Shown here: one piece after another, positions 1 to 64,000 of the stretch
Layout of the letters: every line of letters starts with the position of its first letter
Numbering within the stretch: position 1 is the stretch's first letter
NCBI GenBank assembly: GCA_022592435.1
Contig: JABYQS010000047.1
Span: 124,001-188,000, forward strand
DNA length: 64,000 bases
Direction of reading: 5' to 3'
Source: Cerioporus squamosus
Taxonomy: Eukaryota; Basidiomycota; Agaricomycetes; Polyporales; Polyporaceae
Made by a program: the position numbers and the translations under genes
Notes under the pieces: generated by a model
Told to the model about the DNA's origin: nothing
Databases searched by the model: none
The model's input: the letters and a program-made list of their open reading frames with translations, nothing else

Positions 1-1302
1 AAACCAGCTGTGCGGAGGAAGGTCAGCGACTGCCGTTGCAGAGGGAAGAGACGGACACGGACCTCCGTACGCGAGCGTCGCGGTGTCCCGAATCGTGTTC
101 TCCAGCTCGGATCCGTCTGCCGGGGCCATCTCTTGCAGCAGGGTGGCAGCGTACGATGTCCTCGCTGTGCCCTTGGCCTACATAGCGAGACGTTAGTGAC
201 AGCAACCGTAAGCATGTCAATGCTAGCCTCAAACATACCAGCGACTCCTTGACTTGAGCAAACGGCTTGCACCTCATGTCCTCCAAGTCCGTCCGCCATC
301 GCTGTAGTCCGGGCAGAGCGGTCTGACCGCCCATCCACGACGGGAGTCCTTGCACTGGGAGAGAAAACTTCAGCCTCGAGGTCGAAGGACGGCCATAGAG
401 GAAGGAAGAACCTACCGATAGCCAACGGGTTAAGCAGCCACAGCGGCGGACTGAGCCCGACAGCGACGACGTCCATGACGTCTTGCGCGGTCTGCACGAA
501 CGGATCCTGCGCGTTCTCGACGGTTACCCCATACGTGACGTCCATGATGAGCTGCCCGGCGCGACTGCACGGATATGCTCAGCATGTTGCACCCTGACGA
601 CATGCAACTTGAAGGGCACTCACAGCTGTATGTGCTCGAACACACCCTCGGGATCGCGCAGGAGGTTCTGCAGATACCTCGCGACGACCATTCGGTGCGA
701 CGGCTCGACGGAGCGCAGGAACGCCTGGTTGGTGTACTTCTCCTGGAGCAGGCGCCGCTGAGAGCGCCACAGCTGGCCATAGGGCATGAACCCAAAGTTC
801 CATTTGCTATGCCCAACCCTAGAAGACGTGACATCGTGAGCAAACGCGCATACTGCGCAGCGAGCGGCGGCAGCATCCATACTTACAAGTCAATCAGAGG
901 AAACGCCGGGCGGTCAGAGTAGATGCCGAAGCGGCCCTCGAGTAGGTCGTTCGTCGCCTCCGCCGAGTTAAGCAGGATGATTGACTTGCCGAACACCTGC
1001 AAGTGGATGACATCGCCTGCAAACACGAAGTCAGCGACTGGACACGACTTAGAACGATCCCGGGGGGACGGGGACTGCGCATACTTACCATAGAGCTTCC
1101 CCCACTCGGCGAACGTCCTCCAGGGGTTGTTACGCGGGATGTCCAGGATGTTGCCCAGAATAGGCAGGGGCGTGGGCCCAGGCGGCAGCTTCGACCGCGC
1201 ACGGCTGCGGCTCCAGTACTGCACCGCGGCGGAGACGAGCACGAGCAGAAGCGCGCTTGCCACGAAGGTGGGCGAGGCTCGAGGGGTGTCGATGAGGGTC
1301 AT
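1..1302 (-). CDS. Cytochrome P450 monooxygenase, N-terminal part (runs off window)
   Basis: A membrane-bound haem-thiolate monooxygenase, probably acting on a hydrophobic secondary metabolite at the ER. The start at 1302 opens with a hydrophobic anchor (about residues 9-26), then basic residues and the proline-rich hinge KLPPGPTPLPILGN that is diagnostic of microsomal P450s. Later exons, separated by short introns, give WNFGFMPYGQLWRSQRR (helix C region, the W-x-x-x-R haem contact), an LLRDPEGVF stretch, and near position 150 ELENTIRDTATLAYGG, which resembles the I-helix oxygen-binding region seen in fungal families. The ExxR motif and the haem-cysteine loop lie beyond base 1 and cannot be checked. 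A longer reading frame extends upstream of 1302, but the membrane anchor favours this start. The P450 class is secure; the family and substrate are not known. Confidence 0.9.
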
Positions 1303-2415
1303 CGCGGGTCGCAAGGCACAGGGCAAAGGACGACGGACGCAGAAAGAGCGTGCGGTACTGTGACGGTATCGAAGGTCGAAGTGGAAGTTCGGAACTCCGA
1401 ATTCCCTATGGCACTGGCGGCCTGCAGCTGAGCTTCCCGCGGGACGGTGTCTTGTACGGCTTATGGGTGATCCTGTAGGAGGCCGCTGATTGCGAAGAGG
1501 CTGATTTCTGCGCCCGGCCGTCGAGGTCCACGTCAAAAGCTGTGTAGCAGTGTGTAGCGTGCTCGGATGAGACGAACAGCAATTGGGCACCGTGCAGTGT
1601 GCACAGCGTCCGCGGAGGCGCGAAAATGATTTCTTCTGCTAGATCTGCGACTAGCCCGGCATCATACACGCTATGGCTATGTGGAGTTTCGAATGATGGG
1701 TTGGCGAGGAAGCAGCACGCGTGCGTCCAGGTGCATGCTCATCAGAATCATCGGGCATCACTTGGACCATGGATACTGTACTTACTTCATCAGCGGCCTG
1801 TGCCCGCGTACGGCTCTATAGGGCTCTATCTGTGCCGCCGGCCAGGCTCGGCCGGGAAGAAGGACCCTTCAAGTTTCTGACCCTTTCTGTTGGGACGTCA
1901 CTCGCAGGAGACTATAGGTTAAGCGATTCAGAGTCGGAGAGAGACCGCTGACACCCTGTGTTTAAACGTACTTATACCGGAACGTACCCAGTTTTCATCA
2001 TCTGTAGGTACATGGCGTTTCTCCTCCGCCGTCTGTTTCAAATCGCGTGTGACTTCCATCGAGTTCAAGGTGGACGGTTGAGGTGAACAGTTTCGAGAGT
2101 GCGTGGGAGCCACGTACTAGTAGGACACGGAGCAGAGAAGTCGATCCTATACTGGCGTCTATATCCGAGATCAACCCGGCCTGCTCAAGTCAGTTCAACT
2201 CGTACGGCTTGGTTCAATTGGCGGCTGCTGATCTCTGCTTCGTTGCTTCAACCTCGGACACATACCTTCCAGTCGTACGCCAGGCCTGCCACGAAGACCT
2301 CTCCGATGTAACATACATACACCGCATACATACTCCAGAATACACGCAAAACCGTCAACCCATCTACTCACTGTCACCCAACCTTCGAGTCGCCTCCTCA
2401 CCTCCCATATGCCTA
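1303..2415. other. Intergenic, no gene recognised
   Basis: This 1.1-kb stretch lies between the start of the P450 and the stop of the adenylating enzyme. It contains only short overlapping frames with no splice-consistent continuation and no recognisable motif. It should hold the P450 promoter and the terminator of the downstream gene. Confidence 0.5.
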
Positions 2416-4920
2416 TTAGACCCGATCCAAGAACTCCCGGTTCGCAGCAGCCGCCACGTCCCCGGCCTGGCTCGCATACAGCACTTCGATCTCCCTCTCG
2501 TACAACCGCAGACACACGCCGCGGCGCGGCGTGCCCTTGGGCGTGTGCTCCAGCGGCTTCGCGGGCGACGCGACGAGGACCATCTGTACGTGTACGGCGT
2601 GCGTTAGCGGGCGGCGCGCTCTGGCATCTGGCGCCGTGAGTTGTATACGAGAAGTAGTTACTCACGTTCTTCTTCACGCGGGCGTACTCCGGGGCGCGTT
2701 CGTTTGCGTGCTCGATGCTCGGCCTGCGACGCACAGCAACACAGCAGGCACAAGGGGGAGGAACAAGTCAAAAGTCAGCTCGGACACGCGTCGGTTGGTT
2801 GGGGAGAGAGACGCACCAGATAGCATCGACGAACTCCTTCAGCCTCTGCTCGTCCCCGTCCGGGACCTCAGAGCCCGCCGCGGGCTCGACGAGGATGCCG
2901 GGCTCAATGCGGTTGCGCCCGAACATGATCGCCGACGCGATGCGCGGTCATGGGCGATCGTGCCCTCTATTGTCAGTCGCGCGGCCTCGTCAGCGGATGG
3001 CTCGTTGACAGACGACGCAAGTGGACACTGAAGACGCACCGATCGGGACGGGGTTGATGTTCTCCCCCGTAGACAACACGAGTTGGTCGTCCTTGCGCCC
3101 ATACACGCGCCACCGCAGCGGGTCCGTCGGGTGTCGCTCCAGCAGATCCCCGACCGCAAACACCGGACGACCGTCCAGTTCCGAGTTCGTGACGTGCGGG
3201 AAGCAGATCTCCGTGGGGATCATGATCGGCTCGTACAGTCCCTCGAGCCCTTCGCCTTGCGGCTGCATCACGAACTCGACGTGGCGCGAGAGCTTGAAGT
3301 ACTCCCACTCAGACGCGCTAGGCGTGTCTTTGGGGATGAACATCGTCGCGGGCCCGACCTCGGTGCTGCCCCAGAAGGGGTGCATCGTCACCCCTGCGTT
3401 GACGAGCGCGTCGCCTAGGGATTTGTTCACCGAGGCCCCGGAGTACACCTGTAAGCGCAGGCGGTGAGGACGTGGGTGAGGAACAGTTACCAGATATCGA
3501 GGAGTGAGGGGAGACGCACAATGCAGTCGAGCGCTTGCAGGGCGGGCAGGTTGGCGGGGTCGCGTCCCCACGCCTAGGAGAACGGGCATCAGCGGACGTG
3601 CTCCGGCCCACGGCACGAACGGTAGAGGTACCTCGATGAAGACCGGGACGCAAAAGACGATGTTGCACTTGTCGGCCTCCCACGCAGACAGGAAGTTCGC
3701 GGGCGTTGGGATGGTCGGGGGCGAAGTCGGCTTGTAGATCGCGAACACCGCGCCGCTCGATACCTGTATCGCGCGAGCTCAGTACGGCCCAGCGCATGCA
3801 AGGTGGCGGAATGGCGACTTACGGGCCACTGCACCGCAGGTGAACCACAAGCAATTAGCAAATGAGCGAGATCTCAACATCCCATATGCGCGGGTACTAG
3901 CAGAAGTAAGGTTGGACTACGCACGATCAATGTAGCCAGTCCCATCGCGTCTGCGCGGGCACACACGGACCAACAAGATCCAGCAGCGGACGTACATAGA
4001 TATGAGCGACCGGACACCGCGATAGAACCCGAGAAGGCTACTCACGGAACATCGGGTTCGTGTGCGCCGCAATGCGCTTCCCGGCCACATCCACTTCTCC
4101 GTAGCCTGTTTCGTGTGGCCACGCGCGATGATCAGCCCTCCACCGCCCCTTGGACCCACAACTGACGCGAACGGACCACTAGTACTCACATGGGATGTTG
4201 CTGAGGTTAACGAGCCCGCGGCGGGTGATGGGGATGGGCTTGGGAAGTGCCGTCGTCCCGGACGAGTGCAGGATAATCGTCGTGTCCTTGTCCCCGATAT
4301 CGACGAGGCCCGGGTGCGCAGCGCCGCCGATGTGATCTTCTGGGCCCGGCATCTTGAAGATCTCGATGTGCACGCCCTTCTTCTCCAGGATGTCGGCCGC
4401 GCCGCGGATGAGGCCCTGCATCGCAGCGTCCGCGCTGACGAGCACGCGCGTCGTGCCGGTGACCTCGAGCAGGTGCGCGGTGACTAGAGGGTTGTTGCGC
4501 GGCGATAGGGGGAACGCGATGTAGCCCAGACTCATGATCGCGACGTTCGCGTAGATGTGGCTGAGGGTATCTGCGCGCACGGGGGATGAATGGGCCGAGA
4601 TGCGCACGCGAGGACGGACGGTACGTACCGGAAAGTGCTAGGATGCCAATTGTAGGTCGCTCACCGGCCTTCGTGCCTCTAACATGGTTGGAGATGACAC
4701 TCGCCACAGCCCCGATGCTCCGCCAGGCCTCCGCGTACGTGATATCGTGCGAGTCACCCGTCTCCGGGTGCGAGTACGTGAAGACGGGATGGTCGGGACT
4801 GTGTTCGGCGTGGTATGCGTAGAGCCCGGGAACAGAGAGCCCGTGGTCGAACTTGGCCGCCTTGAAAGTCGGATGGTTGACACCTTGAGGAGTCGTGGTA
4901 TGAGCGATCGCAGTAGTCAT
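2416..4920 (-). CDS. NRPS-like adenylate-forming enzyme (stand-alone A domain)
   Basis: Activates a carboxylic acid as an acyl-adenylate. In frame across about eight exons one reads the core motifs of the superfamily: the phosphate loop TIILHSSGTTALPKP (A3), AHTNPMF, the segment WPVSSGAVFAIYKP, GSTEVGPATM (A5), then GDLLERHP followed by YGRKDDQLVLSTGENINP (A7/A8), and a final TPKGTPRRG corresponding to the A10 region. The start at 4920 precedes MTTAIAHTTTPQGVNHPTF. The protein ends shortly after the A10 region (stop at 2416), so it lacks the carrier and reductase domains that follow in most basidiomycete enzymes of this type. It is either a genuine single-domain ligase or a C-terminally truncated adenylate-forming reductase. 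Its neighbours are a P450 and a prenyltransferase, which suggests natural-product biosynthesis. Confidence 0.85.
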
Positions 4921-6528
4921 GGTGTGGTCTGAAGTACGAGTGTGAGGGCGTCCGGAAGGTATACGTTTGAGCCAAGCTATGAACGAGTAACAACCGGGCA
5001 TGAGCAGAGGAATGATGCAGGTACGAGGAGAGCGCGTACCAGGGTATCCGCCTTATGGGAAGACGCGTCCTGTGTTCACTGTCGAGAAGTGGGTGTCTGG
5101 TGAGGTGCTAAGTACACGTCGCCGAAGGGTTCGAGCAAGGGCAGAGGGGAGGAGCCTCATGATGAAGACGAAGTCGAGCACGATGAAGGGCAGACGCAGG
5201 AGACGCTGAGAGGCGCGTTTCTTCCTGCGTGATGGATCGGATCGCACGCAGCATGCGCAGACGTTGGGCGCAGATGGCTCTAAACATGACCGTCTCCGGG
5301 GTCCTGCACCTCAGATAGCCGTTCCATCTGCATCGTGATGGTCATGCCAAACTTCTTCTTGTTGTCTTCAGCGAAAACCTTCGGAACAACAAATTCATAC
5401 TGAGCAGAATAGATTCGTCACTCACCGCGAACAGCGGGCGGAGAGCACGTCGCCTCGGACTGTAAAGCCGAGACTAGTGCCTCCTGCTCAAATTCCCGTA
5501 TTGCGCCGCGGGCTCACCATGTTGCATATGCATCATGGCGCACCCGTCCGGTGAACCACCGGTCATCGATAATCGGTGAACAGATCGGGGTTCGCGGTGC
5601 ATCTGCAGCTGAATTCCTGCACTTCTGGCCATGGGAAGGAACCGGATCGCGGAGCTGAGATCGTCAAGGTGCATCGGGCGGATGGACGGTGCTGGAGCGT
5701 GCCGTTCTCGCAGTCAGAGAAGCATCGACTTCGCGCTGCGGCGCAAGCATGGAAGCAGAAGGGTCGGAACTTTGCATGTCAATGATAGGAGCGGCGGGAA
5801 GAGAAGAGAAGAGAAGGCGCAACACGGCGAGGTACGGTCGCTGCCACTGGAGACACCGTTCGGGTCTTCTGAAGTTCCCCAGCTTCTGGGCCTGACCGCG
5901 GAGATGTGCCGCCTCCTGAGTCCTCCTGACACCTGCGGGCAGATGCAGTCGCCAGTGCCACTGTCAATTTCTGTCAACCACGGTGCTCTGCTCGCTGTGT
6001 CGGTGGGAGATGGACCGTGGGCCTCGACGGACGAGCCGCCTGACTGTGACGTCTCCTCGAGAGAATCAACGTAAAGGGGGGCGCCAGGGCCCGGACGTCG
6101 CGTTGTGAGAGAAGGCGTCAGGCTTCAGCTTGTCCGATGTCGCAAATGGCCAGTCCGCGAGAGGATTAGGCAGAACTGAGAACAGAAGTAATCGGATAGA
6201 AGCATGGCTGCTGTTCGCACGTCGCAGAGTCGCAAGTCTGAGATGATCATGATGGAGACAAGTCAAGTCGCCGGCGCTGCGGTCTCAGACTCAGACAAAG
6301 ATAGATTGCGACACGGTCACGGGCACGCGTCACGTAGGCTTTTGCTTGATAATAATGAAACCCAAAAATACAAATGAGACTTAAGACGCAGAGAGATCTA
6401 CTTCGAGACGGGGTTGGGGCCGAGGGCCGGGGTATGTATGTGCAACGATAGCTGATAGTGTCGGAATACAGAGACTGAGAGGCCGAGGCAATAAAATAAT
6501 AAGTAGCGGGGACAGGGGAGAGGCGGGA
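4921..6528. other. Intergenic, no gene recognised
   Basis: A 1.6-kb gap. Short frames are present on both strands but none shows a known motif or consistent exon joins. A hydrophobic minus-strand frame at 5053-5247 could be a stray exon but has no partner. Confidence 0.4.
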
Positions 6529-7659
6529 TCATGCGTAGTACATCCGATAGTACGCAGGCAAGGAATGTGCGGCAGACAACCAGAGCTGCAACCCACAGAA
6601 AGAAATCAGCATACACCCAGGGTACGAAGAAGGGAGAGAAAAGCAGAAGACGGGACACACACGTTGTACCAGTAAAACGCGACCTGATACTCGTGTACGG
6701 TCTTGCCCACGACGTACTGCGCCCCGACAAAGACGCCAAGCAAGACGAACGAGACACACGTCGCCACGTCGAGCCCCCAGACGACCGAGAGCCCGACAGA
6801 CCACAGGAGCAGGGGCACGATGACCATGAACCGCGCGAGCCGGGCCCCGAACACGATGGGGATCGTCTGCCGGCCGATGGCGCGGTCACCGTCGACGTCC
6901 TTGTAGTCCTGCGAGTGGATCGTCGTGAAGAAGATACCGGTGCTCGCGGCGATCGACCACAGCGCCACGCCGTCCAGCGTCGTCGGGTCGCGACCTGCCG
7001 ACAAATCGTCAGCCGAGTGTCTCAATGTCAATGACCATGCTTCCGCGAGCAACGGAGGGTCCATGTCACGGTAAGTACGCACCGGCAACGAGCGTGGCCC
7101 CGGTCTCGAAGGAGCAGAAACCGAGCGCGTTCACGAGGTTCCGGATCACCCAGTGCGCGCGGTGCGCCCCGAGCTCGTCGTAGATGACGGTGAGCGCGAC
7201 GAGGGCGATGCTCGCGTACAGCGTCTCGACGCTGTACAGCGCGGAGTAGCCCCAGCAGATCGGCACGAGCAGCCAGCGGAAGAGGAGTGCCTGCCGGAGT
7301 GTGATGCGCTTCGCGGGGAGCGGCCGGTCGCGCTTGTTCATCTCGTCCTCGTCTGGGTCCATCGTCTGGTTTGAGACATCGAACTGCAGGACGTGCAGCC
7401 AGACCCAGAAGACGACGTGCGCGAGACGTGGGAGGTCGCTTAGGGGTGCCGACGCCGCGGCAAGCGAGCTCTGTGGGAGCGAGAAGTCAAATGTTAGCGT
7501 TACATTCAGGGCGCGGAAGGGGAAATCGGAAGGGTCAGAGAGGCGACATACGACAGGGACCACGGTCGTCTTCAAGTCTGATTTCGTGAAGAGGAAGCAT
7601 GTGTGGAGGAAGTAGGGGATCTGGGAGAGTAACCGTGCGGACTGGCGAAGGAGCGACAT
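6529..7659 (-). CDS. UbiA-family integral membrane prenyltransferase/terpene cyclase
   Basis: A polytopic membrane enzyme that uses a prenyl diphosphate, either to prenylate an acceptor or, in some fungal members, to cyclise it. The start at 7659 gives MSLLRQSARLLSQIPYF. After an intron comes VFWVWLHVLQFDVSNQTMDP, leading into the first Asp-rich motif region (NQTMDPDEDEMNKRDRPLP) and then a run of hydrophobic helices. The second Asp-rich motif is YKDVDGDRAIGR. The last exon ends ...AYYRMYYA at the stop codon 6529-6531. Both diphosphate/Mg-binding motifs are present, so the enzyme looks functional. It lies between the adenylating enzyme and the methyltransferase, in what may be a terpenoid or meroterpenoid cluster. 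A Harbinger-like MITE starts about 155 bp upstream of the start codon and could affect the promoter. Confidence 0.85.
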
Positions 7660-7813
7660 GGCGCCGTGCGAGCTAGACAGTCTATGAAGCGGAAAAAGGG
7701 AAGAACGCGAGACTCTAGAAAAGAAAGCCGAAGAGAAGTGGTCCGTATGGACTCGAATATGGCAGCACTGAGCGGGCAAGAAAAACGGGCTGTGGGCGGA
7801 AGGCCAACTCTTA

Positions 7814-8350
7814 GGGCCTGGTCGGCAGCATCAACCCCGGGATCAACCTCAAAAGGTCAGTGGGTCGAGATATGGCCGAGATCTCCGGAGATCACGGGGT
7901 CAACTGGTAACGGACCGTAACTCGTGTGATTAAGCGTGACTGTGTGAGTAACAGGCGCTTCCCGTGCGCGGCTTTCTAACCCCCCTGGAAGTGGACGAGT
8001 TGTTTTGAGGGCGTAAATGCGAATTTTGAAGTGAAAACAACTGCTACAGGCAGCAGACATACTAGAGAAGAGGCTCATTAGGTAGATTTAGTCATTTACA
8101 TCGAGCGGATACACTAGATCTAAGAGGCAACGTGCAGCAGCCCTCTGGACGGGAGAACTCGGAAAATCACCGGGAGAGCCGGAACGGTCGCAAGCGCTCG
8201 ATCAAGGTGAACCGTGACAGGTCTCAACACAGCCGCCGATCGCAACGAGTCGATTTCAAGACGCAAGCGCTCTTGTTTTCGTGTGATCCCAAGGTTGATC
8301 AACGTTTGGCGCTTTCAACCCCTGGGGGGTTGATGCTGCCGACCAGGCCC
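7814..8350. mobile_element. PIF/Harbinger-like MITE
   Basis: A 537-bp non-coding element with terminal inverted repeats. The left end is GGGCCTGGTCGGCAGCATCA (7814 onward), continuing ACCCC, and the right end (8326-8350) is its exact reverse complement. The three bases TTA occur on both outer sides (7811-7813 and 8351-8353), which matches the TTA/TWA duplications and GGSC-type ends of PIF/Harbinger transposons. No transposase frame lies inside, so it is a deletion derivative mobilised in trans. Confidence 0.8.
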
Positions 8351-10585
8351 TTAAGTAATTGGAGGGCAGAATGCGTGCCCACAGGTGCCTACCGCAAATG
8401 CATCATGATGGGCAGAGCGTCCGTAGTGTGTATCATATTGATGATGTTCTCTAGCAGAAACGGCGGCCATTCGCGTGGTGCGCGTAACCTCGGATGAAGT
8501 TTGCAGGACCGACCGAGCAGTGCTACGATAGGGTCCAAGGGATCTGCCTCCAGAATGCGGCCGAGTCTAACGAATCAGATCAGATATTCGGAGTTCAGAG
8601 CCACCACCTGGAGGCTGCGGCCGCACGTCACTGAGACTGGTGCGCCATCTGTGTCATCGGTGAGTGAGCGTGCGGTATCCGCAAAACAAGCATCCTGACC
8701 GCGCGCGGAGTGAGATGGCCACCCGAGTGTGGGAGATGGCACCGCTCGTGAGGCGGGGGCACCGCCAGCCCGCGTCGTTGAGGCCCCGGTAGCCGGCGTG
8801 TAAGCATCTGGAAGCTGAGCGCGGACGAATACGACGCGTGATTTGTACAGCAGGCACTCGGAAAGCGTCGAAACGTTGAGGGCATAGTGAGGGAGGACCG
8901 AAACAGTGGGAGGAGCGTAGCGTAACCGAAGGCTGTCGCTATGATCGGATGTAGGCAACGCGCCTGATGGATCTGTGCAATGCAAGCGCACTGGTTTGGC
9001 TCGGTGCGGTTAACCTGGGTGTTGTGACCGAGTCCAGGGCATCATTACAGGATCATCTTCAGCACAGAGCACGCTGAGCGTCGAAGGGATGCCAGAGAAA
9101 AGACGGCAAGAAATACGTCGCATCGGTAGTATCGCAGGAATGTCTTGCGTGCTCGTGATACGATGCCACGGCAACTCTCTGGAGTGCGGTGCACGGCGCA
9201 GGATGGCACAGGTCATGAACAACTGTGGAAATGTACATCAGAGCTTCTGATATCATGGGTGCAGAGAACTTTTTGACTTACTTCAAAGGTGAATTGCCTG
9301 ATTCATTACGATCCGCAGGTTCCCGTAGCGGGCCTCGCCTTGCTGGGGCGAGGACAGCGTGACGTCGCACAGAGTTCTGTCTGTTTCAAGTGTCGACTCT
9401 TCGTTTGGCTGGGCTGGCGTGGCTGGCGTCTGGAACCTCATCGTCGTCACTCGTGAGGAAGTCGAACGCTCTAGAGTCTGCTGTCGGCGTGACACCGTCC
9501 TATAGCCAGTCGTTGGTGCTCCTCCGCGTTCAAATGGGCTTGCAGGTAGTCATCAAAAATCCAGAGTGCTGATATTAATCCTGGTCTCAGTGACGATCGA
9601 AGCTAAGCATGCAGGGAGAACGAGCTCCAAGTCGGTCCGAGCCCAACTTCACGCGGCGTTGCAGATCCATGCGCAGCAGTTCAACATAGCGATTAACGGT
9701 AAGCTGCAACGCTAGAAGCATAAATAAGATCGTCCAGGGTTCGGCTACATACTTATGTGCCGTGCAGATGGTGACGAGCTCGAGGCTGGCAGTGGTAGGA
9801 GGAGGATCTGGATTCTGGACTGACTGGACTGAACAAGCTTGGCGAACCGGCGCCGCGTGTCCGTGGTTGTGACGCGTTACTGGTGACGCCGTGACGCCTA
9901 ACGCCTAACGCCGCGTTGCCAGCGGCGCGCTGGCCTTCGCGCTGGCCACCAACATCTGAATCCCGGTATCCAAAATCCGCACCTCACAGACAGTACTTTG
10001 AAGCTCTTGAGATTTGAAATGGAACAGCTGCTAAACGGCTGGATAACTCAAGTCGATTGAGGGCGTCGGACGTTCTCACCTGCGGAATTTCGTATGTCGT
10101 CGTCAAACGTTGAGCTGGCATGCTTGGGTAACACTGACGTGCTTGCGTTTTTCAGCTCATATCAGACTTCTGCCTGGTTGCACTCTTTGAAAAAACATTT
10201 GCGTCCTAGGCCATACGAGGGAGGAGTGCGCGAGTCGCGGCGGGTTCTCAGTCTGACCCTCGGAGCGCCTTGCACGGACTTCCGCCCAAGCGGCAATCTA
10301 TCACTGCAGAACCTCACAGGACCTACTGTATGTCATTAGACGGGGACATCCGGGTTACCCTTGTCTTTCTTTTGACTGCATCTTCTCTGCTTCTGTGATG
10401 CCAACGTGCGCCCAAGTCTTTCGCGGAGATATCCTGTGAGCTTCGCATATGGCCTTATCGATCTCGCAGGACTAGGTTGTACTCTTATCCACGGTCCTAC
10501 CTTGCTGTCTCAGTCGGCTCTCCTCTCTCAGCACTCCGTAATCCGTCAGCTCTCGCCGCATATCCGCCTATTGCATCCATTCGTG
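8351..10585. other. Intergenic, no gene recognised
   Basis: A 2.2-kb stretch between the MITE and the methyltransferase. Open frames reach about 130 codons (minus strand 8575-8991) but show no family motif. A short GC-rich patch of direct repeats (GACGCCTAACGCCTAACGCC) lies near 9892-9912. The right end should contain the methyltransferase promoter. Confidence 0.4.
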
Positions 10586-11751
10586 ATGACGACTCCCGAA
10601 ATCGCTCGCGACTCGAATTACATCATACCCGCCGCCGATCCAGAGAAGAAACGGTGAGTCCGACTTCCTTCTGGCAGAGCACACCGTACGAACCCTAACG
10701 GACTCTACCTATAGGCTCGTCACCCAATATGCGATGAAGAAAGCGATATACGGGTGGTCGGCCGCTGTACCGCCGTCTTTTGACATATCCAACATCTCGG
10801 AGGTTCTGGATGTGGCGGCAGGCACCTGCGTCTGGACGGCCGACTTCGCGAGAATTCCGGAGGTCAACGCTCGCCTCGCCCTGCCTGGCCGCCCGCCCGT
10901 TGCCAACCCCATCCAGCTGACCGCGTGCGATATCGAGACGCGGTTCTTCCCGGAGCAGAGTTTCCTCGACAGCCTCAACATCAAGACGTTCCACCAGGAC
11001 GTGACGAAGCCGTTCCCGGCCGAGTTGCATGGCAAGTTCGACATCATCCACATTAGTTTCCTTCTGCTCTGCCTGACAGAGCAAGGATGGAAGGACGCGC
11101 TCGCGAACGTCCGAGATGGTCTCAGTATGTGTGATTTCTATCTGGCCCAATGTTTCCGACTCGCTGACGCGGGTTATAGAGCCTGGTGGCATCCTCTTCT
11201 TGGACGATGCTGACCCGATCATCTACACGGAACAGTATCCTCCGCCACCAGAAGACGCTCCCACCCACGATGTCGCGGCTTCTCTCGCCGCCCCTGGTTG
11301 GCTTGGCAAAGCGAACCGCATCTACCTTGCATTCGCCCTTGCGAACAACTTCGTCGTAGAGTAAGTGCCTGTTCCCACTGCGGCGCCCATAACCCTGACC
11401 ACCCCTGTTAGCTTGTCCTTCCGCATGCCTTACATGCTCTCCACCGCAGGCCTCTCGGTCGTGGAGTCCAGGCGTGGCTACGCTACTGCGGGGAAGCTCT
11501 GTCACAATTTCAGGGGCAACGCGGGCGATACATCGGCCTTCGAGGACTTCTCGGTCGAGAACTACATCTTCATCTTCGAGCATCTTGCCCCCGCACTTCT
11601 CGCCAAGGGCGAGCTGTACCAGCCCGACGGCACGAAGGTCACCTCGGAGCAGGAGATGCAGGCGATGCTGCAGGAGATCAGAGACGGCCTTCGGGCCGAG
11701 GGGGCGCTGTCCATCGGCCGGTACTTCATCGCGAAGAAGACGGCAGAATGA
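10586..11751 (+). CDS. Class I SAM-dependent methyltransferase
   Basis: Transfers a methyl group from S-adenosylmethionine to a small molecule. It has four exons with introns at about 10653-10714, 11126-11179 and 11360-11411, all GT-AG and phase-consistent. The start MTTPEIARDSNYIIP at 10586 is in the first exon. Motif I appears as EVLDVAAGTCVWTADFA (the glycine-rich loop has an alanine), the acidic motif II region as LTACDIETRFFP, then FDIIHISFLLLCL and the post-motif KPGGILFLDDADP. It ends ...GRYFIAKKTAE. The architecture resembles fungal methyltransferase_25/UbiE-like enzymes of secondary-metabolite clusters. It stands next to the prenyltransferase; the acceptor cannot be inferred. Confidence 0.88.
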
Positions 11752-12635
11752 AAGCACAGTACGTCGCGCATCCTTGCAACATCCTCGTCCTCTCTTCTAC
11801 GCGTGGGCGGGTCGCTCAAACTTTGTACCGTGTCCGACCTTATTTGGCGCACTTCTGGCTCGCTCACGCTGTTCCTGTCTCTGTCCAGCAATGACATTTA
11901 AGCGGATCATCGCCGCACCGAGTGTGAACAATTGGATGGGACATGTTCCAAAGCTGTGAGACTCATCACTGGCGTATTCTTCGTCGGAGATCGAGCTCTG
12001 ATGAAGCCGTCGGGCTGTCGCGCCATCGGCCCATCGCTAATCATGCAAGCTACATAGCAGGACATCGCACGTCCATCACCAACCATCTTCTGCCCGATGG
12101 ACCTTCCATCTATCATGGAGCAGGAAGAACGGCAATCCATGTTTAGTCCGATGTGAGAGCGTTGTGCGTGGCTTCGCAGGCTGCCAGAAGCTGTCAGAAT
12201 GCTCGTCAATGTCAGAGGCTGTGATCAGAACACCTGACCTCGAACATACGTGAGCACCTGCTATGTAATCTTGTGCAAGTACTGCGCTCACGCTGATTCG
12301 TATCCACGTTTTCAGAAGGTCTCATCGTTCAGTCCGGGCTTCGCAGGCTTGTCGCACACGACGTGCTCCATCATCCACGCTACGGCATTTCAAACGCCCG
12401 CAAGATGATCTTCCTTCGCCATGCAACACGGCCACATGCACCTGATGCCCTGCCCCCGCGCCGCGGCTCGGGCGAGACGAGGGATGTTTCAATGCATCCC
12501 TTCGTGATTCGCACGCATGTTCCGATGTCGCTCCAGCGCATACATATTAGTGCCCGGCCTCGAGGCATATTTTACACCCTCTGCTCGAAGGACGCATCAG
12601 GGCGCAGGACACCTTTTCCCTTCACGCAAGACGCC
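11752..12635. other. Intergenic, no gene recognised
   Basis: An 884-bp gap holding the 3' region of the methyltransferase and the promoter region of the DUF6534 gene. Only short frames without motifs are present. Confidence 0.5.
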
Positions 12636-14406
12636 ATGGACCCCGCCGCCCTTCCAGCAATCGACCCCCTTCCGCTGTACGTACTCGTCTTCACAGCCCT
12701 TAGCGGGCGGCCCGACGCAGACTCGGAGAGCTGACCCACCGGTGACGGGCATAACAGTATTGCTCCTTTGGTACGTGACCGACGTCCTCGACACCTCACG
12801 GTCCTCGGCTGACAGACTCGGATCGCCCTCGCCCTTGTTCCCGACGCCTACAGTTCATCGCCAACTCCTTGAACTGGCTAGCTCTTGGCGTCTTGCTTGT
12901 ACAGTTTTGTGGGTACCGATCTGCTGTTTCTGCCGCTGCGGCCCTCCGAGTACGCTTCTCGCTGACCCCGAGTCGCCGCAGATTTTTACGTTCAGCACTA
13001 TCCTTCAGACCGGCTATGGATCAAGGTTCTTGGTGTGTCTTTGAGCGCGTTCTGTGTCGTCCAACATTCGCATGCTTACTTGAGGAATGCCGCTAGTTTA
13101 TTGCATATTCATCCTTGAGTTGGTCCAGACGGGCACCACGACACACCAAGCCTGGTATTACGGAGTCCAGGCGTTCAACAACATCCCTCTGCTGCTGACG
13201 TTCCCTTGGTCCGCCATGACGGTGCCGACAATGGCTGGGATCAGTATGCCTCCTCTTCCTCGAGCCCTTAACTCGACGCTTACAGTTGCCGCGCACAGTC
13301 GCCGCCGTTGCTCAGATATTCTACGCATGGTATGTCGTCAATTTGATTGACTGCTCTGGGAGACTCTGACCGGCTTATAGGAGGATATGGGCATTGTCTC
13401 CCAACTGGGTACTGAAGATCGGAGCCGTACTGGTCGTACTGGTATGTGAACTACCCGTCGTCCTCCGACGCCCTTACTGAAAGTGTACGATCCAGCTCGC
13501 ACTTCTGCAGTGTACCACCGCCATTGTGGTCTCCGTCATTGTACGCACGCCGTCGTTGTCTTGCCCTCGTCCTCGGGTCTGACTGATCTCGCCGCAGTTC
13601 GAGCTCAACCGTACCCCGACGGAGCTCGCAAGGCTGCACCCGGGCTTTGAAGTATGTCTGCAAGGGGGGGGCAACGAATCGAAACACACTGACATATATA
13701 CATCGTCAGACTTGGGTCTCTGCAAGCTTCACGTGCGACGTGCTCATTGCCATTTGCATGCTCTGGATCGTATGTCGTCTGCCGGACTTCATCACACGTC
13801 CCCGTGCTAACGCTCTGCACTAGCTGTGGCGAGTCAAGAGCAAGAGCATCTGGGAATCGTCGAACAACATCATCGGCAGGCTCATCGGTATCACTATCGG
13901 CACCGGTGCAGCTATCGCTATCTGCGGTGCGCTGACGCTCGGGCTCTTCGCCACCACCGTCGGCCTGAGCTTCCAGTATCTCCCTGCGTACGTCTCTCTC
14001 TGCATGCGGACTCTGACTCCCCGACGCCAACTTCACCATCTCGCAGGGCGTACATCTGGGGCAAGCTCTACTCGAACAGTGTCATGGTCAGCCTAAACTC
14101 GCGGAAACCACATGCAAAACCCGGGACCTCCACCAGCCAGGCGGACTCCTACCCCATGCGCATTCAGGTCTCACGGGACATCTTCCGGGAGGGCAACACG
14201 CCCGCATTCCGAGGGGTGCGTCTCCCTCTCTCGCATTCCATTTAGTGTGATCTGATGAGCTGACTGCGCTGGTGCACTGACAGACGTCTATGTCTGTTGC
14301 AGACGTCTCCGAGATGAAGTCCGGGCCCCTGGTAGACCCGCGGCGACCAGGGGACTCGTTCACTCCGACGAAGGCCACCTTCGAGGCTGCCGGCAGGGCG
14401 GTTTGA
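12636..14406 (+). CDS. DUF6534-type multi-pass membrane protein
   Basis: A fungal membrane protein of unknown function, common in multiple copies in Agaricomycetes. About eleven small exons join in frame: MDPAALPAIDPLPLIAPL, then FIANSLNWLALGVLLVQFYF, YVQHYPSDRLWIKVLG, LVYCIFILELVQTGTTTHQA, then VAQIFYAW-RIWALSPNW, LALLQCTTAIVVSVI, ELARLHPGFE-TWVSASFTCD, SNNIIGRLIGITIGTGAAIA, and the family signature YIWGKLYSNSVMVSLNSRK near the C-terminus. A final small exon follows an intron after 14213 and ends ...TFEAAGRAV at 14404-14406. The hydrophobic segments suggest about seven helices. The C-terminal tail is hydrophilic and probably cytoplasmic. Family assignment rests on remembered conserved blocks; a transport or signalling role is not shown. 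Confidence 0.82.
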
Positions 14407-15249
14407 GACGCCTACCGCGGAGTCGCGGTGAGCGTTGTATTTTGGCTTGGAGGATATCGTTATTGCTGTCGTTGTTGTGTGTGACATACTATACAAGCCA
14501 ATGAGGCTCGATATCTATGATGTAGTTCTCTTTAGGGATACCACTAGTTGTACCAGTTGCTATTTATGCAGCATCCTGTCCTTTGCGTGTTACGCTCGAC
14601 GTGTGCATGGTATGAGGAACTTCCTGCAGCGACTTTGAGTAGGCTTTCCCCGCTTTGTCAGGACGTGGGAGGGTGGTTCTCTGGAGCGATTCCGCGATCA
14701 CCGAGCTCCCCACAATGGACACCTCAGTGTCGGGCACTCGACGCCGAGTGTGGAGTTCGGATCCTACCATGGCAAGGTACTGTTAGGCACTGTGCACACG
14801 GGTGCAGTACGTAGCAACTTGAAGAAGCTCACACTCACACTCGCCCTTGTGGAGATTCCAACGCAACGTTGCATAGATATCGACCTCGTCTCGAGAGAAG
14901 CCCGAGACAGGAGGAGACCTATGATACTTTGCTGATTAGCCAGAGCAATCCTATTGTCCCCTCGCAGCGGTCAGATATGTTGACAGAGAACCGGGTTACG
15001 AGATGGGTTATGAGGGTACAAGTGGGCAGACATGTTGCTGAGCATCGTGCAAACTGTCATAAGCTGTGAGCTGTCTGCGCGGGACGGCGCCGCGGTGGGG
15101 GCCCGACACACCTTTGTACTCACGATCTCCGCCGATAGCCACTACATCGCTAAGAGTAAACCCGAGACGTGCATCATCAGTAGACAGGCGTACAGTCTTG
15201 GTTGAGTTGCTGGGGATCGGAGTCCTTGTGTCAGTAGGCTTTACTGGCA
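14407..15249. other. Intergenic, left flank of the giant element
   Basis: Holds no recognisable gene. It ends at the first copy of the 10-bp target-site duplication of the giant transposon, so it joined directly to the sequence after 35,293 before the insertion. Confidence 0.5.
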
Positions 15250-15259
15250 CACTCCGGAT
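15250..15259. repeat. Left 10-bp target-site duplication
   Basis: CACTCCGGAT immediately before the left terminus TATGACGCG. The identical decamer lies immediately after the right terminus at 35,284-35,293. One more base (A before each copy) is also shared, so the duplication could be counted as 11 bp if the right terminus is set one base earlier. Confidence 0.9.
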
Positions 15260-15299
15260 TATGACGCGATTTCGTGGACAATAAACCCCTGTTACTCCA

Positions 15300-15735
15300 G
15301 TTTTGCAACGGCTTGACCTCCTTTGCAATGAATTGCACCACTTTGGAACGTTTTGCTGGCCTTTGATGCTGTTTGCTGCCAGGTGGATACAATTTGCCTC
15401 CATTTGCATCAGTTTGCTCAGATTGGCGCGGATGAGTTGCGCTGCATCTTTGGCGCTGAAATGGCGCCCATCTGCAGTTCACCTTCGCTTTTGCAGCCCC
15501 TGGCCACCGTTTGCAGCCACATTGCCCTGCTTTGAGGCGATCTACAGACAGCATACCCAGTGCGGGCGCTCTGTGAGTGCTGCCCCGCTATATCAGATTT
15601 TGCACTGATTCGACACCGTTTGCAGAGCGATGTACACCGTTTGCAAGGCACACGCATTCGCTTTTGCACTGGGCGCCTGCCTCGTCTAACGAGCATCGGT
15701 ATACTTGCAAGGTTTTGCAGCCTCTTGCACGGCCA
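15300..15735. repeat. Left subterminal TTTGCA motif cluster
   Basis: About fifteen copies of TTTGC(A) or close variants occur on the plus strand in some 430 bp (for example near 15301, 15319, 15402, 15598, 15619, 15641, 15661 and 15715). This arrangement is characteristic of subterminal transposase-binding repeats in large DNA transposons. The mirror cluster is at the other end. Confidence 0.7.
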
Positions 15736-16142
15736 AAAAAACCCGCTCTGTCTTGGCATCCGCGCCGCTGACGTCGATGCCGGCAGGACCAGCTGCAACC
15801 CTTTGCCCAACTGTCCTCTGCCCGTCTCAATCGGTCCGCGCGTCGGCTGAACCCGCCTGCCCGCCGCCGCCCCGCTGCTGTCCTGCTTGCGTGCGCGCGC
15901 GGTGCCCTCTGTGTTTCCAGGACAAGGACCGCACCCCACGGCCCCGCGCTGGTACCCTCGCGCCGACATCTCTGTCCCCCTTCCGCAGTCTACCATCTCC
16001 CGCCTGCACCGTCCCAGACACCCTCCCTTCCATATCCACGCTCTCTTCGTTCTTGGCCTTTCATTCACCCATACGCTCGCTCAGCACACTCTTTTCAAGC
16101 GCCGCCGTCCCTGGTTTCACCGTCTCTCCCTGAACTCTTTCA

Positions 16143-17947
16143 ATGCCATCTCAGCATGAGTTACACAACACGGTCATCTTCAACCAGCTGAACAACATCC
16201 GGCAATCATACGTTCACCTCCTTGAGCGCGTCAACGTGGCCCTGCGGGCTTACGTTGGAGACACCACGCGCCTGGGCGAGGTGAGGACTCTCGTCATGTC
16301 GCTGTATGCCGCATCGGAGCAGGTGCGTTGGGACTTCGTCTTCCTCATTTCGTTACTGAGTCATATTAGAATCGCCATGTGCTTCCTCCCGCCGAATATC
16401 GAACCCTACGCGACAACTTAGTCCGTATGGTTTCTGATCTCGATGATGCTCGACATAAGTCCATGGATCCCCCGGAGCAGCCGGCCCTCCCCATCATCAA
16501 GACAGTCCACACCGGGAAACGAGGTCGGCCAGCGAAGCCTATCGACCCCACCTTCCTTCGCCATGCACTGGAAGTCCGAGGTCCCGCTCGAATCTCGAAG
16601 GTGCTTAAGTGCTCCGCCCGCCACGTTCGTCGCGAGGCCCTCCACCACGGTCTCGTAGAGCCAGCTCCTCCTGTCTTCCGACACGTCGCGAACGCTGACG
16701 GCTCACAGTCTCGCATCCATACGACCCAGAGCGCTCCGGTATCTACGCTATCAGATCCTGAGCTCGACGCTATCCTCACCGAAATCCTGACTGCGTACCC
16801 GCGCATGGGCCATGTCATGTTGGTCGGCGCCTTGCGATCTCGTGGACACCGCGTTCCAGAGCCCCGTGTCCGGCGTGCGTGCGTGCGCATCCGAGGAGCT
16901 CCCCCCGACTTCGCGCGGCGGCGTATCATCCGCAAGAAATACAAGGTGCCCGGCCCAAATTCCCTCGTCCATCACGATGGCCAACATGGTGCGTCGCCGT
17001 TCACGTCTGATTGCGCTCTCCTTGCTGATCGCTGCCGGCAGGCCTCATCCGTTGGAAATTTGTCATCCATTGCTTCATCGACGGTTTCTCGCGGTATGTT
17101 ACCGGTATTCGCGTACACACGAACAACCGCGCCGAGACAGTACTGGAATTGTTCCTCGAGACGGTGGGTCGTCACGGCTTGCCGAGCCGCGTACGCGGGG
17201 ATCACGGCACCGAGAATCTTCGCGTCGCCGCGTTCATGGAGCAAGAGCGTGGTCCCAACCGCGGCTCGTACATCTGGGGGAGGTACGTTTATGTTAGCCT
17301 GTACGAGGACGTGGCTGATTGGGCGTTGCAGGAGCGTGCACAACACTCGAATCGAGCGACTGTGGTTCGACGTCACGCTCGGTTTCGGCGGGAAGTGGAA
17401 GGCCTTCTTCCTCGAATTGGAGCACCACGACGGACTCGATGCTGATAACCCCTCTCACATCTGGCTCCTACATCATCTCTTCCTGCATGCCATCAATCAG
17501 GACGCTCAGGAGTGGTCTGCTATATGGAACGCACACAGTCTCCACGTCAGGGGCGAGCAAGCAGCCACCCCGCATGAACTGTTCATGTTTGGAATCGCTG
17601 AGCACGGCGCTCGCGGGCTTTCTCATGTCATTCCCCCTCCCCCCGAAGAACCTATCGACGACCTCGTCAACTATGGAGTTGATTGGGACGCCCTGCAGGA
17701 CCCGGTGCTCATGCGTCACCATCGGCACCATAACCCGCAGGAGGACGCTGTCGCCGAGGCTGCGCCGTCTCGGCTGTCTGAGGTCACCTGTGATCCTCCC
17801 CGCTGTCCCCTTGCCATCGACGTCGTTGCCATGCTTAATCAACACCTGAGCTACCATTTTGATTTGAGCTCGCGCGACATGGTTCTCCGCCGCGAGCTGT
17901 GGCGATCAGCACTTGCGTTTTGTACTCCGTGGTTTCAGGGGCAGTAG
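16143..17947 (+). CDS. DDE integrase (rve-like integrase core) of the giant transposon
   Basis: Predicted to cut and join transposon ends. The start MPSQHELHNTVIFNQLNNIR at 16143 leads, after an intron at about 16321-16370, into a helix-turn-helix-like region (GRPAKPIDPTFLRHALEVRG, then ISKVLKCSARHVRREAL). The catalytic core follows: LVHHDGQH with the first Asp; after an intron LIRWKFVIHCFIDGFSRYVT; VLELFLETVGRHGLPSRVRG, then DHGTEN with the second Asp; and after a further intron SVHNTRIERLWFDV with the Glu. All three acidic residues are intact. A C-terminal domain of about 200 residues ends at 17947. The block order and the NTRIERLW signature match the 'integrase core domain' family widespread in basidiomycetes and some animals. 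It lies next to the left terminus and reads inward. Confidence 0.85.
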
Positions 17948-18043
17948 TATCTAGAATCCATACATGTGCATCAGAATCGCTATACCTTTGTCCGCCGCGC
18001 ATATACAAGTAGTGCTATCCATTGTGTGACCTCGCGTAATTGA

Positions 18044-18929
18044 ATGATACTGCCAGTCTTGTTCGCCCATGGTGATAGCGCCCGCGGCGCGTCCTCGCAG
18101 TCTGGACGCCCGCTGACCTTCCTGACTGCAACCGCCGTGCATTCCGCTACGCTCCCCTTGGTAAGCTCTTTCAGAGCGCATCAAATGGCCTGCTCTCTGA
18201 CGCTGAACTCAGATTGTGACCCTATGCCGGACCCATCAGGCCCCGCTGGCGAAATTACGCTTGATATCCAGTATCGCAGCGAGCTGCCCCCACTCGGCGC
18301 CGAATCGCTTTCGGTTGTCGACCCAGGCACTGATATGGCCACAAAACTATGCGATCACTTCTTCGAAGGCAGGGCGCAGGAGGCCATCGAAGCGTACCTC
18401 GAGGGCAGCGGTCATCCAGAAGGAGACATCTTCCGTTCGCTGGTCGGCGCCGCTGTGTTTGAGCGTGATCAATTTGACGGCAGCCTTCGTCGTCGCATGT
18501 TGGCGACTTGTCTTGGCCGTGGTGAGGGGTTAGCTCCTGAGGCCGACTCCGACTCGGTCGTGTCAATTGAAGTGAGTGGTCTTTAACCTAGGCGCATGTA
18601 CACTGCACCTTTGTCTCAATGCGATGCATTCTCAGGTCCGCTTCCACCACACCGGCATCAGAGAGCATGCAGAGGGACACCTCCTCATGTTACCTGAACC
18701 CCCCAGCCCTGTGAGTGAACTTACATACTTGCTATTAGGAGGTGTTTCTCTCATGCGTGTACCATCCATACAGCTTGAGGTCCACAGCTGCTTGGCGAGC
18801 TGCACGCTGACTATCGACGAGGGTATGCGCAATTTGCTCTGTGAAGACTACCCATTCCTGTCATTCCAGCGTTGGTTCCATGCAGCCATCATGGATCCAG
18901 CCGCATTCGAGGGACTTGCGCAGCAGTAG
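18044..18929 (+). CDS. Short HECT-like protein (C-terminal part of an E3 ligase fold)
   Basis: Exons join as ...YLEGSGHPEGDIFRSLVGAA, SLRRRMLATCLGRGEGLAP, then VRFHHTGIREHAEGHLLMLP and LEVHSCLASCTLTIDEGMRN with LLCEDYPFLSFQRWFHAAIM, stopping at 18929. The pattern 'LRxRM...SGxxLxP...HxCxxxxxLT' aligns block by block with the C-terminal part of the large minus-strand protein at 30,238-34,670, including the candidate catalytic cysteine (HSC). The HECT N-lobe and zinc-ribbon parts are absent. It could be a duplicated, truncated regulator that still contacts the same partners, or a decaying copy; the reading frame is open. The start is uncertain: 18044 is the first ATG of the open frame, but an intron at about 18161-18211 is also possible. 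Confidence 0.6.
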
Positions 18930-19024
18930 CTAGATCGACACATCAGCCTGACCATGTTCGTGCTCGCGTGTATGTACAGTCCATGCGCGTTGATATACAT
19001 GTTCAGCCGACACCTTTCATACTA

Positions 19025-19596
19025 CTAGTACATGCCTTCCTCGCTGTCACTGGCCTCTGGCGTCCTCAAGCCCGCCGCTGACGCTAGTACTCCTTCCCGC
19101 CTCCTATAGGACAACCTGAACCTCTCAGAGGTATCTGTGTCAGGCCCAGATTTGTGCGCTATGACCCTGTCCATCCCTGGACAGTTTGCACCCGACACCG
19201 CACGTATGACAAGGGTGTGCCTGCCCAGGATGCACACCTGTATAAGGTCGGAACAACTCCCTTCGATCCAGCTCTTCTTGAACCAGTCCCAGATTTCTAC
19301 TCGATCAATCCTGTGCCGCGACAAGACGTCCCGAATGGATGCTTCAGAGTCAATGTTCACGTGTTGCACGTGCGCCGTCACAACGTCAATGTACGCAACA
19401 TGGGGCCCCTGGCCGTTCTGTACAGTGATGATAATCTCGCGCGCTCAGCTACGCATATATACGTAAGAGGTGTACTGGGAGTACTCACCGCAAACCACAG
19501 GTAAACCTTCAGGGCCCATGTCTCACTGGTTTTGCGAGCCGTTTTGCGAGCCTTGTCCAGGATTTCGTCCACAGAGGGCAGATGTTCTGGCATCAT
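19025..19596 (-). CDS. Small protein of unknown function inside the giant transposon
   Basis: Two exons join at a good GT-AG intron (about 19398-19450): MMPEHLPSVDEILDKARKTA, then RKTSETWALKVYLWFA into IIITVQNGQGPHVAYIDVVT and the C-terminal RVEIWDWFKKSWIEGSCSDL, and so on to EEGMY. The protein is about 170 residues. No family is recognised. It is the only clear minus-strand gene in the left half of the element. An overlapping plus-strand frame (19154-19504) has no suitable start and was judged the shadow, although that choice is not certain. Confidence 0.5.
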
Positions 19597-19946
19597 TGAT
19601 ACTTTTGCGATCCTGGCTGGACGTGTGGCGATCAGCGACCGAGCGCCCTCCGGGCATACAGAAACTCTTACCAGCTTGCGCAGCACAGCCTGAGTGCGTC
19701 GTCAAAGTCAGAGATTTGCGCTTGCTGCTGTGGCGACGGTCAGGCCAGATTAATGACGTTCTGCGGGGGCAGCTCTGTAAGTGTCTAGTCCTTGGTTAAC
19801 AATAAATCCTTATGTACTGATTGACGAGGTTTATTCCGGTAAGTATCCGGTGTCATACTAATACTTGATCGCTCCCTGCCGCGCCTGCCGCGTGGCTCTT
19901 CGTCATCATCATAGCAGACTCTCACCTTCCTACACCCTCCCTCCCG

Positions 19947-21253
19947 ATGTCCGTGCATTCTGAACTCATGCCTTGGCCCGCTGCTGGTGCTGTGGCCGAG
20001 CATGAGCCCCTGCCGAGTCTCTCCTGCTCAACGCCTGACTCTTACTCTCCACCTGGCTCGTCGTCCCACGTCTCCGCGGCCCCCACAGTTCCATCTATGT
20101 CCACGGCTCTCTCTGCTTCCCCCACCCAAACAGCGTGCAGTAGTGTTGCACACAAACGTCGACGCCGAGCGTCGCAGGACGGGCACGTTGAAGAAGACAA
20201 TTCGCCATTCACACAGTCGCGACGCAAGGGACCTTGCGTTCAGTGCGCTCAAGCCGGAGTTGCGAAGGAATGTTCCCAGAACCGCCGCACGATTGGATGC
20301 ATTCGGTGCAATGCGCACCGTCTTGGATGCTCATACAGAACAGGTGAGCGGTCCAGTGGTCGGGACTCGGGGCCATTCGCTTAGTCAGTTGAACAGGCGC
20401 ATCCGCCTCAGCAGAGGACCTGGAAGTACCGACGCTGATCCGCAGCGTCGACGCTTCGCTCTTTGCTATCCTTGGTCACTGCCAGGCCACACATCAGGTC
20501 GTGCAGGCCGTCAACACACGAGTGCAGTCCATGGACCAGAATCTGGCTGCTCGAGAGCGCACGGTCGATCACCTGCAGCTCCATCTGGACCACCGACTCG
20601 CGCACACAGAGGGTACATTGGATAGGCGTTTGAGCGCGCTCGAAGCCGAACTTGCAGGTCTGAAGAATTTTTTGCGTCAGTCGCTCTGGCCTGACATCTC
20701 CGCCGGGGCGAACGCGGTTCCCTACTACGACACCTCCTCTGCCTCAGGTCCGCCCTCGCCGCTCTCCACACCCCTCGCACACCCCAATCTTTCCTCGCCT
20801 GTGCCCCTGATTGGCGCACCATCATCCGCGCGAGTCACACGCCCCCACCCCGAGCCGCGCGATGCCCCTGGCAGTGAGCATGAGATGAGTCTGAGCCCCC
20901 CGCGCGCGGCCGCAAGTCTGCGCTCATCAATTCCCCCGTCCCCACCCTTCACCATGTCCATAGCTCGCTGGGACGGCGAGCTCACTAGCTGTGGCTCTCG
21001 CGCAAGCCCCGTGCTGTCGCAGCCCGAGGATGCACAGCATCACACCGAGCCGTCCCAGTCGCGGCACCCGCTTCCCCTCGCCGAGCACATTGAGCACGGT
21101 GACGACTTGCACAGTGCGGAGGCTCCCGTCCGCCAAGATGCCGTTCCGCGCAAACTCTCATGGTATCAGGCGTTTCGGCTGTGGGCGTGCCACACGAATC
21201 TGCTTCAGAGATACCGTCCTGCGCGTCGGCCGGGGTGTCCTGCTGATGCATAA
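19947..21253 (+). CDS. Cys-rich (zinc-cluster-like) and coiled-coil protein, possible DNA-binding regulator
   Basis: The first exon has a Ser/Pro-rich N-terminus, a basic stretch (HKRRRRASQ) and a cysteine cluster, CVQCAQAGVAKEC followed by CIRCNAHRLGC. Its CxxC...C / CxxC...C spacing recalls fungal binuclear zinc clusters. After an intron (about 20342-20415, joining ...CSYRT to AEDLEVPTLIRSV) comes a heptad-rich helix (QVVQAVNTRVQSMDQNLAAR to LDRRLSALEAELAGLKNFLR) that should form a coiled coil, and then a long disordered Ser/Pro/His-rich tail. The order of Cys cluster, dimerisation helix and disordered region fits a transcription factor or chromatin-targeting protein. Whether it controls the element's own genes, for example through the hairpin array at 26.7-27.2 kb, is inference. 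Confidence 0.6.
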
Positions 21254-21706
21254 CTGTATATACCGCTGTCCCGCGCAGGCCAGAATGTCAATTGTAGTCA
21301 ATCTCGTTACTTTCATGGATCTCCTCACCACATATCGTTACTTTTATGGGCCTGGTCATGACTATGACGGATTGCCTCATGTCAGAATAGCGTACATTCT
21401 CGCCTGCGCTCTGATGGGGAGAGTCTCCCCCATGGGTTTAGAACCATCGTGCAGACCTTATCCGACATGTTGTGTGGTGCTGCCCGTCTGTTCATGTTGC
21501 ACTGAGGTGATCAGATCCAGCGAGCACCTGTCGCAGAGTGCACGGCCAGCAAATGTATGCCAGCCGTCAGTGTCACCGAATAGTTTTTCTCCAACTGGAG
21601 CGCTCGCGCCCACGCTTCCTCCCAACCATCACACACCCGCTTGTCACAAACCACTGCTCGCTTCGTGGATCAAGACTCTGTCTTCGCGTTCTTACATCGC
21701 GCCAAG

Positions 21707-24225
21707 ATGGCCTCAGCAGGCGTCATCTTGACTGATGAGGAGCCGAACCCTGGCCCGCACAACTCGGAAAGTACGGAACACACCGGTCAGGCCACCATTT
21801 ATCCCCAGGTGGAGGAGGATCTTTCTGCGGACGAACAGCGGTTGCAATTCCAACGGCTCCAACGTGAGCAAAGACTCCTACGCCGTAATCGTGTGCGAGA
21901 GTCGGGCGAGTATCCTCCACCTCGTCGCCGCCGTGGCGCACGTCAACCCGCGATGGTTACGCATGGTACGTCCCATTATGCCTGCGGTAGAATGTCCTCA
22001 GCACTTCACGCAATGCTTAGCACTCTCACATTACAGTTCCCGATGGTGTTGCGCAGCAGGTTCCATTGACATCAAGGTCTATGATGGCCGCGAATGATAT
22101 GGCAGAGGAAGGTGGGATGTGTCACATTCATCACTGAATTTCGCGCTGCCTGACATTCACACGATGAACAGAGATTATAGACCAGAGTGGAGGCCCTCCC
22201 ACGATGCACTTGACACAAAATCATCCAGGAGAAAGCATCGCTGGGCCTCGTGAGGACGTAGTTGTGATACATCAGGCTGTCGACTACACGCCTGGCGAGA
22301 CATTGATCTGTGGGGAGTCTGCGACGGGTCCTACGATGCACGAGGACATCCACGGTTAGTTGTCCGCATCGGGCCTGTTCGCGAACTAACTCTCACTGCT
22401 CTAGCACGCGGAATTCACTCACAACTGGAGACGGCTCGGTGTGGTGACGGCGTGGTGGTACAACCTGTCGATCTCTCGACGGAGGAACTGTCCGGCACTC
22501 AGTCCGCGCCAGATCTTCCAATGCATGCAGACGAACATGGTCAGTGCCGCCTCCTGATGCTCGTGCACATCCCGCCTCTCACTCTCCAGGTCGGTGTTCC
22601 AGTGTCGTCACTCCCTTCACAATCGCCAGCGCCGTATGAACCTTCTGAAGAACATATCAACGATACCATGTCTGCGCTCGGCGTAATATCTTGGCACGAG
22701 GGTTCTCCTCTGGTAAGCCGCCTGTATCCCTCCGTGCATACGCATAGCTCAATACTGTGCCCCTCACAGAATGTCGTCGCGCCCGTTGGCGAGCCAACTG
22801 GCCCATCTGGGGCCACAGGAGCGAGTCGTCTCGCATCCATGTCGGCACATGCCTCGCCTTTGGCCACCGATCATCTCACCAGTACGGGTGCCACGGGCAT
22901 ATCGACGGCCGGGGACGGTTCGAGGCAAGCTCCCTCCGTCAAGTATGTTGTTGTCACAGTATTGACTGAGCTGTTGGTTAGAGAGTCGCCGGGCCCAATC
23001 ATGCATGGTTCACAAGTGCCTGTAGCTTGTCGTCCGAATGTTGCGACGCAACGAATCCCTTTCGTACCTGTGGTCGCCGATCTCGCTCTTCTACATCAGC
23101 GCGCCATACGTACCCAGGTAAGACCAGACCAGCACTCCACGTGCGGGACTTTCTCGTTGACCTGAATGTACATTGCAGCTGGGGGGTGCAAGACGCGTGA
23201 GCCCGCGATCCGCTGTGCAGACGCCACTTGGCCCTGATAGTAGTGTCCCTGCGCTGGTCATCGAGCGGCCGCCTCCAGCGGGAGGCCTAACCCATGCGTG
23301 CCCCAGTGGACACACTACGGCCACCGCTGGATCTCTTGAGCAACACAGCGAGCTAGAGCCTCCCGCAAACAGGCCTGCGCATGACACACAGCGCGGACGG
23401 GACACGGACCCCATGCACGATAGCGATTCTGACGGAGATTCACGGTTCCAGAGCCCTTCCATTAGCGATCTAGGTGAGCACATATGAAGCAGCTGCACAG
23501 AGTCAGTGTTCACGTGTTGCGGTGTCATAGACCTCGATCGCTCCTCGCCTGTGCCCCCCGTGGACGAAGAAGACGAGGACGACTCAGGACGGGGGGCCAA
23601 AGGGACAGGGGCGAAACCTTTACCTTCCGTCGACCCTCTCATCGTCCAGCATATATGCAGGCAATTTCCCCAGCGCATGGCTCGGGCGCGCGAACTGAGT
23701 CGCAGACCCCCGATCTACGGTGTGGCGTATCGGGACGTTCTCCGGCTTAGAATCATCGGCGGGGCCCTGGCAGACCTGGGTTTAGGGACTAGCCAGGGTA
23801 ACCGTACTTCAGTTACAGTCCACGAGGACGGCCGTAATGTACGTATACGGCCCGAGGACGTCATGGTCACGTTGGGCATGCGACCGTCGACGTATCGTTC
23901 AGTACGTTCTCGGCTGGAGAAGGTGCAATCCGTTTACACCTGGCTGGGGCAGAACAAACATGTGTGGGAGGAGGAGTTAGGCAGACATGTCTTCGCCTCC
24001 GTGGAGCATCGAGCATACCATGCGATGAAGGCTCTGTTTGGACCTGACCCTCTGCCCACCCGTCGGCATGTCCCTCGCGAACCGCTTCCGGCTGGCGTCC
24101 ACGACGCGGTCTGGGAGAACTGCAAGACCTTCTTGGATTGGGCGGAGACCGTGATAGAACGGTACAATCTGGTCCAAAATGTCAATCTGCCTGTCTCTCC
24201 CGAGTTCTACGATGTGACGGAATGA
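21707..24225 (+). CDS. Large unknown protein of the giant transposon with an N-terminal 2A-like motif
   Basis: The start MASAGVILTDEEPNPGPHNS at 21707 contains DEEPNPGP, an exact fit to the 2A ribosome-skipping core DxExNPGP. Downstream are a basic helix (QRLQREQRLLRRNRVRESGE), a poorly conserved middle with several short introns (near 21962, 22119, 22357, 23115 and 23475), an acidic stretch (VDEEDEDDSGRG), and a compact C-terminal domain that looks folded: DPLIVQHICRQFPQRMARAR, YGVAYRDVLRLRIIGGALAD, VRIRPEDVMVTLGMRPSTYR, KTFLDWAETVIERYNLVQNV. No known family is recognised. It is possible that two genes are present, with the second starting near 22,200-22,450. It is convergent with the dioxygenase gene. 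Confidence 0.5.
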
Positions 24226-24743
24226 TTCCCCCTGTCGTCAACCTATCATAGTCCATCCATAATGGCACATAACCATATGTACAGAGAATAATCATTGCAT
24301 GGTTCTGTATGCGCATCGCCTGAAACTTCTGAAAGAACCTTAGCTGCTGAGTCCTTGGCATGCAGCTTGCTAGTATCGTGTCCATGCAAGCTTGAAATTG
24401 CCCAGTTGTGCAATGTCGACATACCCGGGATGCAGTGAGGTGCATCACTTCATCTGATCTGTCACGTCGGAAGCCCTGGGTGTATTATAACACGATAGAT
24501 GTTGTGCCTCACTGGGTACATGGCAGTAGCAGGGTACTGACGCAAAGACTCATTCACATGCACAGACCCACGGCCTATGAACTCACCTCACGAGACGTCA
24601 AGGGGATGTGAGGGCTATTTGCATTGCATTGAAGTGACGTCCGAGTGTCCTGAATCCATGTGTGTTCAAGGCTCACAAGTGTCACACAGATTTGCGCTAC
24701 AACGGAGTGATAGGCACAGTACCATACATACATGCTGCACTAA
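24226..24743. other. Convergent intergenic spacer at the middle of the giant transposon
   Basis: About 520 bp between two converging genes. It probably holds both 3' untranslated regions. No gene is recognised; short frames there lack motifs. Confidence 0.5.
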
Positions 24744-26299
24744 CTAGTCAGAGAACGGCGCGGCGCGACTAGTCTGCAGCGGGATCTTGGCCTGGTTCCA
24801 GAGGGAGCGGTGTGTGAAGTGCACGATCAAGTGACGTTCACCAAAATCCCAATCCGTCGCTTCGTGAAGGACGTCCTGCCCGCGGACGGCTACTGCATCC
24901 CCCGGGCGTAAAACTACCTCCGTGCGCAACTGCTTGAACTTGAGTGTGCAGGTGCCGAACGTTCCAAAGTAGATGATGATAGCCCAAGCCCAATGCGGGT
25001 CTTGGCTGTCCCAGTGCGCCCTAGAGAATCGATTGAACTGAATCTCCCGACCTTCGAAGAACAGCTGCGGTTCGGTGAGGCCGGACAGCGCTCGCGAGCT
25101 GGCGAACTTCTGCATGCGCCACTCGTACAGCTGCTCCAGAGAGGCGTACTGATCGGGGTCAATAGCCTTGAGGAGCGCCATAACGTACGAGTTCACCACA
25201 TCCAACTTCTCGAGCAGCAGGCATGCGGCATTGAAGGTGAGACGCGTGCGAAGGATGTCGGCACACACACCGGGTTCATCGTGCTTAGGAGCATGCCGGT
25301 CTCAGTCAAGCACGCAAGACGTCACACAGAATCTGAATAGGACGCACCGGATGGCCAATCGCGTGCCATGCCAGTACCAGGCGCGTTGTGCCCACCAAGT
25401 CCCCCACCTCCTTGTAGCCTCCTTTCTTGTCGTTGGACACTGACTTCGAAGGTTTGCAGACGTGGCCCCATTCGCGTGCGGCCTCCATCAGTTCCACCTG
25501 TTCCACAATCACGATTGACTTAGAGACGTAGAATACAGGGAGTGTTACTGACGGTACATACCAGATTCTTGCCATGAAGGCCGCCCGGAAGGTGATACAT
25601 TATGTCGTAATCGTCCGCACTCTTGACTCGCCCGGGTTCCTTGCCGCTAAGAACGTTGATCGGCCCTGCAGGTTCAATCTCCGCGACGTTTTCGGGGGAG
25701 CCATGGGGGGTTTTAACGGCCTCGGCGAGCGAGAACTTCTTCATCTGAACTGTCGATGGAGCGCTTCGAATGCGAAGTTGGCGTGGAATATAGTCAACAA
25801 GGCTCACCGGTGGCGGACCGACGTTGGGCTTTGAGCACATCGGATCGAGCTTGACGCGCCGCGCCCTTCACGACAGATGCACGCTTGCCTTTGGGAGAGC
25901 GTCTCTCCCAGGTGGTTAGGCATCTGCGGGAAGTGAGCGAGCCGGACTCGTGAGAACCGCAGTGGTTATTGCTCACTCAGGCTCCGACAGATCGCTAACC
26001 ACATCCATCGACGCTTCCAGATCCAACGTCACGCGTTGTCTCTCTACGTCCTGGGCGGTAGGGGAGAAGTCGGACCACTTTTTGCGAGGAGGGCGCCTAG
26101 ACTTGGCCCCACTGCCGGCGCAGTGGGGTTTCGTGGCGGGACCTGCAATTACAACACTGTCTGTTAGCGTACAGCGGTCCTTTCAGACCACAAATAAGAG
26201 CTGACCTCGGAGCGTCTTGTCCAACGTGCTCTGCGAGCGGGTTTGGGGACTATGAGCGCCCAGCGGCGCGCCCCGTACAGGAGGCATGACTGTCTGCAT
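24744..26299 (-). CDS. TET/JBP-like 2OG-Fe(II) dioxygenase
   Basis: Probably oxidises a base in DNA, as TET (5-methylcytosine) and JBP (thymine) enzymes do. The N-terminal exon MQTVMPPVRGAPLGAHSPQT starts at 26299. Next is a basic, DNA-contact-like segment (GAKSRRPPRKKWSDFSPTAQ), a middle exon (SADDYDIMYHLPGGLHGKNL), and the catalytic double-stranded beta-helix: FSRAHWDSQDPHWAWAIIIY gives the HxD iron ligands, RPGDAVAVRGQDVLHEATDW the distal iron-binding His, and FGERHLIVHFTH the Arg expected to hold 2-oxoglutarate. The stop is at 24744. The order HxD ... PG-x-x-x-x-x-x-G-x-x-x-x-H ... G(E/D)R matches basidiomycete TET/JBP domains. A generic 2OG oxygenase acting on another substrate remains possible. 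Exon joins upstream of 25,290 are approximate. Confidence 0.65.
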
Positions 26300-26715
26300 G
26301 TAAATGGGGCAGCATACGTACAGCTGAATACCGAGAATACGCGATGAGAGAGGGACACCAACCAGGTCTGAGCAGGGGCGAGATGTAGAGCAGAGAAGCG
26401 GGGGCTTGGGGGGAGGCTCTCTCCCCGGGCGGCATACTTTGAATTCCGCTCGGTATTCGCCGGGCCTGTTTTTTCTGCACAGACGTCTTCGTCACCCCTC
26501 CCAACCTCGTCTACCACTACCAACGAGTTCTATTTCAACCCTTCCTCCAGTCTCTCTTGGCAGCACAACACCACAATCACCGTACCAGTGACCGTGCTGC
26601 CTCAGGGCGCGCTGAGTCTGCACTGTGACAATTGGACGAGGTGAGCACTTTTCAGCTGCATGCATCGGTGGCCGCAACGGTGTTCGGTATCACATCAGAA
26701 GCCCCACCCCCGAGT

Positions 26716-27165
26716 CAATGGAGTTCCAGCGACGTTGGGAGAAGCGGACGAGCGAGCTTGCGTCCGCGTTGTTCCAACGCGGCGCAGTTAGCACATTCCA
26801 CCTAGAACCTTGCCGCTCAGGCTTGGTCTTCTCCTTCAGGTCTTTCGCTGTTCCAGCGGACCGCAGACTGTCTGGGTGGACGCGTTGTTCCAACGTACAT
26901 CAGACACGTTCAAGGGAGGTGTGCCTCATAATGCCTTGTTGTTCGCTGTTCCAGCGACGACACAGGGGTGAGGTGACCGCGTCCGTTGCTGTTCCAGCAA
27001 GGACGTGGGCGGCATGGTATGATGCGCTCCTGTGTACGTTGTTCCAACGTCGTCGAGTTCTTTCTTGCTGCGTGTCCCTGCCACGGTCATGATATCTTCG
27101 CTGTTCCAGCGAGTATCGTTCCCGTCCGCTATACGCTTGGGGCTGCGCTGTTCCAACGCGCCCCA
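26716..27165. repeat. Array of eight covarying short hairpins (CGYTG-TTC-CARCG)
   Basis: Each copy has two complementary arms around an invariant TTC: 26766-26780, 26846-26858, 26883-26895, 26943-26957, 26986-27000, 27036-27050, 27098-27112 and 27145-27159. A half copy lies at 26721-26732. The arms differ between copies (CGTTG/CAACG, CGCTG/CAGCG, TTGCTG/CAGCAA) but stay mostly complementary. Some extend further, as in GTCC...GGAC around 26981-27004 and GGGGC...GCCCC at 27139-27164. The array lies 0.4-0.9 kb upstream of the dioxygenase start. Candidates are binding sites for a dimeric regulator or structured DNA/RNA elements. Confidence 0.8.
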
Positions 27166-27868
27166 GTCCTGTTGAGGGAAAGCGGCTGTCCATGCTCCCG
27201 CCGTCGCTGTGTGCTGACAGGAGTGGACTCGCGGCCCGGAGCTCTCGTGCGTTCTCGTTGCTATTACCCTGCGATGGAACTGACTATGCACACAGTCTCC
27301 TTCACCGCGGAACACTACCTGCAGGCGCAGGTGGTTGGGATGAGGCGCTTCGTGAGGAAGTGCTGCGCAAGGAGCCTGGTGAGTTCACGTTCAGGGATAC
27401 CATAGCCGTTTGGCCGTAGTACCAGCATACCTTCGTCAGTAACCCGCGTGTCTGTACATCCTGTAAATCATAGTCTCTACAGTCAAAATGTGTTCGCCTC
27501 TCATGCCCGATCCTGCAACAGCATATCTGGCACTTAGGCCTAGCTGTTGTCATGAATGCGTCGTTTGCTGCAGGAATGAGTTCCCGGCCGGCGATGTCAG
27601 TCGTGTGCCAGACCGTCAATGTGCGCAGTTACATGTCTGCGGCGCCGGCACTCTCCCCGATCCCCAGCGTCGTCGGCCTGAGGATCTGGCAGATAGGGCA
27701 TCTGGAAGCCGTGTCACAACCAGCGAGTGGGCATGTCTCCCTGACCGACGGCCGTGCACAGATGGAGGCCACCCCAGAGTGAATTTGGCGCACGCAAGAT
27801 GAGATATACAACGTGAGCGTAGAGCTGTGGTTCGTACATAGAATATGAACTACATCTCTTGCGCGGTG
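27166..27868. other. Unassigned 0.7-kb stretch next to the hairpin array
   Basis: Several short frames occur on both strands (plus 27274-27405 and 27552-27782; minus 27302-27619) but none has convincing exon joins or motifs. A small unrecognised gene is possible; nothing definite can be supported. Confidence 0.35.
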
Positions 27869-28773
27869 TCAGGCAGACAGTTCCGCGGCGTCAGCAGCCC
27901 AAGAGGCCCTTGGGCTAACACGAGACATAAATGTTCCCTCTTGTACCGGCAGCCCATCCAGGCCTTCTCCAAACTCAAACTCGGACTGATCATCTTCGTC
28001 CAGTTGGGGAATGCGGGGTGGGGAAGGAGGATACCAGTCCCATCTGCCTTGCCACCAGGGTCGCTCGAAGACCTCGTCCTGAGGGCCGTTGTAAGGAGAC
28101 CAAAGTCACACTTGCAGCATACTAAATCACTTACAGGGAGGTGCTCGCGCCCCCACGCGGCGATGGCCGCCATTCTTGTCACATCCGTCTCTCCCTGGTC
28201 CCCTACCACGCGCAACACGGCGCGCACGAAGCCATGCCACTGCAAATCCAAACAGACCTCGTCCGAGGGACAGTGCCGTGCGCCAAAATATGCGAAGATG
28301 CTATGAAGCGCAATCAAGGACTCCTCGTGCTCCAATCGCAATTGGAACAGGTCGATTTGGAAAGGGAGCCCGTGCTTCCAAGCACGAGCCGCCTGGCGTG
28401 TAGCAGGAAATGGTACCTGAAGCCATGTGAGACGGTAGACATCCAATAGCACATTCGCACTCACGAGGATCTGGGGGCCGCTGCCGTCTTGCATGGACGC
28501 CGCCAACGGTACATGAATCGCCAGGGACAAACCATCCAGAGTGTTCGCGGATTCGTCGGAATCGGGGTCCACGACGAGGCAGACCACTCCGTCTCCTCGC
28601 GCTATAAGAACGGGAAGGTCCCAAGGCTCTGGGGGCGAAGGTTCTCCCCAGCCTCCGCGTGGCACATAAGGGGCAGGGAGCGTAACGGATGGCATGGGGG
28701 TGACTGAAGGCGATTCACGTTCCAGGTTTCGTACGAACAGGATGGTCGGGAAGAAGTAGGGAGGAAGGTGCAT
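27869..28773 (-). CDS. Unknown protein of the giant transposon
   Basis: A start at 28773 gives MHLPPYFFPTILFVRNLERE. A long first exon includes VCLVVDPDSDESANTL, PQILVSANVLLDVYRLTWLQ and HHEE-type charged helices around LFQLRLEHEESLIALHSIFA. One intron (about 28076-28132) joins ...AAWGREHLP to an acidic, Trp-rich tail, DEVFERPWWQGRWDWYPPSP to FEFGEGLDGLPVQEG, ending at 27869. The Trp/Asp/Glu-rich C-terminus resembles that of the neighbouring protein at 29,114-29,901. No known domain is recognised. It reads in the same direction as its neighbours in the right half of the element. Confidence 0.55.
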
Positions 28774-29113
28774 CGACTTGGGAGGTCAAGCGCCTAGGAG
28801 ATCGGACCACGCTACAACGACATTTCAGCGGGGAATTGGTAACAATACGGCGGTGAAGGCTATCGTATGATAGACACAAGTAAGGCGTGTCCCTAGGAAG
28901 TAATCAGGTGAACGACACATGCAAGGATCATATCACGGGCGAGAGGCCGCAAATATATATGATCGTTGTGAGTCACTGTCTACTTCCACGCACCCTGCAG
29001 CGGACAACCGGCGTCCTGCATGTCTGCCGCTGAGCTAGGCCGTCACCAGGGATGCTGTCTTGCTTGTGACCAGCCGTAAGTAAAGAGCGCATGATACATG
29101 ATCGCCTAACCAT
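28774..29113. other. Intergenic spacer within the giant transposon
   Basis: Contains no recognisable gene; AT-rich TATATATG near 28,955 could belong to the promoter of the downstream minus-strand gene. Confidence 0.4.
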
Positions 29114-29901
29114 CTATCTCAACATGTTCAACGTTATCCCGGCAGGCAGACTATCCTCTAAATCCTCCAAGTACTCCTGCAACCTCGCCTGGCTTGCGTA
29201 CCACGATTCGCCGCCGTGGAGAGCGATTACAGGATCCATGGCTTCCTCCAGCTGCAACAACACTTGAGATGGCCATTCAGGTTCGTCTTCACCATCAATG
29301 AGACCCAGCGGCCTCCATGTGAACCAGTCGTCCCCGCTAGATTCTCCCCAGAACCATGCCTCCCACGGCGGCGGCGGGGTCATCTCTACGGCATCCGGAT
29401 AGTCTTCCATCTCGCCGTCGGAGGAGCCTTCATATTGCGAAGGAATGCGTTCAGCGGATGGGTCTTGGTCCGTGAACGGATCTTCGCTAGGAGTAGGCCA
29501 CCTGTGTAGCCCTTGCCGCAGATAGTCCAACGCAAACTCGATCTCGCGCGAGGCTTCTAAACAAACGAGCTAAGTCAATATGCATTGTGTGTCGGCACTG
29601 CAAGGGATAACCTCACCGAACAAACGGTCCGCGAGCTGCGCGCATGCGACCATTGTCCAAGGATCCTCGATATCTATGTCGTGAGGTGTCAGTCCTCTGA
29701 CCGGGAGCTGCTAAACAGAGCGGTCCTACCGAGAAAAATGTCAGCGTAGTCCAAGATGTGACGCCGCAGTGCACGAATCTGCAAGACAAAGAAAATTAAG
29801 ATGAATAATTGGATCTAACCTGAGATCGTCACATTTGAGGAGCTCACTTCGTCTTGGATTGCTGTCAGGGCGCACTCAGCCTCAGCGGATGAAGGCTCCA
29901 T
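29114..29901 (-). CDS. Small acidic protein of unknown function in the giant transposon
   Basis: Four exons join in frame: MEPSSAEAECALTAIQDE, IRALRRHILDYADIFLG, DIEDPWTMVACAQLADRLF, and EASREIEFALDYLRQGLHRW followed by a long acidic tail with PPPPWEAWFWGESSGDDWF and ending LPAGITLNMLR. The protein is about 195 residues. The N-terminal half is predicted helical; the tail is rich in Asp, Glu and Trp. No family is recognised. It sits between the HECT-like gene and another unknown gene, all transcribed leftward. Confidence 0.6.
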
Positions 29902-30237
29902 GACAAGGTGCAGCGCAACCGGAAACAATGTTGCTTCGCCAGATCATCAAAGGTTGCTTATCACGACATCACTGGCACCGATGGGCCGCGCTCATTCACA
30001 GGGACATTACCTGAAAAGGTCGGGATAATGATACCCCCAACCACCGCTGTAGTGTAGTCTGTCCACTGTGCACCCCCGTGAGTGTTCGCCTGGGTCTACC
30101 AGCCATCGTACTGCGTACTGAGTATGTGATTCGGCATGTTTCAGTAGCATACGGAGTACGAGCCTCGGTAAGCTAGACTACGATGAACAGACGCTACGCG
30201 ATATGCTCCCAGCCTAAATGACAGTGGACTACGTCAA
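29902..30237. other. Intergenic spacer within the giant transposon
   Basis: 336 bp, probably the 3' region of the HECT-like gene and the promoter of the small acidic gene. Short inverted repeats (GTAGTCTGTCCACTGT / ACAGTGGACTAC) lie near 30,053-30,069 and 30,221-30,232. No gene is seen. Confidence 0.4.
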
Positions 30238-33200
30238 CTAAGCCTGATTAAAGTCCTCCGGGTGCAAGAGGGCGCCATGCAACCACGCCTGAAAACAATT
30301 CCACGGCTTGCCCTCGCGCAGCAAGTTGCGCAAACCGTCATCCATGGTTACCGTGCACTCGTAGAAGCACGCATGGATATCGATCTACGCCGTCAATGTT
30401 AGTCAGGGTGTACGGACCGGGAGACAAGCCATGAACAGACGCACCGCTGCTGGTATGGGACCTACATTCCCCGGAGCCTCAGCGGTTTTGGGACACCTAT
30501 CGCCCTTATGAACAAATGCAATCTGGAACTCATGCTCAGCGGAGGACGGAAGTGCAATACAGCGACAGAAACCCACCTTGACAGTCCACTCCTTCTCGAC
30601 TGGCACCAAGTCGCTGCCGGACATGATAGTGAGGAACATCCGCGCTCGAAGCAAGGGATCGCCGGCATCCGAGTCGAACGTCTCCCCGACCAGCTTTCGG
30701 ATACCGTCGTTGTCCGGATGACCAGCCTGCTTCATGTAATACACGAACGCCACCTGAAACTCGTTTTCGAAGGTCTGATCCCATTCGGCGATTGACATGC
30801 CACTGCCCTCTGCACCCTGTGCCGGTATCGAGTCAGTGCCACCAACCTCTTCTCCGGTGAGGTCAACCTGGCTGTGATCAACGCCGCTGGCGAAGTCGAT
30901 GTGATCAAGCAGAACTTGCACGTTGTCCAGCCGCTTGTTGCACATAGCAGCAATGTAGTCGCGGGCCAAACCATTAAACGTCTGCAGGATAGGTGAGATG
31001 GATTAAAGTGAAGTGCAAAGCGCCAATAGATATGCGCACCCCAATGAGAGTAGGACGGTCCGGGTGTGCCGCAAAGATGCCGTCGGTAAAGGCATGCATG
31101 TCGGGATCGTCAGCAACCTGACGAGCCCCAAAGACGAGGTACGAGACAAGATCCTGTTCGATCGAGTCCACGTCTTGAGGAGACAGCGTGTCTGTTCCGT
31201 AGTGCTCGGGCTACTCGCATCACCTTAATTCAGTTGTGCGAACACAGAGCTATTGAAAGAGCGTACGTACATCGATGTCAGCTGCGGCTAGACGACATAT
31301 GAGTGGATGGCCAGGCTCTTGCGGCAGAGGCTGAGTGATGTCCCAAGTGCGCCATGGCTGGACGCTCTCCAAAAGCCCTGCGTCCACGGCAGCCATGAAC
31401 GGCTCGTCGACGCGACAGGCATATGACCGACCTAGTAATGCAAGGAGCAAGAGATGCGGCGAGATGGGGTCCGGTCCGACCGAAAGGACGATGAGATGAA
31501 GCAAAGAAATGAAACCAGCTGTGCGCAGCGCCGTATCCCTCTCGGGACGAGGATCGCGTCGCCCAAACCACCTTATGGCATCGTATCGTCCACGAGACTG
31601 CCAATACTTGTGTTGACCCACCACAAGATAGACGACGTTGCGTAATACGGCCCTGATAGGGCTGTCGCCGATGGCGGCATCACTGTAGGCAAGGATAGCA
31701 GGTATTGCATGAGCGATAGGTTAGACATACACAGTCGGGGAACTCACATTTGTATATCCAGATGGCGAGTGTGGCGAATAATCTCCGAGAGGGGAACGAG
31801 TTCGCAGTAGGCCCCATCCTGAGAGAACTCGCGAGAGAACGCCTCCTGGAATGCTTCGCGTTTCTGTTGCGTGATTGGGCCAGTTGGCGAGTGCGTGAAT
31901 AGCCACTGAATGAGGAAAATGAGCATGCTGGCTGCCTCTTTCGGGTCGCGCCCGCGTATCTTCGGACGCAGACCGGCAGAGCTGAGGGCCCCTCGTGGGA
32001 TGGCAGCGACCACACGCTCTGCCCACGCCATAAGCTGAGCCTTCGCCAACTCGCGTAACGGCTCCGTGCGGCAAGGAGGGTGCACCTGGATAAGCAACGG
32101 GCATTGAATCAGCGCTGTGATAGACACCACCAAATGATCACTCCACTGACTGGAACGTGAGAGTGCAGACTATGATCCGTCGCCGCACGGGCATCCAGCG
32201 ATGAGGTGTTTGCTGCAACAGGGCTCGACACACGGCGACGGTTCGAAGGTGGGATAGTGGCAGGAGTCTACGAAGCGCCCGGCATTAGGACGCTGGGAAG
32301 GTAGGCGAGAACGAGCAAGGACCATACCTCAGGGGAGCCAACCTCGGAATGAGTGCGTCTAAGGCCTCGCGCACCGACCGGAGATGGGTCCTCTCCGGGA
32401 GAAACTGAACGCGGAGTAGATGCATGGCTCTCGGGGGTCCGACAAACACGCGGGGCGGGAGCACGCCCGCCCGTGCTCATCCTTGCAGAGCGGCGTGGCA
32501 TGGCCACTGATGCTTCCTGGGGTATGCAAAGGTCAGTACATGACAGTATATGAAACAAGACCAGCTTACCGTTTCGACGGGCCCAGTTGCGACGCTGTCG
32601 ATGGTAGGCCCGGCAGCAATGTGACCCGAGCCTTGGGTCATAGCGACCTCGGTGTTCAGGAGGGACAGAGAGGGGACGGCGTCTAGGGGCGGACAACCAG
32701 CGCGCAAGTAACTGGCGGGCGACGTCGGGGTAGGCGGGGTGGGGGGACGATCAACACGCATATAATCTTCAAGCACAGTGGCGCGCCGCGGTGGCACTGG
32801 AATTGGTGCGGGTAACGCAGGTGGGGCTGCCTCCGCCTCGGGCAGCGCACACCCGCGGGGACGCGGCGCCGGTCGCGACGACGGGCCTGCAACGGGAGCA
32901 GGCTGTGGAGAAGATGGCGACGAAGATGGCGGACACTCGGGTCTGCATTCAGGCGACACTTCCTCCAGTGCCTCGCACAGAGCCCTGAACGGGAAACAGG
33001 GATGAGGTAGCTTCGCGGCGCGGATACGCGTGAAGTCCGCCAGACCTGGCGCGCCCAAGACGTAAGCTGGGTGGTTCGCAAGCGGGGCTTGTAAATCGCC
33101 ATAGCGAGGGCCTGTCATTGTACGATTCAATACATCATGCGGAGTGGATTGAGTGTTAAACGTTGACACTCACATATGCGCAGGAACGTATGCTTCATGA

Positions 33201-34670
33201 ACTCGGCACCGATGGGACACTTGATGACGGTGAGCGACAGTTTGGCAGTGTGGATGTTTGCGACCGTGTAGGTCAACTCGTTGAAGCCGTCGAACGGTGC
33301 GTGAACCTTCGTGGTGCGACCAGACGAGGATAGAAGGACGAAAGGGAGGTCGAGCGGTGATCTCCACGGGCGAGTAGTGTCATACCCAGGAAGCGTGATG
33401 TCATTCACGGCCAACTGGGCGACTACCTGGTTTCCAAAGGACTTATACACTGACCCGGACTTGGCGAGAGTGACGGTGAACAGGAGCCCCCAGTGCTCCA
33501 AAGACTCCACCGCCTTACCGAAAGCCCAGTCGGTGAACGAGAAGTTTTTACGAGGGAATTTTGAACGTGCGCGCCCGAAGATAGGATGCTGAACCAGATC
33601 AAACATGAGGAAGATACATTCAGGAGGGAGCAAGACGACTTACCGCAAACGGCCAGAAACACACAGAAAAGGTCTCATAATTGGGATCCGGAGAGGCCGA
33701 GGAGGAGGAAGCCACGGGCGTTGCGGAAGCCAGTTGCGCGTGTGCAGGGTCTCCTGGCATCAGGGAGGAGGGCGCGACGGCCGGCGCCGAGGCGTGGTGG
33801 GGATGCAGTTGCAGGACAGTGGGGGCAGGGACTGAGGCTCCCGGAGGGGGGGTGGACGTCACCATGGTGCGCGAACGCGGAGCGTTGGCGGGACCTGGAG
33901 CACTACCGGAGCTGGTCGTGGTGCGATGCCGGACGATCGCCGCATTGCGGCGATCGTTGGTGGAGCCAGCATCGACAGGACGCACACCGTTGTACGCAGC
34001 AATGGGAGGGGGCAGGGGCATGAGTGTAGTGGCAGTCGACGACGGCCTGACCGGCGGCACATGAAATGAAGGAGGCGCGCCATGGAGGGATGGATGTGTC
34101 GTGGTGAACTGCGGTGGAACAGCGGATGACAGGGCGGGGCTAGATGAAGCATGAAGGAGATGAGAAGTCATAACGATGAGGTGAAAAATGCGGACTTACG
34201 TCCCCGAGCCAGAACTGGGGGCCGAAGAGTGCGCACGAAGGAGGAGGCCGCACACACAGACGGTGGTGCGACCCCACTGGTCCCGCGGCTCCAGCTACTC
34301 CGAGTGTCAGCGGCAGAAGGACCAAAAAGGGAATGAAGACGCACTGCGAAGAATCCTCCACATGAGCTCAGCGGACAGCCCCCGCGTTGAGTCGCCTGCT
34401 CGAAGTTTTGAGCCCGGTGTTGGTACCAGGGATGATCACATTGTGCGCATATTTCATCGGGACGCAGCGCATGCTAGACATACAGCAAGTGTTAAGGCCG
34501 GAAGCAAGGAGGGGGCGGTACGAGGCTTTGGCACTCACATCTCGGCTGACGTTGTTGTCGGTGACCTCGAAAAATGCGCAAGGGCCACCGGGATCAGCCA
34601 CACATTGCGGATTCTGACAAGGCCCACGTGGGGGACAAAAGCCAGAAGTCGGGGTGGGTGAGGCAGCCAT
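30238..34670 (-). CDS. Large zinc-ribbon plus HECT-type E3 ubiquitin ligase-like protein
   Basis: About twelve exons join without frame breaks into a protein of roughly 1,200 residues. The N-terminus has Cys/His clusters (CPPRGPCQNPQCVADPGGPC, then ICAQCDHPWYQHR, GGCPLSSCGGFF and VCVCGLLLRAHS), probably zinc ribbons. A long Ser/Pro-rich linker follows, then an unknown folded domain (FPRKNFSFTDWAFGKAVESL to YTVANIHTAKLSLTVIKCPI), a second disordered region, and a C-terminal HECT-like half. The latter includes TALRTAGFISLLHLIVLSVG with ISPHLLLLALLG (N-lobe), LLRARMFLTIMSGSDLVP (the 'fvtGs..lP' motif) and PAAIDIHACFYECTVTMDDG, where HACF matches the catalytic Cys of HECT ligases. It stops at 30238. 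ATG 34688 is an alternative start. It could tag host or transposase proteins for turnover. The HECT call comes from motif order and is not certain. Confidence 0.6.
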
Positions 34671-35029
34671 GATGACCGTCTGTTGCAAGCAAGTCTACAA
34701 CAGGAGGGAACGTCGAAGATGGAAGAGCGAGAGAAACCCGAAGGCCACGGTGGGGAGAAAGCTGGGGAATGGCCTCCCTCCTCCGCCAACTTTCGGACAT
34801 CCTTCGGATTTGCGGTCACGGAATATGAGTTACTGCCCGACAGGAATAGCTCAGTGGCGCAGTCGTGCCTGGCATGAATATCCTTGGCATTGAGGAGAGC
34901 CAACAGGAGTGGTTCTCAGTCGTATGGTGGCTGTGTCCGAGGGGGAGAGTTTACCTCGATGGGCGTCTGTTGCGGCGTCTGTCGGGGGAGATTCCTTGCC
35001 CCACGCGCAGGGAACTCATTGGTGCGAGC

Positions 35030-35255
35030 GTAGTGCAAACTGAGTTCAAAGTCCGTCAAAAGGATGCAAAGAGCGACTGCATGCGTATTATGGTGGCGCA
35101 GAGGTACGAGTTCTCAGAGCCACGAAGCAAACGGAATGCATGCGGCTGCAAAACAGGGCAAAAGTGATGCAAAGGATAGCAATTTGACGCAAACCATCTC
35201 AATTCAGTGCAAAGCCGGGCAAACGCTTGCAATCCGGTGCAAACGTGAAAGTTGT
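35030..35255. repeat. Right subterminal TGCAAA motif cluster
   Basis: About ten TGCAAA, GGCAAA or TTGCAA variants (for example near 35066, 35146, 35170, 35198, 35208, 35218, 35229 and 35238) mirror the TTTGCA cluster at the left end. Opposite orientation at the two ends is what transposase-binding subterminal repeats show. Confidence 0.7.
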
Positions 35256-35283
35256 TTTATTTTGTCCTAAAATCCTCGTCATA

Positions 35284-35293
35284 CACTCCGGAT
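35284..35293. repeat. Right 10-bp target-site duplication
   Basis: CACTCCGGAT directly after the right terminus CGTCATA; identical to 15,250-15,259. Confidence 0.9.
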
Positions 35294-35498
35294 CGGGAGA
35301 GCTGCGGCGCCTGAACTTCGCCTTCTCTCGACCGCCACCTCCAACACGCCGCCACACTGCAACGGACGCATCCTTTCCGCCCTGCTGAAATCCTGGCAAA
35401 ATGGTAACGTTGCTTGATTCCGCCAGGTGGGATATTTTACGTTCACGAGACGATAAGCCTCCAAGGAAAGTCTCGTTTAGGGAGGTTTGGAAGGCTTA

Positions 35499-35988
35499 CA
35501 GCTGGCGTCAAAACCAATGCCCGACGTTCCGATGCGCAGTTTGAACTCCGAACGCACGAAAGAAATCGAAAAATTCAGAAAATTCGACAGCCCTGCTTTG
35601 ACTCCTCCGTTTCGCCTCATTCGACTTCGGGGTGCACTCATCTACGCACCAGCATAGTTTCTTGTACCTCTACTCTGGATATATCCGGGGAATGGAGGTG
35701 GCCAAGAGCAACCAAAACACCACGTCTACGGGCGCTACACGCGAGTGCGGCTGTGCGACGTCCAAGCGCCCGCAGACGTGGTCCTTGGTCCGACATACTC
35801 GAGCTCAAACAACCTCTGAGACCAGCGTACGACCGTCAAACCTTCGTGCAAGAAGAGTATAGGGTGCTTTTATTGATTTCTCATAGTTTTGGGCTTGTAC
35901 GGCCTACGGGGAATTTTCTGAATTTTGGGCATTTTCTGGCGCGACATGCGCGCTTTCGCGTGTCGGGCATTGGTTTTGACGCCAGCTG
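35499..35988. mobile_element. Tc1/mariner-like MITE (490 bp, TA duplication)
   Basis: A perfect 27-bp terminal inverted repeat begins CAGCTGGCGTCAAAACCAAT at 35499 and is mirrored at 35962-35988. The dinucleotide TA flanks both ends (35497-35498 and 35989-35990). No transposase is encoded. A TA duplication and this size fit a non-autonomous Tc1/mariner derivative. Confidence 0.8.
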
Positions 35989-36116
35989 TATAGACCTATT
36001 GTGGCAAGTGTAAGGGGGTTACGTGCAATGTTTTAGAGAAAGCAAAACTCTTACTTTCAGCAATCCAATTTCTATGCCTTTACTAACCCCAGAAAGGATG
36101 CTTTCTTTGCAGTGCC

Positions 36117-36625
36117 AGGACCCCCGAATGCGCGCTTAGAGCTTATATCCAGGCCGGAGCCATTTTGGCCATTTTCGGGGGTCCCCCGGAGGGCCAATTT
36201 TCGGGGTTTCGCCTATAACATCGGTCGGGGACGGTCATTTTCGGGGTTTCCCAGGATATAACATCCAAGCGCCCTCTCGGGCGCTTGCTCAAATCGGCGG
36301 TCGGCTGGTGCTCAGAAAAGGTATCTCGGTGTCCCCACTGAAGGTGGATGTCGGACGACTTCCGAAGGCGTTCAGTATCGGTACCTGAATTGGTATCTGC
36401 GGTGTGGTAAACTTCCGATTCTGACCTGGCCCTGGGAGGACAGGCCGAGGGTATACTTTTCGGAGGTCCGGGATACAACCAGGCTCGCCGAGGTCCATAT
36501 TCGGGGCTATGACATGCGGCCTTCAGACCCACATTTTCGGGGATCGGCATATAACTTTCCGGGCCCTCCGGGCCCATTTTCGGGGATTCCGGGATATGAG
36601 CTCTAAGCGCGCATTCGGGGGTCCT
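36117..36625. mobile_element. Non-autonomous element with ~33-bp inverted ends and internal CATTTTCGGGG repeats
   Basis: The left end AGGACCCCCGAATGCGCGCT (36117 onward) is mirrored at the right (…AGCGCGCATTCGGGGGTCCT, ending 36625), continuing for about 33 bp with one mismatch. Internally, CATTTTCGGGG or close variants recur at least six times (near 36168, 36191, 36235, 36495, 36531 and 36573). No convincing target duplication was found and no protein is encoded. Superfamily unknown. Confidence 0.65.
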
Positions 36626-36655
36626 ACGCCGCCTGGCTCTTCGATAGTCTCGAAG

Positions 36656-36744
36656 CCAGCCGTTATAGGGACGCGTCCTGCCCCGTCCTAAAAAGGCAAG
36701 GAAACGGACAGAGGACGGGACAAGACACAGCCCTAAACGTCTGG
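36656..36744. repeat. Left terminal hairpin of the helicase element
   Basis: CCAGCCGTTATAGGG at 36656 pairs imperfectly with CCCTAAACGTCTGG ending at 36744, with a purine-rich loop of about 60 bases. Confidence 0.7.
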
Positions 36745-36915
36745 TGACTTTTGTATAGGCGGGTGGGGGATTCCGTCACGCTGGGCATGTAGCGCCCAAC
36801 CACGCCGCTTGACAGCAACCATGTTTGCGACTCACTCTGCGAGCTCGAGCTCATCCGCTTGCCCTCGCCGCCATGGACGAATATATTTCTCTCAACGCTC
36901 TCTGCTACTGCCCTC

Positions 36916-39651
36916 ATGGATGCTGCATCCCTCGTCGCCGCTGCCGACCCCGACCCCAACTCGCATGCCGAAGACGTCGCGCATTCTGCTGACCTGCTGG
37001 ACCGCGCTCGCGCTCGCGCCGCTGACAAGCACGCGTACAAGTCCGAAGAGCTACGCACAGAAGTACGACGGGCACTCTTGGAGGCTTGCGGGAAGGAGCC
37101 CTATGACTGGCAGTTGGATGTGACGGAGGCGTTGTTGTTGGGACTGGACACGGCGGTAATCGCGGGCACCGGGGCTGGGAAGACGATGCCGTTCGTCATG
37201 CCACTGCTCATCGACAAGACGAAGAAGAAGAAAGTCATCATTATTTCACCGCTGAATGAGCTGGAGCTAGACCAGGTACGCGCGAATTCTGTGACGCTCT
37301 GCAGGAGATGCTGAGGTGGGGGCCCGAAGGCTCGGAGGTTCAAGAAGATGGGACTGACGGCCGCCGCGGTGAATGGCGATGTATACAACATGAAGTTGCA
37401 CAACGTAAGTGCGATTCGCGCGCGTTGCAGTCGTTCATGCTAAACTAACATTGACCAGGACATTGTCGCCAATAGCTTTCAAGTCATCCTCACCTCCCCA
37501 GAGATGTGCCTCAAGCACGAACTCTTCTCCTCCCTCATCCGTTGTCCGGAATTCATGCGTCACGTACTGTACATGGTCATCGACGAGGCCCACTGTGTCG
37601 CGCAGTGGGGAGAGAGCTTCCGCACAGGGTTCTCGGAATTGGTCACAATGCGTAGTCTCCTCGGTGGTGGGCGGCCTTTCCTCCTTACGTCGGCGACGCT
37701 TGCGCCGTTCATGCTCACCGACGTGTTCGCGAAGCTAGAGTTCACTTCAGAAACGACGTACACAGTGAACCTAGGGAACGACCGCCCGAATATCACCCCC
37801 ATCGTGCATCGTACCAAAGCTGCACAATCCTCCCTGCACATTCTAGAGTTCCTTGTACGCGACGTCCAGCCCAATTCGATCCTCCCTCGCGTCATCGTCT
37901 TCTTCAACACTCGCGACCTCGCCTTTCAGGCGTACCGCTACCTTCAAGAGTGTGCTCCGGACGACGTCGCTTCCCCAATCGACTACTTGCATGCAGGGCG
38001 GAGCCGGAATGCACGGCGTCGTGCCATGCAGCGTTTCCGGGATGGCCAGATCAACATACTATGTGCGACAGAGGCTGCAGGTATGGTAAGTCGTGTTGTG
38101 AAGGCTGTCGACGGTTTCTTCTAAGTTCTGACGCACATCTCAGGGAATGGACATCCCGGACATCGACATGAGCCTTCAATTTATGGCGGCGAGCTCTCTC
38201 TCTGTCTGGATACAGCGTGCCGGGCGTGCTGGGCGGTCAGGCCAGCATGCGTTTGCGATCTTACTCGTAGAACCTGCCATCTTCCAGGTCAAGCGACCGA
38301 GGGCCGCTCCGAAGGCGGTCGCTTCGCAGCCCAAGCACGACCCCAGGTCACAAGCGCCAGCAAGTGTGCAGCAGGGCGAGAACGACGAAGGTGCTTGCAG
38401 TGGGGACCAGGTAGCTGCCGCGACGAAGGGCAGAGCCAAGAGCAGGAAGGGTAAGACGGTTGCAGCCGCACCCAAGGGAAGGAAGAAAACAGCGGGGTCC
38501 GAGTCGCAGAACGTGAGGCCGCCAGATACATCGGAGCCTCAGTCGAGCACAACATCAGACGTGCAGGTGGGCGCGTCGCCAGCGGACACAGGGGTAGGCG
38601 AATCAAGGGGGACGAAGAGGACCGCCGAGGGAGAAGTCGTCGTCCAACTGGTTGCACCCTCCGCAGCCGAGACGTCATTAGCGACTGTTCCTAAACCCCT
38701 TGAAGCGCCAACATCCGCCGATGCTGGGCTGGTCCCTCCGGTGGGCGGCGTGCTTGAGTATAAGAAGAAAGCCGAAGATGGGATGCGCAGATGGGCAGGT
38801 GCAGAGACATGTCGCCGCGCCATCGCAGACGAGTACTTCGGCAACCCACCGCGACCAGGTAAGTGTCTGTTCCACCACGATGAAGCTTCCTAATCAGACT
38901 TGTTACAGGTCGCACAGACTCGCCTTCGCACCCATGCTGCGATAACTGCGTCAAGGAGAAGGCTTCCCGAGGCGAACCGCTCACAGAGCCCGAGAACCGC
39001 GTCCTTCGTATCATCGACTCGATCGCTGGAAAAGTGGACACCGGGCGAGAGGATGCAGACATGGAATACGATGACGAGGGCGACGATGCACCCGTGGAGG
39101 GAGAAGATGACGATGCCCTGGAACTTGAGGCTGTGGACCGCCCGTCAACCGACGCATCGCATTCCGAGTCGATACCTAGGCGACGTAGCGATCACCTCCT
39201 CTTGTGCCGAGCACGTCTCGTACGATGGCGTATTGAGACATGGACCGAGAAGTACTCCTACTGCGCCTTCAGTCACCTCACCCTCCTCCCTGACAAGGTC
39301 CTCACGTCGCTCGCCACGCATGCACGTCTCCAGAGGATCTCCGATGTCAAACGGGCACTCCCCTTATGGCCTTTCGCTGATGCACACGGTGCGGAGATAC
39401 TCAGGCTTCTTGCAGATATTGATCTTCAGGTACAGCGCCAGAAGAAGGTCGCAGAGGATGCGAAGGTGGCGAAGGCCACTGAGAAGAAGGAGAAGGAGAA
39501 TGAGGCCAGACGAGCGAAGCGGCAGAAGCAGAGGGATGTTTGGAAGGTTGATACTCGGTGGACAGGCTCTTCGGTTACGGCGGACTCGAGTGTACAGCAG
39601 ATGTCATCGGTGCGGTGGGCTCCCGTGATGACAGGATATAGCGCGTCGTGA
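36916..39651 (+). CDS. RecQ-like ATP-dependent DNA helicase (transposon-borne)
   Basis: Unwinds DNA 3' to 5' using ATP; here probably part of the element's replication or excision machinery. The start MDAASLVAAADPDPN at 36916 is favoured over 36859 because the deletion-derivative copy at 43,057 aligns with it. Motifs in order: YDWQLDVTEALLLGLD (motif 0), AGTGAGKT (Walker A), VIDEAHCVAQWGESFR (DEAH plus the RecQ aromatic-type region), LLTSATLA (motif III), INILCATEAAGMGMDIPDID (motif V) and QRAGRAGRSG (motif VI). Introns lie at about 37277-37330, 37407-37460, 38087-38142 and 38859-38909. The C-terminus has a Cys cluster (PCCDNCVKE), an acidic stretch and a Lys/Glu-rich coiled coil. All core motifs are intact. 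Family and activity class are firm; the role in transposition is inferred from position. Confidence 0.88.
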
Positions 39652-39675
39652 TATGGACTACAGTAGTATACAGAG

Positions 39676-42469
39676 TCAGTCGGTCTGTACAGAGGTATAG
39701 TCACACCAATCATCCTCTGTGAAGTCTCGCCGCTGCACTCGATGCTTCGCCCATCGCCGGAACGCCCTCCCGTTGGTCAAGGCCCGCGTCCCTCGCCAGA
39801 TGATGTCCTTAGCTTTGTCCTTGCTCGCGAGCGAACGCGTAGTCACCGGAACATGCGCGTTAAGTTCGTGGTACTTCTCCTGAAGACGCGAGACATCCTT
39901 CTCCTTCGCAGGACTCGTGTGCGATTTCCCGCGTGACCCGTGGTTGATTTCGTGCTATCGAGTACCACAATGTGTTCCTTAGACACAGCATACATGGTAA
40001 ATATGATCAATACATGACCTACCTCGACGTGATCCTTGACATTTCTTTGACAGGGAATTGATGCCGAGGTCTTGTTGATGTAGCCCCAGCTTGCGTAAGG
40101 TCCCATGGCGGCGAAGGTGTACTTGATATCGCCGACATTGTGCTCTTGTGCGCGATCCGGAGGAATCCAAGAATCCGGCCGCTTTCCGGTGTTGACAAGC
40201 CAGCAATACTTCCGAATAAACTCCCTGTGAAACATGCGATGAGTAGCTGCATTGCGCGTGCCTGAATGCTCACTTCAGATTGTCCGGCCACTCCTTGTTG
40301 AGTCCCTGCAAGAGCTCGCAAACCTCGATCGCATAGTTCTTGTTGGAGCCACCCAGGAACCGGAAGAGCAGACGCGGCAACAAGTCCTCGATCGTCCGGA
40401 CATCTCCACACTTGATCGCGTCTCGAAGCAGACGGTAGTCCATGGCATCGCGGGCGAACATGATGTTCTGTTGCAGAAGAGGGTCCGTAGGAGACTTGGG
40501 TGGTCCAGTAGGGGTAGGCAAAGTGTCGTGGCGAGAGAGCGCAAGAGTAGAAGCGTAGTTGTCGAGTATGTAAGCTGCCAGAGCGCAAAGCTCCTCCGGG
40601 GTACGCGAACGAAGCTCCTCCAGAGAATTGACCCCGGCAGCGATGCACCAGAGATCGCGGATCCGGGCCTCAAAGGTGTGATCAAAGGCTTCCTCAAAGG
40701 TGTGATGGAATGTGCCTTGTGTTGAGGTCTTCTGCAGACCGCGTCGGTCCATGACCTCGAAAGCATGAACAAGACCAAGTGCAGCGCGTGAGAGGTAGTA
40801 CTGATCATGCAAAGAATGCTCGACGGCAAAGACAAGGTGGAAGAACCCAGGCTGGGGCAAGAGCCAGTCGCGGCGGTCGAACGGGTTGTAGTCGTCACAG
40901 GAGAAGACAGTGATGCCGCGCAGACGCGACGTCGTCAGCTGGTCGCCTATCCAGGGGATAACGCAGTTCTGGCCAAGGTCCTTCTTCCTCTCAGGAGTCG
41001 TGATGTCAATCTGACGGAGCCATCCCTCGAAGACCCGCTCGTTACCCTCGTAACTGGCTTCCTCCTGGTGCAAGGTACGTAGCATGTACTGTGTGGTGTT
41101 CCCTTCGACATCGACACGGAGTTGTCCAGGACGGGGAGCCGGCTGGAGAGCAGCGTGGTCTCGGTGTGCGTATGTGGGGAGGTTGAAGCCAGGAGTTGCG
41201 AGTAGTATTTGGAGGATTACGTCGCGCGACCGGGTTGCTAGACGGGGTGCGGCCTCAGCCTCAAGCATGAGGATCTCTGCTGGAGTGATGATTGTACGGG
41301 AGCCAAGGGCGCGCTGAGTGCGGTAGGCGGCGGCGTCGGGACGTACAGCTGCGGGATCTTTGATGATATAGATCGTTCCAGCAGTGCCGCTATCGAAGGT
41401 GCTGTGGTGATCCGAGCGCTGTTCGAAGACCCGATTGCGGAAGTTGAGGTTGTCGTGCGAGCCGATCCAAGGGAACTGAGACATCTCGAGTCGCATGGCA
41501 GCTTCTTGCTTCGCGGAGAGGACCTCGAGAGCGGTATAGACCCATTTCTGCGACATAGAGATACCAAGAGCATTCAGGGTGTCGAATGCCTTGGCCGAGG
41601 TGCCACAGCTCTTGAGGTAGATAGCCATGAGCCGTTGCAGCAGGCTGTTCCGATTGGAGCGGGTGTAGGATGCAATAGCGATGATAAATAGAACTGGCTA
41701 CCAAGCATGGCAGATGAGCATGAAGGCGTAGCGGTCTAACCGGTACGGTAGGTCCAATGAACGAACCATCTCCGGATCTTCAGCTTGTTATCTTCTCCTG
41801 ACGGCGCGTCCAGGAGCACCGAAGTACAAGCGACCAGACCGTAGCGCATGCGTTGAATCCTCCTTGACCTCGAGATCTTGAGGACAAGGTGTCCCGAGAG
41901 CTCGCTTCCGCATGTACGTGCAACACGGCCATCTCCTAGTATGTCCGCGGGTCTATCACAAGAGCCCGAGGCTCCTGCGAACGCTGTGCGCGGGAGGCTT
42001 GTGCTAGTGAGCAGCCAAACAATTGTCGCTGCTGAGGAGGCGATTCGCTCGAATTTGCAAAGCCTGTCCGTACCAGTCAGGGATTGGTAAGCAATGCCCA
42101 GAGAAGCAGGGCAGCGAGGTGACTTGAGCGCATGCACTGAGGCGGCGCTGAAACGGCGTTCGCCAGAGAGGCGGGGCCTTGAGACTTGTGCCAGTCCCCA
42201 TACCGCTTGGTCCGGCATCGATGGGGAGAGTTACTGGCGGTTATGTCCTGCTCGGAGCTCGAGGTACCATCCTCTTGATCTCCAACTTGATCGCGTTGAC
42301 TAGCGTCCAGCATTTCAGTGTCGCCGTCACGATCACCCAGAGCATCCAAGTCCTCAGAATTGTTGCCTGCAGGCGAGTCATCCAAGTCATCAGGTGCGTC
42401 GAGCTCATCGTCAGCAAGGACATTGATGCCTAGGCAGGAGAACAGCTCTGAGAGATCAACACTTGGCAT
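39676..42469 (-). CDS. DUF6589 protein, candidate transposase-like partner of the RecQ helicase
   Basis: The start MPSVDLSELFSCLGINVLAD at 42469 leads into an acidic region (DDELDAPDDLDDSPAGNNSE) and then small exons, including AALLLWALLTNP and SVLLDAPSGEDNKLKIRRWF. The main domain spans roughly 41,630-39,980: KWVYTALEVLSAKQEAAMRL, IGSHDNLNFRNRVFEQRSDH, HHSTFDSGTAGTIYIIKDPA, ITVFSCDDYNPFDRRDWLLP, FHLVFAVEHSLHDQYYLSRA, DAMDYRLLRDAIKCGDVRTI and KNYAIEVCELLQGLNKEWPD. The last exon ends ...DDWCDYTSVQTD at 39676. These blocks match my memory of the basidiomycete DUF6589 family. Acidic residues such as the Asp in SHDNLNF and the pair in FSCDDYN could be catalytic, but no mechanism is established here. 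Confidence 0.7.
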
Positions 42470-42649
42470 GAGTTCAGTAGTGATTGTTCAAGTACAGTCG
42501 ATGTATGCGCTACAGGACAGAGGATGCGACGCGCAGTACGGTCATGTGGGCGCGTCGACGCGATCGAACGCGTTTATCGCCCGCACGTGGCAGTGACATT
42601 GATATCGGTGACATCTGTCACTATCCCCCACCCGTTTATACGAAAGTCA

Positions 42650-42745
42650 CCAGACGGTTAGGCCCCGGTCCTTCTCTCCAGGCCCCGGTCCTTCTCTCCT
42701 CTGTCTCCTTCTCGTTGCCTTTTAAGGACCGCCCTAACCATCTGG
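42650..42745. repeat. Right terminal hairpin of the helicase element
   Basis: CCAGACGGTTAGG at 42650 pairs with CCTAACCATCTGG ending at 42745. The loop contains a direct duplication of CAGGCCCCGGTCCTTCTCTC-type sequence. Confidence 0.7.
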
Positions 42746-42756
42746 GTTCGAGACTA

Positions 42757-42765
42757 CATAAACGT
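42757..42765. repeat. Left 9-bp duplication flanking the deletion derivative
   Basis: CATAAACGT between the right end of the helicase element and the left end of the derivative; repeated exactly at 43,403-43,411. Confidence 0.75.
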
Positions 42766-43402
42766 TAGTCTCACCAGCCAGACGTTATGGGCGCGGTTCT
42801 GCCTCGTCCAAAACGGGAAGGAAAACGGGACAGAGACGAGACAGGACCATGCCCATAACGTCTGGTGAGTTTGGTATAGACGGGTGTGGGGTTCCGTCAC
42901 GCTCCGTGCCTAGCGCCGACCATGTGGCACGCGCCGCGCCTTGACACTGACAGCGACCGTCTTTGCACCTCACTGCGAGCTCTTGCCATCGTAGTCCACG
43001 GCTTGTCCTCGCTGTCACAATGAAAATATTCTTTGCTTTCACTGTCTCGCGCACCCATGGCCGCCAATCCTTCCAGCTGCAACGGTGATCCCACTCAACG
43101 TGTCGCGCGTTCAGCCGAGCTGCTTGCAAGTGCCCGTGCTCGCGCAGCGGAGGAACGGGGCTACCAGTCGTCGAAATTCCGGTCCGCGGCTTGTATGCGG
43201 TATGTACGCAGGAGCAACGCGCGACAAAACGCGACGCGACGCGCGGGCGCGCACACGTGCGTAGTGACATCCGTGACGACAGTCACTACCCCACACCCGT
43301 CTGTGCCAATCTCACCAGACGGTTAGGGCTAGGTCTTGTTCGGGGGGGTGTCCATTCTCTTTCCCTTTTTGGCCGCGCCCTAACCGTCTGGGAACGAGAC
43401 TA
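42766..43402. mobile_element. 637-bp internal-deletion derivative of the RecQ/DUF6589 element
   Basis: Ends TAGTCTCACCAGCCAGACGT and ...GGGAACGAGACTA match the termini of the neighbouring 6.1-kb element, including a fold-back hairpin at each end (42,778-42,865 and 43,315-43,391). Between them it keeps the 5' leader and the first part of the helicase coding sequence (from 43,057), then jumps to the right-end sequence. CATAAACGT flanks both sides (42,757-42,765 and 43,403-43,411). It shows how non-autonomous copies of this family form and that their termini are about 100-130 bp hairpin-bearing units. Confidence 0.75.
43057..43197 (+). pseudogene. Helicase N-terminal remnant in the deletion derivative
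   Basis: The translation MAANPSSCNGDPTQRVARSA then ELLASARARAAEERGYQSSK aligns with the N-terminus of the RecQ-like protein at 36,916 (HSADLLDRARARAADKHAYK). All helicase motifs are deleted, so no activity can remain. Confidence 0.7.
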
Positions 43403-43411
43403 CATAAACGT
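43403..43411. repeat. Right 9-bp duplication flanking the deletion derivative
   Basis: CATAAACGT directly after the right terminus of the 637-bp element. Confidence 0.75.
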
Positions 43412-43930
43412 CAAATTGAACCCCCTTAAGCTCCTTCCAGAATTCAACCAGTATGCACCGCTCTAGCACGTCACTCTGAGCGTGCTTCAGCTTAGCACCT
43501 GGCGCACCTGACAGACTACCGCCTGAGGCCTGAGGGCGCCCTGTCAGTACATGTCCCGCGTAGATCATTACCGAAAGTCGAGGCAGCAACATGGCGGACC
43601 CGCGAGCGCTCTTTGATCCGAACTGCCATAGTCAATCCCACCGTTTACACCCACCGCCGATCCCGGGAAGATTTTCTCATGCATGCACGAGCTGCGCCCG
43701 AACGTACACCTAGACCTGGGCGACGCGGACCCAAAACGAGGCGCAAACCAGGAAACCGCACCAGCCGTCGGCCGAAGCATGTCTAGCCGCGCGAGTACGG
43801 AGCGAAGACGTGAAGACAGAACGCTCTCTTGGATAGGCTGTGGTCAACGGTACCCCTCAGCAGGCGCTCCTTCTGGCCGATTGTCCTCGAAAAGCGTATC
43901 GCGCTCTGCATGAAATATGTTCCAGATGTA
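43412..43930. other. Intergenic, no gene recognised
   Basis: About 500 bp to the right of the deletion derivative. Short frames only, no motif. Confidence 0.4.
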
Positions 43931-43934
43931 ACCA

Positions 43935-45190
43935 TCAATACCGGTCAACCCTAGTCCGACGAACCCTTGAGACATACCAGAGTAGCAGCTCGATTGCTGA
44001 CTTTGGCAAGCCGACGAGATGGCGGCCTGCTTCGTTGCAAGTGCTGGCTCGAGTGCCGAGGGTAGCCTTCATAGTGCGCAAGTGATGAGAAAGCGAAGAG
44101 AGGACGTGCGAGACCACGACGGTAGGGATGTCCTCACGGCTCAGCGTCTGCCGCTTGAACTTCTCGGGCGAAGAGACGGTTCGACAGCCGGCGGGAAGTG
44201 GCAACTGCAACTTGACTGCAACAAGCGTGAACAAAGCCTAGACCAGGGACGCCGATCTCATGATGCTCGTCGACAGCGACGTTGCCCTTCTCGTCGAGCT
44301 TGAACCCGAGCTCCTCCAGCACAAGGTTTTCCGCGCCTTTGAAGTCCCGACCAATCGTCCACCAAAGGCAGTCGAGCTCGAATTTCTCCTCGCTCTCGAG
44401 CTGCACCATGAGCGTCTGGCCCTTGGTGCCCTTGTCGCGACCTTCTACCTGGAGCCATGGCAGAAGTTGATCCCGGTGTGCTTCAGCCAGTGCTTGAGCG
44501 TCTCCCCGAGCGTGGGGTCGAACGTACGGGGCACGGTTTCGGCCGCGGATGCGCATCGTGACTTCCCGCCGAGCGTGTGGAAGATACCCGCGAGCTCAAC
44601 CGCGATGTAGCCCGCGCTGAAGACCGCGACGCGCTTCAGCTGCTCATCGAGGTAAGAAGCCGTCCGAGTTGATACCCAGGCTCACGCCGGGGATCTCGTC
44701 GTCGCCGAGGATGGTCGGGCGACGGCCAGTTGCGACGCAGGTGTGCGAGGTGTTGAGCGTATGCGTGTACCGGAGCCGTCGGGGCGCGTGATCTCCACCG
44801 AGGAGGGCGATAGCTCCTTAGCGTGGCCATGATGGTATTAGACGTTCTCCAAAAAGAGGTTGTTATCATAGAAGCCGCGCAGCTTCTTGATATATGCGTC
44901 GTGCTGAGGCTTGAAGGTGGACCACAAGAACAACGGGGCGCCATTACCAGGTCCATGACCTTGGTAGCTTTCTGCATGATCGTCTCCGCGATGTCAGCGG
45001 TGTGCCACATGGACTAACGGACTGTGAGAGGGGATGGGTAGAGGGGAGCGCGTAAGTTTCTTCGGTGTGAGTAGCGGCGTGTGTGAGTAGTTTGGGGGCC
45101 ACGTACCGACGTTCACGCAGGTACTATGTCGCTCTCTTCTAGCTTTGCATCTCTGCGGCCCCGGCGTTCTGAGGTTGCGGCTGCGCTATC
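43935..45190 (-). pseudogene. Glutathione reductase pseudogene
   Basis: Fragments in all three minus-strand frames line up in the order of a glutathione reductase. Near 45,130 is a broken ATYGT-CVNVG (part of the redox-cysteine region), then MWHTADIAETI at 45,010, LWSTFKPQHDAYIKKLRGFY with DNNLFLENV, SLGINSDGF, KRVAVFSAGYIAVELAGIFH, RTFDPTLGETLKHWLKHTGI, FELDCLWWTIGRDFKGAENL, LEELGFKLDEKGNVAVDEHH, and at the C-terminal side REDIPTVVVSHV. Frameshifts and stops separate the pieces, and the glycine-rich FAD motif at the N-terminus is not recovered. The normal product is an FAD/NADPH flavoprotein that reduces glutathione disulfide; this copy cannot make it. It is presumably a decayed duplicate, with the working gene elsewhere in the genome. 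Confidence 0.75.
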
Positions 45191-45249
45191 TCGTCCCTGA
45201 GCTGCTGCCGTCTCAGTAAGGTTCAACGCGTTATACTAGAGATCACGTC

Positions 45250-47640
45250 ACGAACCGAGCCATGACATGTAAGTCAGACACTTTACCTTGGCGAGACCTA
45301 GATGTTCTCTTGCCACCTGCGACTGTCGTTCGCCAGGAGCGTGATCTGCTGGCCCGCAGCCTCGACCTCAGCAGTGATCTTGTGGCTCGGCCTCAAGCTA
45401 CCGTGCACGCTTGCTGTACGGGGCGGAGTCGCTACAAAGAGCCTGCATGCGTGGCAGTCAGTACGGAGTGGAGACCGAACGTAATGCAGAACATGTACGT
45501 ACCGGCACTGAAGATCTGCGATGTCCTTGCCAAATGCGTCGCACTGCTGCCAACTCGCCTCAGTAGCCTGGCTCTGCGACAAGATCTGCTTCTGGTCGTC
45601 GACAGACATGTTGACTCGGTGCGCCAGGACTTCGCGAGTGTCTCAGTCTTCCGCAGCCTATACACGTTCAGCCAAATTGGAGAAAACATATGATGGGATG
45701 TACCTACACGCGCTTTCCTACTGCTTCGTAGCTGGGCCGGTCACTCTGCATGCTCTGTGAGGAAGTGCTGATGTCGACGATGATATTCCCCAAAGTGCTC
45801 TTGTTATTCAGCCATGCCGACACCCAGAGTTCGGTATCGCCCCGCGCGAGCTTTGCGAGACGCTCCTCCGTCTCACCCAGCTTGTCTTGGAGTGCCTCAA
45901 TCTCGCGCTATACACGCCTCAATCAACGATTCAAAGTTAGATCTGATGACACGTACCTGTCGCCTCGAGAGCTCAGCCTCGGTGAAAACCTGGTGCTCGT
46001 CATGAATAGCTTCCGACGAAGCGAAGGCAGTCTCGATCGCCGGCTCATCTTCTGGAACTGTGCAACATAGCTACGAGCAGCGGCGAGGACGACCGGTGAA
46101 ACCTGAAGTGCGGAACAGCAAGACTTGAATGTCGAGGTGAGAACACGAACGAAAGCTCGACATCCGCTGCCTCGAGTCGTGGCTCGCTAGACATGTCTTC
46201 ATCGTACGAGGGGTCGCACCCGTAATATACCCGCTTTGAGCTCGTGTACAGCAAGCTTCCCTCGTCGTCCTGGAGCTGTCTTGGCAGCTGTCTAGCACGT
46301 TTCTCGAGATGCTTCTGGCTTGTTTCCGCCAGCGGCCGGGAACTGAGTCTGTAAGAGTTCATGTTGAGTGTTCGACAGCAAGCCGGAGCACGTTCGACGT
46401 ACAACCTTCTCTATCTTGCGCCCACAACTGCTTGACCTCACTGTCATCCTGCGAAGAAACCCTAAGACACCCAGCGGACACGTTTACGTTCCTGGGCGAG
46501 CTGAAGACGGAGATCTCGGCTGTAGCGTAACATCAGCGGTGTGTGGCGATCCACGTTGATCATGGACGTACTTCTGGTATCCGACTTCACGGTAAAGACG
46601 ACGACGACTCGTTAATTGCCCATGCGATTTCTGTGCGCTGGCCACGAGGTCGGACAGATGGGAGGCGCTCTGTCGCAAGGATCTAGTTCTCGTCGACCTC
46701 CGCATTGGAGCATTCTGTGCAGATGTCGATGTCAGCTAGTCACTATCCACCAAAAATGGGGACTACACCGAACTTCAGAATTTCCTTCTCAGCATAGAGG
46801 TTGGCGGGCTCATTGCGGAGGTTGTTCCAGCATTGGAGGTTCTCGTCGCGCTTGAGCGGTCTCCCGTCTTCCGAACGACGATCTTGTCGTGCACCATGCG
46901 GTGACGCTCTGAATGTAGTATGAGTGAACTACGGTCTTAATCTTGACTTCGAACAACGCACCCGAGCACCAGAATCTGAGCACTGGCTGTGGCAAGAGCA
47001 GCAGCGTGGCCTTCCGTTGAGCGGTAAGCTATGTGCTACGTATCAGAACTGTCTCGACACGTTCTCCAGTTGCCTCCACACCTCACAAGGGTCTGCGCGG
47101 GACGTTGGCGCCGCTGGTGATGAATAGAGCGGTACCAGCTGAAGACGACGCAATGGACTAGGCCTTGCGCTAGCGAACTTGCACGCTAAGAGGGCTCCGA
47201 TTGCAACCCTTTGAACTCGGCACGGTGACGAGATGGAAATGAGAGGCTACCGGAACCGTCACCGGTGACATACAAGCGAAAATCGAGATGTCCACTCACC
47301 CTCCCGCTCGAGCCCAACCGTCACATCGTCAGTCGCGGTAAACGGTTGAGGTCGTCGATAAGGTTCGTGGGGTCGTATCGTTTCAGCTGAGACGTGCGTG
47401 AAATGGTCAGCAATGGTCGGATACTGCCGAAGAACAAGCGGACGGACGACGATCATAGTCGGCACCAATCGCTCTTGTTCGGAGCGAGACGAATGACTCA
47501 CCCAGAAAATAGCCACAATCTGGACCGTATGTGTTCCCTTCCGAACCCGATCATGATCATCAGCTGCTGTTTGCGGTCGGTCGTTGCCTGACGTTGTGCA
47601 AACCCATGTACGAGCTCGAGCCTCATGCACGCGGGAGGGA
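45250..47640 (-). CDS. Unidentified coiled-coil-rich gene, possibly degraded
   Basis: Several minus-strand stretches read as protein and are bounded by plausible splice sites. They include QYPTIADHFTHV (about 47,400), DENLQCWNNLRNEPANLYAE (46,830), SEVKQLWAQDREGCTSNVLR (46,430), HLEKRARQLPRQLQDDEGSL with LYTSSKRVYYGCDPSYDEDM (46,250), PEDEPAIETAFASSEAIHDE (46,030), EIEALQDKLGETEERLAKLA (45,890) and SVDDQKQILSQSQATEASWQ (45,600). The heptad-like pattern suggests a coiled-coil scaffold protein. No family is recognised. Some junctions need frame changes that I could not resolve, and the adjacent reductase copy is a pseudogene, so this may be decaying as well. Confidence 0.4.
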
Positions 47641-49148
47641 CATTGAACGCTGGTGCAGCGACAAGGGGCGTCGTCCGAGGCGCCGAAGATGTGATAGAGA
47701 GGGAGTTACTGGCGAGAAGAGGTGAAGCGATGTAGGAGGGCTGTGGAGATAGAGGTGGGCGGGTGGCAGGAGAAGTCGGGTCGGGCCAGTGAAATCGAGC
47801 AATCCATGCGGCAGGTCTGCTCCATGACCACCCACGGTAGGTGTCGCCGCTGCCATGGGAATGCCGGCCCCCACTCAGTCCATACGCTGTGTCGTACCGG
47901 AAGACGACGATCCATACCTGTCGAGGTCAGCACAATTGAAGAGACGATATGCTGCTGCGACGCACCTTGCAAGCATCGGTTTCACAATTGCGCGTCGCTA
48001 GAGTCTCTACACCTGAGAGCGCCTTGGACGATTCTTGCTGTCATGCTGACCGGAGGCCGCCATCGACGTGGCAGGCGAACACCCCCGGCGGTGCGACTGT
48101 GTGCTAGTAAGGATTGCAGAGATCAGCACCAGTATCCTGCTTTCTCATAGCAACGAGTGAGTACGACTAACCCTGTGAATCGCCTAGGGCGACAGCCAGG
48201 TAGTGGTCTTGGGGCGGTCGGTGCTCCGCATGCATCCGAAAAGTGCGGCTGCATGCTGCCGCCACGCCTTGCAGTCCCGACGAGAATAGATGCGAGAACC
48301 AGCGCCGACAACAGAAGAGTTGAGCTGGCAGGAGGATGGCCGACGTATTTGAGTCAAGCAGTGTGCGGGCGGGGATGTTGGATGGCATGGTCGGTGCTCC
48401 GCATGCGTCCGGCGCGTGCGGCTGAATGCCACCGCCCGTCTGCACGCCTTGCGTTCCCGAGCATGGCGTCTACGAGGGAAGAGGTAGGCTGGCTGCAGGA
48501 AGACATGTTCAACACTGGTATTCAAGCAGCGAGCAGGAGATGGCCGAGCGCGAGCAGCGTGGACGCGGGGCGCACGCGCGCCCCGCCCCGCCTTGCTGAC
48601 AAAGCTGCACAGCTTCCCGAACTCGGACCGCGACCCGCGGCCGCCGCGATTCGACTTGCTCCATGTGGCATGTCCCTCCTCTACGACTTGCTAACCTCGG
48701 CCGCGGCTTCCTCCCTCTCTCAGCGAAGATTGCAAGCGCCCTCTCGTCCAGACCATCCTCTCTTCAATATGCCATATACAATTAAACTTGTTCTCTTTGA
48801 AGACCTTATCGCTGGCTTCACTTCCGTCGTCGTCTCATGCCCGCCATCTGTTTGTGTACCCCCTCACGAATCCAGCGTACGTCCCAGCTGGCCGCTCTCC
48901 ATTATTAGCTCTCCCACAGGCCTGAGCTCCACCGCAATTCCGACGCTGATAGAGGCCCGCCACGCATATCAGGCAACGCTTAACCTTGCCTGGTTGCTCT
49001 GCCTGGGAGACGCGTCCAATTCAAGGCGCCCTCCTGACTTGTCGAGAGTACGCATTTCCCTCTCTGGCATCTGAAAAACATGGGTTGATATTAAGTCTGC
49101 ATGCTCAATGTGGCGGTAGCGAAGTTCTCGGTATAGACCTCTTGTAAG
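47641..49148. other. Repeat-bearing intergenic region without a convincing gene
   Basis: Contains two copies of a dispersed GC-rich repeat (units beginning near 48,213 and 48,387). A long plus-strand frame (48,157-49,074) runs through the repeats, but its composition looks non-coding. Confidence 0.5.
48200..48500 (+). repeat. Two units of a dispersed GC-rich repeat (GGTCGGTGCTCCGCATGC...)
   Basis: GGTCGGTGCTCCGCATGC occurs at about 48,214 and 48,389. In each case it is followed by GTGCGGCTG(C/A)ATGC and CACGCCTTGC. The same repeat is present in opposite orientation at 60,690-61,370. Confidence 0.65.
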
Positions 49149-49756
49149 ATGCCGTCCTCGAGGTGCTTGCCAGCGTCGAGTCAGTTGAGTCCACAATCCA
49201 GAACTACTGCGGTACGTATGGCGGAACACAGTAACGTTGCTATGCTAACTACAACATTTCGATCAGTGTCCTTTGGTCCCTGTACGTGCACGTCTGTACG
49301 GACACCGTGGTCTCCGCCCAAGGATTGTGGAGGTACCTACCAGGGCTTATTCAAGGATCCGCGATGACGAGTCGTCAGACTTTCCGCACGTGGAGGAGTT
49401 CTTAGGAACGCGTCTGTACATCCATGACTGTTTGGTCGTAGTGGCGGATTCTTCCTCCAGACGACACTACTTCAGAATCTTCTTTACCCGGCATATCTAC
49501 CAGCCTCCAAACCATACCCTGCGCGCTCTTGATTCCCATCTGGTATGGCATGGTGAAGTACTCGTGATGAGGGTCTCCGAGGCGGACACAAGACGTGTCA
49601 TCCATTCACGTAGTGGTGATGCCGCCCTGGCTGCAGAGGCGATACTGCGGTGAGTTCAGCCATATCCTTGAAAGCTAAGCTGCGAATAAACATACTGTCG
49701 GCAGGTTGTCGCGAGCAGTAGAGCGTAGATCCCACATTCCATCGTATGTATGCTAG
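49149..49756 (+). CDS. Small protein of unknown function
   Basis: Three exons: MPSSRCLPASSQLSPQSRTT ends at an intron (about 49212-49266), then CPLVPVRARLYGHRGLRPRI through HVEEFLGTRLYIHDCLVVVA, RRHYFRIFFTRHIYQPPNHT and HGEVLVMRVSEADTRRVIHS to AAEAILR, and a short last exon LSRAVERRSHIPSYVC after an intron at about 49650-49706. The protein is about 165 residues with alternating beta-strand-like stretches. No family is recognised. If the last intron is not removed, translation stops at 49653. Confidence 0.5.
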
Positions 49757-50076
49757 CACTATACACGAATATTGTAAGCGATCCCCAGAGTCGGAGTGAA
49801 TCCCCTCATCCGAGTCTGAATTCGTCTCGCGCTACCATGGCATCTATCCGAGCGCATGGTGATCTGCACCAGTAATCCAGCTTCCATATGCGGGTGAAAG
49901 AGAGCTAGATTACCCTCGAGACGAGGACTAGACGAAAGCTTCACTGTGACTTGATGAGGGCAATGCCATGCTTTACGAGGAAACTTCCATACTCGGCAGG
50001 TTGTACCTATGTATGCTTCAATCTCAATGTGAACCTTCCTCGAGCAATCGCGCCACTCGTACAGGTCTTCGAACCA

Positions 50077-50084
50077 TATAAATA
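50077..50084 (+). promoter_or_regulatory. TATA box of the BTB gene
   Basis: TATAAATA. It lies 13 bases before an upstream ATG (50098) but 42 bases before ATG 50119, which argues that the latter is the true start. Confidence 0.5.
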
Positions 50085-50118
50085 CCGGAGTCGGGAGATG
50101 TCGCAGACTCCGCTTACC

Positions 50119-50974
50119 ATGCCTTCGTTGCCAGGCTCGACACATGGCCTTGGGGCTCTATCTGACCCAGAAGATATCCACCGCGAAGCAATGAACGCAA
50201 GCCCTCCGCAAGTGAGAACCTCCATTGGTCGGCATTCGCACTACTACTTCCAGGACGGAAACCTGTACATCATGGTAAGCGAAATGTGTACCCTCCCGAA
50301 TGTATTTTGCTCACGCGATCTCGTCGCTCCTCAGGTAGACAATGTATTGTTCAACGTGCATCGATCCGTATTCATGGCGGCTGCGAGTTTGTTCCATGAA
50401 CACGTTCCCACCTGGATGGGACGGTCGGAGCACCAACCTTTGCACCTGCGGAACGTCAGCTCAAGGCATTTCTGCAAATTCCTCTCCTTGATCTATCCTC
50501 TGTGAGGACACGGTCTCGCGATACCACATGCATGATGTGGCTGATAATTATGACAGGATCTCTGATGAGACCTTCACCGCGGAGGATTGGATATCAGTGC
50601 TCGAGCAGGGTCAGAAGTGGGGATGCTCGCAAATATGCGCCGTTGCAGTAGCGGAACTGCAAACGACTGCGATGGATGACGCCCTGAAGATCGCAACTTG
50701 GAAAAGGTTCGGGTTGGACGAGTCTCAGATCGCACGGTGTTATCATGCTTTTGGCACAAGGACTCAGCCCATCTCGGTCGAGGAAGGAGAGCTCATGGGT
50801 ATTGATATGGCTCTGCGCTTGTCGGCGTTAAGAGATAGCGTCCACCAGGGGGTACTCCTGTATCTGCAAGAGCACATAAACGGGGAGCATGCAGGACAGA
50901 CGATTGACTTACAAGTTGATCGACTTCGAGATTTGGTCTGCAGGGGATTACTGTCTGAGTTCATGCGAGGATAG
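50119..50974 (+). CDS. BTB/POZ domain protein
   Basis: BTB domains mediate dimerisation and link to cullin-3 ubiquitin ligases or transcriptional regulators. The first exon ends HSHYYFQDGNLYIM; after an intron (about 50275-50335) comes the BTB core VDNVLFNVHRSVFMAAASLF with HEHVPTWMGRSEHQPLHL and FCKFLSLIYP. After a second intron (about 50503-50557), ISDETFTAEDWISVLEQGQK then WGCSQICAVAVAELQ follows the usual basidiomycete layout, in which the 'W...VL..a..W....ir..ai..L' helix block comes after the BTB fold. The stop is at 50974. The protein is about 250 residues, normal for this lineage-expanded family. The start is chosen from the TATA box position. The family is clear; the partner is unknown. 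Confidence 0.8.
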
Positions 50975-53198
50975 ATTAGAACGTCCATAGGCATGTTACA
51001 TACAGGCCAGAAAGGCCGTGCCCTGGAAGACAATCATCATTTTGCTCGTCGATACGTCCGAGTGGTTTCGGAGGCCAACATCGACCATGCCACAAAACGC
51101 CATGGCTTGTAATCTGTTACATGTAAGCGGCCAGTTCATCGGGCCGGTGAGGATATAGATCCGGCATCTGAAGGCGTCCCAGCACGCGGAAAACGCCTAT
51201 GAGACTCGAGCTCGGAACCATCTCTCGGAGAGGCTAAGTGAACTCACTTAGGACAGTATTGAACTAGGTTACTCCAAAGAGCTACCGTCTTTTCGCCCTG
51301 CTCACCTTCTAACCCACAACTATCAGACCGATGAGAGCTGCACAAGCATTTTCGCCCGAGCGTAGCATATGTCCGAGCGTTCATACACCATACTCACGGT
51401 GTCAATTCAAAATCCGCAGTTGTCTGATATACAGCAGGCCGTCCTAACAAGTAAAATATATCCCCTCCTGACTCCCGTCTACGAAGGCTAACTTCGCACC
51501 CAGCAGTTACTGCGTGGCCAAACTATGCTGTCGGCTTTCTGAATGCCTGTACAGGTGCCAGATTGCTAGGGGCACAGCGAGCCGGACCACGGCAAACACA
51601 GTAGAAGAGGTCGAGTATGAGCGACTCTTTCCTACTGCGTAACCCGCCTCCTTACCTGCAATCCCGGCAAGATGGAAGAGCTAGACATACCGCAATCCTT
51701 CTGGGTGAGCCGGTACTTGGACTCCGCGGCGGCAAGCGTGATCTCACACCCTCAATTGCTCCGAAGGGGTAGAACACTGCAGCTGTCTCCCTCATGAGGG
51801 GCGCGAGGACTGTGATCGATGCTTCGTGCAGTGGTGCGTTCCCAAAGGTATTTGGATTCTGGACGTGCTTGCCGTCAATGAATCGCGCGACACTCGTCAG
51901 AGCATCGAGTGACAAGGGGAGTCCGATATCGCCGGGGTCTCTTGCTGCGCCCTATGCATCTTGGGGGAGATTGAGTCGGCTGAGTACGAGACGCGTCACT
52001 CCGCATGGAAAATTTCTCCAACGTCGGAGTCGTTCGAAATGATTACCACCGGCCGTCAGAAAGAAGATCAAGTCAAGTTAAGTCCAGAGTTGTGTGGAAG
52101 ACGAGCAAGTTAAGCCGTTCAATGAGTGAACGCGGAAAACACGGAGAGAAAGAGCGACAGTGAGTACACGCGCACGCCGCGTCTCTCTCGGCTGGGCCCG
52201 CCCCCGACTTGCCTTTTTCGGATGTATGACGTCGCGCATGCGCGCGCATGTACAAGCGAGCAATCGGTAACCCCAAATTTCTCGGAGGAGGAGGAGGGGT
52301 GATATTTCGGCAGAAACTGTAGATAAATAACAGACGTCTACCACACGCAGGCAACTGCAGCAGCCCAAGACACATTCCAGAGATACAGTACGACGAAAAT
52401 GCCGTCTCCCGTCCTGCGACACTTCGCAGCATTCCGAAGTATGCCAGTGATGGAGCCCCGCGGCTCCTTCGTTTCTCCCATACAGTGAGTATTCCAGCTC
52501 TAATACTTGAACCTCCTCCCGACGGCTTAGTGCAACATACTGGACGCAGCGAGCAGGGAGTCCGCTGCACGGGCACGCCACTACTCTGTACACAAGTCGC
52601 GGGACGTACAGGTATGTCGCTTGCGTATGTCACGGTATGTGCCGCAGCTGGTAGCGCACCATTGCGGAACAGAACTGACCCCTCTGTCATCCTCCGACAG
52701 GTTACTCTTGTCGAGTACGTCGAGACAATGCCCGAATCGGACGCATCTGGTGGCTTGTTGAGCGCTTTAGCTCCTCGCTGTTGTCATGGCGCCCTGACCG
52801 TTCTTATTACTGGCAGGCTCTCGACCCTGCGGGCTTTGGTTGACGTCGGCGGAGTCCTCCGGAGATGTCGACTAGGGTATCCCGCCAGGCGAGTATCTCG
52901 GTACGCTCGTTCTTCGCACTCACAGCATACCCGGGAGGTTCGAAAAAGAACCCTTGTCAAGTTGCCAGCGGCTGTGTTCACCATGCTGGACGCTGTGGCA
53001 CATTAGGTATATCTACGAGTGAGCTCTCTTGCCGAGGGGCTGATACAACACGCTTCGAAACGACCTCTACTCGTGACAGTGATATTTCAAATCAAGGTAT
53101 GTCTATCACAAACGGGGGGGACATCACTGGATCTGAACATCAATAGACCGACTTCTGAGGCATCGTCGATGTGATTAGGCCGCTGCGCCGACATCCAG
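50975..53198. other. Intergenic, possible exon remnants only
   Basis: About 2.2 kb. A minus-strand frame at 51,652-52,000 (RFIDGKHVQNPNTFGNAPLH, EASITVLAPLMRETAAVFYP) looks like an eroded exon, interrupted upstream by a stop; its family was not recognised. On the plus strand, 52,323-52,740 contains protein-like stretches (CNILDAASRESAARARHYSV, VTLVEYVETMPESDAS) with plausible splice sites but no start codon in frame. No gene is called. Confidence 0.35.
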
Positions 53199-53864
53199 CT
53201 AGCGCCCGGTGAGGGTTATCTTGAATGTGATAACAGATCCCTGCAGTCCCTCTTTCCCAAACCCACGGACGGTCACGCTGGCGGAATCGCGCGTTGCGGC
53301 CGCTATCTCGTTTACGATGGCGATTACGTTCCCAATGTTTGGCTCGAGCAGAATGGCTGGGGAGCCTTCGGGAGTGTCCCGGTCTTCCTCTTCATACCCT
53401 GCGACGGCACCTCGCAAGTAGGCGTAGTCGACTTGTTGAGAGAGTACGAGAGAAAAGTCGCAGTCCTTCACGGACCAGCGACAAGCGCGAGTCAGCTACC
53501 CCATGGCAAATGATCAGATATTTGTACAAAGGAGGGAGCTAGTTCAGATGCACGCACATCGCAGTAAGTGAACTCGAAGTCGAGTGGTAACTGAAACACC
53601 ACCATGCGATCGCCTCCATTCACTTCGAAAGTGGGAAATGGAAACTCTGCACTGTGCCCACGCGGGAACTCGATCAAGAACCAGCCTGAGAGCCATGTCG
53701 GTGAACCAGGTTTGTGCACTATGACGGAGCGAAGTAATCTCACGATCGGTGGATCCGTGGGCCAAGACGACGTGAGCTCTTGCGACCATGGGCTCGCGTC
53801 CTGGGATGCCGACAACAAGAGCGTTATTCAGAATGCGAGTATACGAAGGAGTAAGAGATGTCAT
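53199..53864 (-). CDS. Small lineage-specific protein, paralogue of the gene at 57.3 kb
   Basis: The second half is clear: WLSGWFLIEFPRG, FPFPTFEVNGGDRMVVFQLP, LDFEFTYCD, then after an intron (about 53505-53559) ACRWSVKDCDFSLVLSQQVD and, towards the C-terminus, ILLEPNIGNVIAIVNEIAAA and GSVITFKITLTGR, stopping at 53199. The order GW-L-EF ... FPFPT ... LP-F-F-Y ... ACRW ... FSL ... DY is shared with the plus-strand gene at 57,277. The N-terminus is uncertain: an ATG at 53,864 or 53,818, perhaps with an intron before LLRSVIVHKPGSPTWL. The predicted beta-rich fold is not recognised. Confidence 0.5.
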
Positions 53865-55024
53865 CGTGCTCAGAGGGGATGAGGATTATGGAAAGGACGA
53901 CTGCGGCATGTCCGTCTTATATCTGTGATGCTACATAGTGAGTGCAGCGACGGACGTCAAGCGAGCGACCCAGCTGCGTGGGCGAGGGGACCCGAAAGCT
54001 GCTGAGAAAACGCCCACCTGCCTTTGAAAGCAGGTTGAACGGCGGTGGATTCGGCCATGTACTTACTCGAAGCCCGCGATTGTCGCTGATGAAGAGAAGT
54101 CGTCAGATGCAGCAAGTCGTACTCAACGAGCGTATAAGGCAAGTCGAGATGCGCGGCGCGCGACGTACGGCGTCTCAGTCCAAGTGGCTATGTCCGGAAG
54201 CTGTGTAGCTTTGTCAGCAATTGGATCGGCGCGTACGCGTGTGACGTCGCCTGATCTGCGTCGAGGGCGACATGGTAAGTACTGTATCCTCTCTCATGAG
54301 ATCGGAAGGCATTCAGGTGCAGGCTGCCAGCTGTCCGCATTGGTTCGCATGCGCATGATTTGGACGCATGCGGTGCCCCAGTCTTGCCTGCCCCCGCTCG
54401 CGGCCCTTGGTACTGTCCAAGGTTAGCAGTACTTGTGCTTCTGCGACGGGACGTAAGTGCCGACCCAGATGTTCCGGCGGAAAACTAATCTGAGCGGTGC
54501 TCGCGATCGTCAGTATATCTGACAGAGCCACCTTGACTGCGATCTCGAGTATGCCCTGGTCATGACGTGTAGCTCATTGTCCCGAGAGAGAGAGAGAGAG
54601 AGAGAATGTCATTGTTTATAGTGGCATGTAGGCCGGTTACGGCCGAAGTTGCCACTGCAACTACACTACCCTACAGCTATCGTATGTATATGTATAGTAC
54701 AGTACAGTATATCAGTGATGTGATGAGATGAGCTGTGCCTTCCCGGATCAAGTTCTTAGCTGGGTGCACCCGATTCTTCTCTGGGCACCATCTTAGACTT
54801 CATGCATGCTTGTTAAGCGGGATTTCCTTGCTCGGATGGCTATGCACGCTGAGGTAATCCGACTCCACTCTACGACGTTACCTTCCGAAACAGGAACATG
54901 ATCTCGGACCCATTCCTCCTCGCGCAGGTTCCTACCACTCATGCATCACGAATGCAGTATTTATTGAGTGCCTGTATAGCCAAAAGACGCTTGAACGAGG
55001 TCTGTCTCGTCCCTCGCCACAGCC
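53865..55024. other. Intergenic with a GA microsatellite
   Basis: About 1.2 kb without a recognisable gene. It holds a (GA)n tract at 54,584-54,604 and a TA-rich patch near 54,680-54,712; the right end should contain the RING-finger gene promoter. Confidence 0.45.
54584..54604. repeat. (GA)n microsatellite
   Basis: Ten uninterrupted GA dinucleotides. Confidence 0.95.
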
Positions 55025-55873
55025 ATGTCCCAGGCCCTCGTCTCTCGAGTTGAATGTCCCATTTGCCATGAGCAACTACCACTTCAGGGCTTCACGCACG
55101 CCGTTGCCACTCAGTGTGGTGAGTACAGCGCATTGGACACCATTTCGTGCGCTGACAATTAGTAGGGCATGTCTTCTGCCCAACGTGCATGTTGTCATAT
55201 CGAAGGACCGGGTCCAGTCGGTGCCCCATCTGCCGCACCGAAATATTTCGGATGAGTAGGGTCAAACTCCGGGGAAACACCTTGCCGTCATTATCCATGG
55301 AAGCCATGTCCCGCTCCGATGCCCTTACACGTGCCCTTGGTGAGACCTCACAATACGAACCGTTGACACCGCAAAGGTCGGGAAAGATATTCGATCTGTA
55401 AGTTTCATCGCAGGTACCGCTTAGATGTTTGGGCTGACTATTTTATGTTGTAGTATGGAAGATTTTGCCGAAGCCGTAGAAGCTAGCAGTATAGGTCCGA
55501 CCTTGGAGGTAGGATGCTGAGCTTGCGATGCAAGTGGCTCACGTTGAATCCCCTAAAGTCTCTGGTTATAGAGCTTCAGCAACATGTAGCAACGTGTAGA
55601 ACGACACGTTCTGAATTTCGAGTAGCTGACAATCTTCAGGGCCATCTCGACCGATGGTCAACCCTTTTGCGGAGCGAACAGCATTTGCTCTTCGTAACGG
55701 AGCGCCGCCAGAAGCTATGCAGGACTCGTCGGTCGGGTTTGGAATACCAGAAGCGGCTCCTCCTTGTCGAGCTCGACGAGATTCGCGCCAGTGTTGAGGA
55801 GGAACTCGGGGAACATAAGGTCGCCGTGCAGCGTCTGATAGATCGGCTGCAGACGTTGAAAGAGAAGTGTTGA
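55025..55873 (+). CDS. RING-finger protein with C-terminal coiled coil (putative E3 ubiquitin ligase)
   Basis: The start MSQALVSRVECPICHEQLPL leads, across an intron at about 55119-55165, into a C3HC4 RING: CPIC, CGHVFCPTC and CPIC, with spacing normal for zinc-binding RING domains that recruit E2 enzymes. Two further introns follow (about 55399-55453 and after 55508). The last exon is a long charged helix (ELQQHVATCRTTRSEFRVAD to KRLLLVELDEIRASVEEELG and RLIDRLQTLKEKC) that should be a coiled coil. The product is about 235 residues. RING at the N-terminus with a coiled coil at the C-terminus is a common fungal layout for small, poorly studied ligases. The substrate is unknown. Confidence 0.8.
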
Positions 55874-56997
55874 GGAGACCGACGTCATGTACAATCTCGA
55901 TTACTGATACGAAACGTCTATACTTGTGTGCATACTAGTGCTCGGTCTCGTCCGTCCTGCTAAGGATCCGAAAGCCAAGCGGAGAGCCATGTCAGGGCTG
56001 CTTAGGATGTCCCATGCCCGCGAGCCGCATTGACATGGTCGTCGCCGCCCGTAGCCCGGCCTGGGCAATCAATCCCGCGCGCGGCAAGCAAGTACGAGTC
56101 CCGTCGTGAGCGGCAAATGTAGTAGAGGAGTACCGACATCGATCAAGAGCATAGGGACAAGATTGCACCACAAATACTCGGTCCTACGCGCATTCTGCTC
56201 CCTGCATCCAAGCACAGCGGTTCTCCCCCTGGTACACGAGAATCCAACTCCTCACCGCGCTGGCCGCTGCAGCGTCTACATTGTCTCTCCCCGCACGTCG
56301 CTGACTGAAGTACAAGAGTGTTGCTCGCTTGTTGATCCGCAGCAGCGACAAGTAAGACAGCGTATATGGGCGCGGGAAGTCTCATGAAGTTGTTCGAGAG
56401 GGTGGGATTGCAGTAGAAGACCATCGTCGACGCGCGGGTGACTGATAGGTAGCAGCGAGGGAGATAGTACAATGGTCGAGGAGGTGGACTGGAGCGGGAA
56501 TCTTGTATAGGGAAACAAGCAGCAATGAGTCGCAGCATATGACAGGCGTTGTCCCCGAAGATATTACGCACCTTGATTGTCAGTACTTAAGCCCCCGATC
56601 TCCCCGTGGACGTACCACACATGTGAAGGGGGACCCCACAGACCGAACGCTAGAGCAGATAGAGGCATATTGAGCTGACTCGGAATGTAGCCGCAGAACT
56701 AGCGGCATACCCCCTTGCGTATGATGAGCGAAGTGATCCAGCCGAGATATAGAATGACTGATTGCGGGATTCACCATGGGCCGGGAAGGTCGCCCAGTGT
56801 TGTGGTGGGATGTGAGTACTAGTAGTAGCGGTGAAACAGGCGGGAAACCCCGCACTGCTCTCCCCAACTCCTGCGTTTTCACTAAGCACCGGTGCTCTAT
56901 GGCGTATCATGTTCGGAAGGTAGTGGCAAGTGGACGTCGCCAAGTAAGTACTACTTAGTCCGGTGTCCGCCGTGGGCAAACACTTAGCGCCGCTTGC
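55874..56997. other. Intergenic, no gene recognised
   Basis: 1.1 kb with only short frames. A minus-strand frame of 142 codons (56,143-56,571) has no motif and Cys-rich, low-complexity composition; it is not called. Confidence 0.4.
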
Positions 56998-57321
56998 CTA
57001 TTCAAGCAGGACGAATTCGAACACGCCAAACTTCCAAGATTGTTCAACGTTCACCATCCAATTCCTTTCACAGAAGTTGCGCGTGGTGGTATCGCTCTCC
57101 TGAGAAGCGCCCCGCTCTGAACCAAGCTCAAGCCATGGTGTTGTCATCATAACGTCGACCGCTGACCGTATCCACCCAGTGTCATCATCGAGTGTACCGT
57201 ACTCGCAGGTACACGATATATAAAGATGAATGACAAGCAATCCTGAAGCGAGAGGCAGCTCCTTCTGACCTCCGCCATGTCCACAGTCGGTGCAGTTTCT
57301 ACATGCAGCCCGTACCTCCAA
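56998..57321 (-). CDS. Fragment or terminal exon of an unknown small protein
   Basis: One open stretch reads GLLVIHLYISCTCEYGTLDD, SESDTTTRNF-like segments and a C-terminus WMVNVEQSWKFGVFEFVLLE ending at 56998. The strand-like ending resembles that of the 53.2-kb gene. It overlaps the first exon of the plus-strand gene at 57,277 head to head, so it is either a partial copy or an exon whose upstream part I cannot place. Confidence 0.3.
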   Translation of the reverse strand: MEVRAACRNCTDCGHGGGQKELPLASGLLVIHLYISCTCEYGTLDDDTGWIRSAVDVMMTTPWLELGSERGASQESDTTTRNFCERNWMVNVEQSWKFGVFEFVLLE

Positions 57322-57922
57322 TTTCGCAACGTCTCTCTGGTTACCCGCGAGTGCGGAGCTTGCGAACAGTCCAAAGTGCTGTCGGTCGCTGCTGCCTTTC
57401 TGATCGAGAGCTACGCTGCACGTAAGTCATGTCTACCCACTTACACGATGGCTCGCCTTCGGTGTTCACGAGATGCTAGGGTGGCTTCTCGTCGAATTTT
57501 CTTCAGCCAACCTCATGTTCGCATCTGCGCTGCCATTCCCAACTGCAAGGCTGGGAACTGAAACTCGAGTTCTCGTACTCAAATTGCCTGCTCATTTCGA
57601 CTTTCAGTACCATCCGGTGAGTGCTGAAAACATGTCTTCCCTGACGGACTCCCTGAATAGATTCCCTCCACAGGAACACCGTGCCTGTCGCTGGATCTCC
57701 AGCGGAGATCGCATGCGGCTCTTCTCGTTGATGTTTCTCCATTACGAAGACTATGACAGGATGCAGCGGGTCATGTCTGTTATTCGCAAGCGGCCTGTGT
57801 GCATGATCACGTCAACTGCACCGATCATGACGCAGGCGTCGTCGGCTATGAAGGAGATGTTCAGGCAGCTGGACGTCGACCGGATGCCAATAGTAGAGGA
57901 AGAGGGAGAGCCAGACGCGTGA
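57277..57922 (+). CDS. Small lineage-specific protein, paralogue of the gene at 53.2 kb
   Basis: Exon 1 is MSTVGAVSTCSPYLQFRNVS through SVAAAFLIESYAA. After an intron (about 57422-57479) comes RWLLVEFSSANLMFASALPF with PTARLGTETRVLVLKLPAHF and DFQYHP, then a second intron (about 57616-57674), then EHRACRWISSGDRMRLFSLM with FLHYEDYDRMQRVM and an acidic end ...VEEEGEPDA. The protein is about 175 residues. It shares its block order with the 53.2-kb gene, suggesting a local duplication followed by strong divergence. No known domain. Confidence 0.55.
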
Positions 57923-58191
57923 CAATTGGAGTATTGCGAGTCATGATTTGCTGGCGGCGCGATGATATATAATGTCTGAGAGGCGGCCCGTGCGGAAGCG
58001 TTGCCCATTCTCCCTTCTCCCAGCTGGCTACGACATCCTTACGAAACGAGAAAATAATTATTGTATAGCAATCCGAGAGGTGACGACTACATGTTACAGA
58101 TGAGTGGAAGCGGCGGAAAAATGACATCAAATCGCAGAAGATGAGAGTGAAAGCAACTAGGCAACAAGACTGCAAGGCCGCTTTTCCAGAG

Positions 58192-59186
58192 TCAATGGCT
58201 GTATCTTAGTATAGAGGCCCGGAGACTCACGTGCTTGGCGGACATCGACGCGAATTGTAGACGCGACAGCATGCGATAGACGTTATGCTGGTCCTCGGAG
58301 CAACTGCGAAGCTTATCACGCAAGCGCTGCAAGTCCTGCGAGATGTCGATCTGGAGCTGCCGGATGCCTTGACGATTTTCGTTCAGATCCTTCAGCACGT
58401 TCTCTGCAAAGAGACAGTTGAATATCATGCGGAAGCACTACCCAGATCAGAGCTGAACACGTACCGAGGACGACGTCCGCGGAAAGCGACTGCAACGGAC
58501 GAGAATGATCTGCGGTCTCGGGAACTCGTCTGTACGAAGGCGAGTCGACGGTGGTGCTGGCGGTGGCCGTGTGGTCGGTGGAGATGTTGACGGCGGTAGT
58601 ATTGGCGGTGACGATCCCGGTGGTGGTAATGTCGGACTTCAGGGATGGCTCCTTGGTACAGAGCGGCCTAGTAATAGAGTCGTAAGCTGATTGCCACGAC
58701 CATCGAGCAAGCGAGAAATACATGCCTGTAACACGGCCTGCCACTGCTGTCGGTATGTCTCCCCCGGCCGCAGGCCGGAAACTGACTCATCCGTTGCTCG
58801 TCGAGGCTTGGCCTGAAGTATGAGGTGTACTTTGAGCCCTGTTCTAGCAACGCTTCTGCACTTGTCGAGTGAATGGCCAGAGGAGAGGAAGGGTGGGCAT
58901 GGCCACGTCGACGACGACGTGACTTCGAGTTCACCTCTCCGCAGAGATGGCTGGGGATGGCCCGGAGGACGGCAACGTTGCCGTCGGTGTGATACACGGG
59001 AAGCACCCTCGGCATGGCTCGATTCGTAGGGTGATAAGAAACTCGAAGGGGGGTGGCAGATGCTGGAGACAAGATGCGCACACGCGTACAGTCAACGTCG
59101 TTGAAGTTGAATTCCAACCAGCAACCCCGCGGGAGTCTAACTTCCCGATCTGATCTCGGTGATTGCCGCTTGGGGATGTTCGTCAT
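58192..59186 (-). CDS. Unknown protein with C-terminal coiled coil (structure uncertain)
   Basis: The 3' half is coherent. After an intron at about 58,698-58,733, YDSITRPLCTKEPSLKSDIT leads into a Thr/Ser-rich linker and SRPLQSLSADVVL. An intron at about 58,406-58,465 joins this to ENVLKDLNENRQGIRQLQID then ISQDLQRLRDKLRSCSEDQH, a heptad-rich helix ending at 58192. Upstream, LRPGETYRQQWQAVLQA and (59,130) RLPRGCWLEFNFNDVDCTRV look coding but their junctions are unresolved. No family is recognised. Confidence 0.4.
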
Positions 59187-59689
59187 AGCTATAAGTAGCC
59201 TGTCAGAGCATGGGGAGCTGCAGCGCTAACTGTCCGGGCCCTCTTTTGCTCCATATGCCGCCAGCGCGCGCGCGCTCGACCTAATATCAATGACATTGCA
59301 ATCGGTGGGTCCCTCGATGAGGGAGGCCGGATTGATATCGCAGCCTGAGATTGGAGCCAAGGATCTTCTTGAATTCGAATTCCACGTTTGTGTCGTTCCG
59401 TTCCAGCTCAGAACTGCTCTATTGGGATCTGCAGGAGATCGTTCACGATCGATTCATGACACATGATGTCAAGAAGTAATCTTCAAAAGGAAGTTACAAT
59501 TAGCTAGCAGCTACGAGGGGAGGCGAATCGCTCCGGGGCCCGGAACGAGCCGGCGGGTGGCACTCGCTAGTGGCGATTTGTGCCACTGGCCGCGAGCATT
59601 TCGCGACCGCCCTTCGACATCTCTGCGGTCGCGTTTACTAGCTACTGCGACGCTCTGCTGCTGCTTCGCACTCGGTGAATTTGATCAAC
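59187..59689. other. Intergenic, promoter region of the next gene
   Basis: About 500 bp, no gene. GCGCGCGCGC occurs near 59,266 and a short inverted repeat (GTGGC-GATTT-GTGCCAC) near 59,570. Confidence 0.4.
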
Positions 59690-60281
59690 ATGTCTCAAGG
59701 GCAGCACGCTAGGCATGTGGCTCGAATGACGGGGACGGCACTAGTCTGACTGATCCTCTATGCAACAGGCCGGAAGCCATTCCTCTGGACTCTCCCGAGA
59801 TGAAGGAATGGATTGCGGCGAGGAAAGAATTTCGTGATGCGGCAGTGCGAGTGGGTTGTATTGATAATGGTATCATTGTGAGTAACGAGCTTCATCATCT
59901 CGCCCGTCGCTCGACTCAACCCAGTATAGCCGGGCTCAGGAGTTGACGTCGATGACTTGTATCGACTCCACTCAGAGGCAGCACTCAAGCTCCACATAGC
60001 GACTGTGCACTTGCTCGAGGTCTGCAAAGAGGCCCCTTATGTGAGTCGTAGTCCTAGTGACCTCGCGCCTGATGCTGACGACGTCGACGCACTAGTCAGC
60101 CGAGCTTCCAGTGGAGCAGGTGAACGACTTGTCCATGGACGTTGCTCTGGCTCGGACGGTGGCTCTCAAGAAGAACGAGGAGCGGCTCGTCGTCGAGCGT
60201 GATGCAGTTGAACTCATGCTGCGTTCCATTCGAGAGGAGTTGATGATGCTCCGGAAGGTGGTTTACCCGCCTACGACATAG
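59690..60281 (+). CDS. Small helical protein of unknown function
   Basis: Four exons join in frame into about 145 residues: MSQGQHAR, PEAIPLDSPEMKEWIAARKE through VGCIDNGII, PGSGVDVDDLYRLHSEAALK through HLLEVCKEAPY, and SAELPVEQVNDLSMDVALAR to the C-terminal helix VERDAVELMLRSIREELMML. The first intron seems to use a GC donor (AG|GCATGT), which is needed to keep the frame; the other two are GT-AG. The C-terminal half is a predicted coiled coil. No family is recognised. Architecture and size are like the other small genes in this region. Confidence 0.55.
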
Positions 60282-60637
60282 GTTGCAGGGCCTCCCACGC
60301 ACGCTATACTCTTGTCGATGCCTGCGTGAACCCTGGGGTCTCCTCGATGTGTATGTAGTTCTTGTGGGGCGCTAGACTGCCATTGCACTTGGGGGCGATG
60401 GTGAATCGGATCCGAGTCCCAGCGCTTCGCAGGACATGAAGTACTTATCGACATCGTCGGCTGGCCTAGCTCCACGATTTCGCACAAGTGGCTATCTTGT
60501 CTGAGCTTGATCTTATTGGGTTGACAAGCCTTCATCGTCTATATATTCGCGGTCGGGGTAATTGAGTATAGTGAAGTACTAGTACTCTACCCTTCAATAC
60601 GAGCCTCCGGGCGAGAAACTGTGCGGCTTTGTCAGCC

Positions 60638-60662
60638 AGGGCCCGGGCCCGGGCCCGGGCGT
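60638..60662. repeat. (GGGCCC)n tract
   Basis: Four hexamer units, AGGGCCCGGGCCCGGGCCCG and following bases; likely strongly structured. Confidence 0.85.
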
Positions 60663-60689
60663 GCCAACCTGGGTATCATGCGCTCCGCC

Positions 60690-61370
60690 ATTCCCGCTTC
60701 TGCTCGACTAGCTAGCCTGCGCCCGCCGTCCTCCTGCCAGCCTACTGTACCTCTCCTCTTCGACGCCGTACTCCACAGTCACTGTCTTTGGGGTCACAAC
60801 GCCTGGGCGCGCAGACTGGCGACGGCTTGCACCCGCACGTTCCTGACGCATGCGGAACCGACCGCCCCGGCACGAAGCACCTGCTCCCTCACGAACGCTT
60901 CAAGTGCTGCGCTCCGCTGTGCAATTTACGAGGTAAGATGTGATGCTCTAACAGCTCAGAGACATCGATGCGCGTGACTCATTCGTCATATATATGTCTG
61001 CTGCCAAGCAGAGCATCATTTGCGCCTTTAGACTACGACCGCCGTCCTCCTGCCAGCCTACTGAAACTCTTCCCGTTGTCGCCCGCATGGATTTACATCC
61101 TCGTTGGAACTGCGAGGCGAGCAGGTGGGCGGGATGCAGCCGCACGCATGCGGAGCACCGACCGCGCCAGCACATGCCATCCATCCTCTCGGACCTCTCC
61201 GCCTGCCCACTGCCCACTAGATTGCGACCGCCGTCCTTCCGCCAGCCTCCACCTTCCCGTCCTACCACGTCTCCCACGTTCTCTCTCGTCGGGATCGCAC
61301 AGAATGTAGAGGGGCGGTAGTATGCGGAGCACTGACCGCCCCAGCACCCGGCCCAACACCGCACCCAAGT
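60690..61370 (-). repeat. Cluster of about three units of the dispersed GC-rich repeat
   Basis: On the minus strand GGTCGGTGCTCCGCATGC-type cores lie near 61,160 and 61,330 and a variant near 60,850. Each is accompanied by CTGGC(A/G)GGAGGACGGCGGTCG-type sequence (plus-strand copies CCGTCCTCCTGCCAGCCTAC at 60,727 and 61,038, variant at 61,217). The same family is found in the opposite orientation at 48.2-48.5 kb. Confidence 0.65.
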
Positions 61371-62932
61371 ACGCCTACTACTCGTCATTCATTGCAGTGG
61401 ACGCGAATATCCCTATGCAAAGCTCCTCACGCCAAGACCTTATCTCCATCACCTGCAGTGCAGGAGTATCGCTCGTGGATAGCGTAGGTAAGTACAAGTT
61501 CAACTCCGAGTCCTCCCAGGCATCTGGCCAATCCCCTACCGCTTTCCGTGCCCTCAATGTACAACCGTGTTCGTCTGCTTTATGCATATATCTCGGCGGT
61601 ACCTGGTCGTAGTGCTCTTCTGGTGTACCGTCGTGGAAACCAGGACCCCACTACGCCGCGTATGCCAGGCCGATGATTTTCTATGGTGAACCAAAGGCTA
61701 CATGTGCTGCGGCAAGTCATCTTGTTCGCTTGCTCACTGTGCCGCATGTTCTTTAGCCCATGTCGTACGTAGTTGGAATACTACTTCGTCTTCCACCTCC
61801 GTCGACTATGTGATGGCGCCTCGGGTCAATAAGGCTTGGCGCCCGCAAGGCCCTCCATTGCGACGAGTACAATGCCACGAGCAGCGCTTGCGCACAACAT
61901 ACATTCATGGTTCAAGGCCTTGTTTGCCACCCTGATGTCTCCCCTCGGGCCATACAGTCGTTACGGTAAACGAATGAACACAGCCATAATAGGCCGTGAA
62001 GCCTCGGGGTCCTGCCGGTGAGCATACCGTTCCCTACCCAAGGGAAGGGTACTCCCACCATGTCGGCTACTGGTGAACGCCATCTGCATAGAAATGGTGA
62101 ACCTCAGATGTTTGGTATCCCCGATGCGACATAGCAGCGTGTCATGTGACCGGCACGGGAGTCTCATTGGGTACGTTGAATCATCCGGGAATCACCCTGA
62201 AACAACATACCAGACCACGGAACATAGTGGCTGGTAAGCTCGGGCGTAGCATGCAGGAACTTCTTCAGCTGACAGACTTGAGGTGTTCGTGGTGGTGCAG
62301 CAGGTTGACGCTGGCCGGCGGATTGGTATAGGCTTGCCAGCTCGCGACTGTCACCACTAACTCAAGGCAACTTGGACAATCGCCGTGCTTTAGAACAACA
62401 ATATAGCTTGCAGAAGCCTGCACGACTTAGCCCCGTCGTCTGTTGCACTATTCACCAGAGTGGCCGCCGGACAAACACCGCTGTCGCTCGTACGTCCCCC
62501 CACGAATCCTCAGCATTGGAGACAGGAACCAGTATCAGCCGCTCGTCCGTATGCTGCTACACTGTCACAGAATACACTGCAGGTCGAGCAGCGTGCGTCT
62601 CTGTCCTGCATGCGGCGGCGCCTTCCGTTCACGGAACAATGTCCGGTCGCTCAGACTGGTTGCCGTGGGAAGGCGCCATCTTGAGAGTTGTCCATCGCAT
62701 TGCGCTCAGTCAAAGTTGGCTCGCTTGGGCCTCTTGTAAGCGATGTCGGGAACTTGTTGTGGCCGCTATAGGCTGGCCACGAGTTCTCTCTAAGGTGCCG
62801 TCCTTGCTGCGAGAATCGTCCAAGCTCGCCATCATCGCTTGGTTCGAGCTTTGACCACTTCTTCAATACCGTCGTGCTATGCGCCTCAAGCTTATGTCGC
62901 TGTCCGCTTTGACTTCCTGTCCGCGGGAGCGA

Positions 62933-62940
62933 TATAAATT
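62933..62940 (+). promoter_or_regulatory. TATA box of the homeodomain gene
   Basis: TATAAATT, 50 bases upstream of ATG 62,990. Confidence 0.6.
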
Positions 62941-62989
62941 TCCAGGATGAGTTCCCCGACTTCAGTGTACATCCTCATCTACGCCAGTC

Positions 62990-63806
62990 ATGTCGACACG
63001 CCTCCCCCGGGATGACAGGCTCCCTGCATCCTCTCCATCTGATCTCCCTGCGTCAAAGATCAGCAAATACTCCTCACTGACGGGCTGGAACCAGTCGGAG
63101 AGTCAGAGTGGCCAAGTCACTGCTGCCGTACCCTCCCGCCCTCACCCCCTGTACGCGCACCACCAGCCCGTCTACGGGCAACCAGATACGCAGGAAGGCA
63201 GGGTTAACTCCGTGAGTTCACAAGCGACTTCCGGTCGCCACCCGCCCACGCGCATGCACGCGCACCACACCCACCCTCCTCCCTCGCTCGTCACGGGCTC
63301 TTCATCTGCTTCTGTAACGGCCACAGGGGGAGCACAATCAGAGGCGGTTCTGGCGGAATTCTACAAGAGGAAGACTAAGAAACCTACTCGACAAGAGCAG
63401 TACGAGTTGTGCAGCGCCACCGGGATGTCGTCCGAAGCTGTGGCCAACTGGTAAGCGCGTGCACCTTCGTCACTTCGTCACTCCCTCATTGAATTCAATA
63501 CAGGTTTCTGAAAACCAGAGCTGCAGATCTCTCCTGGAGCTCTACTCAGCCGACCCGAGGGGAATTCGACCTACAAAGGCCTCGCACGCGATTCACCCAC
63601 GAGCAAAGAGCTGTCCTCGAGACGTACTATCTGAAGAACCCGAGGCCGAGTTTGGCAGATCGATCTCGACTTGCGGTCGAGGTCGGTGTTGACTTGGACG
63701 CCGTGAATAACTGGTGCGGTTATAAGCATTGTTTGGCGACATATGCATCTCAGCATCTCAACTCATGTATGGCAACAGGTTTGACAACAGACGCCGCAGT
63801 ACTTGA
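62990..63806 (+). CDS. Double homeodomain transcription factor
   Basis: A nuclear DNA-binding regulator. The N-terminal 110 residues are Ser/Pro/His-rich and probably disordered. Then come two homeodomain-like units. The first, LAEFYKRKTKKPTRQEQYEL to SSEAVANW-FLKTRA, is split by an intron (about 63453-63503) inside the helix-3 Trp codon. The second, RPRTRFTHEQRAVLETYYLK then NPRPSLADRSRLAVEVGVDL and VNNW-FDNRRRST, has an intron (about 63715-63778) at the same codon. The matching intron positions suggest that one domain arose by tandem duplication. The second has the canonical WF-x-N-x-R helix (FDNRR); the first has Lys in place of the Asn that contacts adenine, so its DNA binding may be changed. 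The stop is at 63804-63806. No mating-locus neighbours are seen. Confidence 0.85.
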
Positions 63807-64000
63807 GTAAGATGCGATATATGAATCGACGTCGCAACATGTGTCTGCCGTTGTTCACCCTGGCCTTGCTTCCCCTTCTGCCCGTTTCATTCCCGTCATA
63901 TACTCACCTTCGTTCTCTCCATGCCCCTACCATCTGTCGTTACAGTATCTATCCTCCGCTCCCTGATAGGTTATTTTGCCTCAACATACTATCGCTCCGG

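Follow-up and report, generated by a model that had tools for sequence, protein, structure and literature searches.

The segment at positions 15260-35283 of the window, a 64,000-nucleotide stretch of Cerioporus squamosus contig JABYQS010000047.1, is in our judgment probably a giant cut-and-paste transposon of the IS3EU-like (IS481/IS3-related) kind, which would be moved by an integrase and whose TET/JBP dioxygenase would likely act against methylation-based silencing. The sequence-only reading of this DNA had proposed a giant integrase transposon of about 20 kb with many genes, and our analysis bears this out: the element measures 20,024 bp, has exact ends and encodes an integrase with an rva_4 domain (Table 1).

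Table 1. Features of the element and its flanks (positions in the window).
Feature	Position	Strand	Evidence
Left target duplication CACTCCGGAT	15250..15259	.	Single copy in C199 empty site
Left terminal inverted repeat TATGACG...GGACAA	15260..15281	+	End comparison, end-pair scan
Left subterminal TTTGCA repeats	15300..15735	+	Motif count
Integrase gene (rva_4, DD34E)	16134..17947	+	Pfam, conservation; splice sites read by eye
Partial paralogue of the helper gene	18044..18929	+	18741-18905 tool-supported; upstream part by eye
ORFs with Cys-rich Zn-cluster-like motif, then ORF without family	19869..21253	+	C323 conservation; Zn_clus
ORFs without C323 match (accessory or non-coding)	21584..23165	+	ORF list, C323 comparison
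245-aa ORF, weak C323 conservation (28% over 192)	23488..24225	+	C323 comparison
TET/JBP dioxygenase gene	24744..26143	-	Pfam, alignment, PDB search, structure model
311-aa ORF, no family, no C323 match	27850..28785	-	Pfam, C323 comparison
151-aa ORF, no family	29114..29569	-	Pfam
Conserved multi-exon "helper" gene, no recognised fold	30238..32169	-	Conservation in copies
C323-conserved coding stretches (31-37%)	32480..33639	-	C323 comparison
C323-conserved coding stretches (38-48%) with Cys/His-rich piece	33623..34694	-	C323 comparison; Cys/His by eye
Right subterminal TGCAAA repeats	35036..35250	-	Motif count
Right terminal inverted repeat	35262..35283	-	End comparison, end-pair scan
Right target duplication CACTCCGGAT	35284..35293	.	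Read in sequence

Element Ends and Empty Site

The element terminates in TATGACG...CGTCATA, the terminal pair (TATGACGCGATTTCGTGGACAA and TATGACGAGGATTTTAGGACAA) being identical at 16 of 22 bases, and the decamer CACTCCGGAT stands on both sides as the perfect 10-bp duplication at inverted ends that had been read from the sequence. An end-pair scan for TA..TA termini with a match of at least 12/22 and a duplication of 4-15 bp (left ends in 14001-16400, right ends in 30000-37000) returned this single pair. When 14001-37000 was subjected to 2000 mononucleotide shuffles, a match of at least 16/22 together with a 10-bp duplication was obtained in 0 pairs, compared with one in the real sequence; the looser setting (at least 12/22 and 6 bp) yielded 310 pairs in the 2000 shuffles versus 0 in the real sequence. 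Short repeats are clustered inside both ends, with 10 copies of TTTGCA in the first 500 bp of the element and six of TGCAAA in the last 524 bp.

The suggested search for an empty site was successful. Contig C199 matches window positions 8350-15259 with 97.1% identity over 6,947 bp, up to and including the final base of the decamer but no further, and then carries on with right-flank sequence (57 bp at 35297-35353, 100% identical), a single CACTCCGGAT lying between the two. Since the decamer occurs just once where C199 joins the flanks, the ends of the element are exact. Past the 57 bp the two sequences diverge, so that C199, judged by this alignment, may represent either the second haplotype or a duplicate of the segment. 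The stretch of 256 bp directly past the junction in C199 has no second match anywhere in the genome.

Sister Copies

A second complete relative (C323:142133-164384; 22,252 bp) ends in the same motif and is flanked by a 6-bp duplication, and a third copy, on C460, has its left end present and is cut by the contig end. All three share the end motif TATGA(C/G)G...GGACAA and carry the integrase, the TET/JBP dioxygenase and the helper gene in identical order and orientation. As to copies with differing boundaries, on which the sequence-only reading had made its proposal depend, the single further complete copy agrees in end motif and place but differs in the duplication (10 vs. 6 bp). The copies lie far apart, the integrase being 66.6% identical at the DNA level, and third codon positions are the most divergent in every in-frame comparison.

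In the whole genome, the integrase domain was found on 10 contigs and TET of the same kind and the helper on five each, while all three genes occur together on exactly three, namely C412 (the window copy), C323 and C460. The other seven integrase contigs gave no match to TET or helper; as several of the seven are short, this absence is weak evidence. In Trametes sanguinea, the integrase and the helper lie three locus tags apart, which speaks for our preferred explanation; no TET was found in that species, which, like the distance between the copies, counts against it.

A genome search with the end pattern at up to 3 mismatches gave 121+126 matches, compared with 103+127 for the reversed control. 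Because these numbers are about the same, we kept only matches with at most one mismatch and, as the sole exception, the C323 right end, which has 2 mismatches and is paired with the C323 left end; at up to 1 mismatch we estimate that about one match arises by chance. One such match (1 mismatch), on C286, is only a probable element end: its likeness to the C323 right end continues past the pattern positions, but C286 gave no match to integrase, TET or the helper, the last of which had been expected there. Scanning C296 (whole) and C250 (30,000 of 30,792 bases) for end pairs returned chance-like pairs only. No empty site was found for C323, its joined flanks matching C407 (left, 98%) and C751 (right, 94%) separately, neither match crossing the junction.

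TET/JBP Dioxygenase

The TET gene was read in the exons 25840-25562, 25497-25348 and 25283-24744, with more upstream exons extending to 26143. Its product belongs to the TET/JBP family: it matches Pfam Tet_JBP (E = 1.1e-6, below the cut-off), all four PDB sequences hit at E≤1 are TETs, and the first 16 PDB matches of its structure model are CcTet and NgTet. The active-site HxD, H and R of the double-stranded beta-helix pattern are retained in its relatives. At the position of CcTet Asp337, which is essential for activity of CcTet on 5mC, the element TET has Ala, invariant in a 10-row alignment, and at the Gly331 position it has Asp; two other TETs of the same genome possess the Asp at position 337. 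In the available text of Kojima (2025; PMC12730594), AG-type TETs are marked by this Asp, PE-type TETs by HxE in place of HxD, and PU-type TETs by residues conserved in rust TETs. The element protein has HxD and lacks the Asp and, judged by these residues, is a putative subtype without the marks given for AG and PE.

These substitutions, the first of which counts against our preferred explanation, and the Pfam score below the cut-off lend weight to a reading other than demethylation, in which the protein would modify another base, make a hypermodified base or be inactive; activities other than demethylation are also left possible in the text available from Kojima (2025; PMC12730594). We regard this as a serious alternative with roughly one chance in three, against which speak the retained active site and the nearest solved structures, NgTet1 and CcTet, both 5mC oxidases. 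We favor demethylation as the likely function of the element TET.

Integrase and Classification

The integrase has open exons at 16370-16988, 17042-17282 and 17332-17947, which hold two catalytic Asp and one Glu, and a conserved upstream exon within 16134-16418. All four integrase homologues scanned match the NCBIfam families IS481 (1.5e-13 to 6.8e-11) and IS3 (1.8e-6 to 0.0035), in both cases below the curated cut-offs. An HHCC zinc domain was found in none of three homologues scanned at E≤1, one of which showed a weak HTH match, and homologue P0002 had no PDB match at E≤1. Termini of the form TA..TA are present at both ends of the window copy and of C323 and at the left end of C460.

The accessible description of IS3EU/GingerRoot (Kojima and Bao, 2023; PMC10045372) gives a DDE transposase related to IS3/IS481 without an HHCC zinc domain, TA..TA ends and a target duplication of usually 6 bp. 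Given the kinship of the integrase homologues, the ends and the 6-bp duplication of C323, the element fits IS3EU, a known but little-studied superfamily, better than a new one, the comparison being made with the published description. Of the two options raised initially, an undescribed superfamily is thus disfavored; membership of this giant in a little-known superfamily agrees with our data. The elements described here differ from IS3EU as published in being 20-22 kb long, in carrying a conserved block of several genes and in the 10-bp duplication of the window copy, an odd value that counts against our explanation.

An undescribed superfamily with an integrase that cuts the target at a stagger of 10 bp would account for the exact 10-bp duplication and the empty site, given that the published duplications of IS3EU usually measure 6 bp. 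We nevertheless consider it improbable in view of the 6 bp of C323, the TA..TA ends, the IS481/IS3 kinship and the several duplication lengths published for the related IS481EU (PMC10045372). As far as described there, IS481EU shares an IS481-related integrase but occurs in parabasalids, encodes a single protein and has TNT..AYA ends and duplications of about 4, 15 or 25 bp, whereas our copies have TATG..CATA ends and duplications of 10 and 6 bp.

Among TET-bearing transposons, the available text of Kojima (2025; PMC12730594) reports IS3EU elements in rusts and Tuber (truffle), those of rusts also with an alpha-kinase gene, and for Polyporales Kyakuja only. The rust and Tuber elements resemble ours in combining an IS3EU-type element with a TET/JBP gene and in ends starting with TA(T/C)G. 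Those of rusts have TAYGG..CCRTA ends, inverted repeats of more than 30 bp and the alpha-kinase, whereas ours, in a Polyporales host, has TATGASG and an HxD TET without AG or PE marks; alpha-kinase was absent from the Pfam scans of 15260-35189, which also counts against our explanation. Kyakuja of Agaricomycetes is likewise a mushroom transposon with a TET/JBP gene, but the same text gives it CA..TG ends that lack inverted repeats, duplications of 7 bp and an AG-type TET. Styx of Zymoseptoria (PMC10853768), an IS3EU relative in another fungus, has accessory genes and duplicates 6 bp of its target, but measures 7,927 bp with four ORFs, and the portion of that paper available mentions no TET. 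Starships (PMC12134995), as far as described there, are giant fungal elements with accessory genes too, but have a tyrosine recombinase and occur in Pezizomycotina, whereas ours is a basidiomycete element with a DDE integrase. Our searches among openly licensed PMC papers brought up none on giant or TET-bearing IS3EU of Polyporales; the supplement of Kojima (2025) may list one.

Accessory Genes

Six-frame Pfam scans of 15260-35189 (E≤0.1) gave rva_4/rve and Tet_JBP only; KDZ (Kyakuja-Dileera-Zisupton) transposase, tyrosine recombinase (the Starship captain) and DNA polymerase and capsid genes were not found. Iyer et al. (2014) reportedly dealt with TET/JBP and KDZ. The description of the cargo as regulatory applies to part of it, namely the TET/JBP dioxygenase and a Cys-rich Zn-cluster-like protein, neither of which had been named; the motif of the latter is 76% conserved over 38 residues in C323 (Zn_clus E = 0.41, below the cut-off).

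For the helper, P0094, P0093 and a C-terminal piece had no Pfam match at E≤10 and the helper alignment no PDB match at E≤5, while the gene model gave one unrelated match each in PDB (E = 0.22) and Pfam (E = 0.03). Its structure model (mean pLDDT 43.8) was too poor for structure search. A likeness of the C-terminus to a HECT ubiquitin-ligase lobe, noted by eye, received no support from the Pfam and PDB searches and was dropped.

Some cargo has no C323 match, and TET relatives also lie on contigs free of the integrase domain (C27, C368), as would be expected if host genes or another TET-bearing transposon had fallen into a smaller integrase transposon. Such an accident is very unlikely, as the order and strands of TET and helper are the same in three copies whose proteins share only about half of their residues. 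A Polinton or virus-like integrated element, suggested by the integrase, the inverted ends and the size of about 20 kb, is hardly credible: Polintons/Mavericks are marked by the DNA polymerase and capsid genes that the scans did not yield.

Discussion

The integrase most likely mobilises the element and TET most likely relieves methylation silencing; we infer both functions, as well as the substrate of TET and any role of the other genes. The integrase would recognise the element by its TATGA(C/G)G...GGACAA ends and its subterminal repeats, release it and insert it at a staggered cut in the target, giving the 10-bp duplication seen here. A conserved backbone would move along, consisting of the integrase on the left, the TET/JBP dioxygenase and, towards the right, a block of predicted genes on the other strand. 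By oxidising methylated bases on the element, TET would allow it to escape from methylation-based silencing.

The element is a concrete, testable case of a giant cut-and-paste transposon that keeps conserved accessory genes in a mushroom. It also extends the list of TET/JBP-bearing transposons by an IS3EU-type carrier from a polypore, and the substrate of its TET subtype is open to assay. With an empty site and a sister copy of different duplication length at hand, the unusual 10-bp stagger is directly testable. The presence of a TET/JBP-type enzyme and of several predicted genes that recur in the sister copies suggests a large mobile element equipped with its own means of countering gene silencing. 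More tentatively, and with slightly less than even confidence, we propose a giant (20-22 kb) basidiomycete IS3EU-type family that forms a self-contained package of integrase, a TET/JBP subtype outside those described in mushrooms and a conserved block of predicted proteins on the right, with variable middle cargo and a 6- or 10-bp stagger. If true, this family would parallel the Starships, but with a DDE integrase and its own epigenetic counter-defence.

Target site, ends and copies of the element

The element was inserted exactly at a decamer site. Its 20,024 bp are bordered immediately on either side by CACTCCGGAT, and its termini, TATGACG...CGTCATA, match at 16 of 22 bases, with inverted TTTGCA/TGCAAA repeats internal to both ends. 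The sequence-only reading had proposed a perfect 10-bp duplication at inverted ends; this was borne out, since the decamer stands on both sides and no pair of equal strength occurred in 2000 mononucleotide shuffles. When TA..TA end pairs flanked by a 4-15 bp duplication were scanned for, the element's pair was the single one returned. An empty site, for which the same reading had proposed a search, was found on contig C199, the only other genomic match of the left-end DNA, which stops at 15259, the decamer's final base. Here the left flank (97.1% identity over 6,947 bp) is followed by a single CACTCCGGAT, CGGGAG and the right flank (100% over 57 bp); the 256 bp of C199 past the junction had no other match in the genome. 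C199 may represent the other haplotype.

Integration by staggered cuts is established for DDE integrases. The element combines such an integrase with inverted ends, subterminal repeats inside them and, judged by the empty site, an exact duplication. This combination implies that the element was joined into a staggered cut, with the target duplicated. A separate repeat adjoins the element (35354-36625); at least 38 other genomic matches were found for 35355-35400.

A search for the end pattern with 0-1 mismatch recovered the element's own two ends, C460:17991, C286:5913 and the left end of the second complete copy on contig C323, whose right end has 2 mismatches. The C323 copy (142133-164384; 22,252 bp) has ends matching at 19 of 22 bases and a 6-bp duplication, AGTGGT. 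In the C460 copy TTTGCA repeats come directly after the left end, and the copy reaches the contig end. C286:5913 is only a probable right end. The window and C323 copies are old relatives, as alignment of their DNA is confined to the integrase (66.6% over 1,341 columns) and a further stretch of 155. For the C460 copy, the left flank is 90-100% identical to a tandem repeat with a unit of ~93 bp at C70:78984-79229, and the insertion target seems to be a minisatellite.

Conserved gene block

Features of the element and its right neighbor, with identity of window frames to the C323 copy
Feature	Window position	Strand	Identity
Element	15260-35283		
Integrase			55%
Partial helper	18741-18905		
Weakly conserved stretch	23488-24222		28%
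TET	~24744-26143	minus	51%
Helper exons	30238-32169	minus	32-62%
Right-end stretches		minus	31-48%
Cys-rich piece	within 19869-21253	plus	76% over 38 residues
Adjoining repeat, inverted pair	35497-35525/35962-35990		100%
Adjoining repeat, inverted pair	36117-36153/36589-36625		95%

Much of 20400-23200 and 27800-29600 had no convincing match in the C323 frames, and these parts are, judging by sequence, accessory or non-coding. Third codon positions differ most in all in-frame comparisons, which fits constraint on the proteins. Integrase, TET and helper (a conserved multi-exon gene) occur together only on C412, which carries the window copy, C323 and C460, with order and strands alike in each. 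The helper query matched these three contigs, C430 and, weakly, C82. The C430 copy (11396-12766) lies on a contig without integrase or TET match. Six pieces of P0093, a helper homologue annotated for Cerioporus squamosus, match C460:218-1866 at 75-99%, and the partial helper next to the integrase has a counterpart at C460 14247-14782. In Trametes sanguinea, integrase (ACG7TL_002965) and helper (ACG7TL_002968) tags come from equal-sized contig entries; a TET was looked for there and none was found.

Pfam rva_4 matched in two reading frames of the element. Read by eye with two introns, the integrase contains HHDGQH, RGDHGTEN and RIERLW, with 34 residues separating the second Asp from the Glu. 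Among the 7,996 best-sharing candidates, 83 integrase homologues were found; all rows naming an organism belong to Agaricomycetes species. Four homologues were scanned, and in each the best-scoring model was IS481 (1.5e-13 to 6.8e-11), with IS3 next (1.8e-6 to 0.0035); every score was under the curated cut-offs. More distant rva_4 domains lie on seven further contigs (C14, C89, C204, C250, C280, C296, C922), some with stops within the matched frame.

TET/JBP dioxygenase

The TET gene matched Tet_JBP at E=1.1e-6 (28.5 bits, under the 34.9 cut-off). At E<=1, a profile of ten relatives retrieved four PDB sequences, each of them a TET: two of Naegleria Tet (4.6e-4, 5.8e-4) and two of Coprinopsis CcTet (0.011, 0.012). 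The structure model of homologue P0085 has a low mean pLDDT (49.6; 108 residues at 70-90), and its first 16 PDB matches are CcTet and NgTet (E 1.2e-8 to 2.4e-4; TM 0.28-0.41, query length). Every row of the alignment has the active-site H and D, and the second H and R are nearly invariant (one row is partial). Ala at the CcTet Asp337 position and Asp at the Gly331 position are likewise invariant. L039 and L040, a further pair of TETs from this genome, have Asp at 337 and share 21-24% identity with the element TET over 145 and 67 residues. Both the Asp337 mark of type AG and the PE mark of Kojima 2025 (PMC12730594) are absent, so that by these sequence marks the element TET would be neither AG nor PE.

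Matches of this TET kind lie on five contigs (C412, C460, C323, C368, C27), the C368 protein being 54% identical. The relatives at C27:36229-37184 and C368:33359-34093, on contigs without an integrase-domain match, are perhaps remnants or other carriers. P0088 (C8T65DRAFT_748776), the public Cerioporus squamosus model of the C460 TET, aligns with other TETs in its first part; its unrelated C-terminus, without the catalytic part, is probably a mis-annotation, and the C460 DNA still encodes that part.

Classification and putative role

IS3EU/GingerRoot elements terminate in TA..TA and usually duplicate 6 bp of target, and the related IS481EU has several duplication lengths (PMC10045372); Styx, a fungal IS3EU relative, spans 7.9 kb with 6-bp duplications (PMC10853768). 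The TA..TA ends are common to our element and IS3EU; the duplication of the window copy is 10 bp and that of C323 6 bp. IS3EU has been counted in Ganoderma leucocontextum (PMC8955403), so its occurrence in a polypore is by itself no novelty. The portion used of PMC12730594 reports TET-bearing IS3EU from rusts and Tuber and, as to TET-bearing transposons, only Kyakuja from Polyporales. We class the element as an IS3EU-like giant, apparently new in its distinct TET and conserved gene block; this assignment rests on ends, homologue kinship and one 6-bp duplication rather than on a tree.

According to the argument of Kojima 2025 (PMC12730594), TETs carried by transposons reverse silencing by methylation. 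Although the substrate is less certain because the Asp337 position is changed, our best guess by analogy is that the element TET would likewise undo methylation silencing.
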